From: a virus
Reading direction: 5' to 3' (one strand)
DNA: 54,125 nucleotides
Virus record (IMG/VR): IMGVR_UViG_3300020473_000037
Span: 1-54,125 of that record
Below, in pieces: positions 1 through 54,125 of this stretch. The notes beneath the pieces were generated by a model. The model made no database searches and was not told where the DNA came from. It saw nothing but the letters and a program-made list of their open reading frames with translations. The number at the start of each line of letters is the position of its first letter. Position 1 is the stretch's first letter. The position numbers and the translations under genes are program-made.

Positions 1-123
1 ACATTAGATCACGAGTGGGAGTGCTATGCGATAGATCAGAAGTATAATGAGGATTATTCTGAAATTATTGCTACTAATATAGTACCAACGGAAATTCCTG
101 AAGAGTACCCTGTACAAGTTTAA
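1..123 (+). CDS. C-terminal end of an unidentified protein (partial)
   Basis: Frame 1 is open from the left edge for 40 codons and ends in TAA at 121-123. The visible tail is acidic and rich in aromatic residues, ending in EIPEEYPVQV. I do not recognise it. It looks like the other small acidic early proteins of this region. The start lies outside the window. Right after the stop comes the CTGTCACA box (127-134) of the recurrent promoter cassette, the usual gene-end context in this region. Confidence 0.6.
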   Translation, partial: TLDHEWECYAIDQKYNEDYSEIIATNIVPTEIPEEYPVQV

Positions 124-126
124 GAA

Positions 127-171
127 CTGTCACACTAGGGGTTGCCAGATCCCCTACAAAACTGGTATACT
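127..171 (+). promoter_or_regulatory. Cassette promoter with long leader (box 127-134, -10 166-171)
   Basis: The box CTGTCACA (127-134) is followed 39 bases later by an extended -10, TGgTATACT (-10 at 166-171), then four bases and GAGTT, as in the other copies. A hairpin AGGGG (137-141) / CCCCT (151-155) lies between them but has no T-run, so it is not a clear terminator. Unlike most copies, the next ATG (309) is 143 bases after the -10. Confidence 0.55.
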
Positions 172-175
172 ATAT

Positions 176-308
176 GAGTTGAGGCAAGGGTGACGTTCAC
201 TATTCGTCTTTAAATCGAACCTCTCAACTGCTCTAACCCCTTTTGGTAGTTTTAGGATTAGAGGCGATAGAAAATTACCACTTTTTAATTCCATCACGAC
301 TTTTTATT
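176..308 (+). ncRNA. Possible structured leader or small RNA
   Basis: The stretch between the 166-171 promoter and the 309 gene can fold. AGTTGAG (177-183) pairs with CTCAACT (223-229), a small hairpin GTGA/TCAC lies inside the loop, and CTCTAA (about 230-235) pairs with TTAGAG (about 258-263). It carries AGAGGCG at 260-266, a heptamer also found in the long leader at 9617-9623. I do not recognise an Rfam family. It could be a cis-regulatory leader or a separate small RNA. No tRNA-like cloverleaf is visible. Confidence 0.3.
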
Positions 309-422
309 ATGTCACGCACTTTTGCTGAATTCCTTCTTGAGAACGCTGAGACTGGGAATGAAATCCTAGCAGTTCTTGAGGATATTGTAAATGTAGTAGA
401 GACAGGAGGAACTGATCTCTAA
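309..422 (+). CDS. Small acidic hypothetical protein (37 aa)
   Basis: This is an ATG-to-TAA frame of 37 codons (MSRTFAEFLLENAETG...), predicted to be largely helical and acidic. I do not recognise a family. It lies alone between the structured leader and a terminator at 444-470. No Shine-Dalgarno sequence is visible before the ATG; the upstream bases are T-rich. The isolated position with a promoter and terminator of its own supports a real gene, but the length is short. Confidence 0.5.
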   Translation: MSRTFAEFLLENAETGNEILAVLEDIVNVVETGGTDL

Positions 423-432
423 GACACTCTAC

Positions 433-483
433 AAACTGACACAAGACCCCTTCTCAGGGGTCTTTTTTTTGCTATAATATAAG
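433..483 (+). promoter_or_regulatory. Cassette promoter (box 436-443, -10 473-478)
   Basis: The box CTGACACA starts 37 bases before an extended -10, TGcTATAAT (-10 at 473-478). Four bases later comes GAGTAAAC, the presumed start region. The ATG of the next gene (504) is 31 bases after the start of the -10. No -35 hexamer is present because a terminator hairpin occupies that place. Confidence 0.75.
444..470 (+). terminator. Rho-independent terminator
   Basis: AGACCCC (444-450) pairs with GGGGTCT (457-463) over a six-base loop and is followed by a run of eight T (463-470). It ends the transcript of the 309 gene and sits inside the promoter cassette of the 504 gene. Confidence 0.85.
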
Positions 484-503
484 AGTAAACAACAAAGGGT
501 CTT

Positions 504-860
504 ATGACTGCAACACCAACATCAAAAGAAGTAACAGTTGATGAGATTCTACCACTTCCTGTAAAGGTTGAAATGTGGGTGATGGATTTAGTTGATGCAC
601 TTCAGGCAGATTATGATCGTCAGGGTTATTCTTCAGATCGTTACAAGTTTGAAGCAACCGCAGGTCGTAAGTATTGGAAGATCTGTTCTAAAGGTCAAGG
701 GGTTCACGCATTTGTTGACAAGAAAACTGGTGAGGTTTACAAACCAGCATCTTGGAAATCTCCAGCAAAGCACGTTAGATATGATCTAAGGATCATCAGA
801 GAACGTGAAGAGTGCCTAATGAGGGCAGATTGGGCAGGTGGTTATCTCTACATGAGGTAA
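504..860 (+). CDS. Conserved phage hypothetical protein (118 aa)
   Basis: The protein has a helical N-terminal third and then a well-ordered core with KYWKI, a GVHAFVDKKTGEVYKPASWK stretch and a following PAKHVRYDLR. I remember this core from many small phage proteins of cyanophages and podoviruses, where the function is unknown. There are no catalytic motifs or membrane segments. The ATG lies 31 bases after the -10 of the 473-478 promoter. There is no canonical Shine-Dalgarno sequence; the leader ends in GTCTT-ATG, as in the 7313 and 9138 genes. It is first in a short run with the 888 and 1064 genes. Confidence 0.85.
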   Translation: MTATPTSKEVTVDEILPLPVKVEMWVMDLVDALQADYDRQGYSSDRYKFEATAGRKYWKICSKGQGVHAFVDKKTGEVYKPASWKSPAKHVRYDLRIIREREECLMRADWAGGYLYMR

Positions 861-887
861 TCACCAATGAGAAGGAGAATCTTACCA

Positions 888-1064
888 ATGGATGAACAAA
901 AAACAACAGTCAATAGGTTTCTAACTTCAGATGACCTGTATTTTGCTTGTAAAAACGATTCTGAATTGATGAGAGAGATTTGTCACAATTACATCCTTCA
1001 TTTAGATGATGATGAGGTGTCTATGTTAGATCAAAATCTTAAAGAAAATTACGGATTGGATTAA
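888..1064 (+). CDS. Small acidic hypothetical protein (58 aa)
   Basis: I chose ATG 888 over the in-frame ATG at 867 because AAGGAG (872-877) sits 10 bases upstream of 888. The product is acidic, with a DDDEVSMLDQNL segment, and helical. I do not recognise the family. Its TAA overlaps the next start as TAATG at 1062-1066, which implies translational coupling to the membrane peptide at 1064. Confidence 0.7.
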   Translation: MDEQKTTVNRFLTSDDLYFACKNDSELMREICHNYILHLDDDEVSMLDQNLKENYGLD

Positions 1065-1177
1065 TGGCGAAAAACATGACTGCAAAGGAGAAATTATTAT
1101 TTCTTCTATCATTCTTTTGGTTTATGCACTGGGGTGTAAATATAGTATCACTACTAATCACCAAACTTGCATACTAA
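1064..1177 (+). CDS. One-pass membrane peptide (37 aa)
   Basis: The frame starts in a TAATG overlap with the preceding gene. The 37 residues have a basic N-terminus (MAKNMTAKEK) followed by about 24 hydrophobic residues rich in L, F, W, I and V, a classic single transmembrane helix with the N-terminus in the cytoplasm. The function is unknown. Tiny membrane peptides are frequent among early cyanophage orphan genes. Confidence 0.6.
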   Translation: MAKNMTAKEKLLFLLSFFWFMHWGVNIVSLLITKLAY

Positions 1178-1181
1178 TCAA

Positions 1182-1343
1182 ATGAACACTTATCCCGAAT
1201 CTGAGTATCCGAATTTATATGAGGAGATAGTAAAGGATCACAATTTTCGTTATGGAAAGTTTAGTCCTATTCCTTATCCCAATATGTTGGATAAAAAACA
1301 ACCAATCGTTATTGATTGGAATCAAAAATCTAAAGAAAACTAA
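1182..1343 (+). CDS. Small hypothetical protein (53 aa)
   Basis: The 53 residues are rich in tyrosine, proline and acidic residues (MNTYPESEYPNLYEE...) with a C-terminal IVIDWNQKSK. I do not recognise a family. It starts 4 bases after the stop of the membrane peptide and ends in a TAATG overlap with the 1343 gene. This tight packing is the main support for it being real. Confidence 0.55.
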   Translation: MNTYPESEYPNLYEEIVKDHNFRYGKFSPIPYPNMLDKKQPIVIDWNQKSKEN

Positions 1344-1528
1344 TGGAACCTTTCAACTGGGCAGTAACAGACACTTGGAACTTTGAGGAAGAAACTTCCA
1401 TCAATTTCTATGAGTTTGAAAATGCAAAAGACTATGCTAAAACGTGGTTAAAAGAAGGTCACGTTAATTCAGCATACCTATGGAAACTAACAACTGGAAA
1501 CCCTATTAAATGGATGGAGGTATCCTAA
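1343..1528 (+). CDS. Small hypothetical protein (61 aa)
   Basis: The protein is aromatic-rich and acidic (MEPFNWAVTDTWNFEEE...), with several W, F and Y residues and no charge clusters or motifs that I recognise. It is coupled at both ends by TAATG overlaps (1343 and 1528), so it belongs to one operon running from 504 to 2105. Confidence 0.65.
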   Translation: MEPFNWAVTDTWNFEEETSINFYEFENAKDYAKTWLKEGHVNSAYLWKLTTGNPIKWMEVS

Positions 1529-1716
1529 TGAAAACATTTCACGTTAAATGCTATGAGACAGTATATTTTACTGTTGCAGTTGAAGCAGAAAACGAAGAGC
1601 AAGCGAAAGAACTTGCTCACGAAGATATAAACTCATTTGAAGTTATTTCAGAAGCAACTTCTGAATGGGATATTGAAGAAGTTATACCAGAAGATGGGGA
1701 GTGGTATAACAAATGA
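1528..1716 (+). CDS. Small hypothetical protein with ferredoxin-like pattern (62 aa)
   Basis: ATG 1528 was chosen over ATG 1510 because GGAGG (1516-1520) precedes it at good spacing and it forms a TAATG overlap with the previous gene. The pattern is a beta strand (MKTFHVKCYETVYFTVAVEAE), then an acidic helix (NEEQAKELAHED), then a strand. This is common to small phage proteins of unknown function. It ends in an ATGA overlap with the metallopeptidase gene. Confidence 0.65.
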   Translation: MKTFHVKCYETVYFTVAVEAENEEQAKELAHEDINSFEVISEATSEWDIEEVIPEDGEWYNK

Positions 1717-2105
1717 CCTTATTCATATCAGGTGATTGGATCATTGATAAGGATAGGGAAACCACTAACTCAGTATTTGATTTTATGTGTGAAATGTTCC
1801 CTATTCTTAGTGGTAAGGAAATTGAAGTCAATCAAGTTGATTTATATGATGATAATGCTTTTGGATTTTGTCAAGTGGATGAGGATGGAGAATTTTTAAT
1901 TCATATTCATAATGATTTGGATAGGGATGATTATATAATCACATTAATCCATGAATTAGTACACGTTAAACAGACTTTAACTGGACTAATGGATTATGAT
2001 AGGAGAGAAGAAGAAGCACTGATATGGGAAAAGTTATTATTCCATAGATTGAAATTAAGATTAGGTGAGCGTGTGCCAGATAAATTTCTGTCTCCTGAAC
2101 GCTGA
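1713..2105 (+). CDS. Small zincin-like metallopeptidase (130 aa)
   Basis: Residues 80-84 read HELVH inside a hydrophobic helix (IITLIHELVHVKQ), the HExxH zinc-binding and catalytic motif of zincins. An acidic helix EEEALIWEKL about 20 residues further on could supply a third, glutamate ligand as in gluzincins and the ImmA/IrrE group. No signal peptide is visible, so it would act in the cytoplasm. At 130 residues it is a minimal domain. The substrate is unknown; inactivation of a host factor or processing of a phage protein are both possible. The start overlaps the previous stop (ATGA at 1713-1716). The last codons contain the weak promoter box (2088) for the next transcript. Confidence 0.75.
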   Translation: MTLFISGDWIIDKDRETTNSVFDFMCEMFPILSGKEIEVNQVDLYDDNAFGFCQVDEDGEFLIHIHNDLDRDDYIITLIHELVHVKQTLTGLMDYDRREEEALIWEKLLFHRLKLRLGERVPDKFLSPER

Positions 2106-2137
2106 AAAGTGGTTCAGATTTGCTATAATACTAATGT
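2088..2137 (+). promoter_or_regulatory. Cassette promoter (weak box 2088-2095, -10 2124-2129)
   Basis: An extended -10, TGcTATAAT (-10 at 2124-2129), is followed by four bases and ATGTAATCAAC, close to the usual start-region word. CTGTCTCC at 2088 matches the first five bases of the box at spacing 36 and lies inside the preceding coding region. The TTG start at 2158 is 34 bases after the -10. Confidence 0.6.
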
Positions 2138-2157
2138 AATCAACAAAGGAGGACACT

Positions 2158-2469
2158 TTGACCAGTTTAGAAAAGATTCTTTCTGAAGAAGATCTTAAGT
2201 ACATTGATGCTATCGAAGATCAGTTTGTGGATTATGTTTGGTCATTCTATGGTAATGAAGAACCATTGTATCCTATTGTGGGATTGACCAAGAAAGATAT
2301 TGTAGATGCCTTTAAAATCTATGTTGATAGAATATTAAAAGGTGATCTTGAATATGTTCATTACTCTTGGGGTGATGGAGATAGTCTTGATCGTGAGAGA
2401 GTCAGAGATATAATACTTGAAAATCCAAAGTTTGAATTTGTAAACCGTTTCACATTATTAGGAGTTTAA
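2158..2469 (+). CDS. Hypothetical protein with TTG start (103 aa)
   Basis: The start is TTG at 2158, supported by a strong AAAGGAGG (2145-2152) five bases upstream and by the -10 distance typical of the cassette. The product is acidic and helical (MTSLEKILSEEDLKYIDAIE...), with aromatic patches and no recognised motif. It heads a run with the 2474 and 2709 genes. Its stop sits in GGAGTTTAATCTAATG, a junction repeated exactly before the 2709 gene. Confidence 0.75.
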   Translation: MTSLEKILSEEDLKYIDAIEDQFVDYVWSFYGNEEPLYPIVGLTKKDIVDAFKIYVDRILKGDLEYVHYSWGDGDSLDRERVRDIILENPKFEFVNRFTLLGV

Positions 2470-2473
2470 TCTA

Positions 2474-2704
2474 ATGCTAGTTTCAGAATCATTTGGAAGA
2501 CATTTCTGGGTTGATGATGAAGATCAATTCAGATCAGCACCTTCATTCAAGGATAATACTGCTGATATGGACAATGCTGATTATGTATCAGAGTGGACTG
2601 AATGGGAAGGGGTTAATTTTGAAAACCTCTTGAACATATACAAGACCGAATTGTATAACAAGTGGAACCACGGTGGTGGTATCTACATTCTTAATGGAGT
2701 TTAA
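2474..2704 (+). CDS. Small hypothetical protein (76 aa)
   Basis: The protein is acidic and aromatic (FGRHFWVDDEDQF, then VSEWTEWEGVNFENLL) and ends in IYILNGV. I do not recognise a family. The 16-base junction GGAGTTTAATCTAATG (2461-2476) supplies its ribosome binding site inside the end of the previous gene. The same junction follows it at 2696-2711. Confidence 0.65.
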   Translation: MLVSESFGRHFWVDDEDQFRSAPSFKDNTADMDNADYVSEWTEWEGVNFENLLNIYKTELYNKWNHGGGIYILNGV

Positions 2705-2708
2705 TCTA

Positions 2709-2960
2709 ATGAGTAACACTGCACAACTTGAAAAGAACATTGCCTTTTGCATTGATGAATGTGATATGGGTGATGAACAGATTGGTGAAATGCTCAGATG
2801 TATTGAACGTATGGGCATTGCATCAGTTGAGCATTTTTGTGAAGAGTTTGTATTTGTTGAAATTGATGATGATGGAGAAGATTATGTATCTGATAATTGG
2901 CATAATGATGAGTATTTGAACATTGCTGAGTTTAACGCAATGTACTGGGAAGGAAACTAA
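2709..2960 (+). CDS. Small acidic hypothetical protein (83 aa)
   Basis: ATG 2709 was chosen over an in-frame ATG at 2673 because the GGAG of the repeated junction precedes it exactly as for the 2474 gene. The sequence has a helical CIDECDMGDEQIGEMLRCI part and an acidic beta part (FVEIDDDGEDYV). The function is unknown. The stop is followed by a CCAGT/ACTGG hairpin that overlaps the box of the next promoter. Confidence 0.65.
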   Translation: MSNTAQLEKNIAFCIDECDMGDEQIGEMLRCIERMGIASVEHFCEEFVFVEIDDDGEDYVSDNWHNDEYLNIAEFNAMYWEGN

Positions 2961-3032
2961 CCAGTCACCCACTTTATAAACTGGTACAAGCAATGTTGAA
3001 ATGATGCCTGTATCAGTTATAATAGTATTGTA
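2961..3032 (+). promoter_or_regulatory. Cassette promoter (box 2981-2988, -10 3018-3023)
   Basis: The box CTGGTACA starts exactly 37 bases before TATAAT, which is followed by four bases and TTGTAAAC. The start codon of the 3052 gene is 34 bases after the -10. No terminator lies between box and -10 here, which shows that the 37-base spacing is not a by-product of terminator size. Confidence 0.7.
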
Positions 3033-3051
3033 AACAACCAAAGGAGATCAA

Positions 3052-3219
3052 ATGAGTGAATCAAGAAGAACACTGACTATCTCCGAGGCAGAGGAATCTG
3101 TACTTGTTGAAATGGTTCAGTTTTTCAATGATATGGGTTGGATCAATGAAGAGTCATCAACCGAGTATGATTCATTAGTTGAGAAAATCTGTGAACCAGC
3201 ATTTTGGGAGTACAGTTAA
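3052..3219 (+). CDS. Small FFND-family hypothetical protein (55 aa)
   Basis: AAGGAG (3041-3046) precedes the ATG. The core runs SVLVEMVQFFNDMGWINEE and then YDSLVEKI. It aligns with the 6881 product (CVLLDMITFFNDCGLPDQ..FDSLCNKF), so the two are paralogues in the same window, both first genes behind a cassette promoter. They are helical and acidic with no known function. The stop overlaps the next ATG at 3219. Confidence 0.7.
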   Translation: MSESRRTLTISEAEESVLVEMVQFFNDMGWINEESSTEYDSLVEKICEPAFWEYS

Positions 3220-3380
3220 TGAGAACATTACACTTGACTCACGATGAATTTGAAGTCCTGTATGATACAGTTGAAAATGTAATACAGGATATTGAGAGTG
3301 ACGAAGTACAGTTGAGTGATTATAAAATTTTTAACATTTACCAAAAACTTCAATCAATGGGGCATCAATCCAATGACTAA
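3219..3380 (+). CDS. Small hypothetical protein (53 aa)
   Basis: The frame is coupled by TAATG to the previous gene. It reads MRTLHLTHDEFEVLYDTVENVI, a strand followed by an acidic amphipathic helix, a pattern I remember from short cyanophage orphans. No function can be given. Its last bases overlap the next start by 8 bases. Confidence 0.6.
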   Translation: MRTLHLTHDEFEVLYDTVENVIQDIESDEVQLSDYKIFNIYQKLQSMGHQSND

Positions 3381-3684
3381 TTATTCAAGAAAAGCAAATC
3401 CAAACGCAACCAACAGTGAATTGGATGCTAAGGTGATTATCAAGCACCCTCAATTAAATAATTCTCAAAGAGATGAACTAATTGAGCAATTTGTAGAAAT
3501 ACAACTTGATAATATGGATACTCAATCTTTATATGAGTTAGCATCAGAATATCTCTTAAATTCATTTGATAGATTAACAGACAATGAGATCAAAGAGAGA
3601 ATAGAAAGTTTATATGATGCAGAATTATATGAGGAGTTGGTAGAGAACATTCAAGTATCCGATCTTATGAAGGAGGTTTCCTAA
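3373..3684 (+). CDS. Conserved cyanophage hypothetical protein (103 aa)
   Basis: I chose ATG 3373, near the stop of the previous gene, over the upstream in-frame start at 3316, which lies wholly inside the 3219 gene. The C-terminal half, with DTQSLYELASEYL, then LTDNEIKERIESL and YDAELYEELVENI, is the part I remember from related cyanophage proteins. All is predicted helical and acidic. It is coupled by TAATG to the 3684 gene. Confidence 0.7.
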   Translation: MTNYSRKANPNATNSELDAKVIIKHPQLNNSQRDELIEQFVEIQLDNMDTQSLYELASEYLLNSFDRLTDNEIKERIESLYDAELYEELVENIQVSDLMKEVS

Positions 3685-4070
3685 TGACTAAGCAAGCATT
3701 TGAACCAAAAGTAGAGGAAGATCTCAATCGACCTTACAACGTGACCTTAACTGAAGGTCAGATTGCTACCATTCTATATGTAATGGAAGGATATACTCAG
3801 GGAAGTGATGATTATCATTTTGATGATGATTTCAATAGGGATGTGGATAATATCTTTAAGTCATTAGAAGGTGCGGTGGACTCTTATTATGATGAGCAAA
3901 AACAAATTGCTCAAGCATTATATGATTCACAACAAAAGCAACCAATACCTGAATGGGATGAAACGGTAGAAGATGCACAGGAAAATAATGTACCATATTC
4001 AACATTGAATGAGGATGATTATGGTAGTAAGGTAGATGCACTTGTAGATTCAATGAAGGAGGGTGGATAA
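3684..4070 (+). CDS. Acidic hypothetical protein (128 aa)
   Basis: GGAGG (about 3671) precedes the ATG within the TAATG overlap. The N-terminal part has NVTLTEGQIATILYVMEGY, a strand plus a helix. The rest is very acidic and glutamine-rich, with a likely disordered middle (EQKQIAQALYDSQQKQPIPE). The function is unknown. It ends in a TAATG overlap with the zinc-ribbon gene. Confidence 0.7.
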   Translation: MTKQAFEPKVEEDLNRPYNVTLTEGQIATILYVMEGYTQGSDDYHFDDDFNRDVDNIFKSLEGAVDSYYDEQKQIAQALYDSQQKQPIPEWDETVEDAQENNVPYSTLNEDDYGSKVDALVDSMKEGG

Positions 4071-4252
4071 TGACATCAGTTAGTTTCAAACCATTGACTC
4101 TTAAGCATACAAGGGTAAAGAGATTTGGATCACATATCCAATGTCCTAATTGTAGATCCATTTCTAAGGTATATCATTTAGCATGGTGCGGTTTAGGATG
4201 TGAACACTGTGGCGAAATGATAGATAAGCAAAATTGGTTGATTGAGGTCTAA
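4070..4252 (+). CDS. Small zinc-ribbon protein (60 aa)
   Basis: Two CxxC knuckles, CPNC and CEHC, about 22 residues apart with a further C before the second, form a treble-clef or ribbon type zinc site. The N-terminal third is basic. Such mini zinc ribbons may bind nucleic acid or a protein partner, but nothing here identifies the target. Starts and stops overlap with both neighbours (TAATG). Confidence 0.7.
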   Translation: MTSVSFKPLTLKHTRVKRFGSHIQCPNCRSISKVYHLAWCGLGCEHCGEMIDKQNWLIEV

Positions 4253-4494
4253 TGTCCGTATCGCAAGAAACTATCAATAAAATGTGTGAAGCAATCATTG
4301 ATGATGTTGCACAATACATTTCAGAGGATCCACGTTTTGTAGATTTACTATCTGAGATAGTTTTAGATGCGATTCAAAGTAAGTTAGGCAAATTAGAACC
4401 AAAGATCCTATTAAGTCTCACACGCAGCATTTCACTCAGATTAAGGTGTAGTGCTAACTATAGTGAAGTGTTTTATCCACGGTGTCCATTATGA
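4252..4494 (+). CDS. Small hypothetical protein (80 aa)
   Basis: A helical protein, acidic in its first half (QETINKMCEAIIDDVAQYI) and basic near the C-terminus (SISLRLRCSANYSE). No family is recognised. It starts in a TAATG overlap with the zinc-ribbon gene and ends in an ATGA overlap with the 4491 gene. Confidence 0.6.
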   Translation: MSVSQETINKMCEAIIDDVAQYISEDPRFVDLLSEIVLDAIQSKLGKLEPKILLSLTRSISLRLRCSANYSEVFYPRCPL

Positions 4495-4670
4495 ATTCCT
4501 CAAATATCGAATTAACAGTAAATGAATGTGACTTCATATTAGACTTGTTAGATAGTATAAAAGATGGTAGAGTAGAAAGGGCAGCAAAGGTTAATAATGC
4601 AAATCCCCGAACTGTCTATCGTAAATTGGCACTTTACGCCAATATAAAAGAACAAATTGATTCATTTTAA
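4491..4670 (+). CDS. Small protein with possible helix-turn-helix (59 aa)
   Basis: I chose ATG 4491, forming an ATGA overlap, over an in-frame GTG at 4482. The first half is acidic and helical (TVNECDFILDLLDSI). The second half, RAAKVNNANPRTVYRKLALY, has the spacing of a helix-turn-helix with a basic recognition helix. This could be a small DNA-binding regulator, but the match is by eye only. Confidence 0.6.
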   Translation: MNSSNIELTVNECDFILDLLDSIKDGRVERAAKVNNANPRTVYRKLALYANIKEQIDSF

Positions 4671-4679
4671 AAATCCCCA

Positions 4680-4772
4680 ATGATCCACACTATCATCACT
4701 GCAATTGGAATTATCGTTATTTTAACGGTTATCAGCACTGTTTTTCTTATGAGGTGGTATGACCCCAGATAA
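4680..4772 (+). CDS. One-pass membrane peptide (30 aa)
   Basis: The 30-codon frame is almost wholly a hydrophobic helix (IITAIGIIVILTVISTVFLM) with RWYDPR at the C-terminus. It overlaps the start of the next membrane protein gene by 14 bases, and GAGGTGG near its end serves that gene. It is short and has no visible Shine-Dalgarno sequence of its own, so the call is cautious. Confidence 0.45.
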   Translation: MIHTIITAIGIIVILTVISTVFLMRWYDPR

Positions 4773-5034
4773 ACAACGTAAAATCCATCCATCTGAATAT
4801 ATGTCCACAGATTGTTGGAAGTATTCAGGCGGTCCAGTTGTTGCTCCATATAAAAGAGGATCCCGCCATAATAAAATTGGTATGTGGATCATGTGGATAT
4901 TTTACATTATAGTAAGTATTCAGTTAATCATTGCATTTGCTACCATTCCATTTTTCCCTATTACTTTCATTACTCTTATTATACTATCATTAATGTCCTA
5001 TGTTGTAGTAGTTGCAAAAATGAATAATTCATAG
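4759..5034 (+). CDS. Two-helix membrane protein (91 aa)
   Basis: GAGGTGG precedes the ATG. About 40 polar and basic residues (with KYSGGPVVAPYKRGSRHNK) are followed by two hydrophobic helices, roughly residues 42-62 and 65-85, separated by a PFFP turn, a hairpin membrane topology. The function is unknown. An inner- or thylakoid-membrane role in the infected cyanobacterium is only inference. Confidence 0.65.
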   Translation: MTPDKQRKIHPSEYMSTDCWKYSGGPVVAPYKRGSRHNKIGMWIMWIFYIIVSIQLIIAFATIPFFPITFITLIILSLMSYVVVVAKMNNS

Positions 5035-5087
5035 TATAATGAAAGACATAAACGAGGGGTACAGCGATTTTTTTATCCCACCCCATA

Positions 5088-5093
5088 TATAAT
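5088..5093 (+). promoter_or_regulatory. Possible -10 element before 5111
   Basis: TATAAT at 5088-5093 stands 23 bases before the ATG of the 5111 gene. No CTGKCACA box is found at the usual distance and no good -35 is seen, so this is weaker than the cassette promoters. The word ATAATACACTTG here recurs at 6399 next to the iteron promoter. Confidence 0.3.
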
Positions 5094-5110
5094 ACACTTG
5101 CATAAAAACA

Positions 5111-5305
5111 ATGGTACAAGACAATCGTAGATACAAAATTCTGCAACTGGTAACGACTGGATGGGAACTTGCTGATCCTGTAAATGGTGTTAATCTTGAT
5201 AGACAACAATGTGATGCAACTCTTGAATCACTTGTAAACCTTGAAGGTATTAATCCATCTAAGTTAAAGGTAGTATTAAACGAAACACCCCTTCCACCAA
5301 ACTAA
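5111..5305 (+). CDS. Conserved cyanophage hypothetical protein (64 aa)
   Basis: The pattern YKILQLVTTGWELAD followed by NLDRQQCDATLESLVNLEGINPSKLKVV is one I remember from short cyanophage proteins: a TTGWE turn, then a helix carrying the QC pair. The function is unknown. It is followed 6 bases later by the 5312 gene. Confidence 0.75.
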   Translation: MVQDNRRYKILQLVTTGWELADPVNGVNLDRQQCDATLESLVNLEGINPSKLKVVLNETPLPPN

Positions 5306-5311
5306 CCAGCA

Positions 5312-5650
5312 ATGGAAAGTGCCTATGAACCAGAGGTTAATGATTATGTAATATGGGATCAAGGTGAATATGGTAAGCATGAAGGATGGGTTTATTTCAA
5401 GGGTGATCCTGTAGACAATGAAAAGAGAGTCAAGGATGGGTGGAAACCTGTATCCAGATATATCACAATAGAAACTTCGATCAGACCTAAACCCCATGAT
5501 GATTATGCGAAAGGTGATCCCCATCAATTCATTCATACTTTACTATTATGTTATGAGTCAGAGTGGTCTAATCTCATATTCGTAAAGAAACGTAAGAGTA
5601 AGAATATATCTCATTGGTCACAGTATGATGATATAGCAGGTAATGAGTAA
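5312..5650 (+). CDS. Conserved cyanophage hypothetical protein (112 aa)
   Basis: The protein is beta-rich, starting with EPEVNDYVIWDQGEYG. It has a GWVYFKGDPV strand, a SRYITIETSIRPKP segment, then HQFIHTLLLCYESEW and a basic KKRKSK stretch. This architecture recurs in T4-like cyanophages as a protein of unknown function. It shows no catalytic motif and no membrane segment. Confidence 0.8.
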   Translation: MESAYEPEVNDYVIWDQGEYGKHEGWVYFKGDPVDNEKRVKDGWKPVSRYITIETSIRPKPHDDYAKGDPHQFIHTLLLCYESEWSNLIFVKKRKSKNISHWSQYDDIAGNE

Positions 5651-5653
5651 GTG

Positions 5654-5797
5654 ATGTGGAATTTCAAATCAAAGAAGGTTATACTGTTCTTAATCATTAC
5701 AGGATGGATAAGGTTATTATTCATTCTAACCCCTATTGTATTAGTTTATTTTGGAGTACAAAGTGATGTTAGCACCCCTACAAAGCAGATGGAATAA
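5654..5797 (+). CDS. One-pass membrane peptide (47 aa)
   Basis: The basic start MWNFKSKK is followed by about 26 hydrophobic residues (ILFLIITGWIRLLFILTPIV...) and a polar C-terminus. Its final codons overlap the 5766 gene in another frame. No Shine-Dalgarno sequence is clear. It is supported by topology and packing only. Confidence 0.5.
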   Translation: MWNFKSKKVILFLIITGWIRLLFILTPIVLVYFGVQSDVSTPTKQME

Positions 5798-5939
5798 AGG
5801 CATAGATTTAATACACATTGACCTTAGAACATTAGAGGATAAATGGGATAGTATAAACAGACAAATTAAGTTCAATTTACATGCTAATTACTGTATTGAT
5901 ACCCTATGGAGTCTTGATGTAGATGATATATGGGATTAG
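5766..5939 (+). CDS. Small hypothetical protein (57 aa)
   Basis: I chose ATG 5766 over the in-frame TTG at 5751 because a GGAG lies about 10 bases upstream. The acidic C-terminus reads SLDVDDIWD; the centre is helical (IDLRTLEDKWDSINRQI). No family is recognised. It is the last gene before the 534-base control region. Confidence 0.55.
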   Translation: MLAPLQSRWNKGIDLIHIDLRTLEDKWDSINRQIKFNLHANYCIDTLWSLDVDDIWD

Positions 5940-5996
5940 AGGGGTTTTGTATCAGTTTATACCATTTTAATGCTAAAAATAGGTTTTAAATACCTT

Positions 5997-6004
5997 TATA
6001 AATA
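5997..6004 (+). promoter_or_regulatory. Orphan late promoter box TATAAATA
   Basis: A perfect T4-type late box on the + strand with no + strand gene for about 470 bases downstream. If active late in infection it would transcribe the control region itself, including the hairpin near 6190-6235 and the iterons, antisense to the doubtful minus-strand frame. Confidence 0.5.
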
Positions 6005-6297
6005 TTAAATCGTTTTTTATTCGGATTCTCAATAGTGAGTTCTTATTGATACTCAATAGGGTATTGCTATTGATTCTCAGTAATATTAATATATTCTCAA
6101 TCGGTTAATTTTTTATTAATTTATAGTGTTCTGAATGGTGTATTTTATATACTATTATACTACATCTATATGTCTTTAAATCTCTCAGAGACTTGTGGAC
6201 TAAGCGAGCGTACCATAAGACGCTCCTCTTGTCAAGTACAGAGACACGAAAATTCACAAAAACCCTTAGAGTCTTTTGTTTACGTTTCGTAACATAA

Positions 6298-6471
6298 ATC
6301 TCGACTAGATACATATATACTATTATGCTTAATGAATCTCGACTAGATTATGTGCATATTATCAGTTATCAAAATCTCGACTAGATTAGCATAACGTCAT
6401 AATACACTTGACATCTCGACTAGATTCATGTATAATAAGCATATATCATCAAACATCAATCTCGACTAGAC
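6298..6471 (+). repeat. Five direct repeats of ATCTCGACTAGAT
   Basis: Copies at 6298-6310, 6336-6348, 6374-6386, 6413-6425 and 6459-6471 are identical except for the last base of the fifth (C). Start-to-start distances are 38, 38, 39 and 46. Each copy is an imperfect palindrome (ATCT...AGAT arms), so it suits a dimeric DNA-binding protein. Copy 4 exactly fills the spacer of the promoter at 6408-6436, and copy 5 ends 2 bases before the ATG at 6474. Repressor operator and replication iteron are the two main readings. Confidence 0.85.
6408..6436 (+). promoter_or_regulatory. Perfect sigma-70 promoter TTGACA-17-TATAAT
   Basis: TTGACA (6408-6413) and TATAAT (6431-6436) are separated by 17 bases. 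Iteron 4 (6413-6425) shares the last A of the -35 and occupies the spacer, so a protein on that iteron should block RNA polymerase. The ATG at 6474 is 43 bases after the start of the -10. Confidence 0.8.
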
Positions 6472-6473
6472 AC

Positions 6474-6638
6474 ATGGGCGACTACGATGCAACGCAGGTA
6501 TGGGATTACGAGATGTCATCACATGATTATCTCGATGAATCATACACATACAGGCAAGAAGACACATGGGACTTAGATGATGATTACGGGCGAGACAGTA
6601 CAGACTGGCAGCAAATGGCATATATCCATTTTGCCTGA
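6474..6638 (+). CDS. Very acidic 54-residue protein
   Basis: ATG 6474 directly follows iteron 5; the upstream in-frame TTG at 6408 is the -35 hexamer and not a start. The 54 residues contain 12 Asp and 3 Glu against 2 Arg and no Lys, with many Tyr and Trp (VWDYEMSSHDYLDES, TWDLDDDYGRD). That composition resembles DNA-mimic or polymerase-binding phage proteins, but no homology is recognised. The perfect consensus promoter suggests strong, immediate expression unless repressed through the iterons. Confidence 0.65.
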   Translation: MGDYDATQVWDYEMSSHDYLDESYTYRQEDTWDLDDDYGRDSTDWQQMAYIHFA

Positions 6639-6737
6639 GAACTTGTACGAGTATCCCATTATACCATAGTTCGTCACACTTTCGGCAAGATCGTGGGATA
6701 ATATTAGAAGTGGCACAAGGTCATATATTTTATTATA

Positions 6738-6763
6738 TTCTCAATAAAATCCGTTATTGAGAA
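6738..6763. repeat. Perfect inverted repeat TTCTCAATAA / TTATTGAGAA
   Basis: Arms at 6738-6747 and 6754-6763 form a 10-base-pair stem over AATCCG. No T-run follows. The same word occurs in the control region near 6027-6100 and in the attenuator-like element at 7190-7218, so it is a dispersed local motif as well as a hairpin. Confidence 0.6.
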
Positions 6764-6799
6764 ACCCAGCCGTAATTTTGAAAAAACTCAGCCGCCCGT

Positions 6800-6826
6800 G
6801 GACAGTCAACAAACTGTCCATTTTTT
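6800..6826 (+). terminator. Rho-independent terminator
   Basis: GGACAGT (6800-6806) pairs perfectly with ACTGTCC (6813-6819) over CAACAA and is followed by ATTTTTT. The 3' arm is also the promoter box (6814-6821) of the next cassette. Confidence 0.85.
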
Positions 6827-6862
6827 ATGCAAATGGATCGGAAATCGTGTATATTAGGAAAG
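6813..6862 (+). promoter_or_regulatory. Cassette promoter (box 6814-6821, -10 6850-6855)
   Basis: The box CTGTCCAT starts 36 bases before TATATT, which is followed by four bases and AAGTAAAC. The ATG (6881) is 31 bases after the start of the -10. The box doubles as the 3' arm of the upstream terminator. Confidence 0.65.
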
Positions 6863-6880
6863 TAAACAAACATTTCCAAA

Positions 6881-7042
6881 ATGACTCAAGATCTTTATGA
6901 TTACAGTCTGACTTCGGATGAGGACTGCGTTCTACTGGATATGATTACATTTTTCAACGACTGCGGGTTACCCGATCAGATCGACTCCAAAGCGTTCGAT
7001 TCTCTATGTAACAAATTTTACAGTGGGGTTCCAAGAAAGTAA
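6881..7042 (+). CDS. Small FFND-family hypothetical protein (53 aa)
   Basis: Paralogue of the 3052 product: CVLLDMITFFNDCGLPDQ and FDSLCNKF align with SVLVEMVQFFNDMGWINEE and YDSLVEKI. This copy has GC-richer codons, matching the local shift in base composition. The function is unknown. Its stop overlaps the next ATG (TAATG at 7040-7044). Confidence 0.7.
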   Translation: MTQDLYDYSLTSDEDCVLLDMITFFNDCGLPDQIDSKAFDSLCNKFYSGVPRK

Positions 7043-7176
7043 TGAACAAATCATTTGAAGAAGACCAAGATTATACATTCTTGGTCACGGTCACGGCAAA
7101 TGACCTTGAGGAGGCAGAAAACCAAGTGCCCTTTGATTCCATTCTGTATGCTGTAAACGGCGACACCCGATTTTAG
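7042..7176 (+). CDS. Small acidic hypothetical protein (44 aa)
   Basis: The 44 residues have a strand YTFLVTVTANDLEEAENQV like the beta-alpha start of the 1528 product (VYFTVAVEAENEEQAKELA), so a distant relation is possible. The frame is coupled by TAATG to the FFND protein. It is followed by the overlapping hairpins at 7182-7218. Confidence 0.55.
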   Translation: MNKSFEEDQDYTFLVTVTANDLEEAENQVPFDSILYAVNGDTRF

Positions 7177-7181
7177 ACTAA

Positions 7182-7218
7182 ATGCCCTAATTCTCAATAG
7201 GGCATTTTTATTGAGAAT
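7182..7218 (+). terminator. Terminator overlapped by an alternative hairpin
   Basis: ATGCCCTA (7182-7189) pairs with TAGGGCAT (7198-7205), followed by TTTT: a terminator. ATTCTCAATA (7190-7199) pairs perfectly with TATTGAGAAT (7209-7218). The two stems share bases 7198-7199, and the second stem's 5' arm occupies the first stem's loop. The full stems are therefore mutually exclusive, as in attenuators. Confidence 0.65.
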
Positions 7219-7241
7219 CGGTCAGCCGTAAATCAGTTGAG

Positions 7242-7296
7242 AAACTGGCACACATAATCCCCATTCGTGGTGATGATCCTCTATATTAAGAGAGTA
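7242..7296 (+). promoter_or_regulatory. Cassette promoter (box 7245-7252, -10 7282-7287)
   Basis: The box CTGGCACA starts exactly 37 bases before TATATT, with four bases and GAGTACAC after it. The ATG (7313) is 31 bases from the -10. There is no T-run hairpin between box and -10 here. Confidence 0.75.
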
Positions 7297-7312
7297 CACA
7301 TGCAAAAGTCTT

Positions 7313-7564
7313 ATGAACGGTTGGAAAGATTATGAAACTTGGAATGTGTCTCTCTGGATTCAGAACACTGAGTGCCTTTACAGACTTGCCCTAGAGTGTG
7401 CAGGATTCCAAGAATTCAAAAACGTTATGAAAAATGACGTTGGTTCGTTCGTTACTGATGACGGGGTTGCGTGGGATGATGCTGATTACTGCGAAGTCCA
7501 GTCTATGTTCAACGAAATGAAAGCAACAACCGACTTGGATTATTGGAAACATGCCCTAGCGTAA
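7313..7564 (+). CDS. YETWNVSLWI-type conserved phage protein (83 aa)
   Basis: The start WKDYETWNVSLWIQNTECLY is a signature I remember from a widespread family of small phage proteins with no assigned function (an aromatic N-terminal helix followed by an acidic domain). Here an acidic D-rich centre (DDGVAWDDADYCEV) follows. The leader ends in GTCTT-ATG like the 504 and 9138 genes. It is monocistronic, between its own promoter and a strong terminator. Confidence 0.8.
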   Translation: MNGWKDYETWNVSLWIQNTECLYRLALECAGFQEFKNVMKNDVGSFVTDDGVAWDDADYCEVQSMFNEMKATTDLDYWKHALA

Positions 7565-7595
7565 AGCAGGGCAGCCGTAAATCAATTCAAAAACT

Positions 7596-7627
7596 GGCAC
7601 AAGATCGCTTGATTTTGTGCCTTTTTT
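7596..7627 (+). terminator. Rho-independent terminator
   Basis: GGCACAAGAT (7596-7605) pairs with ATTTTGTGCC (7612-7621) with one G-T pair, followed by six T. It begins inside a CTGGCACA word (7594-7601). No good -10 lies 37 bases after that word, so this copy seems to be a terminator only. Confidence 0.8.
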
Positions 7628-7643
7628 ATGCGATCATAATAAT

Positions 7644-7838
7644 ATGTTCAATCCTAATACAACTTTCAATCCAGCATTTCCTTATGCTGTCGTGTGTGCA
7701 TCCGCACCACATGAAAACACAGTTTTCAAAACTTTAGATGAGTGTTGGGGTTTATGCCTCGATCTCTCTGAAGAATATGGTCACTCTGAAGTATGGTACG
7801 GCAAATGCCTAATGGGTGAGTACCGTAACGGACAGTGA
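7644..7838 (+). CDS. Small hypothetical protein (64 aa)
   Basis: I chose ATG 7644 over an in-frame GTG at 7617 because that GTG lies inside the terminator stem. The product has an alternating strand FPYAVVCASAPHENT and a helix (FKTLDECWGLCLDLSEEYG) with several Cys, without a clear metal-binding spacing. The function is unknown. A terminator at 7854-7876 follows. Confidence 0.6.
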   Translation: MFNPNTTFNPAFPYAVVCASAPHENTVFKTLDECWGLCLDLSEEYGHSEVWYGKCLMGEYRNGQ

Positions 7839-7840
7839 AC

Positions 7841-7895
7841 AAACTGGCACACTAAAACCCCATTAGGGGTTTTTTTCATGTATATTAAAAGAGTA
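7841..7895 (+). promoter_or_regulatory. Cassette promoter (box 7844-7851, -10 7881-7886)
   Basis: The box CTGGCACA starts exactly 37 bases before TATATT. Four A and GAGTACC follow. The ATG of the 7912 gene is 31 bases after the -10. A terminator hairpin (7854-7873) fills the space between box and -10. Confidence 0.75.
7854..7876 (+). terminator. Rho-independent terminator
   Basis: AAAACCCC (7854-7861) pairs with GGGGTTTT (7866-7873) over ATTA, followed by more T. The stem is A/T-flanked on both sides and could work in both directions. Confidence 0.85.
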
Positions 7896-7911
7896 CCAAA
7901 GGATTTTTCAA

Positions 7912-8091
7912 ATGAGCGTTTTACATCATGAGTCACTCTATGAAACCTGCATGGACGAATCCTACGAAGAGTACATGCGTATCAGTGGTTTATCAGGTGA
8001 CCAAATGAGTGAGTGGATACATATTAATCCATTCGTTCTTGAAAGAATAGAGGACATGGCATATAAAAAGTTTCAAGACATGTGCCAGTAA
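7912..8091 (+). CDS. Small acidic hypothetical protein (59 aa)
   Basis: The protein is methionine-rich and acidic (MSVLHHESLYETCMDESYEEYM...), with two predicted helices. No family is recognised. It is a single-gene unit with the full cassette promoter in front, and its stop lies 6 bases before the box of the next promoter. Confidence 0.6.
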   Translation: MSVLHHESLYETCMDESYEEYMRISGLSGDQMSEWIHINPFVLERIEDMAYKKFQDMCQ

Positions 8092-8093
8092 AC

Positions 8094-8148
8094 AAACTTA
8101 CACAGCATCCTACCACGGGATGCTTTTTTCATGTATATTAAAAGAGTC
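8094..8148 (+). promoter_or_regulatory. Cassette promoter (box 8097-8104, -10 8134-8139)
   Basis: CTTACACA, a one-base variant of the box, starts exactly 37 bases before TATATT. Four bases and GAGTC follow. The ATG at 8164 is 30 bases after the -10. Confidence 0.7.
8105..8129 (+). terminator. Rho-independent terminator
   Basis: GCATCC (8105-8110) pairs with GGATGC (8118-8123), followed by six T. It has a different stem sequence from its neighbours but the same place inside the cassette. Confidence 0.85.
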
Positions 8149-8163
8149 AAACGAATTTCTTCT

Positions 8164-8289
8164 ATGATTGACCCACGTTTTGAAGATGAAGCACTTTCAG
8201 CACTGATGGAAGAGGCATATTGTGAAACCACCGAAGAAACCAAATTTGATGTTGAAAAATACATTGAAGATTCTGACTTCGACTGGTAA
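8164..8289 (+). CDS. Small acidic hypothetical protein (41 aa)
   Basis: The 41 residues are strongly acidic (MIDPRFEDEALSALMEEAY... ending DSDFDW). Such tiny acidic proteins are common early cyanophage orphans. The frame is supported by the promoter spacing and the following tightly packed genes at 8293 and 8433. Confidence 0.55.
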   Translation: MIDPRFEDEALSALMEEAYCETTEETKFDVEKYIEDSDFDW

Positions 8290-8292
8290 GCA

Positions 8293-8430
8293 ATGCAACC
8301 CATTACTGCAATTACCATTTTTCTAATATGCGTCATTTTTATGGGCATAGCAGAGAATGACACTTCCTACCGACCCCTGAATCCTGGTAGTGAAAAAACC
8401 CTTCGTATCCTTTTCAACAATCCTGAATGA
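8293..8430 (+). CDS. One-pass membrane peptide (45 aa)
   Basis: An N-terminal hydrophobic helix (ITAITIFLICVIFMGIA) is followed by a polar tail with PLNPGSEKTLRIL. It could be a membrane anchor or an uncleaved signal. There is no lipobox at the right position. It begins 4 bases after the previous stop. Confidence 0.5.
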   Translation: MQPITAITIFLICVIFMGIAENDTSYRPLNPGSEKTLRILFNNPE

Positions 8431-8432
8431 CT

Positions 8433-8570
8433 ATGAACACTACTGTCATGTATTCTTTCCCTGATGACCTAAAATATAGGTACATGAGTTTTGCCACTTA
8501 TGCTCAGGCATTGAAAATCATTGAACTTTTCAATACTATTGACGTTAAGGCACAAATTAAGACCAGTTGA
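8433..8570 (+). CDS. Small hypothetical protein (45 aa)
   Basis: The reading MYSFPDDLKYRYMSFATYAQALKIIELF suggests a short strand and an amphipathic helix. The function is unknown. It is the last gene of the 8164-8570 unit. Its stop codon lies inside the stem of the terminator at 8563-8586. Confidence 0.55.
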   Translation: MNTTVMYSFPDDLKYRYMSFATYAQALKIIELFNTIDVKAQIKTS

Positions 8571-8586
8571 CAAACTGGACTTTTTT
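8563..8586 (+). terminator. Rho-independent terminator
   Basis: CCAGTT (8563-8568) pairs with AACTGG (8573-8578) over GACA, followed by AC and six T. It is the first of two tandem terminators. Confidence 0.8.
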
Positions 8587-8594
8587 GTTTCAGT

Positions 8595-8650
8595 TCGTAA
8601 CAAAAACCCCTTTTAGGGGTTTTTTTATTGGTATTATATGGGAGTAAACG
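8595..8650 (+). promoter_or_regulatory. Cassette promoter (degenerate box 8595-8602, -10 8632-8637)
   Basis: An extended -10, TGgTATTAT, is followed by four bases and GAGTAAAC. At the exact 37-base distance stands TCGTAACA, which keeps only the GTxACA core of the box. The ATG at 8666 is 34 bases after the -10. Confidence 0.6.
8602..8626 (+). terminator. Second, bidirectional terminator
   Basis: AAAAACCCC (8602-8610) pairs with GGGGTTTTT (8616-8624), followed by further T. It lies between the degenerate box and the -10 of the next cassette. Confidence 0.85.
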
Positions 8651-8665
8651 CAACCAAGCGAATTT

Positions 8666-9067
8666 ATGCCCGTTAAGTCAACTGCCTCTACTCCTGCAAA
8701 GTCTACAACACCTCGCAAGCGTAGAACCCGTAAGACTTCAACAAAACCAGTCCTTAAAAAGACTACAGTAGAATCAAAAGCATTTGATCTTACTGAAACT
8801 GAATTAAAAACAGTTGAGAAAATGATCGTTGCTTCAACTCCCAAAAAGAAAGCAACACCAAAGGCAAAGGTCACCAGAGCAAAAAAACTCAAAAGACCTG
8901 CTAAAACCGTCCTCACTCTGAATCACTATAAAAGAGATTTTGAGTCAAGAATGAAAATTCACAATTATGAGGTTGATGCCCTAATTCGTGATTTTCTTAA
9001 AGGTTGGGAGCAAATCAAACCTTACCACGCTCAAATGGTAAAACAGATTAAAACAATCACTTTTTAA
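8666..9067 (+). CDS. Lysine-rich histone-tail-like protein (133 aa)
   Basis: Residues 1-34 (STASTPAKSTTPRKRRTRKT...) and about 57-82 (STPKKKATPKAKVTRAKK...) are low-complexity K/R/P/T/A sequence like histone H1 tails, separated by an acidic helix (FDLTETELKTVEKMI). The C-terminal 50 residues look folded and helical (NHYKRDFESRMKIHNYEVDALIRDFLKGW). It probably binds DNA or RNA, but this is inference from composition. It stands alone between a promoter and a terminator, in contrast to its acidic neighbours. Confidence 0.75.
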   Translation: MPVKSTASTPAKSTTPRKRRTRKTSTKPVLKKTTVESKAFDLTETELKTVEKMIVASTPKKKATPKAKVTRAKKLKRPAKTVLTLNHYKRDFESRMKIHNYEVDALIRDFLKGWEQIKPYHAQMVKQIKTITF

Positions 9068-9120
9068 ACTGTCACATCACCCCCTTTACAGGGGGTTTTT
9101 TATTGGTACAATTAAGGAGT
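9066..9120 (+). promoter_or_regulatory. Cassette promoter (box 9069-9076, -10 9107-9112)
   Basis: The box CTGTCACA starts 38 bases before TACAAT in an extended TGg context. Four bases and GAGTA follow. The ATG at 9138 is 31 bases after the -10. Confidence 0.7.
9080..9101 (+). terminator. Rho-independent terminator
   Basis: CCCCC (9080-9084) pairs with GGGGG (9091-9095) over TTTACA, followed by six T. It ends the 8666 transcript inside the next cassette. Confidence 0.85.
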
Positions 9121-9137
9121 ATTCAACCAAAGGTCTT

Positions 9138-9497
9138 ATGAGAAAAATTGAACAGCAAATGAACTCCGCAATCCGCAACAAGCGTGATTGGACTTCTGGC
9201 AACACTTCTGTTCAAATCGAAGACAACGGCGACGCACTGGTTTACCTACACGGAAACTACATTGCAAAAGTCTCTGACCATTTTGTTGACTTGCATGACG
9301 GCGGGTGGCAGTCCGTGACAACCAAATCCAGACTAAACGCAATCTGTTATGAGTTTGGATCAACCCCAAGGACAGGCATTTTTCAGAAAAATTGGCAGTG
9401 GTTCGTTACCCTATTTGACGGAACTACTCAACCGTTTTTCTCAGGCATCCAACTTAACGAAGCGGGACGCAAAGTCAGTCCTCCACTGTTCGGTTAA
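9138..9497 (+). CDS. Conserved phage hypothetical protein (119 aa)
   Basis: The signature GNTSVQIEDNGDALVYLHGN, a DGGWQSVTTKSRLNAI stretch and FQKNWQWFVTLFDG are all familiar from small proteins of diverse tailed phages, including cyanophages; the function is unknown. The pattern is a compact alpha/beta domain. The gene is GC-richer than the late genes (27 G/C in the row 9361-9420). It is monocistronic with its own cassette promoter and terminator. Confidence 0.85.
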   Translation: MRKIEQQMNSAIRNKRDWTSGNTSVQIEDNGDALVYLHGNYIAKVSDHFVDLHDGGWQSVTTKSRLNAICYEFGSTPRTGIFQKNWQWFVTLFDGTTQPFFSGIQLNEAGRKVSPPLFG

Positions 9498-9498
9498 G

Positions 9499-9553
9499 AA
9501 ACTGTCACACCAAACCCCCATTGGGGTTTTTTTATTGGTATTATTAAAGAGTG
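9499..9553 (+). promoter_or_regulatory. Cassette promoter with long leader (box 9502-9509, -10 9539-9544)
   Basis: The box CTGTCACA starts exactly 37 bases before TATTAT (TGg extension). Four bases and GAGTG follow. The next gene starts 145 bases after the -10, unlike the usual 30-34, leaving a leader of about 130 bases. Confidence 0.75.
9512..9533 (+). terminator. Rho-independent terminator
   Basis: AAACCCC (from 9512) pairs with GGGGTTT (9523-9529) and runs into seven T. It ends the 9138 transcript. Confidence 0.85.
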
Positions 9554-9683
9554 GAAGAAAGAGGGTTTGGTGAATGCCCTGTTCGACCTTTCTTCCACAG
9601 TAGCAGGATTTCGGGGAGAGGCGTAATGTGCCCCACGGGTCGCCACCGTTAAAAGACATCCAACGTTATTTTCCATCAACAGC
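9551..9683 (+). ncRNA. Structured 5' leader of the nucleotidyltransferase gene
   Basis: GTGGAAGAAAG (9551-9561) pairs perfectly with CTTTCTTCCAC (9588-9598), an 11-base-pair stem at the very start of the transcript. Further on GGGG (9613-9616) can pair with CCCC (9631-9634) while GGCG (9620-9623) can pair with CGCC (9641-9644); the two are interleaved, so a pseudoknot is possible. ACGG (9635-9638)/CCGT (9646-9649) is an alternative. AGAGGCG at 9617-9623 is shared with the leader at 260-266. No known riboswitch consensus was recognised, and no Shine-Dalgarno sequence is seen before the ATG. Confidence 0.5.
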
Positions 9684-10583
9684 ATGACAAAAAACATTCA
9701 CATTGAACACCCAGAAGACAGCATCTTGACAGGTTCCCTTCACTGTTTGGATGCTTTTTTAAGTGCCTTTTTTCTATCCGTGAAATGGGATGGAGCACCT
9801 GCCATAGTGTGGGGAACCAATCCTGCCACGGGCAATTTCTTTGTAGGCACAAAATCAGTTTTCAATAAGCGTAAAATCAGAATATGTGAAACACCTGAAC
9901 AGATCAGCGAATGGTATGGTGGCACAGAACTTGAAATCATTTTGGGATCGTGCTTATGCAACATACCCCATACTGACCGAATTTATCAGGGTGACTTTAT
10001 CGGGTTTGGTGGTGAGACCGAATACACCCCAAATACCATAACCTATGAATTTGATTCACCCGTAGCGGAAGAAATCATAATTGCACCCCATACCAGATAT
10101 TATGCTGAGTTTGATTTGCGTGATGCGGTCAGTTCACCTGTCACCGATTGGTCAGACTTCCCTGCCACCAATCCCGACGGATCATATTTTGTGAAGTGGG
10201 TCGGTGCGGATGCCGTGGGAGATTTTGAACCACTAAGGGATAAAATCCAATTTGCCAGACAGATGGCACAGTTGGTAAAATTTGAGGATAAGAAGGGGGC
10301 GGCACAGTTAAAGAAAGATCTAAACGCTTTCATCCGTGACGGTGATGAGATCATCCCCGAACTGTTCGCAAATTATCAGTTGGTCAGACTGTGGAAGTTG
10401 GTTGCCAGCATAAAGGAAGATGCCATGCGTCTAATTGAAATTGATTCTGAGGTTGGGGCGTTTATCGGTGATGATGAAATAGACTGTGAAGGATATGTCA
10501 TGCATGGCAATTGCTGGTCTTATAAATTGGTAGACCGTGCGGAATTCTCACACGCTAATTTCAATATGGGGGTGGGTGCTTAG
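9684..10583 (+). CDS. KxDG nucleotidyltransferase of DNA/RNA ligase type (299 aa)
   Basis: VKWDGAPAIVWG places K34-W-D-G37 as motif I of the covalent nucleotidyltransferases (ligases and capping enzymes). GDFIGFGG near residue 103 would be motif III. EGYVMHG near 269 is motif IV and SYKLVDR near 279 is motif V with its lysine. This is the whole adenylation domain order in 299 residues, without a recognisable OB-fold or DNA-binding extension. It may adenylate or seal nucleic acid ends; the substrate is unknown. A similar family is known to me from cyanophages as a hypothetical protein. It is expressed alone from a cassette promoter through a structured leader and closed by a terminator at 10600-10637. 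Confidence 0.75.
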   Translation: MTKNIHIEHPEDSILTGSLHCLDAFLSAFFLSVKWDGAPAIVWGTNPATGNFFVGTKSVFNKRKIRICETPEQISEWYGGTELEIILGSCLCNIPHTDRIYQGDFIGFGGETEYTPNTITYEFDSPVAEEIIIAPHTRYYAEFDLRDAVSSPVTDWSDFPATNPDGSYFVKWVGADAVGDFEPLRDKIQFARQMAQLVKFEDKKGAAQLKKDLNAFIRDGDEIIPELFANYQLVRLWKLVASIKEDAMRLIEIDSEVGAFIGDDEIDCEGYVMHGNCWSYKLVDRAEFSHANFNMGVGA

Positions 10584-10599
10584 GCACTCATCCGTTAGG

Positions 10600-10637
10600 G
10601 GCATTCGTTCGTGATCGGGCAGTGATGCCGTTTTTTT
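10600..10637 (+). terminator. Probable rho-independent terminator
   Basis: GGCAT (10600-10604) pairs with ATGCC (10625-10629) over a 20-base loop that can pair further inside, followed by G and seven T. Confidence 0.6.
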
Positions 10638-10676
10638 ATGGTCCTTATATTAATTCCGATGGATCCCCTAAGCTAT

Positions 10677-10754
10677 AAACGACCCAATTCGACCTTTATA
10701 TATTGATTTCATAAAAAAATTGCTGGTACTATATACAGTCAGAAAAGGTCGTTT
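10677..10754 (+). promoter_or_regulatory. Promoter flanked by CGACC inverted repeats
   Basis: AAACGACC (10677-10684) and CGACCTTT (10690-10697) lie upstream of an extended -10, TGgTACTAT (-10 at 10727-10732). AAAGGTCGTTT (10744-10754) lies downstream, complementary to both. A hairpin or a protein bound to the flanking sites would cover the promoter. No CTGKCACA box is found at 37 bases. The downstream gene encodes an AbrB-like protein, so autoregulation is plausible. Confidence 0.45.
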
Positions 10755-10766
10755 GAATTTCTTCTT

Positions 10767-10937
10767 ATGAAAAAAAATCCCGCAGAAAATTTTACGTCTA
10801 TAGAGATCGATCCAATAACTGGTGAATACAAGACAATAATACCAGAATGGATAATAAATGAGTATGGTTGGTATGAAGGAACTGAATTAAACTTTAGAAT
10901 TGATGAAGGAGATATATTTTTGGAGGAGCGTGAATGA
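10767..10937 (+). CDS. AbrB/SpoVT-like small protein (56 aa)
   Basis: The core IPEWIINEYGWYEGTELNFRI, then DEGDIFLEE, follows the swapped-hairpin AbrB pattern (I-P-x3-hh-x-h-G-h-x-E-G-x-x-h-x-h), placed at the C-terminal end of a 56-residue protein. Such domains dimerise and bind DNA in transition-state regulators and antitoxins. No toxin partner is evident next to it. It overlaps the 10934 gene by ATGA. The inverted repeats around its promoter would fit self-repression. Confidence 0.6.
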   Translation: MKKNPAENFTSIEIDPITGEYKTIIPEWIINEYGWYEGTELNFRIDEGDIFLEERE

Positions 10938-11101
10938 AGACTTATCATGTATACTTAAACGATAGATGTTTGTTTAAGAATTTGAATGAAAGAGAGTTTA
11001 AAGTTATATGGGGAAGATTATATCATTCTTATTGGGATGGACTAACATATTCAGAAGTAGTAGAAACCCCCATCGAAAAATATGAAGAATCTAGTTATTG
11101 A
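10934..11101 (+). CDS. Small hypothetical protein (55 aa)
   Basis: The frame begins in an ATGA overlap after GGAGG. It reads MKTYHVYLNDRCLFKNLNEREF and is rich in Tyr and Trp. No family is recognised. Its stop codon lies inside the -35 hexamer of the next promoter (11098-11103). Confidence 0.6.
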   Translation: MKTYHVYLNDRCLFKNLNEREFKVIWGRLYHSYWDGLTYSEVVETPIEKYEESSY

Positions 11102-11126
11102 CTTTATAGATAAACTGATGTATAAT
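11098..11126 (+). promoter_or_regulatory. Sigma-70 promoter TTGACT-17-TATAAT
   Basis: TTGACT (11098-11103) and TATAAT (11121-11126) are separated by exactly 17 bases. The glycosyltransferase ATG is 28 bases after the start of the -10. This promoter uses a classical -35, unlike the cassette copies upstream. Confidence 0.7.
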
Positions 11127-11148
11127 TGAGTTGTATTAAAAGAGCATT

Positions 11149-11907
11149 ATGGCTAAAGGATTTACTGTTAAAGCAAATACTCCCAAACCAAAGAACAAAG
11201 AACCAGAATGGGATTATGCTAAGGCAAAAGCAATGGTTAAAGGAAAGACAATAGTATTTTGTCTACCAGGTCGAGGAGTATCATATACATATTTGAAAAA
11301 TTTTGTTCAGCTTTGTTTTGATCTTGTACAGAATGGTGCTAGTATACAGATATCACAGGACTATAGTTCTATGGTAAACTTTGCAAGATGTAAGTGTCTT
11401 GGAGCAAATGTTTTACGTGGTCCTGATCAGATACCTTGGGATGGTAGATTAAAGTATGATTACCAGTTATGGATTGATAGTGATATTGTTTTTAATGTAG
11501 AGAAGTTTTGGCAATTAGTATTAATGGATAAGGATATTGCATCTGGTTGGTATTGTACAGAAGATGGAAAAACTACATCTGTTGCACATTGGTTAGATGA
11601 AGATGATTTTAAAGGTAATGGTGGAGTAATGAATCATGAAACCATTGAAAGTATTAGTAAGAGACGTAAACCATTTACTGTTGATTATGCAGGTTTTGGT
11701 TGGTTATTAATTAAACATGGTATATGGGAACATAAAGAGATGAAATATCCTTGGTTTGCTCCTAAGATGCAAATTTTTGAATCAGGTGCAGTACAGGATA
11801 TGTGTGGAGAAGATGTTTCATTCTGCTTAGATGCAAAAGAAGCAGGGTTTGAAATATGGTGTGATCCAAGAGTCAGAGTTGGTCACGAGAAGATGAGAGT
11901 TATCTAA
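11149..11907 (+). CDS. GT-A type glycosyltransferase (252 aa)
   Basis: After a basic N-terminal tail the domain starts with KTIVFCLPGRGVSY. A DxD motif (WIDSDI, residues 108-113) would bind the metal and nucleotide sugar. Near residue 220 stands GEDVSFCLDAKEAGFEIW, followed by a histidine (RVGHEK), the acceptor-side pattern of GT2-like enzymes. No membrane segment is present, so it is a soluble cytoplasmic enzyme, perhaps modifying virion protein or DNA. It has its own sigma-70 promoter. Confidence 0.8.
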   Translation: MAKGFTVKANTPKPKNKEPEWDYAKAKAMVKGKTIVFCLPGRGVSYTYLKNFVQLCFDLVQNGASIQISQDYSSMVNFARCKCLGANVLRGPDQIPWDGRLKYDYQLWIDSDIVFNVEKFWQLVLMDKDIASGWYCTEDGKTTSVAHWLDEDDFKGNGGVMNHETIESISKRRKPFTVDYAGFGWLLIKHGIWEHKEMKYPWFAPKMQIFESGAVQDMCGEDVSFCLDAKEAGFEIWCDPRVRVGHEKMRVI

Positions 11908-11914
11908 TCTTCAA

Positions 11915-12082
11915 ATGGATGTGAAATACACTGTTAGTATTGATGGTATTGAAAGATATACTGATATTACTGAATTAGAATATCTGGATCTCATGGAAGA
12001 TCTAGCAGATGAATTCTATCAGACAGGTACTCCACATCCAGACAGTATTACATTTACAACAAAGAGGGAACCAAATGCTTGA
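11915..12082 (+). CDS. Small hypothetical protein (55 aa)
   Basis: The 55 residues show a strand (VKYTVSIDGIERY) and an acidic helix (ELEYLDLMEDLADEFYQTG). No family is recognised. It begins 8 bases after the glycosyltransferase stop and overlaps the next gene by 8 bases. Confidence 0.6.
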   Translation: MDVKYTVSIDGIERYTDITELEYLDLMEDLADEFYQTGTPHPDSITFTTKREPNA

Positions 12083-12260
12083 TGTAAAGACAGTTAAGAA
12101 CAAAGATCTTGGTCTATGGGAAATAACTGCTACACTTGATCTTCCACCTATAACGATCACTAGGTTGAAGAAAGATAAGAGTGATATTCAATATGAATTA
12201 CGTAATGCCTTTAGCGAAGTAATTCAAGAAATCGTAGAAAAACATTGTGAGGAAGATTAA
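12075..12260 (+). CDS. Small hypothetical protein (61 aa)
   Basis: ATG 12075 was chosen over the upstream in-frame ATG at 12009, which lies inside the previous gene; GAGGG precedes 12075. The product has two strands (GLWEITATLDLPPITITRL) and a long amphipathic helix (AFSEVIQEIVEKH). It is coupled by TAATG to the basic peptide. Confidence 0.6.
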   Translation: MLDVKTVKNKDLGLWEITATLDLPPITITRLKKDKSDIQYELRNAFSEVIQEIVEKHCEED

Positions 12261-12406
12261 TGGCTAAAGTAAAAACAGGACTATTAGGTGGTACTTATGT
12301 TGAGTCACGTCCGAAAAAGTCTCGACAAGGACAGGGAAAACACTCGAAATACTCGGCAACATCCCGTAACTCGGCTCGTAAAAGAACTAGGGGGCAGGGC
12401 AAATGA
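12260..12406 (+). CDS. Very basic 48-residue peptide
   Basis: The pattern GGTYVESRPKKSRQGQGKHS then SATSRNSARKRTRGQGK is almost free of acidic residues. I remember similar conserved basic peptides in this position, just before gp25, in T4-like cyanophages. It probably contacts nucleic acid or the acidic surface of another protein, but no role is established. It overlaps both neighbours (TAATG at the start, ATGA at the end). Confidence 0.75.
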   Translation: MAKVKTGLLGGTYVESRPKKSRQGQGKHSKYSATSRNSARKRTRGQGK

Positions 12407-12609
12407 TGAATTTATTAGCGGCAGCATCGCTTGATCTTAATGAAGCATGGAACTTATCATGGGGTGAAGGCATTCAATTTATTTTAGTACTTGCTTTTGT
12501 CTATTGGCTTAAGGTTCAAATTGATACTAGAGCAGGATTAGGTAAAAAGAAACGACGAGAACTTAAACAAATTATAGTTGAGGCAATCAATGAAACAAAG
12601 GGGGTTTAA
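12403..12609 (+). CDS. Small membrane protein with basic tail (68 aa)
   Basis: The frame starts in an ATGA overlap. A hydrophobic helix at about residues 23-37 (IQFILVLAFVYWLKV) is followed by a basic GKKKRREL stretch and an amphipathic helix. It would sit in the membrane with the basic part in the cytoplasm. The function is unknown. A weak terminator follows. Confidence 0.65.
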   Translation: MMNLLAAASLDLNEAWNLSWGEGIQFILVLAFVYWLKVQIDTRAGLGKKKRRELKQIIVEAINETKGV

Positions 12610-12623
12610 CACCCTCTTTTTTT
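12601..12623 (+). terminator. Weak terminator
   Basis: A short GGGT/ACCC stem at the stop codon of the membrane protein gene is followed by TC and seven T. It closes the non-virion operon just before the first late box. Confidence 0.5.
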
Positions 12624-12626
12624 ATG

Positions 12627-12634
12627 CCTAAATA
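12627..12634 (+). promoter_or_regulatory. Late promoter box CCTAAATA
   Basis: A variant of TATAAATA located 21 bases before the 12655 ATG and directly after the terminator T-run. The same variant stands before the 37624 gene. Confidence 0.5.
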
Positions 12635-12654
12635 ACAATTATTAGCCTAAAATA

Positions 12655-12783
12655 ATGGATAAAGAAGAATTAAGGACTGTTTGGGGTGCTGAAAACACCG
12701 ATTCTGACGAAATTAAGGAAGAAAAAAGGCGTGTAATCCAAGAAATTGCACATGATGATATAAATTCTAAAAACTTAACATAA
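12655..12783 (+). CDS. Small charged hypothetical protein (42 aa)
   Basis: The 42 residues are helical and highly charged (SDEIKEEKRRVIQEIAHDD). No family is recognised. The stop codon is part of the late box CATAAATA (12779-12786) of gp25. Supported by the late box in front of it. Confidence 0.5.
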   Translation: MDKEELRTVWGAENTDSDEIKEEKRRVIQEIAHDDINSKNLT

Positions 12784-12786
12784 ATA
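12779..12786 (+). promoter_or_regulatory. Late promoter box CATAAATA (gp25)
   Basis: Located 21 bases before the gp25 ATG and overlapping the stop codon of the 12655 gene. It probably starts the baseplate operon gp25-gp6-giant protein. Confidence 0.7.
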
Positions 12787-12806
12787 GATCAAGAAAACAC
12801 ATTAAT

Positions 12807-13208
12807 ATGTCTGTTAAGAGGATATCAAGATCATTTAAAGACATTAGTTTATCCTTTAATGCTCATCCAGTAACAAAGGATTTAACAATTCTAAAGAATG
12901 AGAACGCTATTAAAAAATCTGTAAGGAATTTAGTGCAAACTATCCCCACAGAAAGGTTCTTTAACCCCATTTTAGGGTCATATGTGACTGATTCACTCTT
13001 TGATTTTGTTGATTATGGTACTGCATCCACTATTAAAGAAGAAATTATCACAACTTTGGAGAATTTTGAACCTAGAATAGATAATATTCAGGTTGAATGT
13101 ATTCCAAGACCCGATAGAAATGAATTTGAGGTTACAGTATTCTTTGAAATCGTTGGAGAAGACGTTCCAACTCAAGAATTCACATTCATGTTAGAAGCAA
13201 CAAGGTAG
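12807..13208 (+). CDS. gp25: Baseplate wedge subunit gp25
   Basis: At 133 residues it matches T4 gp25 (132). The central segment with IPTERFFNPILGSYVTDSLF and the following YGTASTIKEEI is typical of the GPW/gp25 family, which shares a fold with the T4 wedge and type VI secretion TssE proteins. It sits in the wedge where it helps trigger sheath contraction. The order gp25-gp6 is that of cyanomyoviruses, and gp6 follows after 3 bases. Confidence 0.9.
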   Translation: MSVKRISRSFKDISLSFNAHPVTKDLTILKNENAIKKSVRNLVQTIPTERFFNPILGSYVTDSLFDFVDYGTASTIKEEIITTLENFEPRIDNIQVECIPRPDRNEFEVTVFFEIVGEDVPTQEFTFMLEATR

Positions 13209-13211
13209 AAT

Positions 13212-15131
13212 ATGCCATTTACTAAGTTTACAAATCTTGATTTCGATCAAATAAAGACCTCTATTAAAGATTATATCCGTGCGAACTCTGATTTTACGGA
13301 TTTTGACTACGAAGGGTCTAATTTTTCAGTATTAATAGACACATTAGCGTATAATACTTACATTACAGCATTTAACTCTAATATGATTGTTAATGAATCC
13401 TTCTTGGATTCAGCAACATTACGTGAAAATGTTGTTTCATTAGCAAGAAATATAGGATATGTACCTAAATCTAGGACTGCTGCACAGGCATCTGTTCATT
13501 TTGATGTAGCAACTAGTAGTTCATCCCCTACATTGACCTTACAGGCAGGTTTAGTGTGCGTTGGTGCTCAAAATAATAGTTCATATGTATTCTCTATACC
13601 TGAAAGTATAACAACAACCATTAATTCTGGTGTTGCAACCTTTGGAACAGAAACAAATCCTATTGTAGTTTATCAAGGAACCTATTTAAGTAAGACATTT
13701 ACTGTAGATGGGTCATTAGATCAGACATTTATACTGAATAATTCCTTTATTGATACCTCAACTATACGTGTTTATGTTAAAGGTTCTGCAGATACAGGTC
13801 TTGGAAGAGAATATAAACGTGTTGATAACATATTAAACATAAATTCTACGTCAGAAACCTACTTAATTCAAGAAATTCAAGACGAAAAGTATGAATTACT
13901 GTTTGGTGATGGTGTTTTTGGTAAAAAATTAGAAAATGATGCAATTATTACAGTATCTTACATCATTACTGATGGAGCAGATGGTAATGGACCTGCATTA
14001 TTCTCATGGGGTGGTAGTGTTACGAACTCTGTTAATCAGAAAATATCACCATCTTCTACACCATTAATCACAACAGTCTCAGCTGCCTCTAATGGTGGTA
14101 ATATTGAGTCTGTTGATTCAGTTAAGTACTTTGCTCCTAGACTGTATTCATCACAATACAGGGCGGTTACAAGTAGGGATTATGAATCTATAATTCAGCA
14201 AGTATATCCAAATACAGAATCTGTATCAGTTGTTGGTGGTGAAGAGTTAGATCCACCTGAATTTGGTACTGTTTTACTTACAATTAAACCAAAAAATGGT
14301 GAATTTGTATCTGACTTTGATAAACAGAAGATTTTAGAAGATTTAAAGCAGTACTCTCTAGCTGGTATAAATCAGAAAATTTTAGACCTAAAACTACTAT
14401 ATGTGGAGTTAGACTCATATGTTTATTATAATCCAGCAAAAACAACTACACCAACCGCATTAAAGACTAGAATTAGTGATGGTTTAACAACTTATTCTGC
14501 TTCAAAGGATATTAATAAGTTTGGTGGAAGGTTTAAGTATAGTAAAGTATTGAATGTAATTGATAATATTGATACTGCTATAACATCTAATATTACTAAA
14601 GTTAAAATTAGAAGAAACTTAAAAGCACTTACCAATTCATTTGCACAGTATGAATTATGTTTTGGTAATCAATTCCATATTGATGTTGCAGGAAAAAACA
14701 TTAAAAGTACTGGATTTAAAATTATAAATCAATCTAGTACTGTGTATCTAACTGATATACCAAATAAAGATTCTAATGGTGATTTAGATGGTAGTGGAAT
14801 GGGAACATTATCGGTTATTAGAAGAGATACGACAACAGACACTGAGATTGTTGTTGTTAAATCTGCAGGAACAGTAGATTATAATAAGGGGGAAATTATA
14901 TTATCAACTATTAATATTGTATCTACATCTAAACCAAACAATATTATTGAGGTTCAGGCATTCCCAGAGTCAAATGATGTTATAGGTCTAACAGATTTAT
15001 ACCTCAATTTCGACATGTCAAATACTACAATAAATATGGTTAAAGACACTATAACTTCTGGTGAACAAATATCTGGTGTTGGATTTAAAGTTACGTCAAG
15101 TTATACAAACGGAGCATTAACAAGAGGATGA
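13212..15131 (+). CDS. gp6: Baseplate wedge protein gp6
   Basis: At 639 residues it is close to T4 gp6 (660). The N-terminus (FTNLDFDQIKTSIKDYIRAN, then FEGSN-like DYEGSNFSVLIDTLAYNTY) and the segment ESFLDSATLRENVVSLARNIGYVPKS are typical of the gp6/Baseplate_J group. The central TSRDYESIIQQVYP is the conserved late part of that family. gp6 dimers form the inner ring of the baseplate. The stop overlaps the ATG of the giant protein (ATGA at 15128-15131). Confidence 0.9.
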   Translation: MPFTKFTNLDFDQIKTSIKDYIRANSDFTDFDYEGSNFSVLIDTLAYNTYITAFNSNMIVNESFLDSATLRENVVSLARNIGYVPKSRTAAQASVHFDVATSSSSPTLTLQAGLVCVGAQNNSSYVFSIPESITTTINSGVATFGTETNPIVVYQGTYLSKTFTVDGSLDQTFILNNSFIDTSTIRVYVKGSADTGLGREYKRVDNILNINSTSETYLIQEIQDEKYELLFGDGVFGKKLENDAIITVSYIITDGADGNGPALFSWGGSVTNSVNQKISPSSTPLITTVSAASNGGNIESVDSVKYFAPRLYSSQYRAVTSRDYESIIQQVYPNTESVSVVGGEELDPPEFGTVLLTIKPKNGEFVSDFDKQKILEDLKQYSLAGINQKILDLKLLYVELDSYVYYNPAKTTTPTALKTRISDGLTTYSASKDINKFGGRFKYSKVLNVIDNIDTAITSNITKVKIRRNLKALTNSFAQYELCFGNQFHIDVAGKNIKSTGFKIINQSSTVYLTDIPNKDSNGDLDGSGMGTLSVIRRDTTTDTEIVVVKSAGTVDYNKGEIILSTINIVSTSKPNNIIEVQAFPESNDVIGLTDLYLNFDMSNTTINMVKDTITSGEQISGVGFKVTSSYTNGALTRG

Positions 15132-18100
15132 TAACTACAGGATTTGACAAGAGAGTCCAAGTACAGCAAATAATAGATAATCAACTCCCTGAGTTCTTAC
15201 TATCAGAGAGTCCAAAGGCTGTTGATTTTTTAAAGCAATACTATATTTCTCAGGAATATCAAGGTGGTAATATTGATATTACCGATAACTTAGATCAATA
15301 TTTAAGGTTAGATAATTTAACTCCTGAAGTTATAGTAGCAGAAACTACTCTTTCTACTGGAATTGACGTATCTGCAACAACTGTTGATGTTGTAACTACT
15401 AAAGGTTTTCCATCTGAATACGGGTTATTTAAGATTGATGATGAAGTTTTTACTTATACTGGTATAACAACTAATAGTTTTACTGGTTGTATTCGTGGAT
15501 TTAGTGGAATTACAACATATCATGCAGAAGATAATCCTGGTGAACTTGTTTTTAGTGATACTTCAGCAACAAGTCATATTTCTGGAGCAACGGTAAATAA
15601 TTTAAGTGCATTATTCCTAAAAGAATTCTATAAAAAGACAAAATCAACACTTACCCCTGGATTAGAGGATACTGAATTTGTATCAAATTTAGATGTTAGC
15701 AATTTTATAAAAGAATCTCATTCATTATACCAATCAAAAGGTACGGAAGAATCATTTAGAATACTCTTTAACATATTATACAACGTTACTCCAAAGGTAG
15801 TTGACCTTGAACAGTATCTACTTAAACCATCTGCTGCAGAGTTCATTAGACGTGAATTAGTGCTTGCAGAGGTCATTTCAGGCGATGTTAACGCATTAGC
15901 AGGGCAAACTATTATTAAATCTACTGATAGTGCTACAAGAGCGTCTGTATCTGAGATTGAACCTTTTACTAGAAATGGAAAAACTTATTATAAATTAGGT
16001 CTATTTGTTGGATTTAACGATGTAGACCTTATTGAAGGTACATTTAACATTCCAGGTAAAACAAAGGTTATAAACCCTGTATCTGTTGGGTCTTCTGTTA
16101 TTACTGTAGATTCTACAATAGGATTTGGTGCTACTGGAACTGTTATTTGTGGTGTTAACACAGCAGTTAGTTATAGTAGTAAGTCCATTAACCAGTTCTT
16201 TGGTTGTAGTAATATCGTTGATGCAATTAAAGTTGCTGACGATTTAAGATCAGATGAAGTATATTTTGGTTATGAAGATGGTGATGTAACTAAAAAGGTA
16301 GAATTTAGAATTACTGGAGTTCTATCAAAATTTGTTCCTGTTTCTGATATTAAACTATCTTCAGAAGGAGAGAAGATTACTGTTAAGAATGTTGGTGAAA
16401 AGATACTTAATCCAGATAGTGATAAGACTAAAAAGGAGATTTTTGCTAATACTTGGATATATAACACCTCTTCTAGATTTGTAATAGAGAATATAACAGG
16501 TTCAACTGCAGTTTTATTCACTAGAGACATTGATAAATCTAGTCTTAAGATTGATGATGAAATAGAAATACTACAAAGAGGTAGTCAAATTATTGCTGCT
16601 ACAGGTACTGTAGGAAATATAACACCTTCGACTAGATCAATTGATATAGACAATTTAGTTCTTGCATCTGGACAGACATCTTTGCCAGCAGCAGGAGAAG
16701 AATATGATCTAAGAAGAAAATTAAAGAGAGCTTTTAGTTCTACAGAAGATATTGAATTTGGAAATTATGTATTAACAAGTGATGTATCAAATGTTTATAA
16801 TAAAGCAGATACTGATTTTTATGTTGCATCAAACTCATTACCTGCATATGATATTACAGCATCTCTTGCGAAAGGTATTCTTCCTGAAGCAACATCTATT
16901 GCACCAACATTTTATCTTCAGGGATATAGTAATGCAACATTAAACTATTCAATATTATCCTTCCCCTCGAATTTACCATTTATTACTGGTGATGAGGTTT
17001 ATTATGAACCACAAGGAACGGCAATACCTGGATTATCTACAGGTGTTTACTATGTTGAGGTTTTATCTAATGCAAACCAAATAAAATTATACACTTCTAG
17101 ATCATTCATACCTATAAGTGATTGTGTAAAATTTAATGTACTTTCTGCTGGTTCTGGAACTCATACATTTACTTTAGTTAGTTCTCGTAATAAGAAGATT
17201 GGTGCTCAGAAATTACTTAAGAAGTTTCCATTAAATCCAAATCTTAAAAATGGAAAAGGTACTAAAACTAATCCAGGTACAACAGGAATGCTTGTTAATG
17301 GTGTTGAGATTACCAATTACAAGTCTGATAATAAAATCTTCTATGGTCCAATAGAAAATGTTAAGATATTTAACAGTGGTTCTGGATATGATGTACTAAA
17401 TCCACCAAATCTTTCAGTATCATCTCCTGGAACTGGAACTACTGCCTTAGTTCACCCAGTAATGGATGGTACTGTTACTGATGTTTTAGTAGACCCACAG
17501 AATTTTGATATTGATAAGGTTATATCTGTTACTATTGCTGGTGGAAATGGTGAAGGTGCAATTTTAGCACCAATTATTGGTAAGAGAAAGAGAGAAATAT
17601 TCTTTGATGCTAGATTACATACTAATTCTGGTGGTATTAATGTTAATACAGATACTTTAACATTCTTAGATTCTCATAATCTTTCTAATGCACAACCAAT
17701 TTCTTACTTTAGAGATAATAATCCAGCAGTTGGTATTGGATCATTTTTTGGTTCTAATTTAGATCAAAGTAAGACATTAATTAATAATGCAGTATATTAT
17801 CCGCAGATTGTTGATGCACTTACTATAAAGTTATATGAAACTCTTTCGGATTATAATGCAGGTATCAATACAGTAGGATTTACTACTGTAGGTAAGAGTG
17901 GCACTCATAGATTTAAAGTTTTTAATGAAGAAAATACATTAAAGGATATTAGAGTAATTGATCCTGGAAAAGGATATCAAAATAGAGAACTTAAGGTAAA
18001 ACCTGTTGGTATTAATACCATTACATCTACAATTAATTTTGTTGATCATGGATTTAATGAAGGTGATAAGATTGTATATGATACTGCTGTTGGTGTTGGA

Positions 18101-21100
18101 TCTACTATACCAACTAAAATATCAGAATTAGCAAAATATACTGGAATAACAACTACAAGTAATTTCTATCAAGTAATTAAAATAACAGATGATAAGTTCA
18201 GACTTAGTAACGCTGGACTTGGTGGAACAATAACTTCAAATTATGTAAGAAATAATTATATTAAATTTACTGACAAAGGAACTGGATATCAAGTTTTTAA
18301 ATATCCTGATATTAAATTAGATATTAAGTATGAACTTGCTAATACAAATGTAGGTGTTATAACTGCAACTCCTCTTGTTAGAGGTCCAATTGTAGATGCT
18401 TATCTTTATGAGAAAGGAACTGGATATGGATCCGATGTTTTAAATCTTGAGAAAACTGCAACAATAACAGTTAAAACTGGAAAAGAAGCAGAATTAAAAC
18501 CAATTATTACTGATGGAAAGGTAACATATGTTGAAATACAAAACGGTGGTAAAGAATATACTGCTGCACCAGATTTAAGTTTAGTTGGTATTGGAACTGG
18601 ACTTGGAGGTAAATTAAGGGCAGTAGTTACTAATGGAAAGATAACTGATGTAATAATAGTTGATCCAGGACTTAAATATCAACAAGATAAAGTTTCTATT
18701 AAAGTAGTACCTCCAGGAAAAAATGTAAAAATAGAACCATTTATTAGAGGATTAACTGTTAATAATTTCTCCAGATATGGAAATGAAGCTTTAATAGAAA
18801 CTACTGATCAATTGGAGTATTCATTTGTTGGATATTCTACTGCTATTGGTAATGATGTTTATAGTGATGATGGACTTAAGCACTCTCCAATTATAGGATG
18901 GGCATATGATGGAAATCCAATTTATGGTCCATATGGATATAATGATGGTAAAGATGAAAATTCTGGAATTAGAATACTAAAACCAGGATATGTTACTAAT
19001 ACTTCTAAAATAGAAGATAGACCTGCAATTTCCTCATTTGGTGCTGGATTCTTTGTAGAAGATTATGAATTTGATAGTAGTGGTGATTTAGATGAATATA
19101 ATGGTAGATATAGTAGAACTCCAGAATTTCCTAATGGAATATACGCATACTTTGCTGGTATAACAACTGATACACGTTTAGCAAGATTTCCATACTTTAT
19201 TGGTGATAAGTTTAGATCAAATGTAGTTGAAGAAAATTACTCAATTAATCAAAGAGATTTTGACTTTAAAGCACATAATTTAATAAGGAATACTTATCCA
19301 TATAAAGTATCTGATCCACATGCTGATAATGACTTTATTATTGAATCTAATGAAATTATTGATCAAACTTCAGTTATTGAAGGTACAACAAAAGGAAATA
19401 TAGATTCTTTCCAAATTATCTCATCTGGTAGTGGTTATAAGATGGGTGATAGTTTTACATTTGATAATACTGGTACATCTGGTGGTGGACTAAATGCTCA
19501 AATTGCTAGGATAAAAGGTAAAGATATTACTGATATTACTACTGAAATTAAAAATCATAATGATCCTATTTTTGTTTGGAAGAATTCAAATGAAGTATCT
19601 GCTTACATTTCAACATCTCATCCATTAGTTACTAATGAAAATATTGCTATTAGTGGTATAAGAACAGAAGGAACTATTGGAGATACATCAACATTTACTA
19701 TTAAGAATCTTGCAGGTTCTCATAGCATTGGTGTAACAACTGCAAGAACAGTTCTTTTCCAAGATGTTCCTACTTCTGCAGCAACTGGAATTGTAACTGA
19801 TATCTATGTTTCTACAATCCCAGATCAGATTTCTGTTGGTAGTAGCATTACTATAGGAACAGAGAATCTTAAGGTTCTTAAGACATTTAATACTAGAAGT
19901 ATATTAAGGGTACAAAGAGGAATTGCTGGATCAGCACATACAGCATCATCATTTGTTGATTTAGTTCCTAGTTATCTTACTATTCCTGTTGAAACCCCCT
20001 ATTTTGACTCTAAAGTAGATGATGTAGAATACTTTAACCCACATCAATCAATCGGTATTGGAACTCCTGTAGGTATAGGTACAACAACACTCTATACAAG
20101 AGGTGAAGTATCTGAACTTGTTAATATTCCGACTCACAGTATTTACCTACCAAATCACCCATTTAGGCAAGCTCAAGAGGTTGTTCTTAGAAAACCTGCT
20201 ACTGGATATGCACTAACAGTAACTACTGACGAGAATGCAACTAATTGGCTTCTCCCAGATCCAGCAAATGGAAATAGTCAAACAGTTTATGTTATTAATA
20301 AATCTCCAGATTATATTGGTATTGCAACTCAGGTTGGATTAACAACTAATACTTCTGGTGTTGCATTTGTTAGTAATGGTAATAGAGTTGGAACTAGTGA
20401 TTTTAGATATTCATTAGAGACTAACTATACTCAAATAACAGGAGTTCTTCAGCAAATTACTGCAACAGCAGGAGTTTCAACCGCACATGGATTATTAAAA
20501 GGTGATGAGATTACATTTGAGGTAAGACCAGATCAATCAGTTGGTATAGGAACATCAGTATCAATTGACGTTAGATATGATGAATTAAATGAAACTGTTC
20601 TAATTAATCCAATTTCAACTAATTCATCGGGTGTTAATGTTGATCTTAATCAATTCACACTTAACTCTCATGGATATAAAACAGGTGATAAGGTTTATTA
20701 TACTTCTCCCTCTGTTGCTGGTGGATTAACAGATAAGAGAACTTATTATGTCTATAATCAAGGTAATGATGCTTTCAAATTATGTGATACAAGATTAGAC
20801 GCTCTTAGTGTTCCACCTTTGATTAAAAATATTACATCTAATGGTGGTGGTTCTGCTAAACATGAATTTTCATTAGTTAACCCAAGAATTTCAGTTCTTG
20901 AAAATAATAATCTTGTTTTTGATGTATCTCATACTTCTTTAGATGGATATGACTTTAAATTATTCTATGATAATGAGTATAAGAATGAATTTGTTTCAAC
21001 TGGAAAAACAGATAGTTTTACAGTAACTGGAGTAGGTACAGTAGGTGTTACAACAACTGCAACATTAACTCTAAATTATAGTAATATTAATCCAAAGAGT

Positions 21101-24100
21101 TTATTCTATAATGTTCAGAAATCTGGATTTATTAGTACGGCAGATACAGACGTTTCCAATTATACAAATATCAAATATGGTGGTAGTGACTACAATGGCA
21201 CTTATGAAGTATATGGTATTGGTGTAACAGAATTTAGCGTATCTTTAAAAGAAATACCAGAGTCTCTTACTTACTCACAAACAAATACAGAAACTCTACA
21301 ATATACAACTAATTCACCAACTGCTAGAGGTGGTGTTGATAGAATACAACTTAACTATGGTGGAGCAGGATATAAGAAATTACCATCATTTGTAAGTATT
21401 GCATCAACAGAAGGTATTAATGCTAGTGTTTTACCTCAATCTAAAAATATTAATAGAATTGATGATGTTAGAATCCTTGATCCAGGATATGAATATTCAT
21501 CAGATCCTACATTAACTCCAGAAGCATTTGTTCCTCCTATAGTTTCTGTAATTGATAATACTAAGTTAACTGCTGTTGAAGTAATAGATGGTGGTGCAAA
21601 TTATACTGGTGCTCCTAATATAGATCTAGTTAATCCAGATACTGGTGAAAAGATAACAACTGGATACTTAGAGGCATTTATAAATCAAGGTTCTTCTTCT
21701 ATTTCTGGTGTTAATGTTATTCTAGAACCTAAAGGATTAGCTGCAGTTGAGCATAAGGTTTATACTGTAAATAATAATAACGGTCTTTCAGTCAGTAAGG
21801 CAGAGTATAATCCTACAACTGGAATTGTAACTTGTACTTTAACCACACCAGTTTTAGGATTTAGTACCGCACCATTTACTGTTGGTGAAAAGATATTTGT
21901 GGAAGGGATTCAGCAATATACTGATAGTACTATAACTGGTGGTAATGGGTTTAACTCAGCAGATAATGCTTATAAGTTCTTTGAAATAACAACATTTAAC
22001 AATGGAAATCCAGCAGAATTAGAGTATAATTTATCAGGAATTGCTACTAATCCTGGTGTTGCAAAAACATCTCAGAATACATACGCTAATGTTGTAAGTA
22101 TTAATGATTATCCAACATTTAAAGTAACACAAACAAGATCTGACTTCGATTTAGGTGAGAAATTATTAGCATTAATTGGTACTGATTATGTTGAAGTTGA
22201 TCTTATTGTAACTGAATCTAATGCTGATTCTATTAAAGTAAATGAAGATACCCCAGGTGCCTTTGATTTAACTCCTGGTCAATTAATAAAGGGTGTTAAT
22301 AGTGGAACTATTGCAACTGTTAATAGTGTAGATCTTAATAAAGCACAATTTGAAATTAATTATTCATTAAGACAGGATCAAGGATGGATTGATAATATTG
22401 GTAAGTTGAATGAAGATTATCAAGTTACTCCAGATAATGATTACTATCAGAATTTATCTTACACTGTTAAGAGTCCTATTACATACGAAGAAATAATAAA
22501 TCCAGTAAATCGTCTTCTTCATACTAGTGGACTTAAGAATTTTGCTGATGTAGGTATAACATCTAGTGTTAATGCTGGTGTAACTGCTGCTACAGAAGAT
22601 TTTGTAATTTCAGTTGATTTATTGGAAGAGAAGAGAGTAGATACTATTAATAACTTTGATCTTACACTTGATGTTGATACTTTTGGTGGTAAATCTAAAT
22701 TCTTGAAATTTAGAAATACGAAATTATCTCCTTATGTTGAATGTAGGACTAATAGGGTTTTGGAGATAGATGATATTAGTCCATTATTCTCTAATGCTCA
22801 AGCAAACTTAGATCCATTTATAGAATTACCTATTAATGATAATTATGCCAATTTCTTAGTTCAGGTAAGAAATCCAAATAACGGTAATATTCAAATATCT
22901 GATATTGTTCTCTTTAAGGATGAAAATGATGTATTTACTTTAGAAAGAGCAAAAGTACATAGTACTTCATCAGAATTAGGTGAAATAAAAGCAGAGATGG
23001 ATGCTGCTGATAATATAACACTTAAATTTACTCCTGATGATCCATTCCTTAATGATTATGATCTTAAAGTCTTTAAGAGTTCATTTAATACTGATCTTTC
23101 TGGAATAGGAACACAATCAATTGGATTTGTTGATTTAACAGGTGTAAACAAAATAGTAAGTGCTGGAACATCTCAATTAATTATTCAAGATAATACTACT
23201 GATATAGATGCTTATTTTGCTGCTATTGAAGTAGTTGATAAGGTAACGACACAATCAAATTATGTTGAGTTATATCTAACTCATGATGGAACAAATGTTT
23301 ATACTGGTGAGTATTATACAGATTCTGAAGATGGATCTATATCCAATTTCATAGGAACATTTACTTCTAATCTTAGTTCTAATATATTATCTTTAACTTA
23401 TGAAAATAATACTTCTAATCAAGTTGATGTTAGAACAAGAATTATTGGTATAGGAACAACTGCTGCTGGAATTGGAACATATAGATTTAAGAAAACAGGT
23501 CAATCTGATGGAACTGAAAGAACTGTTAATTTTGAAACTAATTATGAAAATCCAGTTGGATTAGGTACTACTACTGTTATTCAATTAGAAAAGAGTAAGA
23601 TATCGACTGTTAAGAGTTTTGTAAGGGTATCTACTGGAAATACCAGTGCAATGCATCAGGTAATGATGGCACATGATGGTACTGATAGTAAAGTTACCAC
23701 ATATCCATTCTTATCTATTGGTAGTACTTCTGGAATTGGTACATTTACCTCAGAGTATAGTGGATCAAACTGGAATTTAGTTTTCCATCCAGATGCTAAA
23801 TTTAGTTCTGGAAGTTTACAGATTCAAAGTTTCAATGAAGCAATCTATACTGATAGTGATTTGGTCAATATTCCACCAGACTTACAGTATGGAACAGCTA
23901 CAGATTCATTAAAACTTCTCCAATATAATGCTACTAATGGTACTAGAGTTGATAGAAAAGATTTTGAGATTAATTATAATGGAACACCAATTTTTGAAAA
24001 GAAATTTGATCCTTCAGATTCAGCAGTATTAAATCCAGTAACTGGTATTTTTACTATTAAAGATCACTTCTTTGAAACTGGTGAAAAGTTAATTTACACT

Positions 24101-27100
24101 CCAAATGATACTTTCTTGGGTGGTTCTATTACAGGTATTGGAACTCTTGCTTCTGGAGATATGCCTACAGATGTTTATGCAATTAAAGTTGATAAAGATA
24201 CATTTAAACTTGCATTATCTTTAGCAGAAGCTGATGCTGGACTTGGAAAGACATATGTATCTGTTGGTGCTGGTAATGCTCATGAATTGGAAATGAGTAA
24301 GAAACTTGAAAAGAGTTTACTTTCAATTGACGGTGTAATCCAATCTCCACTTGCATATACTCCAGTAAATACAACTTTATCATATGCATTAACTGATTCT
24401 GCAACTATATTTGGTGTTGCTGGTATTACATCTATTGCGACAAATAGTATTGTAAAAATAGATAATGAGTATATGAAAGTGACCAATGTTGGACTTGGTA
24501 CAACTTCTGTCGGACCAATAACAAATACTGGTACAGTTAATATATTGGAAGTAGAAAGAGGAGTTGTTGGATCTGCTGCAACATCACATAATACTAGTGC
24601 TTCTACTAGAGTGTATGGTGGATCTTATAATATGGTTGGAAATAAGGTTTATTTCACAGAATCTTTAATTGGAAAAAATACAACAGTTAAGAATTCTTCA
24701 AATCTTGCATTCCCAAGAGCTACATTTAACGGAAGAGTATATCTTAGAAAAAATTATAGTACAAACGTAGTTTTTGATGATATTTCTGAATCATTTACTG
24801 GAATAGGTCAAACTTATAGGGTAACTGTTGGTGGTGCTAATACTATTGGAATTACAACTGGAAGTAGTCTTGTCTTGTTGAATGGAATATTCCAAGATCC
24901 TTCCACTACTAATAATGCTAATAATAATTATGAGTATGTTGGGTCTGCATCTTCAACTAAGATATCATTTACTGGTATTACATCTACTAATGGTGAGATT
25001 ATTATTGATCCAAATAATGTTAACCAGAATCAACTTCCAAGAGGTGGTGTAATTGTATCTCTAGGATCTACTGGTGGATTAGGTATTGCACCTCTATCTG
25101 GAGCAAAAGTAAAACCAACACTTAATGTTACTAGAGGAATTGCTGGTATTTGTGGTATTCCTACAACTGGTAAGACTTATGGAATTACTACAGCATCATA
25201 CAATAATAATACTGGTGAAGTTGAAATTACAACTACAACAACTCATGAATTTAAGGAAGTAAATGAACCAATTAAACTATCTGGATTAGAATTTACTTGT
25301 GTTGGATCTCTTAATGTATCAAATGCTGTTTATAATCAAACTACTGGTGATTTAGTATTAACTGTTGGATCTCATAATAGACCAGTAGGTAGTGGAATTA
25401 CATTTAACAATAATTCACTAACCTTTAAGTGTAATCAAGATAATTACAGTTCTAATCACACATATCCTCGTGGTGCTACTGACCCTGTTGGTAATGGTGT
25501 AACTGCTTATATTACAGCAACAAGTGCTAATACACTTACAGTTAATGTTGGTGTTGGAACAACTGCTATTCACCAATTCGTAAGTGCTTCAAACCCTGCT
25601 ATTAACTTTGGCGGAGATCATACTGGTATAACAACAACATTCTTCCCAGATGCTTATGCAGATAGATCATTCCCAATTAGTGGTATTCTTTCTACTCGAA
25701 CATTTACCGCAAATGTTGGTGTAAGTACTATTCCACACCAATATGTTGGTGCAGGTACTGTTTATGAATATCATGCTGATTTAGAATGGGGTTCTGGATA
25801 TAGAAATCCAGTTTCTGTAGGTGTTACTGATATAGCTTACGGTCATAAGTTTGTTAGTGCAGCAACAGGTGCTATTACTGGTACAGGTGGTCCATTCACA
25901 CCAACAAATGCAGTATATGAATCTCATACTGGAACACTTACTTTAACTATTCCAAGTCACGGTAGAACTAGTGGTAATGTACAGATTGTAGAAAATTCAC
26001 TTACATTTACTTGTTCTAGAGATAATTATCAAACTGAACATACTTATCCACGTCCAGCATTTGTTCATCAATTTGTAAGTGCCGTTACTAATGCTGTTGA
26101 TGGAAATAAGACACCAACTGCTGCTACTTACAATGCTGCAACTGGTGCTTTAGAATTAACCTTTGGTAGTGCTCACGGAAAGAGTAATGGACAAACTATA
26201 ACGATTGCTAATAATTCTCTAACATTCAGATGTTCAAAAGATAATTATACATCAGATCATACTTATCCAAGAACAACTGACCCTGCATCTGGTGCTAACT
26301 TAACAGTTTCTGGTGCTACTTCAACCAAATTAACAGTTAATGTCGGTAAGTCCAGAACAGGAGACCCTGCTGCTGGTGCTCAGAACCTAGCAATTACTGT
26401 AATTGATACAGATACCTTATCAGTTAATGTTGGTGCTGGTGGTGGAGCAGGAACAGGTGCTGTAGTAACAGCAACTGTAGTAGATAATACTCATAATTAT
26501 GTTGGTGGTACAGCAACAGGTGCGATAATACCAAATGCTTGGGGTACTACACCATTTAATGTTAATGCTGCGACTTATAATCCAGAAACTGGTATTTTAG
26601 TTGTAACAACCACTTCTAATCATGGTTTAAGTGCTAGTGATACTATTGGTATTAAGACATCTTCTCTCACATTTACTTGTGCTCAAGATAATCATAATAG
26701 CAATCATTCATATCCTAGAGTTGGTGATCCTATAGATGGACTTATAAACTTAGCGATTACAACTCCAACAGCAAATACAATTTCTGTTAATGTTGGTAAA
26801 GCACCTAAAGGAACTGGTGGTGCATTGAAATTTGATATTACTGGTGTTGGTACTGATTATGTAAATCCAAAGATATTTGTAGATTCTCCATCTTATTCAA
26901 ATCTTGGAATAACTGGTGTTTCTAGAAGAGGTATTGGTTCTACTACAGATACTGGAACAGGTGTTAAATTATCTGTTGCTGTTGGTGGTGCTAATACAGC
27001 AGGTATTGGATCTACATCATTTACTGTTACCGAATTTGATATTCACAATTATGGATATAACTTTAGAGAAGGAGATGTATTTAAACCAGTTGGATTAGTT

Positions 27101-28720
27101 ACAGATAGGTTCCGTAATAGTTCTGCTATGGATGATTTTGAACTTACTGTTCTTAACACATATAATGATAAATTCTCTTCTTGGAATATGGGTGAATTTG
27201 ATTATATTGATTCTATTAAGGATCTTCAGGATGGAGCAAAAACTAGATTCCCATTATTCTATAACTCAACATTATTAAGTTTTGAAATTGATCCTAATGA
27301 TCAAAATTCTTCTCTAATTGATCTTAATGCACTATTATTAGTAATTGTAAATGGTGTAGTACAAGATCCTGGCGAATCTTACACGTTTGATGGGGGAACT
27401 TCATTTGCATTTAAGGTTGCACCTGGTCCCGAAGATAATATTTCAGTATTCTTCTATAAAGGAACAGATGGTGTTGATAGTACAATAGTTGGTGCTGGTT
27501 CATCAGTATTCCCAACAATTAAACATGGTGACGTTATACAAGTATCTAAATTTGCAACTGCTGGTATAACAACTACTCAAGATCCAAGAACAATTTACTC
27601 TGTTGCTGCATCAGATAAGGTAGAAACTAATCTATACGGTGGAGTAGGTATTGATGAGGTTAATTATAAACCAGTAAATTGGACTAAGCAGAAAATTGAT
27701 AAGAGAGTCGGTGGAGATATTGTTTATAAAACAAGAGATTCTATAGAATCTTTAGTATATCCAACTTCTAGAATAATTGGAGATTTAGGTACAACAGACA
27801 CTCAATTATTTGTTGATAATGCAAGATTCTTTAATTATGAAGAAGATTGGTCTACTATTACAATTAATAGTGTTGGTGGATTGATTGTTAGTGGAGAAAC
27901 CCCAGTTGCTGCAGGATTAACTGCAACAGTAGGTGCTGGAGGAACAATATCCGCATTAACAATAACAGGTGGTGGTAGTGGATATGTAGGAGCAACAACT
28001 TCTATTTCAATATCTGCACCTCATGCTATAGGAGCTGGTGTTGGAGCAACTGCAACTGCAACAGCAACTATTACTAATGGAATAATAACTAATACTACTA
28101 TTACAAATGGTGGTATTGGATATACAGTAACTGCTCCTCCTCAAGTAATTGCACCTTTCCCATCATACAATAAAGAAGATATTGATTCTATTAGTACAAT
28201 TCAGGGATATGATGGTGTTGTTACTGGAATTGCAGTAACTGATGGGGTAGGAACTCATGATCTTGCAATTAAGTTCACTCTTCAAATGGATATTACAAAT
28301 AATCCAAATGCAGCACTTAATCAGTTACAAGCTGGATATCCAATTTATATTTTTGATACCCAAGTTGGTCATGGAGTAACTTCAGTTTCTAGTAATAATG
28401 CAACAGTTGTTGGAGTTGGTACTACATGTGTAGATAATGTCTATAAGATAAATTCTATATCACTTAGTTCTCCTCTCGCTATTGTTACCTGTAATGTTGA
28501 TACTGGAATTACCAGTACTGGAATTAGTACTTCTGTTGGAATAGGAAGTGCAATTGGTAGATTCTCTTGGGGAAGACTATCAGGATTCAGTAGATCTACT
28601 GATCCAATTTCTATTGGTGTAACAGGTCGCATTACATCTGGATTATCTACATATCCATCAATCCAAAGAAGAGATTACGGTCTAAGAAGCACTGGTGCTA
28701 CAAGAAAGGATCTCGGCTAG
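15128..28720 (+). CDS. gp7: Giant baseplate wedge protein at the gp7 position (4530 aa)
   Basis: The frame is open for 4530 codons between gp6 and gp8, the place of gp7 (1032 aa in T4). The first 250 residues (PEFLLSESPKAVDFLKQYY, then GTEESFRILFNILYN) look like the conserved wedge part. After that come many beta-rich modules. GxGY..P repeats lie near residues 750, 945, 1055, 2080 and 4280-4340. HG...GDxVxY modules with YYVxxx..L are scattered throughout. A YHYH-type segment (PIIGWAYDGNPIYGPYGY) lies near 1253-1272. Four LTFxCxxDNYxSxHTYPR modules lie between about 3400 and 3880. The C-terminus (GRFSWGRLSGFSRS..IQRRDYGLR) resembles other cyanophage homologues as I remember them. It probably forms the wedge arm plus a large outer decoration or adhesin. 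Assignment to gp7 is by position and N-terminus. Confidence 0.75.
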   Translation: MITTGFDKRVQVQQIIDNQLPEFLLSESPKAVDFLKQYYISQEYQGGNIDITDNLDQYLRLDNLTPEVIVAETTLSTGIDVSATTVDVVTTKGFPSEYGLFKIDDEVFTYTGITTNSFTGCIRGFSGITTYHAEDNPGELVFSDTSATSHISGATVNNLSALFLKEFYKKTKSTLTPGLEDTEFVSNLDVSNFIKESHSLYQSKGTEESFRILFNILYNVTPKVVDLEQYLLKPSAAEFIRRELVLAEVISGDVNALAGQTIIKSTDSATRASVSEIEPFTRNGKTYYKLGLFVGFNDVDLIEGTFNIPGKTKVINPVSVGSSVITVDSTIGFGATGTVICGVNTAVSYSSKSINQFFGCSNIVDAIKVADDLRSDEVYFGYEDGDVTKKVEFRITGVLSKFVPVSDIKLSSEGEKITVKNVGEKILNPDSDKTKKEIFANTWIYNTSSRFVIENITGSTAVLFTRDIDKSSLKIDDEIEILQRGSQIIAATGTVGNITPSTRSIDIDNLVLASGQTSLPAAGEEYDLRRKLKRAFSSTEDIEFGNYVLTSDVSNVYNKADTDFYVASNSLPAYDITASLAKGILPEATSIAPTFYLQGYSNATLNYSILSFPSNLPFITGDEVYYEPQGTAIPGLSTGVYYVEVLSNANQIKLYTSRSFIPISDCVKFNVLSAGSGTHTFTLVSSRNKKIGAQKLLKKFPLNPNLKNGKGTKTNPGTTGMLVNGVEITNYKSDNKIFYGPIENVKIFNSGSGYDVLNPPNLSVSSPGTGTTALVHPVMDGTVTDVLVDPQNFDIDKVISVTIAGGNGEGAILAPIIGKRKREIFFDARLHTNSGGINVNTDTLTFLDSHNLSNAQPISYFRDNNPAVGIGSFFGSNLDQSKTLINNAVYYPQIVDALTIKLYETLSDYNAGINTVGFTTVGKSGTHRFKVFNEENTLKDIRVIDPGKGYQNRELKVKPVGINTITSTINFVDHGFNEGDKIVYDTAVGVGSTIPTKISELAKYTGITTTSNFYQVIKITDDKFRLSNAGLGGTITSNYVRNNYIKFTDKGTGYQVFKYPDIKLDIKYELANTNVGVITATPLVRGPIVDAYLYEKGTGYGSDVLNLEKTATITVKTGKEAELKPIITDGKVTYVEIQNGGKEYTAAPDLSLVGIGTGLGGKLRAVVTNGKITDVIIVDPGLKYQQDKVSIKVVPPGKNVKIEPFIRGLTVNNFSRYGNEALIETTDQLEYSFVGYSTAIGNDVYSDDGLKHSPIIGWAYDGNPIYGPYGYNDGKDENSGIRILKPGYVTNTSKIEDRPAISSFGAGFFVEDYEFDSSGDLDEYNGRYSRTPEFPNGIYAYFAGITTDTRLARFPYFIGDKFRSNVVEENYSINQRDFDFKAHNLIRNTYPYKVSDPHADNDFIIESNEIIDQTSVIEGTTKGNIDSFQIISSGSGYKMGDSFTFDNTGTSGGGLNAQIARIKGKDITDITTEIKNHNDPIFVWKNSNEVSAYISTSHPLVTNENIAISGIRTEGTIGDTSTFTIKNLAGSHSIGVTTARTVLFQDVPTSAATGIVTDIYVSTIPDQISVGSSITIGTENLKVLKTFNTRSILRVQRGIAGSAHTASSFVDLVPSYLTIPVETPYFDSKVDDVEYFNPHQSIGIGTPVGIGTTTLYTRGEVSELVNIPTHSIYLPNHPFRQAQEVVLRKPATGYALTVTTDENATNWLLPDPANGNSQTVYVINKSPDYIGIATQVGLTTNTSGVAFVSNGNRVGTSDFRYSLETNYTQITGVLQQITATAGVSTAHGLLKGDEITFEVRPDQSVGIGTSVSIDVRYDELNETVLINPISTNSSGVNVDLNQFTLNSHGYKTGDKVYYTSPSVAGGLTDKRTYYVYNQGNDAFKLCDTRLDALSVPPLIKNITSNGGGSAKHEFSLVNPRISVLENNNLVFDVSHTSLDGYDFKLFYDNEYKNEFVSTGKTDSFTVTGVGTVGVTTTATLTLNYSNINPKSLFYNVQKSGFISTADTDVSNYTNIKYGGSDYNGTYEVYGIGVTEFSVSLKEIPESLTYSQTNTETLQYTTNSPTARGGVDRIQLNYGGAGYKKLPSFVSIASTEGINASVLPQSKNINRIDDVRILDPGYEYSSDPTLTPEAFVPPIVSVIDNTKLTAVEVIDGGANYTGAPNIDLVNPDTGEKITTGYLEAFINQGSSSISGVNVILEPKGLAAVEHKVYTVNNNNGLSVSKAEYNPTTGIVTCTLTTPVLGFSTAPFTVGEKIFVEGIQQYTDSTITGGNGFNSADNAYKFFEITTFNNGNPAELEYNLSGIATNPGVAKTSQNTYANVVSINDYPTFKVTQTRSDFDLGEKLLALIGTDYVEVDLIVTESNADSIKVNEDTPGAFDLTPGQLIKGVNSGTIATVNSVDLNKAQFEINYSLRQDQGWIDNIGKLNEDYQVTPDNDYYQNLSYTVKSPITYEEIINPVNRLLHTSGLKNFADVGITSSVNAGVTAATEDFVISVDLLEEKRVDTINNFDLTLDVDTFGGKSKFLKFRNTKLSPYVECRTNRVLEIDDISPLFSNAQANLDPFIELPINDNYANFLVQVRNPNNGNIQISDIVLFKDENDVFTLERAKVHSTSSELGEIKAEMDAADNITLKFTPDDPFLNDYDLKVFKSSFNTDLSGIGTQSIGFVDLTGVNKIVSAGTSQLIIQDNTTDIDAYFAAIEVVDKVTTQSNYVELYLTHDGTNVYTGEYYTDSEDGSISNFIGTFTSNLSSNILSLTYENNTSNQVDVRTRIIGIGTTAAGIGTYRFKKTGQSDGTERTVNFETNYENPVGLGTTTVIQLEKSKISTVKSFVRVSTGNTSAMHQVMMAHDGTDSKVTTYPFLSIGSTSGIGTFTSEYSGSNWNLVFHPDAKFSSGSLQIQSFNEAIYTDSDLVNIPPDLQYGTATDSLKLLQYNATNGTRVDRKDFEINYNGTPIFEKKFDPSDSAVLNPVTGIFTIKDHFFETGEKLIYTPNDTFLGGSITGIGTLASGDMPTDVYAIKVDKDTFKLALSLAEADAGLGKTYVSVGAGNAHELEMSKKLEKSLLSIDGVIQSPLAYTPVNTTLSYALTDSATIFGVAGITSIATNSIVKIDNEYMKVTNVGLGTTSVGPITNTGTVNILEVERGVVGSAATSHNTSASTRVYGGSYNMVGNKVYFTESLIGKNTTVKNSSNLAFPRATFNGRVYLRKNYSTNVVFDDISESFTGIGQTYRVTVGGANTIGITTGSSLVLLNGIFQDPSTTNNANNNYEYVGSASSTKISFTGITSTNGEIIIDPNNVNQNQLPRGGVIVSLGSTGGLGIAPLSGAKVKPTLNVTRGIAGICGIPTTGKTYGITTASYNNNTGEVEITTTTTHEFKEVNEPIKLSGLEFTCVGSLNVSNAVYNQTTGDLVLTVGSHNRPVGSGITFNNNSLTFKCNQDNYSSNHTYPRGATDPVGNGVTAYITATSANTLTVNVGVGTTAIHQFVSASNPAINFGGDHTGITTTFFPDAYADRSFPISGILSTRTFTANVGVSTIPHQYVGAGTVYEYHADLEWGSGYRNPVSVGVTDIAYGHKFVSAATGAITGTGGPFTPTNAVYESHTGTLTLTIPSHGRTSGNVQIVENSLTFTCSRDNYQTEHTYPRPAFVHQFVSAVTNAVDGNKTPTAATYNAATGALELTFGSAHGKSNGQTITIANNSLTFRCSKDNYTSDHTYPRTTDPASGANLTVSGATSTKLTVNVGKSRTGDPAAGAQNLAITVIDTDTLSVNVGAGGGAGTGAVVTATVVDNTHNYVGGTATGAIIPNAWGTTPFNVNAATYNPETGILVVTTTSNHGLSASDTIGIKTSSLTFTCAQDNHNSNHSYPRVGDPIDGLINLAITTPTANTISVNVGKAPKGTGGALKFDITGVGTDYVNPKIFVDSPSYSNLGITGVSRRGIGSTTDTGTGVKLSVAVGGANTAGIGSTSFTVTEFDIHNYGYNFREGDVFKPVGLVTDRFRNSSAMDDFELTVLNTYNDKFSSWNMGEFDYIDSIKDLQDGAKTRFPLFYNSTLLSFEIDPNDQNSSLIDLNALLLVIVNGVVQDPGESYTFDGGTSFAFKVAPGPEDNISVFFYKGTDGVDSTIVGAGSSVFPTIKHGDVIQVSKFATAGITTTQDPRTIYSVAASDKVETNLYGGVGIDEVNYKPVNWTKQKIDKRVGGDIVYKTRDSIESLVYPTSRIIGDLGTTDTQLFVDNARFFNYEEDWSTITINSVGGLIVSGETPVAAGLTATVGAGGTISALTITGGGSGYVGATTSISISAPHAIGAGVGATATATATITNGIITNTTITNGGIGYTVTAPPQVIAPFPSYNKEDIDSISTIQGYDGVVTGIAVTDGVGTHDLAIKFTLQMDITNNPNAALNQLQAGYPIYIFDTQVGHGVTSVSSNNATVVGVGTTCVDNVYKINSISLSSPLAIVTCNVDTGITSTGISTSVGIGSAIGRFSWGRLSGFSRSTDPISIGVTGRITSGLSTYPSIQRRDYGLRSTGATRKDLG
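25160..26860 (+). repeat. Repeated LTFxC-DNYxSxHTYPR modules in the giant protein
   Basis: Four diverged copies contain LTFKCNQDNYSSNHTYPR, LTFTCSRDNYQTEHTYPR, LTFRCSKDNYTSDHTYPR and LTFTCAQDNHNSNHSYPR (at about 25420, 26000, 26220 and 26665). Each is preceded by a xATYNxxTGxLxLT strand pair, and three are followed by a TLTVNVG strand. A fifth, truncated copy (TASYNNNTGEVEITTTTTHEF) starts near 25190. Copy 2 lacks the C-terminal strand region. The copies are too diverged at DNA level to be recent, but the unit length of roughly 100-140 residues is clear. Confidence 0.75.
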
Positions 28721-28728
28721 TATAAATA
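28721..28728 (+). promoter_or_regulatory. Late promoter box TATAAATA (gp8)
   Basis: A perfect T4 late box directly abutting the stop codon of the giant protein (TAG at 28718-28720). The gp8 ATG is 19 bases after the box. Confidence 0.85.
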
Positions 28729-28746
28729 CAGAAAAAAGCTAATAAT

Positions 28747-30312
28747 ATGGCTGCTATTGTAACAGATCAATTTAGAATACTGAATGCTAATAACTTTGTA
28801 GAGACAGTAGAAAACTCTACAAATTCTTATTACGTATTTCTAGGTCTTGATAACCCATCCTCTGTTGGTTTTGGGAGAACATCTACATGGGATACAAATA
28901 CTCCCAATCCTGTAGATAATTTCAATAATATGAATCATGTTGGTGACACCATGATGTTTGGTAAGAAAGTAACGAGTGCTAATATTAGAAGGTTGGTCAG
29001 AAGAGTTAATTGGACTCAAGGATCCAGATATGAAATGTATCGTCATGATTACAGTATTACTAATCTTTCACCGATTACACGTTCTGCAAGATTATATGAT
29101 GCAAACTATTATGTAATGAATAAGAACTACGATGTTTATATTTGTATTGATAATGGTGCTACTGGAATAAGTACGACTGGTAATGCTTCACAAGATGAAC
29201 CACTATTTACTGATTTGGAACCATCAAGAGCAGGTGAGAGTGGTGATGGATATATTTGGAAGTATCTTTTCACAGTACCTCCTAGTGATATTATAAAATT
29301 TGATTCTACAGAATATATTTCTGTTCCTAATAATTGGTCTACTGCTACTGATACTCAGATACAATCTGTTAGAGAGAATGGTGATTCTGATTTAAATAAC
29401 AATCAAATTAAAAAAGTTTATGTTGATCAGCAAGGTTCTGGTTATTCTCAAAATGTTATAGGTAAAGAAGTTGATATTATAGGTGATGGTAGTGGTGCTA
29501 AAGTTGTCTTAGATACTAATAGTTCTGGACAAATAACTAAAACTACTGTTTCTTCTGGTGGTAAAAACTATAGTTTTGGAATGGTTGATTTAGGACCAAT
29601 TGGAAACTCTGCAGTTTCTGCTGGTAATTATGCTAAATTAATTCCAATTATTCCACCATCAAAAGGACATGGATTTGATTTATATAAAGAATTGGGAACA
29701 GATAAGATCCTAATCTATGCTAGATTTGATGATTCTACTAGAGATTTCCCAGTTGATACTAAATTTGCACAGATTGGAATTGTAAAAAATCCAACTGTAA
29801 CTGGATCTGCAACAACATTTACTGATAATCAATATTCATCAGTAAATTCAGTTAAATTATCAACATCAAGTGGAACTCCTACTATTGGTGAAAAAATCAA
29901 TCAAATAGTGACTGGAGGTACTGCAGAAGGATACATTGTATCCTATAGTACAGATACTAAAGTTTTAAAATACTTCCAAGACAGATCGTTGTATTTTAAT
30001 CAAACAACTTTAGATCAAACTGATTATGTTGGGGTTACTACAGAAGCTAAGGTTTTATCTTTTGAATCTTCAGCAAATAATATAGTTGCACCTGGAAGCG
30101 GATTCCAAGGATCCGTTGATACTAATTTCACTGGAATTAGTACAAACCCAACAGGTAACAAACTTATACCTCTCGGAGTTAACTTTACAAATGGACTTGC
30201 AAGTCCTGAGATAAATAAAGGGTCAGGTGAAATAATCTATCTAGACAATAGACCAACTATCACCAGAAACTCTCGACAAAAAGAAGACGTTAAGATCATC
30301 TTGGAATTCTAA
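28747..30312 (+). CDS. gp8: Baseplate wedge protein gp8
   Basis: The N-terminus (AAIVTDQFRILNANNFVE, then SYYVFLGLDNP) and the C-terminus (GEIIYLDNRPTITRNSRQKE..IKIILEF) are the parts I know from gp8 of T4-like phages. At 521 residues it is longer than T4 gp8 (334). The extra length lies in the middle, which carries a GSGYSQNVIGKEVDI repeat of the type seen in the giant protein and gp14. gp8 dimers link gp7 and gp10 in the wedge. Confidence 0.85.
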   Translation: MAAIVTDQFRILNANNFVETVENSTNSYYVFLGLDNPSSVGFGRTSTWDTNTPNPVDNFNNMNHVGDTMMFGKKVTSANIRRLVRRVNWTQGSRYEMYRHDYSITNLSPITRSARLYDANYYVMNKNYDVYICIDNGATGISTTGNASQDEPLFTDLEPSRAGESGDGYIWKYLFTVPPSDIIKFDSTEYISVPNNWSTATDTQIQSVRENGDSDLNNNQIKKVYVDQQGSGYSQNVIGKEVDIIGDGSGAKVVLDTNSSGQITKTTVSSGGKNYSFGMVDLGPIGNSAVSAGNYAKLIPIIPPSKGHGFDLYKELGTDKILIYARFDDSTRDFPVDTKFAQIGIVKNPTVTGSATTFTDNQYSSVNSVKLSTSSGTPTIGEKINQIVTGGTAEGYIVSYSTDTKVLKYFQDRSLYFNQTTLDQTDYVGVTTEAKVLSFESSANNIVAPGSGFQGSVDTNFTGISTNPTGNKLIPLGVNFTNGLASPEINKGSGEIIYLDNRPTITRNSRQKEDVKIILEF

Positions 30313-30318
30313 AGTAAA

Positions 30319-33300
30319 ATGCCACAAAAGACGAATTTAAATATAAATCCTTATTACGACGATTTTAATAAGGAAGATAATTTTTACAAGGTATTATTTA
30401 AACCAGGACAACCTGTTCAGGCTAGAGAGTTAACTACTCTTCAGTCACAGTTACAGAATCAAATAGAGTCTTTTGGTAGTCATATCTTTAAAGAAGGATC
30501 AATGGTGATCCCTGGAAATATTAACTATGATGGACAATATTATTCACTGAAGATAAATAATGACCATTTAGGGATACCTGTATCATTATACACTGATAAA
30601 TTAAAAGGTAAAAGATTAAAGGGAGAAGATACTGGTATTATTGTAAGTGTTGATGATTATAAGTTAGCAGGAGATACTTCAGAAATAACACACCTTACAC
30701 TTTTTGTTAAGTATGTTGAGTCTGGAGAAGATAATACAATATCTACATTAAATGATGGAGAAAATCTATTAGTTGAAGAATCATTTGTTTATGGAAATAC
30801 TCCTATAAATGCGGGAGATTCTGTAGCAACTCTTATTGATACTGATGCTTCATCTACTGGATGTGCAGTTGGAATTTCTTCTGGAGTTTATTTTATTAGA
30901 GGAACATTTGTAGATGTTTCTACTGATAAGTTAGTTTTAGATCCATATTCAAACTCTCCTTCATATAGGGTTGGTTTAGATATCCAAGAGGATATTGTTA
31001 CTGCTAAAGAAGATTCTAAATTATATGATAATGCTAGAGGGTTCTCAAACTTTGCTGCACCAGGTGCTGATAGGTTTAAGATTTCAACTACTCTAATTAA
31101 AAAGAGTCTATCTGATCAAAATGATACTAGTTTTGTAGAATTAGTTCGATTAGATGATGGAGAAATTAAGAAATTACAAAATAAATCACAATATTCAATA
31201 ATTAAGGATTACTTTGCTCAAAGAACTTTCGATGAATCTGGAAGTTATTCGGTAGAGCCATTTGAAGTAGAAATTGCTAATTCATTAAATGATGGTATTT
31301 CTAATGAGGGTGTCTTTAGGTCAACTGAAGTAACAGAACAAGGAAATACACCAACTGATGATTTAATGGCAGTTAAGGTGTCTGCAGGAAAGGCATATGT
31401 TAAAGGATACGATAGTGAAAAGATTGGAACTACTGTATTAGATGTAGAAAAACCAAGAGATACGCAAACTGTAGATTCATCTTTGGTTTCTTATGAATTT
31501 GGTACAAAATTTAGGATTAATCATGTTCTTGGTGTAACACCTACTGCTATTAATACAACTCAGACTATAGGATTATGGAATCAAAGAAGTGCTAGTAATA
31601 CTGCAGGTTCAGGACAACAAATAGGTGATGCTAAAGTTTATGCCTGTAATCTAACTGATAGTCAGTATAAAGATCATACTACTGAATTTGATCTTTATCT
31701 CTTTGATATTCAAACTTGGACGATAGTTACAACTAATAGAAATTTATCTAATATTGAGTTACCTGCAGGTTCTTTTGTTAGGGGTATAAGTAGTGGTGCA
31801 ACTGGATATGCACAATATCAGGGTGGTGGAGATTATACACAGGAACTCACACAAGTTTCTGGTACTTTTGTTAAAGGTGAACAGATCATAATTAATGAAA
31901 ATCCCCAATATACAGCATCATTGATTGCTGTAACCGTATATGGTATTCAAGATATTAAATCAGTTTATCAAGATACTAGTACTCTTTCTGGATATTCTGT
32001 TGACTTTGTAGCAGACACCGTTCTTGAAAATTGGTTACCAGAACAATTTAATGTTGTTAATAATATTAGTATAACTGGTGCTGCTGCTACTGTACCTGGA
32101 AAAAATTGGTCGGGTGTTAAACTGGGATCAGTTATTAAGTATACAAAACCTGCCGCAACAGTACCTACATTTAATAGAATTAGTGCAGTTGCTGCAGACC
32201 TTAATTCAGTAACTCTTGCTAGTTGTCCTAATATAGCTGGTGTATGTGATGGTTCATTAGCACCAATTACTGGTCTTGAGGTATCTTCATTTACTCTAGG
32301 AGCAACAAAAGTTGGTCTTAGCAATACTAAAGGTCTATATGCACCATTAGATAGATCTGATATATCTGATGTAAGTTTAACTAATTCTAATTTAATAGTC
32401 GGAAGTCAAATTACAGGTGAAACCACTAACGGTAGTGGTGTATTAAGTGTTAATATCTCTGCTACTGGCATATCTAGTGCTTTCTTTGAATCATATGATG
32501 CTGAAAGATATAGTGTCACATATTCTAATGGTACTCAAGGTATAATTAATTCTAGTAAATTTATATTGGGTGCAGATGGGCAATCATTTACTATTAATGA
32601 TTTATTAGCTAATCAGAGTAATGTTGTAGTTAATACCACTGTTAAGAAACAAGGTATTAAGAGTAAGAAAAAAGATTTTGTTAGAAGTCAAAGAAAAGAT
32701 GTATTATATACTGCTGTAGGTGTTAATACAGTAGGTAGTGGATTACCTATTAATGGTAGTTATGGTATAAGAATTGAAGATAAGGAAATTTCATTAAATG
32801 TTCCAGATGCGACAAATATAGTTGGTGTATATGAATCAATAGACACTGCAAAACCAATTTTGGATCAATTAGTATTCATTAGTGGTCTTAATTTAAATAC
32901 TGCTTCTATTGTTGGTGAAAGAGTTAGTGGTGCAACTGGTGGAGCAGTAGCACAAATAACTGCCAGAATTAATGCAACTACTATTGAGATTGCTTATCTA
33001 ACTCCAATGAAATTTATAATAGGAGAACTTGTTACTTTCTCTGAATCAAATATTAGTAGTAATCTTCAGAATATAACAGTAGGAAGTTACTTAGATATTA
33101 CTAATAGGTTTACACTAGATAAAGGTCAAAGAGAACAGTATTATGATTATTCGAGAGCAGTTAGAAGAGAGAATTTCCCACCACCATGTAAGACTTTAAG
33201 TATAATCTTCAATAGTTTTGTTGTTCCTAGTGGCGATACTGGTGATGTTTATACTGTAGAATCTTATGATGATGAAAGATTTGGATCCGATGTTCCTCAT

Positions 33301-36300
33301 TTGGCAGATGGATTAAGGACATCAGATACTTTAGACTTTAGACCAAGAGTAGTACCAACTAGTTCTACAGTTGTTTCACCACTTTATCCTGCAAGTAGAG
33401 ATTTTGGAGCAACTGGTAACGTTAATGCATCCTTTATCGTTACTCCAAATGAAAGTTCATTGGTAGGATATACTTATTATCTACCAAGAGTTGATAAGGT
33501 AATGTTAGATACTCTTGGAAATATTTCGGTAGTTAAAGGAACTTCTTCTCCAGATCCACAGGAACCAGCGAATATTGAAAATGCAATGACACTTGCAACG
33601 ATTACGCTTCCTGCATATCTTTATGATCCACAAGATGCAGAAATAAAGCTTGTTGATAATATAAGATATACAATGAGAGATATTGGTGATTTAGAAGATA
33701 GAATTGAAAACTTAGAAATAGTTACTTCATTAAGTTTATTAGAACTTGATACAAAGACTTTCCAAGTTCAAGATGCAGATGGATTATCTAGATTTAAGAC
33801 TGGATTCTTTGTAGATGACTTTAAGAACAATCATTTATTAGATCTATCAGATCCAGATTGTAAGTGTGATATTAATGTTACTAAGAAGGAATTAAATGTT
33901 CCATTAGATTTTTATTCACTTAAACCAGAATTAGCATTAAGACCTGATATTAATACAGCAACTGCTGATTTCTCAACAAATCTAGAGTTATTAGATTCTA
34001 ATGTCAGAAAAACTGGTGATTTAATTACTCTTGATTATTCAGAGAAAGGATGGATTGAACAACCATTAGCTTCTAGAGTAGAGAATGTCAATCCATTTAA
34101 TATGATTGAATTCACTGGAACTATTGATTTAAGTCCATCTACTGATACTTGGATTAGAAATATACAAGTTAGTGGTGGAACAAGAAGAATTACTGGTGGT
34201 TTTGATGGATCATATACTGAAACTATTAAAACTAGTAGTGCTCCAGATACACATATTAGATCAAGAAACGTTGCATTTATTGCAAGAGGATTGAGACCTG
34301 TCGCTAGACATTATCCATTCTTTGATAGTACTAGTGGAATTGATGTAGTTCCAAAACTTGTTGAGGTTTCTATGACAAATGGAACATTTGTCAAAGGTGA
34401 GACTGTAGATGTTTATGCTTCAGATGGAACTCAAGTAGCAGTAATGAGACTTGCTCAACCAGATCATAAAGAAGGTAATATTACCAGTCCTGATGTTACA
34501 TATAACGCAAATCCATATAATACTTCAGTTAGTTTAGGAACTGCTTATTCAGCATCTGCTACTGTTTTAAATATTGATATTAATTCATTAACTGATGAAG
34601 CACAGGGTTCTTATTGGGGATATATTCCAACTGGTACTGGAATTACGGTTTTAGGAAGATCTAGTGGTGCTCAAGCAACAATTAGTGATGTAAGATTAGT
34701 CTGTGACACTTATGGTGATTTATTAGGATCATATTGGTTTAGAGATCCATTAGCAAGTCCTCCACCACCATTAAGATGGAGAACTGGTACTAGAACATTT
34801 AAACTTACATCTAGTTCATCAAATGCTACTCCATTACCTGGAAGTTTATTAATTAGTAGTGGAGAAACAACATATACTGCTACTGGTATAGTAGAGACAT
34901 TTAGAAATACTTTAGTTATTGTAAGAAGACCACCCCCACCACCACAAACTTGTGACCCTCTTGCACAATCATTTACAACCGATGAAACTGGTGCTTTCGT
35001 AACTGCTGTTGATCTTTATTTTGGTAATAAAGATGAAAATGAGAAATTAACAGTTCAAATAAGAACAGTTGAATTAGGTACACCTACAACTCAGGTTGTA
35101 CAGGATTATGCTACTATTACTTTAGATCCATCTCAAATTAATACTTCTCCAAATGCGGAAGTAGCAACTAAAGTAACTTTCCCATCCCCTGTTTATCTAG
35201 AACCACGTACTGAGTATGCAATAGTAATTCTTGCACCAACTACAAATAATTATGAATCGTGGATTGCTCAAATGGGCGAAAGAACTGTAAATACTCAGAG
35301 TTTACCAAATGCAGAATCTGTAATGGTTACTCGTCAGTATGTTGGTGGAAGTCTATTTAAATCGCAAAATGGATCTATTTGGACACCAAGCCAATTTGAA
35401 GATCTTAAGTTTAAACTTTATAAAGCTGAATTTATAACCGATCCAGGTACAGTTTATTTCTATAATCAAAATCTTGGATCTGGATCACATTCTATACCTA
35501 GATTAGATAGTAACGGTATTAAGACACTACCTAGAAAATTAAGAGTTAAACATACTGCTACAACTCATGCAGCAACTCTTGTTAACTTGGGTGTTGGTGC
35601 AAAGGTTAGTGAAGGTGCTGCTGGAGGAACTGGTCCAACTGGAATTGTTGAAAGAGTTGGTGGTCCTATTAATACAGGTACAGTTACTAATCCTGGTACT
35701 GGATATGTTAATGCAACATATACTAATGTTCCACTTTATAATATAACTGGTAATGGTACTGGTGGACAGGCAACAGTTGTTGTTTCAGGTGGAGTTGTTG
35801 CTTCAATAAGTTCTTTTGGTGCAGCAGGTAGTGGTTATATAGCTGGTGATGTTGTAGGTCTTACTACTGCATCTGCTGGATTATCAGGTATTGGTGCAGA
35901 ATTAACTATTACATCCACTGCATCACAAGATACAATGTATCTGAAAGATGTTCACGGTGAAGCATTTACTGCTGGTCAAGATCTAGTTTATTATTCTGGT
36001 GCTAGTAGAGTAGCATTAGGTAGTACTGATGTTGTATCTTCTGCATTAATTGATGACCTTTATACTGGTGATGTTCTTGAAATTAATCAGTATAATCATG
36101 GTATGACTGCAGATCTGAATGTAGTTGAATTATCAAATATTGAACCAAATACTCCTCCTGTTCTTCTAACAGATAATTTGGATATTGGTGATCAAATAAT
36201 TTCTGTTGCAAGTACTGCTGGATTTGTTGATTATGATGGTCAAGCAAATATTGATAAAGGATATGTTAAGATTAATAGTGAAATTATTTACTATGAGAGT

Positions 36301-37380
36301 GTTGGAACCAATCAATTAGGTATTGGAACTAGAGGTGTAGAAGGTACTGTAGAAAGAACTCACGTTGCAAATGATGTTGCATATAAGTGGGAGTTGAATG
36401 GTGTTGGATTGAATAGAATTAATCAAACTCATACATTACCAGCTGCTTTAGGTAATTATAGAACTATTGATAAGTATCACGTACAAATTCCAAGAACTGA
36501 TTTACCTACGGGAGATACTCAGTTAAGCTTTAATAATGAAGCAAATCTTGGTGGAAATAATATATGGGCTTCTCAGAATTTCCAATACAATAAAATTATT
36601 CCACAGTTTAATTTATTAACTCCTAGTGATGAAACTACAATTAGTAGTCAATTAAGATCAGTTTCTGGTACAAGTGCTAGTGGAACTGAAATTTCATTCA
36701 TAGATAAAGGATATGAGAACATTACTCTAAATCAACCAAATAGGTTAACCACACCTAGAATAGTTTGTTCAGAGATTAATGAAACTACTCATTTAACTGC
36801 TTTACCTAAGAGTAGGTCAATGACTCTTGCAGTTCAATTTAATACTACTGATAGTAATCTATCTCCAGTATTAGATACAATGAATGGAGTTATTGTTTAT
36901 GAAAGAAGTAGACTTAATTCTCCAATCTCTGATTATGCTAAGAATGGTGAATCTGACAATCCTTCTGGAGATCCTCATGCAGCAGTTTATATTACAAAGA
37001 GAGTTGATCTAAAGAATCCTGCAACTTCCTTAAAGGTATTAGTTGCTGCTTATAGACATTCTTCTGCTGACTTTAGAGTACTTTATCAACTTATTAAAGA
37101 AGATACTTCAGATGCTGAATTGTCTTGGGATCTATTCCCTGGATATGATAACCTAAATGATTTTGGAACTACTGGTCAAAGAATTATTGATGTTGCTAAG
37201 AATACAGGTCGTGCTGATTACTTTGTTCCTGCAAGTAATGATAATCAATTCTTAGAGTATCAATTTAGTAGTGATGATCTTGTAGCGTTTACTGGATTTA
37301 GAATTAAGTTAGTTGCTAGTGGAACTAATGAAGCATATGCACCAAGATTCCAAGACTTTAGAGTTATTGCTTTAGCATAA
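30319..37380 (+). CDS. DUF4815-type baseplate/fibre protein (2353 aa)
   Basis: The N-terminus (NINPYYDDFNKEDNFYKVLF, then KPGQPVQARELTTLQSQLQNQ and FKEGSMVIPG) is the DUF4815 signature of cyanophage and other virion proteins. It is followed by about 1300 residues of beta-rich sequence. Two proline-rich joints (PLASPPPPLRWR near 1477, RRPPPPPQ near 1541) precede a CDPLAQSFTTDETGAFVTAVDLYFG domain and GxGY repeats (about 1795-1840). The C-terminal domain contains TKRVDLKNPATSLKVLVAAY. By position it may replace gp9/gp10 of T4 as the outer wedge and fibre connector; that is inference. It ends in a TAATG overlap with the next gene. Confidence 0.75.
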   Translation: MPQKTNLNINPYYDDFNKEDNFYKVLFKPGQPVQARELTTLQSQLQNQIESFGSHIFKEGSMVIPGNINYDGQYYSLKINNDHLGIPVSLYTDKLKGKRLKGEDTGIIVSVDDYKLAGDTSEITHLTLFVKYVESGEDNTISTLNDGENLLVEESFVYGNTPINAGDSVATLIDTDASSTGCAVGISSGVYFIRGTFVDVSTDKLVLDPYSNSPSYRVGLDIQEDIVTAKEDSKLYDNARGFSNFAAPGADRFKISTTLIKKSLSDQNDTSFVELVRLDDGEIKKLQNKSQYSIIKDYFAQRTFDESGSYSVEPFEVEIANSLNDGISNEGVFRSTEVTEQGNTPTDDLMAVKVSAGKAYVKGYDSEKIGTTVLDVEKPRDTQTVDSSLVSYEFGTKFRINHVLGVTPTAINTTQTIGLWNQRSASNTAGSGQQIGDAKVYACNLTDSQYKDHTTEFDLYLFDIQTWTIVTTNRNLSNIELPAGSFVRGISSGATGYAQYQGGGDYTQELTQVSGTFVKGEQIIINENPQYTASLIAVTVYGIQDIKSVYQDTSTLSGYSVDFVADTVLENWLPEQFNVVNNISITGAAATVPGKNWSGVKLGSVIKYTKPAATVPTFNRISAVAADLNSVTLASCPNIAGVCDGSLAPITGLEVSSFTLGATKVGLSNTKGLYAPLDRSDISDVSLTNSNLIVGSQITGETTNGSGVLSVNISATGISSAFFESYDAERYSVTYSNGTQGIINSSKFILGADGQSFTINDLLANQSNVVVNTTVKKQGIKSKKKDFVRSQRKDVLYTAVGVNTVGSGLPINGSYGIRIEDKEISLNVPDATNIVGVYESIDTAKPILDQLVFISGLNLNTASIVGERVSGATGGAVAQITARINATTIEIAYLTPMKFIIGELVTFSESNISSNLQNITVGSYLDITNRFTLDKGQREQYYDYSRAVRRENFPPPCKTLSIIFNSFVVPSGDTGDVYTVESYDDERFGSDVPHLADGLRTSDTLDFRPRVVPTSSTVVSPLYPASRDFGATGNVNASFIVTPNESSLVGYTYYLPRVDKVMLDTLGNISVVKGTSSPDPQEPANIENAMTLATITLPAYLYDPQDAEIKLVDNIRYTMRDIGDLEDRIENLEIVTSLSLLELDTKTFQVQDADGLSRFKTGFFVDDFKNNHLLDLSDPDCKCDINVTKKELNVPLDFYSLKPELALRPDINTATADFSTNLELLDSNVRKTGDLITLDYSEKGWIEQPLASRVENVNPFNMIEFTGTIDLSPSTDTWIRNIQVSGGTRRITGGFDGSYTETIKTSSAPDTHIRSRNVAFIARGLRPVARHYPFFDSTSGIDVVPKLVEVSMTNGTFVKGETVDVYASDGTQVAVMRLAQPDHKEGNITSPDVTYNANPYNTSVSLGTAYSASATVLNIDINSLTDEAQGSYWGYIPTGTGITVLGRSSGAQATISDVRLVCDTYGDLLGSYWFRDPLASPPPPLRWRTGTRTFKLTSSSSNATPLPGSLLISSGETTYTATGIVETFRNTLVIVRRPPPPPQTCDPLAQSFTTDETGAFVTAVDLYFGNKDENEKLTVQIRTVELGTPTTQVVQDYATITLDPSQINTSPNAEVATKVTFPSPVYLEPRTEYAIVILAPTTNNYESWIAQMGERTVNTQSLPNAESVMVTRQYVGGSLFKSQNGSIWTPSQFEDLKFKLYKAEFITDPGTVYFYNQNLGSGSHSIPRLDSNGIKTLPRKLRVKHTATTHAATLVNLGVGAKVSEGAAGGTGPTGIVERVGGPINTGTVTNPGTGYVNATYTNVPLYNITGNGTGGQATVVVSGGVVASISSFGAAGSGYIAGDVVGLTTASAGLSGIGAELTITSTASQDTMYLKDVHGEAFTAGQDLVYYSGASRVALGSTDVVSSALIDDLYTGDVLEINQYNHGMTADLNVVELSNIEPNTPPVLLTDNLDIGDQIISVASTAGFVDYDGQANIDKGYVKINSEIIYYESVGTNQLGIGTRGVEGTVERTHVANDVAYKWELNGVGLNRINQTHTLPAALGNYRTIDKYHVQIPRTDLPTGDTQLSFNNEANLGGNNIWASQNFQYNKIIPQFNLLTPSDETTISSQLRSVSGTSASGTEISFIDKGYENITLNQPNRLTTPRIVCSEINETTHLTALPKSRSMTLAVQFNTTDSNLSPVLDTMNGVIVYERSRLNSPISDYAKNGESDNPSGDPHAAVYITKRVDLKNPATSLKVLVAAYRHSSADFRVLYQLIKEDTSDAELSWDLFPGYDNLNDFGTTGQRIIDVAKNTGRADYFVPASNDNQFLEYQFSSDDLVAFTGFRIKLVASGTNEAYAPRFQDFRVIALA

Positions 37381-37580
37381 TGATAAGAGTTGAGGGTCAT
37401 AAGAATCTTTATAGAGATGAAGATTCTGGTGCTATTATAAATCATGATACGAATGGATATTCTGAATATATCAAGATGAGGGATCTGAAAAGATCCCAAA
37501 AAGATGAAATTGATAAATTAAAGAATGAGATTACAGAGATTAAGTCTTTACTTAAGGAGTTAGTTAATAATTCTAATTAG
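37380..37580 (+). CDS. Small conserved coiled-coil protein (66 aa)
   Basis: The N-terminal half (VEGHKNLYRDEDSGAIINHD) is followed by a heptad-rich coiled coil (KDEIDKLKNEITEIKSLLKELV). I remember close relatives in other cyanomyoviruses between the large fibre protein and the neck genes, with no known role. It is coupled by TAATG to the 2353-residue protein. Confidence 0.75.
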   Translation: MIRVEGHKNLYRDEDSGAIINHDTNGYSEYIKMRDLKRSQKDEIDKLKNEITEIKSLLKELVNNSN

Positions 37581-37586
37581 TGTTAG

Positions 37587-37594
37587 CCTAAATA
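37587..37594 (+). promoter_or_regulatory. Late promoter box CCTAAATA
   Basis: Located 30 bases before the 37624 ATG, in the only gap between fibre genes; the same variant as at 12627. A second AT-rich word, TATAAATG at about 37618, includes the start codon itself and cannot serve this gene. Confidence 0.5.
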
Positions 37595-37623
37595 TACTTT
37601 AGATCCTGAAAATATTTTTATAA

Positions 37624-37962
37624 ATGGCAGTTTACGTAAGTAACCTAACCGTAAATACTGGAACAACTTTTTCCCAAATTTTTAATTTGGAAAGTACATC
37701 ATCCAATGCACCCACAGATTTGACTGGATATACCATTCAAGCTCAAATGAGAAAGCATCCTGATGCACCAACAAAGACTGATTTTGTATCTACTATTGTA
37801 TCTCCTTCATCAGGGAGAATTAGAGTAGGTTTAAGTACATCAGCTACTAGAGATCTTGCACCAGGTAGGTATATGTATGATGTATTAATTACAGATCCTG
37901 TAGGAGAAGTAACCAGAGTTGTAGAAGGATCAGTTATGGTTAGGCAAGGAGTGACCAAATAA
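37624..37962 (+). CDS. Beta-sandwich virion protein, BppU/Ig-like (112 aa)
   Basis: An all-beta pattern (TFSQIFNLESTSSNAPTDLT, then YTIQAQMRKHPDA and APGRYMYDVLITDP) resembles the N-terminal domain of phage baseplate upper proteins and Ig-like domains. It likely attaches a fibre or decorates the virion. It is coupled by TAATG to the 37962 gene. Function is inferred from fold pattern and context. Confidence 0.7.
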   Translation: MAVYVSNLTVNTGTTFSQIFNLESTSSNAPTDLTGYTIQAQMRKHPDAPTKTDFVSTIVSPSSGRIRVGLSTSATRDLAPGRYMYDVLITDPVGEVTRVVEGSVMVRQGVTK

Positions 37963-38189
37963 TGGCAGACATTAAAGTAAGAGTTGGACAACAGAACGCT
38001 ATTAAGGTTGCATCCTCATTGGCGGGAAATGTTAGCGGTACTTTATCTGGTCTGAATGATACAAATATTAGTAGCCCGCAAAATGGAATGGTGTTGGTTT
38101 ATAATGCTAGTACTCAGAAATGGGACGCTACATTAGACTTAACTCCAGGAGCAGCACAAAATTTGGACATCAACGGAGGTAGCTTCTAG
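37962..38189 (+). CDS. Small fibre-like protein ending in DINGGSF (75 aa)
   Basis: The segment SPQNGMVLVYNASTQKWDAT and the C-terminal NLDINGGSF resemble the C-terminal ends of cyanophage tail fibre proteins. The following gene ends in VLDGGTF, so the two share a C-terminal tag. It starts in a TAATG overlap and ends 2 bases before the next ATG. Confidence 0.65.
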   Translation: MADIKVRVGQQNAIKVASSLAGNVSGTLSGLNDTNISSPQNGMVLVYNASTQKWDATLDLTPGAAQNLDINGGSF

Positions 38190-38191
38190 AA

Positions 38192-39799
38192 ATGGCAAGT
38201 ATTATACGAATAAAAAGATCGACTGGAACTACTGCCCCAGGTTCTCTAGCATTTGGTGAATTAGGTGCTACTCTAGACGGAAGTGGAACACAAGCAAATA
38301 AAGGTGATAGAGTCTTTATTGGTGATAATGGTGGAAATGTACAAGTAATTGGTGGTAGATATTATACAGACTTATTAAGTATTGCACCAGGTTTAGTTGC
38401 TGGTCAGGCAAACCCAACTGCAGCTGCAAGAGGTTTTGTTCCTATTCTTGACCAAAATCGTAAGGTAGATGAGTGGAATGTAGATAATTTAACATTAAAT
38501 GCTAATACTGTTTCAACTACTAATACTGATGGAGATCTTTATTTAAATACAGATGGTTCTGGTGAAGTTATTATTCCAGATGATAAGTTTTTAACATTTG
38601 GTGATAGTAAAGATGCAAAGATAGAATATGATGAAAATGGAACTGATCAAGTTACTGTTACAGGTGCTGATTGGAGATGGAATATTGCTACAGATTCAGC
38701 AACTAAAGATACAGGTGCTGCTATCTTTGAAGGTGGTGTAGGTATAGAAAAGAGTTTAAATGTTGGTGGTAACTTTACAGTTGCTGGTGTATCAACATTT
38801 ACTGGAATAACTACATTTACAGGTGATCTTTATGTTGGTGGAGATCTCCACGTTGGTGATGATATAGTATTTGATGAGATGACTGCCAGAAACATAAAAG
38901 TTACTGGTATATCTACTTTTGAAGGTAATATATTTCAAACAGGTGGAACATTTACTGCTTTAGATGCAAGATTGGGTGGTGTTGGAATTTCATCTAATAT
39001 AATTTCAACTAAGCAAGGTCATGGAACTACATTGTACATTGACCCATATCCAGATGGTTTAAGTAATGAAGGTACAGTAGTTGTTAAAGGTGACTTACAA
39101 GTAGATGGTACAACTACTACTGTTAATTCTAGTGTTGTATCAGTTAATGATCCTATTTTTGTTATTGGAGATGTAACCAGTAAGAGAACTGTAATGACTA
39201 CAGTTGGATCTGGAACAACTCTAGTTGTATTAGATTCTGTTGTTGGTATTAATACAGGTGATATAGTTACAGGAAGTTCAAGTATTCCAAATAATACTTC
39301 AGTTCATTCTTACATAACTCCCCATAGTGGTAGTGGTATTGGTACTATTTTCATTAGTAATAATACTACTGGTGGTATTGCAACAACAACTCAGTTAACA
39401 CTTACTGCTGCATACGATACTCAGACTGATCGTGGTATCGCTTTTGATTATAATACCAGTTCTGGTACTGGCAATAACAAGAAGGGATTCTTCGGATATT
39501 CTGATGCTGGTGGTGATGGTAGTAACGCACCTGAAAGAGCATTTACTTATGTTCCTGATGCGACTATAACTGGTAATGTAATCAGTGGTACAAGAGGTGC
39601 ATTAGACATCAAGGATATATACTTCCAGACTGGTGATTTTGATGCTACTGGTAATGGTATCGTTTATTTCGATACTACTGGTAAAATGGTAGGTGCAGCA
39701 GCAACAACTGCTGGTATAACTACTTCTAACTTTGTATTAACCACTGATGCTTCTGGTATACCAAAATGGACTAGCGTTCTTGATGGAGGAACCTTCTAA
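38192..39799 (+). CDS. Tail fibre or whisker-like virion protein (535 aa)
   Basis: The N-terminus (ASIIRIKRSTGTTAPGSLAF) is typical of marine phage structural proteins. The middle has regular beta-prism repeats (FTVAGVSTFTGITTFTGDLY, ISTFEGNIFQTGG and similar), the triple-stranded fibre type. The C-terminus (TTDASGIPKWTSVLDGGTF) ends in the tag shared with the previous gene. It probably forms a trimeric fibre on the baseplate or neck. Confidence 0.7.
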   Translation: MASIIRIKRSTGTTAPGSLAFGELGATLDGSGTQANKGDRVFIGDNGGNVQVIGGRYYTDLLSIAPGLVAGQANPTAAARGFVPILDQNRKVDEWNVDNLTLNANTVSTTNTDGDLYLNTDGSGEVIIPDDKFLTFGDSKDAKIEYDENGTDQVTVTGADWRWNIATDSATKDTGAAIFEGGVGIEKSLNVGGNFTVAGVSTFTGITTFTGDLYVGGDLHVGDDIVFDEMTARNIKVTGISTFEGNIFQTGGTFTALDARLGGVGISSNIISTKQGHGTTLYIDPYPDGLSNEGTVVVKGDLQVDGTTTTVNSSVVSVNDPIFVIGDVTSKRTVMTTVGSGTTLVVLDSVVGINTGDIVTGSSSIPNNTSVHSYITPHSGSGIGTIFISNNTTGGIATTTQLTLTAAYDTQTDRGIAFDYNTSSGTGNNKKGFFGYSDAGGDGSNAPERAFTYVPDATITGNVISGTRGALDIKDIYFQTGDFDATGNGIVYFDTTGKMVGAAATTAGITTSNFVLTTDASGIPKWTSVLDGGTF

Positions 39800-39804
39800 A
39801 CACT

Positions 39805-39981
39805 ATGATTGAACAAAATAATGAAGTTGATGTGAACACCTTGATTAAAATTTATAATCAAAAAATTGCTACATTGACAAACCAAAATATACTTTTGGAA
39901 GCAAAATTAAACACCATTAAACAGGATTATTTAAATCTTAAGGAATTACAAGAACAAAAAGATGGCGAAACCAGCAACTAA
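39805..39981 (+). CDS. Small coiled-coil protein (58 aa)
   Basis: The frame carries a single long heptad pattern (LIKIYNQKIATLTNQNILLEAKL...) ending in a charged tail. I remember similar peptides directly before gp13 in cyanophages. It could be a structural connector or chaperone; nothing else can be said. Its end overlaps a 14-codon frame, MAKPATKIEVEQW, starting at 39962. Confidence 0.65.
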   Translation: MIEQNNEVDVNTLIKIYNQKIATLTNQNILLEAKLNTIKQDYLNLKELQEQKDGETSN

Positions 39982-39996
39982 AATTGAGGTAGAACA

Positions 39997-40848
39997 ATGG
40001 TAGGACATGCTGTAGGTAGTAGAAGTTCATTTAGAGAATATTGTCTTAGAAGATTAGGTGCTCCTGTTCTTGAAATTAACGTTGATGATGAGCAAGTAGA
40101 AGATCTAATTGATGATGGTATTCAATTTTTTAATGAACGCCATTTTGATGGTGTTGAAAGAATGTATCTTAAATATGAGATAACACAAGCAGATATTGAT
40201 AGGGGAACTGGAAAAGATACTACTGGAGTTGGTATAGTAACTACTACGGCATCATCTACAAATGTAAGTGGTCTAGGAACAATAACTTCTAATTGGTATG
40301 AAACATCTAATTTCTTAGAAGTTCCAGATTCTGTTCTTGGAGTAGAAAAGATATTTAAATTTGATACTAGTACAATTTCTGGTGGGATGTTTAGTATTAA
40401 ATATCAGTTATTCTTGAATGATTTGTATAGATTCAATTCTGTTGAATTGCTACAATATGCAATGACGAAGAGTTATCTAGAAGATATAGATTTTTTACTT
40501 ACAACAGATAAGCAAATAAGATTTAATAAGAGACAAAATAGATTATATATGGATATTGATTGGGGTCAAGAATCTGTAGGTAATTGGTTAATTTTAGATT
40601 GTTATAGGGCATTAGATCCAGCAACCTATAATAATATATTTAATGATCTTTTCTTAAAACAATATGTAACTTCATTAATCAAAAAACAATGGGGTCAAAA
40701 TTTATTAAAATTTAGAGGAACAAAATTACCAGGTGGAATTGAACTTAATGGTAGAGAAATTTATGATGATGCTGTTAAGGAATTAGATGATATTAAATCA
40801 AGAATGGCACTCGAATATGAGTTACCACCTTATGACTTTATTGGTTAG
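39997..40848 (+). CDS. gp13: Neck protein gp13
   Basis: The conserved core YCLRRLGAPVLEINVDDEQV and the following DDGIQFFNERHFDGVER are characteristic of gp13. At 283 residues it is close to T4 (309). The C-terminal half is helical and basic (FLKQYVTSLIKKQWGQNLLKF). gp13 closes the portal after packaging and joins head to tail. GAGG lies upstream of ATG 39997. The first 12 residues (MVGHAVGSRSSF) look atypical; see the finding on the overlapping mini-frame. Confidence 0.85.
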   Translation: MVGHAVGSRSSFREYCLRRLGAPVLEINVDDEQVEDLIDDGIQFFNERHFDGVERMYLKYEITQADIDRGTGKDTTGVGIVTTTASSTNVSGLGTITSNWYETSNFLEVPDSVLGVEKIFKFDTSTISGGMFSIKYQLFLNDLYRFNSVELLQYAMTKSYLEDIDFLLTTDKQIRFNKRQNRLYMDIDWGQESVGNWLILDCYRALDPATYNNIFNDLFLKQYVTSLIKKQWGQNLLKFRGTKLPGGIELNGREIYDDAVKELDDIKSRMALEYELPPYDFIG

Positions 40849-40856
40849 GGGGACTT

Positions 40857-42539
40857 ATGGCATTAAACCCGTTTTTTCTCCAAGGCTCTCAGAATGAGCA
40901 AAATCTTGTTCAAGATTTAATCAATGAGCAGCTAAAGATTTATGGAGTAGAAGTAACTTATATACCTAGAAAATACGTAAGAAAACAAACTGTTTTAAAA
41001 GAAGTTCAATCATCTGTTTTTGATGATAATTTTTTATTGGAAGCATATGTAGATACTTATGAGGGATATAGTGGTCAGGGTGATATAATGACTAAGTTTG
41101 GTGTTAGTTTAAAGGATGAATTAACAGTAACTATATCCAAAGAAAGATTTGAAGATTTTATATCTCCATTTTTGGATGCTATGGATAATGATGAGGTAGA
41201 GGTATCAACTAGACCTCGTGAAGGAGATTTAGTTTATTTTCCATTAGGACAGAGATTATTTGAAGTTAAGTTTGTAGAACATGAGAATCCTTTTTATCAA
41301 TTAGGAAAAAATTATGTTTATCAACTTAAATGTGAATTATTTGAATATGAGGATGAGGTTCTTGATACTGATATTGAGGCAATTGATACTCAACTAGAAG
41401 ATCTTGGATTTATTACTACACTTAATTTAATTGGTACTGGTGCTACTGCTACTGCTAATGCTACACTAACTCCTGCAAATAAAGGATATGTTAGGCAGAT
41501 ATTCTTAAATAATGACGGAAGTGGATATGCGGTTCCACCAACTGTTGCTATATCAACTGCTCCAGCAGGACTTGGAAATCAAAATGCTACTGCGGTTGCT
41601 ATTACTACTAGTAAAGCTGGTATATTCTCAATAGATCGTATTTCAATAATTAATCCTGGTGCTGGATATACTGAAGCACCAACTGTAACTATTACTGGAG
41701 GTGGTGGAATAGGTGCTGCTGCTACTGCATTTGTTGAAACTTCGGGAAGAGGTATTTTATCATTCACTATGACCAATAATGGTGTTGGTTATGCTAAGAC
41801 ACCAACTGTAACTGTTACTGGTATCGGTAGTGATGCATATATTGGAGTATCTTCTATTGCAGTTGTTGAACCTGTAATGAGTGTTAATAATACTATTAAT
41901 TCTATAAGATTTAGAAATGCTGGTGTAGGATATACACAACCGCCAACTGTTACTATTTCTAATCCTGCAATTTATACTGGTGTTGGAAACTTTGAATTCA
42001 ATGAAATTGTAGTAGGACAGACATCTAGAGCACAAGGAAGAGTTAAGGAATGGGATGCAGATACTAGAATTATTAAAATATCTAATGTTGGTATTGGATC
42101 TACAGTTCCATCTGGATTCATAACTGGTGAAATAATTGAAGCAACTGAATCTATTGTCTTTAATACAGTTGCAACTAAAGCAGTAACTGTTGGAATTTCT
42201 ACAACTATTATTACTGGAATTAATACAGCAGGTATTGTAGTTGGTCAACAACTAAATGAAAAATATGTTGGTATTGGAAATACTATTCCTGTTATTGGTT
42301 CAGCATCAACAGTTACTGCTGTTTATTCTGGATATATTACTATTAATCCTGCTTCTATTAATACAGTTATTTGTAGTAGTTGTCAACTTTCATTCGGTTC
42401 AACTGAATTCTCTAATTACTCAGTTAAGTCGTATGTTCATAAAGATACATATAGTGAATACGACAGTAATGACGAAATTGAAGATCTGGCAGACAGTTTC
42501 TTAGATTTCACTCAATCTAATCCATTCGGTCAGGTATAA
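40857..42539 (+). CDS. gp14: Neck protein gp14 with inserted GxGY repeats (560 aa)
   Basis: Residues 1-185 (FFLQGSQNEQNLVQDLINEQ, then GVEVTYIPRKYV and the YFPLGQRLFEVKFVEHENPF strand region) match the gp14 family. The family's usual length is about 256 residues in T4. Between roughly residues 185 and 500 is an insertion with four repeats (GSGYAVPPTVAIS, GAGYTEAPTVTI, GVGYAKTPTVTV, GVGYTQPPTVTI). The C-terminus (DEIEDLADSFLDFTQSNPFGQ) again looks like gp14. GGGGG precedes the ATG. It ends in a TAATG overlap with gp15. Confidence 0.8.
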   Translation: MALNPFFLQGSQNEQNLVQDLINEQLKIYGVEVTYIPRKYVRKQTVLKEVQSSVFDDNFLLEAYVDTYEGYSGQGDIMTKFGVSLKDELTVTISKERFEDFISPFLDAMDNDEVEVSTRPREGDLVYFPLGQRLFEVKFVEHENPFYQLGKNYVYQLKCELFEYEDEVLDTDIEAIDTQLEDLGFITTLNLIGTGATATANATLTPANKGYVRQIFLNNDGSGYAVPPTVAISTAPAGLGNQNATAVAITTSKAGIFSIDRISIINPGAGYTEAPTVTITGGGGIGAAATAFVETSGRGILSFTMTNNGVGYAKTPTVTVTGIGSDAYIGVSSIAVVEPVMSVNNTINSIRFRNAGVGYTQPPTVTISNPAIYTGVGNFEFNEIVVGQTSRAQGRVKEWDADTRIIKISNVGIGSTVPSGFITGEIIEATESIVFNTVATKAVTVGISTTIITGINTAGIVVGQQLNEKYVGIGNTIPVIGSASTVTAVYSGYITINPASINTVICSSCQLSFGSTEFSNYSVKSYVHKDTYSEYDSNDEIEDLADSFLDFTQSNPFGQV

Positions 42540-43588
42540 TGTTAGGAACTTATTTTTATCACGAAATTCTAAGAAGAACTGTTATCTCTTTCGGTACAGT
42601 TTTTAATGATATCCATATTCGCCATAAGAATTCATCTGGTGGTGATATTAGTGATATGAGAGTTCCATTGGCGTATGGACCAATGCAGAAATTCTTAGCA
42701 AGAATAGAACAACAACCAGAATTAAATAGAGCAACTCAAATTACATTACCTAGAATGTCGTTTGAAACAACTGATATTTCATATGATCCTACAAGAAAGG
42801 CAAGTATAACTCAAACATTTAAAGCTTCAGATGGAACTAATCTTAAGAAGGTTTATATGCCTGTTCCATATAATGTTGGGTTTGAGTTGAATATAATGGT
42901 TAAATTAAATGATGATGCATTACAGATTGTAGAGCAGATACTTCCATATTTTCAACCTTCCTTTAATTTAACTGTTGATTTAGTAGATTCAATTGGAGAG
43001 AAAAGAGATATTCCTGTAGTATTAGATAATATATCCTTTGAGGATGATTATGAAGGAGATTTTTCACAAAGAAGAGCATTAATATACACACTTAATTTTA
43101 CTGCTAAAACTTATCTATTCGGTCCTATTGCAGATACTACAGATGGACTTATTAAGAAAGTTCAGGTCGATTACTATAGTAGTATTGATAGAGAGACTGC
43201 AAGAAGACAGTTAAGATATACTGCTACACCTAAAGCACTTAAAGATTATAATGATGATAATACTACTGTATTGAAGGCAGATATAAGTAAGTCTAAGACT
43301 AGAATTGAAGTTGGTGATAGTGGTGCGTTAGTGGTTGGTGGTAGAATTATTATAGATACTGAGATAATGAAAGTTAAAGAAATCGTTGATGCCCAAACTA
43401 TTGTTGTTTATCGTGGATATGATAATACGGTAAAAGCAACTCATATAACAGGCACATCAATTGATGCATTAACTGCTGCTGATGATGTTCAGGTAGAACC
43501 AGATGATGATTTTGGATTTAACGGAGTTGTTGAAGACTTTACTGATGGTGGTACTTGGAGTCCCACAAGACAAACTGATTTAACTTAA
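42539..43588 (+). CDS. gp15: Tail completion protein gp15
   Basis: The start FYHEILRRTVISFGTVFNDIHI and the central VPYNVGFELNIMVKLNDDALQIVEQILPYFQPSF region are those of gp15, which caps the tail and connects it to the neck. At 349 residues it is longer than T4 gp15 (272). The extra C-terminal part has an EIMKVKEIVDAQTIVVYRGYD module of the kind seen in the giant fibre proteins. It is coupled to gp14 (TAATG). Confidence 0.85.
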   Translation: MLGTYFYHEILRRTVISFGTVFNDIHIRHKNSSGGDISDMRVPLAYGPMQKFLARIEQQPELNRATQITLPRMSFETTDISYDPTRKASITQTFKASDGTNLKKVYMPVPYNVGFELNIMVKLNDDALQIVEQILPYFQPSFNLTVDLVDSIGEKRDIPVVLDNISFEDDYEGDFSQRRALIYTLNFTAKTYLFGPIADTTDGLIKKVQVDYYSSIDRETARRQLRYTATPKALKDYNDDNTTVLKADISKSKTRIEVGDSGALVVGGRIIIDTEIMKVKEIVDAQTIVVYRGYDNTVKATHITGTSIDALTAADDVQVEPDDDFGFNGVVEDFTDGGTWSPTRQTDLT

Positions 43589-43592
43589 GAAA

Positions 43593-44015
43593 ATGTCTAG
43601 TTATGATCCTATTGATAAGGCACTAAACACTCAAAGTAGTGAAATTGTCGGAGTTGGTGTAGATAAAACCAGCGTAGATTTATCCAATAAACCTGAAGAA
43701 ATTCAGAAAGATTATGAGTATACTCGTGCTAATTTATATTCTTTAATTGAAAAGGGTCAAGAATCTCTTAATGGTATATTAGAACTTGCTGGTGAAAGTG
43801 CAAGTCCAAGAGCATATGAAGTTGCGGGACAAATTATTAAGTCAGTTGCTGATACTACTGATAAGTTAATAGATTTACAGAAAAAGGTAAAAGAAGTAGA
43901 AGAAGATTCTCCTAAGAAGTCTACAGGAAATGTGACTAATAATGCATTATTCGTTGGTTCTACATCAGAACTATCCAAAATGCTTAAGGATGGAATTTTG
44001 AATAATGACAAATAA
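43593..44015 (+). CDS. gp16: Small terminase subunit gp16
   Basis: The 140-residue helical protein (T4 gp16 has 164) has the central KDYEYTRANLYSLIEKGQES and ESASPRAYEVAGQIIKSVAD helices typical of gp16 and a polar C-terminus. It recognises DNA and stimulates the gp17 motor. The end overlaps the 44005 gene by 11 bases. Confidence 0.85.
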   Translation: MSSYDPIDKALNTQSSEIVGVGVDKTSVDLSNKPEEIQKDYEYTRANLYSLIEKGQESLNGILELAGESASPRAYEVAGQIIKSVADTTDKLIDLQKKVKEVEEDSPKKSTGNVTNNALFVGSTSELSKMLKDGILNNDK

Positions 44016-44157
44016 CGAAGATAGTGTTAAAATAGAAGATGCTAATGGAAATCTTGCATTTGAGGTCATTGATGTGATTAAAGTACCAACAAGACTTTAT
44101 TCAGATGTAAGAAGAGATCCATTATCTGATTGGAGAAGTGAGATAGGTGAGGAGTAG
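44005..44157 (+). CDS. Small hypothetical protein between terminase genes (50 aa)
   Basis: This 50-codon frame overlaps gp16 by 11 bases and ends 3 bases before gp17. It reads IEDANGNLAFEVIDVIKVPT and then RRDPLSDWRSEIGEE, a strand pair and an acidic tail. I do not recognise it. Its tight position between the two terminase genes suggests a real, packaging-associated peptide, though gp16/gp17 need no third subunit in T4. Confidence 0.6.
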   Translation: MTNNEDSVKIEDANGNLAFEVIDVIKVPTRLYSDVRRDPLSDWRSEIGEE

Positions 44158-44160
44158 ATT

Positions 44161-45843
44161 ATGTCTTCAGATGCAGTTTATCTCGGTAATCCGAATCTAA
44201 AAAAAGCAAATACTGCTCATGAGTTTACACAAGAGCAGATTATTGAATTTGTAAAGTGTAAGGAAGATCCAGTATATTTTGCTAAAAATTATTTAAAGAT
44301 TGTTTCTTTGGATCATGGTTTAGTACCTTTCAACCTTTATGGTTTTCAAGAGAAATTAATTAAGAATTTCCACGAACAAAGATTTAATATTTGCAAGATG
44401 CCTAGACAGACTGGTAAGTCTACTACGTGTGTTGCATATTTACTACACTATGCCGTTTTTAATGATAATGTCAATATTGCAATTCTGGCGAACAAGGCAT
44501 CTACTGCTAGAGATTTACTTGGCAGACTCCAACTCGCTTATGAAAATCTACCTAACTGGATGCAACAAGGTATCATTAGTTGGAATAAAGGTTCACTGGA
44601 GTTAGAAAATGGGAGTAAAATTTCGTCAAACTCTACTTCTTCATCTGCTGTCCGAGGCGGATCCTATAATGTCATCTTTCTTGACGAGTTCGCTTTCATC
44701 CCGAATCACATTGCTGACGACTTCTTTGCCTCTGTTTATCCTACTATATCGTCTGGACAAAGTACTAAAGTAATTATTGTTTCTACCCCACGGGGTATGA
44801 ATCATTTTTATCGTATGTGGCATGATGCTGAAAGAGGTAAAAATGAATATGTACCAACAGACGTTCACTGGAGTGAAGTACCTGGTAGGGATGATGAATG
44901 GAAAGAACAAACTATTGCAAACACATCAGAACAACAGTTTAAAGTTGAGTTTGAGTGTGAATTTTTAGGATCTGTTAATACTCTTATTAGTGCAGCAAAA
45001 TTAAGAAACTTAGTATATGAAGATCCAAAAACTAGAAATGCTGGATTAGATATTTACGAAGAACCAAAAGAAGATCATAATTATATTATTACAGTTGACG
45101 TTGCCAGAGGATTGGGTAATGACTATTCTGCCTTTATTGTTTTTGATATTACAGAGTTTCCATACAAAACAGTAGCAAAATATAGAAATAATGAAATAAA
45201 ACCAATGTTATTTCCAAATATTATTTGTGATGTTGCTAAGGGGTATAATGAATCATACTTACTAATAGAGGTAAATGATATAGGAGACCAGGTTGCAAGT
45301 ATAATTCAATATGATCTTGAATATGAAAATGTTCTTATGTGTTCAATGAGAGGACGTAATGGACAAATAGTTGGATCTGGATTTAGTGGTAAGAAATCTC
45401 AATTAGGAGTTAGAACTACAGCAGCAGTTAAGAAATTGGGTTGTTCTAATCTTAAAACTTTATTAGAAGATGATAAGATACTTACACAGGATTATGATAT
45501 TATTTCAGAATTAACAACATTTTCACAGAAGGCTAATTCATTTGAGGCAGAAGAAGGATGTAATGATGACTTAGCAATGTGTCTTGTTATATTTGCTTGG
45601 TTGGTTGCACAGGACTATTTCAAGGAAATGACTGATAATGATGTTCGTAAAAGAATATATGAAGAACAAAAGAATCAGATAGAACAAGATATGGCACCAT
45701 TTGGTTTTATTTCAGATGGATTAGATGAAATGACCTTTACTGATGATGAAGGAGATACTTGGAGTAAAAATAATCCAGTAGAGAGTACAGAGTGGAATGT
45801 GGATGAATATGGAGATCGATCTTATATGTGGGATTACATGTAG
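44161..45843 (+). CDS. gp17: Large terminase subunit gp17
   Basis: ATPase domain: Walker A PRQTGKST (from residue 81), Walker B VIFLDE (D175, E176) and a coupling segment VSTPRGMNHFYRMW. Nuclease domain: first Asp in VDVARG (D313), a second acid in LLIEVNDIG and a final NDDLAM (D469/D470). At 560 residues it is near T4 gp17 (610). It translocates and cuts concatemeric DNA at the portal. The GAGGAG in the end of the 44005 gene serves as ribosome binding site. Confidence 0.95.
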   Translation: MSSDAVYLGNPNLKKANTAHEFTQEQIIEFVKCKEDPVYFAKNYLKIVSLDHGLVPFNLYGFQEKLIKNFHEQRFNICKMPRQTGKSTTCVAYLLHYAVFNDNVNIAILANKASTARDLLGRLQLAYENLPNWMQQGIISWNKGSLELENGSKISSNSTSSSAVRGGSYNVIFLDEFAFIPNHIADDFFASVYPTISSGQSTKVIIVSTPRGMNHFYRMWHDAERGKNEYVPTDVHWSEVPGRDDEWKEQTIANTSEQQFKVEFECEFLGSVNTLISAAKLRNLVYEDPKTRNAGLDIYEEPKEDHNYIITVDVARGLGNDYSAFIVFDITEFPYKTVAKYRNNEIKPMLFPNIICDVAKGYNESYLLIEVNDIGDQVASIIQYDLEYENVLMCSMRGRNGQIVGSGFSGKKSQLGVRTTAAVKKLGCSNLKTLLEDDKILTQDYDIISELTTFSQKANSFEAEEGCNDDLAMCLVIFAWLVAQDYFKEMTDNDVRKRIYEEQKNQIEQDMAPFGFISDGLDEMTFTDDEGDTWSKNNPVESTEWNVDEYGDRSYMWDYM

Positions 45844-45849
45844 GATATC

Positions 45850-45869
45850 ACTCTACATGCATGTAGAGT
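45850..45869. repeat. Perfect 20-base palindrome between gp17 and gp18
   Basis: ACTCTACATGCATGTAGAGT is perfectly self-complementary and begins 6 bases after the gp17 stop codon. No T-run follows, so it is not a standard terminator. It may be an RNA processing or stabilising hairpin or a protein-binding site. Confidence 0.8.
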
Positions 45870-45888
45870 ACATGAAAAAGGATATTTT

Positions 45889-45896
45889 AATAAATA
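45889..45896 (+). promoter_or_regulatory. Late promoter box AATAAATA (gp18)
   Basis: A one-base variant of TATAAATA, 36 bases before the gp18 ATG and 20 bases after the palindrome. Confidence 0.7.
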
Positions 45897-45931
45897 ATTT
45901 CAGAATAATCTGAGATTCGGAGAGGAAAAAG

Positions 45932-48091
45932 ATGCCACTAAATTTAGCATCTCCTGGGATTGTAGTTAGGGAAGTTGACCTAACAGTTGGTAGAGTAGAC
46001 ACAGCATCTGAGAAAGTAGGTGCGATTGTCGGTCCTTTTGCTAAAGGTGCTGTCAATGTTCCAATCCTAGTTGAGAACGAACAAGATTTGCTTAATAACT
46101 TTGGTGAGCCATCTCCAACAGATAAGCATTATGAGTATTGGTTAACTGCATCATCTTATTTGTCCTATGGTGGACCATTAAGAATTGTTAGAGCAGATGA
46201 TAGTGATCTTAAAAATGCTAATAATGCTGGATCAAGCATTAAGATAAAAAGTTTAGACGATTATAATGATCTTGGTTATGATACTAATACGATTACTGGA
46301 GTAACTGTTGTTGCTAGAAACCCAGGATCTTGGGCAAACAATCTTAAGGTTGCAACAATTGACGCAAAGGCAGACCAAATTTTATCATTTGGAACACTTC
46401 CAACAAATATTGCTGTTGGTTATGGAGTAACACAGAATGTTCCTGCTGACACAGTTCTTGCTGGTGCAGGTACAACTACTAAGTTAGATGGTCACTTTAA
46501 GGGAATTGTAACTGGTGTTGATGCTACTGCTAAAACAGTTGAGGTTAAGTTCCTTAATCACGTAACTGCTGCTGGAGTTTCAACTGTAGTTGATTATCAA
46601 CCAAATGGAATTTATAAGTTTGCTGCAGGTTCAGTTGCTATTCACACTAGTGGACAGTCCTCGTCATATACTACAGGAACTGCAACAAATAATGAGGATT
46701 GGTTTGATCAACAAACAATTACATTAACTGATTCAACAATTAATTGGAATAATATTGCTGAACGTCCTGGGACTTCTACTTTTGCAGAAGGAAGAGGATC
46801 AAGATTTGATGAAATCCATGTTGTTGTTATTGACGATGAAGGTAAGGTTACTGGAAATGTTGGAACAATTCTTGAGAAGCATTTAAGTCTTTCAAAAGCA
46901 AAAGATGCTGAGTATTCATTAGGTTCTCCTTCTAACTGGAGAAAGTTCATTGCATCCAACTCCACAACAATCTTCGCTGGTTCAAATCCAACAGGTATTA
47001 CAACTACTGGATATAGTTCTGGATTCACACCACAAGCTGATTATAATTGGGATCAGAATGCTCAAGGAATTATCTTTGGTGGTTCAGGATCACAAACTTA
47101 TACTTTAAGTGGTGGTAAAAATTATGACGGTGGGACTGATCCTGCTGTTACTGGTGCATTCCAAGTAACACTATCTGGTCTTGTTGCAGGATATGAATTA
47201 TTTGAAGATAATAATTTATATCAAGCAGATTTTCTAATTATGGGATCTGCAAACCATGAAAAAGAGACTGCTCAGTCACTTGCTAATAAATTAATTTCTG
47301 TTGCTGAAATAAGAAAAGATGCTATTGCATTTATTTCACCTTACAGAAAAGCATTCCTGAATGATAGTGTTGCTGGATCAGTAACAGTTAATTCTGATGC
47401 AACAATTACAGATAATGTAATTGGTTTCTATGCACCTGTAACATCATCAACATATGCAATATTCGATAGTGGATATAAGTATATGTACGATAGATTTGCC
47501 GATACATTCAGATATGTTCCATTAAATGGAGACATTGCTGGAACTTGTGCAAGAAATGATATTAACAACTTCCCTTGGTTCTCACCAGCAGGTACTGCTA
47601 GAGGTGGAATCTTGAATGCTGTTAAACTTGCATATAATCCATCTCAAACACAAAGAGATAGACTCTATTCAAATAGAGTTAATCCAGTTGTATTCTCTCC
47701 TAGTGGAGGAATCATATTATTTGGTGATAAGACTGGATTTGCAAAAGCATCTGCATTTGATCGTATTAATGTTCGTAGATTGTTTATCTACCTTGAAAAT
47801 GCAATATCTGCTGCAGCAAGAGATCAGATGTTTGAATTCAATGATGAGATAACAAGAACAAACTTTATCAACATTGTTGAACCATTCCTTCGTGATGTTC
47901 AAGGTAAGAGAGGAATCTTTGATTTCAGAGTTATCTGTGATGAGACAAATAACACTGCTGCTGTTATAGATAATAATGAGTTTGTTGCTGACATCTTCAT
48001 CAAACCAGCACGTTCTATCAACTTCATAGGTCTAACCTTTGTTGCTACCAGAACTGGTGTTTCGTTTGACGAAGTAATTGGAAACGTTTAA
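45932..48091 (+). CDS. gp18: Tail sheath protein gp18
   Basis: The N-terminus (LASPGIVVREVDLTVGRVDT, then VGAIVGPFAKGAVNVPILVE and FGEPSPTDKHYEYW) and the C-terminus (RDVQGKRGIFDFRVICDETN..VADIFIKPARSINFIGLTF) are classical contractile sheath features. The length is 719 residues versus 659 in T4. It polymerises around the gp19 tube. GGAGAGG precedes the ATG. Confidence 0.95.
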   Translation: MPLNLASPGIVVREVDLTVGRVDTASEKVGAIVGPFAKGAVNVPILVENEQDLLNNFGEPSPTDKHYEYWLTASSYLSYGGPLRIVRADDSDLKNANNAGSSIKIKSLDDYNDLGYDTNTITGVTVVARNPGSWANNLKVATIDAKADQILSFGTLPTNIAVGYGVTQNVPADTVLAGAGTTTKLDGHFKGIVTGVDATAKTVEVKFLNHVTAAGVSTVVDYQPNGIYKFAAGSVAIHTSGQSSSYTTGTATNNEDWFDQQTITLTDSTINWNNIAERPGTSTFAEGRGSRFDEIHVVVIDDEGKVTGNVGTILEKHLSLSKAKDAEYSLGSPSNWRKFIASNSTTIFAGSNPTGITTTGYSSGFTPQADYNWDQNAQGIIFGGSGSQTYTLSGGKNYDGGTDPAVTGAFQVTLSGLVAGYELFEDNNLYQADFLIMGSANHEKETAQSLANKLISVAEIRKDAIAFISPYRKAFLNDSVAGSVTVNSDATITDNVIGFYAPVTSSTYAIFDSGYKYMYDRFADTFRYVPLNGDIAGTCARNDINNFPWFSPAGTARGGILNAVKLAYNPSQTQRDRLYSNRVNPVVFSPSGGIILFGDKTGFAKASAFDRINVRRLFIYLENAISAAARDQMFEFNDEITRTNFINIVEPFLRDVQGKRGIFDFRVICDETNNTAAVIDNNEFVADIFIKPARSINFIGLTFVATRTGVSFDEVIGNV

Positions 48092-48123
48092 TTCTATCTC
48101 ATACAAATAAGGTATAAAAAGCT

Positions 48124-48711
48124 ATGGCAACTCAATTTAATAGACCACCACTACGGAAAATTACCGACTTCAAGAGTAAGTTGACAGGTGGTGGTGCAAG
48201 GCCGAATCTGTTTGAGGTAGAACTTGCATTTCCAGAAGAAATCTCGATTGATAATGATGTAAAGGACAAGTCAAGGTTCTTGGTTAAAGCAGCAGCACTT
48301 CCTGCTTCTAATATCACTCCAATTGATGTAAACTTTAGGGGAAGAATCCTAAAGATTGCTGGAGATAGAACATTTGATACTTGGACAATTACAGTTATTA
48401 ACGATACTGATTTTGCAATTCGTTCTGCTTTTGAGAAATGGATGAATCAGATTAATAAATTATCTGATGCAACTGGTGCTCAAAACCCTGCAGACTATCA
48501 GGAAGATGCATTTGTTCATCAATTAGATCGTGATGGATCAACACTTAGAACATATAAGTTCTATGATCTTTTTCCAACTAATATAAGTCAAGTAGATCTT
48601 AACTATGAAACCATTGATACTCTTGAAGAATTCACTGTAGAAATGCAAGTTCTTTATTGGGAATCAATTAAGGGAGTAGGTGCTAATGCTGGAGGAGAAA
48701 GCATTCGTTAA
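48124..48711 (+). CDS. gp19: Tail tube protein gp19
   Basis: The 195-residue protein (T4 gp19 has 163) has ARPNLFEVELAFPEE near the N-terminus, a central FRGRILKIAGDRTFDTWTIT and a C-terminal TLEEFTVEMQVLYWES, typical of the tube family. It stacks as hexameric rings inside the sheath. No clear late box is seen in the 32 bases before it, so it may be co-transcribed with gp18. Confidence 0.9.
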   Translation: MATQFNRPPLRKITDFKSKLTGGGARPNLFEVELAFPEEISIDNDVKDKSRFLVKAAALPASNITPIDVNFRGRILKIAGDRTFDTWTITVINDTDFAIRSAFEKWMNQINKLSDATGAQNPADYQEDAFVHQLDRDGSTLRTYKFYDLFPTNISQVDLNYETIDTLEEFTVEMQVLYWESIKGVGANAGGESIR

Positions 48712-48736
48712 CAAATTAGATAAATAGTGCTATAAT
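48708..48736 (+). promoter_or_regulatory. Overlapping sigma-70-like and late promoters (gp20)
   Basis: TTAACA (48708-48713) and TATAAT (48731-48736) are separated by exactly 17 bases, a near-consensus sigma-70 promoter starting inside the gp19 stop codon. A late box GATAAATA (48719-48726) lies in its spacer. The portal gene could thus be read both before and after the late switch. Confidence 0.6.
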
Positions 48737-48756
48737 AGTAGGAAAACTTATATACT

Positions 48757-50430
48757 ATGCCTAAACTGTTTGGATTTTCTATTGACGATGCGACTGAAAA
48801 GAAGTCGAAGAATCTGCTATCTCCCGTACCACCTAACAATGATGACGGTAGAGATAGCTATATCGCCAGTAGTTTTTATGGTTCATATGTAGATATTGAA
48901 GGTGTTTACAGAACCGAATACGATTTAATCAAAAGATATCGTGAGATGGCACTTCATCCAGAAGCGGATGGTGCTATCGAAGATGTTGTTAATGAAGGTA
49001 TAGTTAGTGATCTATATGATTCTCCTGTAGAAATAGAATTATCTAATGTAGAAGCAAGTGATAAGTTAAAGGATAAGATAAGAGACGAATTTACTGGTAT
49101 TAAAGAAATGATGGACTTCGATAAGAAGTGCCATGAAATTTTTAAAAATTGGTATATTGATGGAAGATTATATTATCTAAAAGTTATTGATGTAAAAAGA
49201 CCACAAGACGGTATTCAGGAAGTCAGATATATTGACCCAATGAAGATGAGGTTTGTTCGTAAAGAGAAAAAAGCGAACAATAAGAATATGCTTCCTCTTG
49301 ATATAGGTAATAATAATGGGGATGTGAAGAAGGGTATGTACCCTGAAGTTGAAGAGTATTACTTGTATAATCCAAAACCAACTTACCCAACAAATATGTA
49401 TTCTTCTGCTGCTGGTGGAGGTGGTAAAGGATCTATTAAAATTGCAAAAGATTCAATTGCATATGTAACTTCTGGATTATTTGATCGTAATAAAGGAACT
49501 TGTTTATCATATTTACATAAAGCAATCAAAGCACTTAATCAACTTAGAATGATTGAGGATAGTCTTGTAATATACAGATTATCAAGAGCACCAGAAAGAA
49601 GAATATTTTACATCGATGTAGGTAATCTACCAAAGATTAAAGCAGAACAATACCTCAAAGAGGTAATGAGTCGTTATAGAAATAAACTAGTTTATGATGC
49701 AGGAACTGGTGAAGTTCGTGATGATCGTAAGTTCATGTCTATGATGGAAGATTTCTGGCTACCTAGAAGAGAAGGTGGTAGAGGAACTGAAATCACAACA
49801 CTTCCTGGCGGACAAAACCTTGGTGAACTTGCTGATATTGAGTATTTCCAAAAGAAATTATACAGAGCATTAGGTGTTCCTGAATCCAGAATCGCATCTG
49901 ATGGTGGATTTAATTTAGGTAGATCATCTGAAATACTAAGAGATGAACTTAAATTTGCTAAGTTTGTGGGTCGTTTAAGAAAGAGATTCTCTAATTTGTT
50001 TAGTGATCTTCTAAGAACCCAATTGATTCTTAAGAATATTATTACTCCAGAAGATTGGGATAAAATTAATGATCATATCCAATATGACTTCTTATATGAT
50101 AATCAGTTTGCTGAACTTAAAGAATCAGAATTGATGACTGAAAGATTGGGGTTACTTGCTACTATGGAACCTTATATTGGTAAGTACTTCTCAGTTGATT
50201 ATGCTCGTAGAAAGGTATTACGTCAAACTGATAAAGAGATTGAAGAAATTGATGAGCAGATAGTTCAAGAGATTGAAGATGGTGTACTTCCAGATCCTTC
50301 TCAAGTTGATCCAATAACTGGTGAACCATTACCTACTGAAGATGAAGTAGCAGGTACATTGGGTGATATTGAGATGGAAACTGGTGCAGAGCAGCAATTC
50401 CAAAAAGATCTTAAGTCTGCAGAGATATAA
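48757..50430 (+). CDS. gp20: Portal vertex protein gp20
   Basis: At 557 residues it matches T4 gp20 (524). Recognisable parts include RYREMALHPEADGAIEDVVN near residue 64, then YIDGRLYYLKVID and RRIFYIDVGNLPKIKAEQYL. The core FWLPRREGGRGTEITTLPGG is followed by LGVPESRIASD. The C-terminus is acidic and helical. It forms the dodecameric DNA channel and nucleates prohead assembly. Its TAA is contained in the late box of the next gene. Confidence 0.95.
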   Translation: MPKLFGFSIDDATEKKSKNLLSPVPPNNDDGRDSYIASSFYGSYVDIEGVYRTEYDLIKRYREMALHPEADGAIEDVVNEGIVSDLYDSPVEIELSNVEASDKLKDKIRDEFTGIKEMMDFDKKCHEIFKNWYIDGRLYYLKVIDVKRPQDGIQEVRYIDPMKMRFVRKEKKANNKNMLPLDIGNNNGDVKKGMYPEVEEYYLYNPKPTYPTNMYSSAAGGGGKGSIKIAKDSIAYVTSGLFDRNKGTCLSYLHKAIKALNQLRMIEDSLVIYRLSRAPERRIFYIDVGNLPKIKAEQYLKEVMSRYRNKLVYDAGTGEVRDDRKFMSMMEDFWLPRREGGRGTEITTLPGGQNLGELADIEYFQKKLYRALGVPESRIASDGGFNLGRSSEILRDELKFAKFVGRLRKRFSNLFSDLLRTQLILKNIITPEDWDKINDHIQYDFLYDNQFAELKESELMTERLGLLATMEPYIGKYFSVDYARRKVLRQTDKEIEEIDEQIVQEIEDGVLPDPSQVDPITGEPLPTEDEVAGTLGDIEMETGAEQQFQKDLKSAEI

Positions 50431-50433
50431 ATA
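50426..50433 (+). promoter_or_regulatory. Late promoter box TATAAATA
   Basis: A perfect box that includes the gp20 stop codon; the ATG of the 50461 gene follows 28 bases after the box. Confidence 0.85.
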
Positions 50434-50460
50434 GGACTGATATATTAAAATATTCTTAAC

Positions 50461-50667
50461 ATGGACGATATTATTGATTTGATTGCAACTGATCAGAAAG
50501 CTTCAGAAGTTACTGATAAGATAAAAGATTTACTCTACACAAAAGCTGCGGATAGGGTAGATGCAATGAAACCAGAAATTTCTGCAGCAATGTTTAATCC
50601 TTCACCTGATCAACCAGAAGTTGAACAGGAAGTCTCTGACGAGCCTATCGAACAGGAAGAAACATAA
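50461..50667 (+). CDS. gp67: Prohead core protein, gp67-like (68 aa)
   Basis: A small helical N-terminal half (DDIIDLIATDQKASEVTDKIKD) is followed by an acidic, Pro/Glu-rich C-terminal tail (PEVEQEVSDEPIEQEE). Size, acidity and position right after gp20 match gp67, which is a minor prohead core component degraded by gp21 in T4. Sequence identity to T4 gp67 is not evident, so the call rests on context and composition. Confidence 0.65.
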   Translation: MDDIIDLIATDQKASEVTDKIKDLLYTKAADRVDAMKPEISAAMFNPSPDQPEVEQEVSDEPIEQEET

Positions 50668-50670
50668 ATA
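50663..50670 (+). promoter_or_regulatory. Late promoter box CATAAATA
   Basis: The box overlaps the stop codon of the gp67-like gene; the ATG at 50696 follows 26 bases after the box. Confidence 0.75.
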
Positions 50671-50695
50671 ACTACTATACTAGTTGAATATAAAA

Positions 50696-51226
50696 ATGTC
50701 GGCGTTAAAAGTAACCCAAAAAATAGCGAAATTAGGGAGCACTGGTAAGGCAGGTCCGATAGCCCTTAAATCAGGATATCTAAGATTTGTTGTAAAAGCA
50801 GATGCTCATATTGAGGTCGGAATGGATCCAACTGTTAGTACTACTAATAGTTTATTTGTTGCATCTGGTGAAAGTGTAATTCTAAAAGAATCTGTTGCTT
50901 CTGCACCGACTGTTGGAGTTACTAATGCATCAGGAGCAATTAAATTTGATTTGCATGATGGAATGGATAGTCCATTTGCGGTAGGTGATAAAGTTGCGGT
51001 AACTGGTTGTGCTCCTGCTGGTATTAATACTACTGCTGCAGAAGTAACCGCAGTTACTGGTCCAACTCCATTTAGTGGGATTCATGGACAGCAAATAACT
51101 TTAAATTATGGTGATGCTAATCTTGCTGCTACTGATGCAGAAGGTGAGATTAGAAAAGTTGTTTATGCTGATGTTAACTGTAGTGGTAACGTCCATATTA
51201 GTGAAGTTCAAATTGTAGGAGGATAA
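50696..51226 (+). CDS. Virion-associated hypothetical protein (176 aa)
   Basis: ATG 50696 was chosen over the in-frame TTG at 50684 because it has the usual distance to the late box. The protein is beta-rich with a KSGYLRFVVKADAHIEVGMD start and a central FAVGDKVAVTGCAPAGINTT module like those in the large fibre proteins. It could be a capsid decoration or core protein, given its place between gp67 and gp21, but I do not recognise it. It takes the place where T4 has gp68. Confidence 0.6.
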   Translation: MSALKVTQKIAKLGSTGKAGPIALKSGYLRFVVKADAHIEVGMDPTVSTTNSLFVASGESVILKESVASAPTVGVTNASGAIKFDLHDGMDSPFAVGDKVAVTGCAPAGINTTAAEVTAVTGPTPFSGIHGQQITLNYGDANLAATDAEGEIRKVVYADVNCSGNVHISEVQIVGG

Positions 51227-51230
51227 TCCA

Positions 51231-51881
51231 ATGAAACTGATTACTGAAGAAGTATCAAACGTTAAATTCATTACCGAAGGTAAAGGTTCTAAAAAGAAAC
51301 TTTATATTGAGGGATGTTTCCTTCAAGGTGAACTTAAAAATCGTAATGGTAGAGTTTATCCTATAGACACTCTTGCAAGAGAGGTTGGTAGGTATAACGA
51401 AAATTTTATATCAAAGGGTCGTGCTCTTGGAGAATTAGGTCATCCTGATGGTCCAACAGTAAACCTTGATAGGGTTTCCCATAAAATTACATCTCTTACA
51501 CAAGAGGGTCATAATTTTATAGGTAAAGCACAAATCCTAGAAACACCTATGGGTAAGATTGCAAAATCTTTACTTGATGAAGGTGTTATGTTAGGTGTTT
51601 CCTCTCGTGGTGTTGGTTCATTAAAAGAAGACCATCGTGGATGCAAAGTTGTAGGTGAAGATTTTCAGTTAGCAACTGCTGCTGATATCGTTGCTGATCC
51701 TTCTGCACCTGATGCTTTTGTTAATGGAATCATGGAAGGAAAAGAGTGGGTTTGGGACGGAGGAATTCTTCGTGAACAACTCGCATCACAAACAAAGAAG
51801 CGTATTAATACGTTAGTAGATCAAAGAAGACTTGAAGAGCATAAGTTGAACTTATTCAACGATTTTCTCTCAAATCTATAA
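51231..51881 (+). CDS. gp21: Prohead core protease gp21
   Basis: At 216 residues it equals T4 gp21 (212). The herpesvirus-assemblin-like serine protease signature is visible: His71 in ELGHPD, Ser124/Ser125 in GVSSRG, and the following ADPSAPDAF segment. It cleaves core proteins and the gp23 N-terminus at L/I-x-E sites during maturation. GGAGG precedes the ATG. Confidence 0.95.
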   Translation: MKLITEEVSNVKFITEGKGSKKKLYIEGCFLQGELKNRNGRVYPIDTLAREVGRYNENFISKGRALGELGHPDGPTVNLDRVSHKITSLTQEGHNFIGKAQILETPMGKIAKSLLDEGVMLGVSSRGVGSLKEDHRGCKVVGEDFQLATAADIVADPSAPDAFVNGIMEGKEWVWDGGILREQLASQTKKRINTLVDQRRLEEHKLNLFNDFLSNL

Positions 51882-51885
51882 ACTC

Positions 51886-51893
51886 TATAAATA
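51886..51893 (+). promoter_or_regulatory. Late promoter box TATAAATA (gp22)
   Basis: A perfect box 5 bases after the gp21 stop codon; the gp22 ATG follows 27 bases after it. A partly overlapping ATAAATAC repeats the pattern. Confidence 0.85.
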
Positions 51894-51919
51894 AATACAG
51901 ATTAACAATCTATAAACAA

Positions 51920-53047
51920 ATGTCCGTTGGTAGCAATTTACAAGAAATGGAAAACGTAGTAACCAAAGGAGCCAAGCCAGCTGAGCCAATCCAAAAGCTT
52001 GCAGGTACAACACCTGGTCAAGCTGCGGTTGAAGACTTAGGCGGTCCTACTCCTGAAAATTATAAAGTCGATGATGATTCGGCTAAGTTGAAAACACCTG
52101 GTGCATCACTTAAGCAAGTTAAGGATGTCGTTAATAAAGGTGCTAAAGCTGCAGAAGCAGTTTCAGACAAACTAGAAGATGGTCAGGAAGTAGTGGCTGA
52201 AGAACCTGCAAAGGAAGAAGAAACTACTGTTTCTGAAGAAGAGACATCAACGGAAGAAGTTGTTGCTGAATCTGAAGAATCAACCGAAGAAGTTGTAGCA
52301 GAAGCAGAAGAGACAGTCGAAGTCAGCATTGACGAAGATATTGAAGCTCTTATTTCTGGCGAAGAACTTTCTGAGGAATTCCAAGAGAAAGCAAGAACAA
52401 TTTTCGAGGCAGCAATTCAAGCTAAAGCATCGGAAATTAGTGAGCAACTAACTGCTTCATACGAAGAGAAACTCGTAGAAGAAGTTGCTACAATTAAACA
52501 AGAATTGTCAGGTCGTGTTGACTCTTATCTAGAGTACGTCGCTGATGAGTGGATGCAAGAAAATGCACTCGCAGTCGAAAACGGTCTGAAAACAGAAATG
52601 ACTGAATCCTTCTTAGGAGGTATGAAGTCACTCTTTGAAGAACATTATGTAACTATCCCTGAAGAAAAATATGATGTCATCGAGAGTATGGTAGATAAAC
52701 TTGATGAAATGGAAGGAAAACTCAACGAGCAAATCGAGAAAAACGTTGCTCTTAATAGGAGATTAGCTGAGTCAGCTGCTGATGTAATTTTTGCAGAAGT
52801 AACTGAAGGACTTGCCCAAACACAAAAGGACAAGATTGCCTCACTCATTGAAAATGTTGAGTTTGAAAGTGAAGACGCATACCGTGAGAAGCTGGTAACT
52901 TTGAGAGAATCTTATTTCCCATCAAATACAGCTCAAAGAGACACATCAGAGAATCTAACAGAAGAAAATGGTTCCGCAGATTACCAACCAATTGGTGCAT
53001 CAATGGAAGTATATCTTAATTCACTGAAGCGTGTTGTTAAAAAATGA
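51920..53047 (+). CDS. gp22: Prohead scaffold protein gp22
   Basis: An acidic, Ala/Glu/Val-rich helical protein of 375 residues (T4 gp22 has 269). Residues about 90-150 are nearly all E, V, A, S and T (EEPAKEEETTVSEEETSTEE...), a low-complexity acidic region. The C-terminal half has coiled-coil helices (EMEGKLNEQIEKNVALNRRL). It forms the core that shapes the prohead and is degraded by gp21. It lies directly between gp21 and gp23 as in T4. Confidence 0.9.
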   Translation: MSVGSNLQEMENVVTKGAKPAEPIQKLAGTTPGQAAVEDLGGPTPENYKVDDDSAKLKTPGASLKQVKDVVNKGAKAAEAVSDKLEDGQEVVAEEPAKEEETTVSEEETSTEEVVAESEESTEEVVAEAEETVEVSIDEDIEALISGEELSEEFQEKARTIFEAAIQAKASEISEQLTASYEEKLVEEVATIKQELSGRVDSYLEYVADEWMQENALAVENGLKTEMTESFLGGMKSLFEEHYVTIPEEKYDVIESMVDKLDEMEGKLNEQIEKNVALNRRLAESAADVIFAEVTEGLAQTQKDKIASLIENVEFESEDAYREKLVTLRESYFPSNTAQRDTSENLTEENGSADYQPIGASMEVYLNSLKRVVKK

Positions 53048-53094
53048 TTTTAAATCATTGATTCAAACTTAAAACTTTTAATAGGTAAACACAA
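53040..53094 (+). other. gp22-gp23 gap without a recognisable late box
   Basis: AATGATTT (53043-53050) and AAATCATT form a small hairpin at the gp22 stop codon. The rest is AT-rich (with TTTTAATAGG near 53078) but contains no TATAAATA or one-base variant before the gp23 ATG. gp23 may rely on transcripts from the gp22 box. Confidence 0.5.
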
Positions 53095-54125
53095 ATGCAA
53101 GCCCCTCTTAATCAAGAGGCTCTTCAAGAAAAGTGGGCTCCTTTACTAGACTACAACGGTCTAGATGAGATTAAAGATCCACATAAAAGAATGGTTACTG
53201 CCGTTCTCTTGGAGAACCAAGAAAAAGCACTCCGTGAAGAGCGTGAGTTCTTAGCAGAAGGCCCTCCAACCAACAGTACCAATTCAGGTGCAAATGCTGG
53301 TTTCAGTGCTAGTGCTTCTTCCCCAACAGCTGGTTTTGATCCTGTTCTAATCAGCCTTATCCGTCGTTCAATGCCTAACTTGGTCGCATATGACCTAGCA
53401 GGTGTTCAACCAATGAACGGACCTACAGGACTTATTTTCGCAATGCGTTCTCGCTACGAGAAGCAAGACGGAAACGAAACATTCTACAACGAAGTCGATT
53501 CTGCATTCTCTGGACAAGCAGAGGGTGGTGGAAAACTCACCGATGGATTCGTAGATGGTAACGTTGGTTTGGGTACAACTGCACAAAGCGGTTCTAATCC
53601 TGGACTTCTAGGTGCTACTGGTACTGCTGCTCAACAGAAGATCTACAACGTAGGTCAGGGTATGCGTACAGACGACGCTGAAGCATTAGGCGATGGCGTT
53701 AACAATAACTTTAACCAGATGGCATTCTCCATCGAGAAGGTTACGGTTACTGCTAAGTCTCGTGCGTTGAAAGCTGAGTACTCACTAGAGCTCGCTCAAG
53801 ACCTTAAGGCAATCCACGGATTGAACGCTGAGGCTGAGTTAGCAAATATCCTCTCTACAGAGATACTTGCTGAGATCAACCGTGAAGTTATCAGAACAAT
53901 CTATAACGTTGCTGAAATCGGTGCTACTGTTAACACTGCTACAAGTGGAACATTCGACTTAGACGTTGACTCCAATGGTAGATGGTCAGTTGAGAAATTC
54001 AAGGGACTGATCTTCCAGATCGAAAGAGATGCCAACGCAATCGCACAAAGAACTCGTCGTGGAAAGGGTAACATGATCCTTTGCTCTGCTGACGTTGCTT
54101 CTGCATTGACAATGGCTGGTGTACT
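53095..54125 (+). CDS. gp23: Major capsid protein gp23 (partial, N-terminal 343 codons)
   Basis: The frame is open to the right edge. The N-terminus (LNQEALQEKWAPLLDYNGLD, then RMVTAVLLENQEKAL) and the segment RSMPNLVAYDLAGVQPMNGP are diagnostic of T4-like gp23. The word FLAEG at residues 52-56 gives a gp21 site L53-A54-E55, so the propeptide should be about 55 residues (65 in T4). Further on AFSIEKVTVTAKSRALKAEY is the conserved core. The codons are GC-richer and more uniform than in the fibre genes, as expected for the most expressed gene. Confidence 0.95.
   Translation, partial: MQAPLNQEALQEKWAPLLDYNGLDEIKDPHKRMVTAVLLENQEKALREEREFLAEGPPTNSTNSGANAGFSASASSPTAGFDPVLISLIRRSMPNLVAYDLAGVQPMNGPTGLIFAMRSRYEKQDGNETFYNEVDSAFSGQAEGGGKLTDGFVDGNVGLGTTAQSGSNPGLLGATGTAAQQKIYNVGQGMRTDDAEALGDGVNNNFNQMAFSIEKVTVTAKSRALKAEYSLELAQDLKAIHGLNAEAELANILSTEILAEINREVIRTIYNVAEIGATVNTATSGTFDLDVDSNGRWSVEKFKGLIFQIERDANAIAQRTRRGKGNMILCSADVASALTMAGV

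Follow-up and report, generated by a model that had tools for sequence, protein, structure and literature searches.

T4-like cyanophages are among the commonest marine viruses. Control of a phage promoter set by a phage protein that binds upstream and recruits the host polymerase is represented by phi29 p4, Mu Mor/C and P2 Ogr, which activate middle or late genes. The cyanomyoviruses lack motA and asiA (PMC2984593), an absence also given in the passage of PMC5780444 that cites Doron 2016 and Thompson 2016, and their early/middle control has been termed unclear in review (PMC2984593). For P-HM2, PMC5082946 sorts expression into early, middle and late clusters, and in S-PM2 host PhoB is used on a few promoters, as shown by gel shift (PMC10976474). 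In the literature that we searched, which lay outside the Syn9 RNA-seq paper (Doron 2016), we found no description of the palindrome reported here.

We analyzed a stretch of 54,125 bases (the window), a virus record whose source is a T4-like cyanophage and whose terminase is ~85% identical to that of P-SSM2. The structural genes (portal, sheath, capsid, neck) lie 3′ of an accessory region of small ORFs, and all ten confirmed copies of the promoter unit fall within this region, in the first 9.6 kb. An Rfam search of window positions 1-12500 gave no match. The first-pass annotation had described the copies as a CTGKCACA box at a fixed offset from an extended −10, followed by a GAGTA start and lacking a −35. 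All ten boxes and their offsets were found as described (Table 1), and the box is real at that offset, but it is only the promoter-proximal arm of a larger element, a 24-bp imperfect palindrome, TGTGMCAST-N6-ASTGKCACA. The box at 2088 appears degenerate because it belongs to a palindrome whose upstream arm, TGTGCCAG at 2072, is the perfect half; the site at 8097 is likewise built, with TGTGCCAG at 8081. The copy at 2088 does lie in coding sequence. An exact CTGGCACA at 7594 had been overlooked, as had a minus-strand unit (palindrome 6717-6694, with TATAAT 30 nt on), and a further "degenerate box" at 8595 is no site, scoring −26 bits with the matrix built from cultured phages.

Table 1. Operators and −10 elements in the window. 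Scores are in bits unless marked; the last column gives the start of the previously described 8-mer box.
Feature	Position	Strand	Score	Box start
Palindromic operator TGTACAAGtttaagaaCTGTCACA	111..134	+	21.7, cultured-phage matrix	127
−10 TATACT; −35-like TTGCCA at 142-147	166..171	+		
Operator TAAGACACtctacaaaCTGACACA, upstream of DUF7717 gene 504-860	420..443	+	20.7	436
−10 TATAAT, then ATAAGAGTA	473..478	+		
Operator TGTGCCAGataaatttCTGTCTCC, in end of ORF 1713-2105	2072..2095	+	14.4	2088
−10 TATAAT serving ORF 2158-2469	2124..2129	+		
Operator TCACCCACtttataaaCTGGTACA	2965..2988	+	12.6	2981
−10 TATAAT	3018..3023	+		
Operator TGTGCCACttctaataTTATCCCA, minus-strand promoter, TATAAT 30 nt downstream	6694..6717	-	combined score 23.0	
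Operator GTGGACAGtcaacaaaCTGTCCAT, T run directly after	6798..6821	+	14.7	6814
−10 TATATT	6850..6855	+		
Operator TAAATCAGttgagaaaCTGGCACA	7229..7252	+	21.5	7245
−10 TATATT serving ORF 7313-7564	7282..7287	+		
Orphan operator TAAATCAAttcaaaaaCTGGCACA, no good −10 at this distance	7578..7601	+	18.2	
Operator ACGGACAGtgaacaaaCTGGCACA	7828..7851	+	23.5, window plus-strand maximum	7844
−10 TATATT	7881..7886	+		
Operator TGTGCCAGtaaacaaaCTTACACA, overlaps upstream stop codon	8081..8104	+	18.8	8097
−10 TATATT	8134..8139	+		
Operator ACAATCACtttttaaaCTGTCACA, upstream of Kyano_Gp96 gene 9138-9497	9053..9076	+	14.0	9069
−10 TACAAT	9107..9112	+		
Operator CTGTTCGGttaagaaaCTGTCACA, upstream of conserved gene 9684-10583	9486..9509	+	10.9	9502
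−10 TATTAT	9539..9544	+		

The distance from the end of the palindrome to the −10 is 29-30 nt. The transcription start would be the seventh base after the −10, and relative to this predicted start the palindrome spans about −65 to −42, with its centre at −53.5. Aligned sites from related loci gave the consensus TGTGMCAGTTnAnAAASTGKCACA. Among 160 related viral loci, exact copies of the right-arm box on the plus strand were followed by TATAAT at an offset of 36-38 and exact copies of the upstream arm TGTGMCAG at an offset of 53-54, with no preferred arm-to-TATAAT offset on the opposite strand. The box combined with spacer text specific to the window had no exact match in viral contigs. Two matrices were used for scoring. 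The first, symmetric and built from the loci of 130 relatives with the window left out, found 7 sites of at least 15 bits in the window, compared with 0 in random sequence of order 3 and 0.2 in that of order 1. The second, made from cultured-phage sites only and then run back on the window, scored the ten units at 10.9-23.5 bits with spacings of 28-31; of the 216 −10 strings on the plus strand, the remaining 206 scored −5.3 bits at most.

The palindrome stands at a fixed distance upstream of ~10-30 promoters in most of the marine cyanophages tested. With the first matrix, seven independent genomes of cultured phages, outside its training set and complete or near-complete, contained 19 (P-SSM2), 10 (Syn9), 20 (S-PM2), 14 (P-SSM4), 14 (P-HM2), 3 (S-SM2) and 28 (S-SRM01) sites of at least 15 bits, where random expectation is 0.2-1.0 per genome. 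Summed, this makes 108 sites versus 4.0 in random sequence and 4.25 with column-permuted palindromic matrices; S-CRM01 adds 25. When palindrome and −10 were scored jointly at a threshold of at least 18, eight genomes yielded 139 sites, 138 of them unique. The sites are concentrated in the small-ORF accessory region, and the unit recurs before the same genes: it precedes 33 of 42 nonredundant DUF7717 homologues and 12 of 19 nonredundant Gp96 homologues, compared with 9-12% of control stretches within these loci, the start codon following the −10 at a median of ~56 nt for DUF7717 and ~30 nt for Gp96. Orthologues of the gene at 9684-10583 in Syn9 and P-SSM4 likewise follow a unit, and in S-PM2 the gene immediately downstream of one site is annotated as anti-restriction. 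Not every member of the Kyanoviridae shares the system, since S-SM2 has only 3 sites, S-RSM4 has few, and the pelagiphage HTVC008M has no palindrome at one mismatch.

The spacing peak bears out the earlier expectation that the box would be enriched at its offset in relatives. Across 124 sites from eight cultured Kyanoviridae, a set preselected for 28-32 nt, the distance from palindrome to −10 was 29 nt in 70, 30 nt in 35, 28 nt in 9 and 31 nt in 8; thus 105 of 124 sites keep operator and core promoter in the fixed phase that an activator operator requires. Over an unselected range of 20-40 nt, 65 of 108 sites from the seven cultured genomes had their best −10 at 29 or 30 nt, whereas the peak in the reverse direction was far smaller (27 of 108, true minus-strand promoters included). 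The other parts of the unit as first described proved less general. The absence of a −35 holds for most sites but not for all: at the site at 127, TTGCCA stands 18 nt upstream of the −10, and a −35-like hexamer accompanies 16 of 70 sites in the seven cultured genomes versus 5% of control stretches. An exact GAGTA is carried by 4 of the ten window units but by only 3 of 138 sites elsewhere, and what the starts have in common is purine-T-A at the predicted position (50 of 138). The TGn of an extended −10 is present in 43 of 138 sites. Terminators occupy the spacer between operator and −10 in 13 of 138 sites by a strict test, and by eye in about half of the window sites. The palindrome itself is often found 3′ of a stop codon, and a separate terminator sometimes comes after it.

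Outside the Kyanoviridae, the palindrome was not found in T4, P-SS2, Syn5, P-SSP7 or Ma-LMM01 (the matrix-scored stretches being 40 kb each of P-SSP7 and Syn5 and 60 kb of Ma-LMM01), and KVP40 was at the control level. In S-TIM5, a distantly related myovirus that is also outside the family, 5 of 22 [CG]TGGCCC strings have a −10 downstream at offset 38, with scored sites at 163-171 kb; a looser pattern showed no enrichment over random. S-TIM5 can be read, from these few sites, as carrying a few variant operators, TGGGCCAST-N6-ASTGGCCCA, at the same offset.

Who reads the palindrome is addressed by its distribution. That it is the site of a host transcription factor, which the phages hijack as S-PM2 does PhoB, seems unlikely to us, even though there is a gel-shift precedent (PMC10976474), immediate-early use would need no new protein, and a factor with very degenerate host sites could be accommodated. 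The exact palindrome occurs only at chance frequency in the host family (19 copies in 151 genomes of the Synechococcus lacustris family, ~320 Mb); well-endowed phages carry 2-7 exact copies per ~0.2-Mb genome. P-SSP7, Syn5 and P-SS2 do without it though they infect the same host group, and its sequence resembles neither NtcA sites (GTA-N8-TAC) nor Pho boxes. A search of 84,980 genomes for the palindrome with TATAAT gave 55 scattered matches, and only two contigs had more than one: one from Nonlabens xiamenensis, which carries Kyanoviridae genes and was shown to be phage, and one from a Flavobacteriales metagenome-assembled genome. With these matches scattered, host palindromes at the chance level and the host matches checked, a host regulon was rejected. 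A distribution in phages only argues for a phage protein as the binder.

Two further readings concern what the palindrome does. It could be an RNA hairpin of the upstream gene, acting in termination, processing or stability and brought near promoters through short intergenic space; the position 3′ of stop codons, the inverted repeats followed by T runs at 6798 and 8559, and the ability of perfect copies to fold would all suit such a role. We nevertheless regard it as highly improbable, because the 29-30 nt to the −10 are fixed and orientation dependent, a separate terminator sometimes follows, the copy at 2072 is in coding sequence, and the arms are imperfect (mean, 6.2 of 10 pairs) and do not covary in a compensatory manner. 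Among the 138 unique sites, no arm pair had a significant Watson-Crick excess over shuffling, and the variable pairs 4/19 and 7/16 matched at 0.43 and 0.37 versus 0.45 and 0.44 in shuffled data, a test weakened because the sites were chosen by total score, a choice that biases the arms to independence or even lower agreement. The missing covariation thus makes a strong, if not absolute, case against an RNA function. A repressor operator, shutting promoters off late in infection or in some host condition, would be a typical role for a palindromic operator, and some promoters with a −35 could work alone. The −65 to −42 position, however, leaves −35, −10 and start free, most promoters have no −35, and the better-matching arm is the promoter-proximal one in 79 sites and the distal one in 34, as an activator in contact with polymerase would predict; we consider repression quite unlikely. 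An operator off the core promoter, a narrow spacing, a better conserved proximal arm and few −35 elements fit a recruiting dimer better than a repressor.

An activator site of a phage regulon, as proposed from the window at the outset, therefore stays the best reading, with activation, regulator and start sites all deduced from sequence. We think it likely that each unit is a sigma-70 promoter that depends on an activator and belongs to a Kyanoviridae regulon, the activator being dimeric, phage-specific and probably phage-encoded. The two-arm palindrome implies a dimer, and we infer that the factor activates rather than represses, is encoded by the phage and acts on early or middle genes. The dimer would bind the 24-bp palindrome centred near −53.5 and contact the host RNA polymerase with its primary sigma factor; this contact would open promoters whose −10 is good but whose −35 is usually missing. 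From operator to −10, the 29-30 nt would be free sequence with room for the upstream gene's terminator. If the genes were immediate-early, a phage-made activator would have to come with the virion, which speaks against this explanation. Cyanophages probably switch on early accessory genes with a DNA-binding activator of their own. Whether this extends to most Kyanoviridae strikes us as an even call: a dimeric activator from a family not yet recognized as transcription factors would govern 10-30 dispersed early/delayed-early promoters in place of MotA/AsiA, and the variant operator of S-TIM5 would answer to a regulator of changed specificity.

Small proteins conserved across the compared genomes included none with a helix-turn-helix or other recognizable DNA-binding family. 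Several candidates were rejected. The phage "transcriptional regulator" family phrog_385/T4-GC 321 gave a low-confidence AlphaFold model (pLDDT 70) with no convincing helix-turn-helix and no PDB match; that of the conserved protein T4-GC 49 was also of low confidence (pLDDT 62) and had no PDB match, and the protein was not found in S-CRM01; Kyano_Gp96 has no match in P-SSM2, P-SSM4, P-HM2, S-SRM01 or S-CRM01. A comparison of gene content with the site-poor S-SM2 left one 41-amino-acid ORF, present in each of the other seven phages. An operator defined in this way, with its constant distance to the −10, is itself a bait for isolating the regulator. For cyanomyoviruses lacking MotA/AsiA, the palindrome offers a testable answer to how early/middle control is achieved; the operator rule allows promoter prediction in many unannotated small-ORF regions, and the operator may mark likely host-takeover genes, as with the anti-restriction gene directly downstream in S-PM2.

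The unit shares with the T4 middle promoter its T4-like phage setting, a good −10 without a −35, and an activator box upstream, but the MotA box is short and near −30, whereas here a 24-bp palindrome lies at −65 to −42 (124 sites), and cyanomyoviruses have neither motA nor asiA (PMC2984593, PMC5780444). It differs from plain sigma-70 promoters of the T4 early type in that a −35 at 16-18 nt is present in 16 of 70 sites only, the window site at 127 having TTGCCA, and from the T4-type late promoter (TATAAATA read by gp55, with no upstream element) in its TATAAT-type −10 and palindrome. Unlike those of an intrinsic terminator or structured RNA, its arms show no surplus of compensatory base pairs at the variable positions. 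Class I/II activation of the CRP/NtcA type also pairs a palindromic dimer site upstream with a weak or missing −35; there the centre is at −41.5 or −61.5, here it is at −53.5, and no host regulon was found. The outer arms resemble those of CRP (TGTGA-N6-TCACA), but their spacing makes a palindrome of 24 bp, and an inner CAST/ASTG is conserved; the NtcA promoter (GTA-N8-TAC centred about −41.5) differs in both consensus and position. The PhoB-bound promoters of S-PM2 likewise bring activator input to Kyanoviridae promoters (PMC10976474), although Pho boxes are CTTA-type direct repeats serving a host factor and few genes, unlike the inverted repeat of TGTGMCAST. Compared with phi29 p4, Mu Mor/C and P2 Ogr, the operator is another one, and it stands at dozens of dispersed small promoters instead of one or a few operons. 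An activator-dependent phage regulon is of a known type; the regulator here is possibly new.

The promoter with its -10 element at 9539 lies upstream of a conserved gene (9684-10583; phrog_455, T4-GC 71) whose product is present in all eight of the cultured Kyanoviridae compared and carries no functional annotation; its KWDGAPA motif is similar to motif I of nucleotidyltransferases/ligases. A perfect RNA stem opens the predicted leader of this promoter, and a search of positions 1-12500, stem included, against Rfam returned no match.

Repeats also occur elsewhere in the window. The five-copy array appears iteron-like and is possibly an origin or control region, and three further copies of its core, TCTCGACTAGA, are found in P-SSM2 at 66.0-66.1 kb. 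Repeats of the second type are likewise carried by many relative loci.

Stem and repeats in the window
Feature	Sequence	Position	Detail
RNA stem	GTGGAAGAAAG...CTTTCTTCCAC	9551-9598	11 bp, perfect
Repeat array	AATCTCGACTAGAY	6294-6471	five copies, spaced 38-46 bp
Other repeats	ATTCTCAATA/TATTGAGAAT	6025-6120, 6727-6760, 7190-7219	

The 24-bp palindrome, a putative activator operator, was also found in bacterial assemblies. NZ_RMVE01000006, a 188-kb contig of the Nonlabens xiamenensis genome, is very likely a Kyanoviridae phage genome, because it contains cyanophage genes (DUF7717 and Kyano_Gp96) together with five exact palindromes. Contig NHFO01000063 of Flavobacteriales TMED113, which has several palindrome matches as well, may be similar in kind.

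Among cultured phages, S-PM2 (NC_006820) has a palindrome promoter at 22260-22340, with the annotated anti-restriction gene S-PM2p068 immediately downstream. In S-TIM5 (NC_019516), a myovirus classed outside Kyanoviridae, a variant palindrome, TGGGCCAST-N6-ASTGGCCCA, lies upstream of -10 elements in five or six places between 163 and 171 kb, at the same offset as the Kyanoviridae palindrome.
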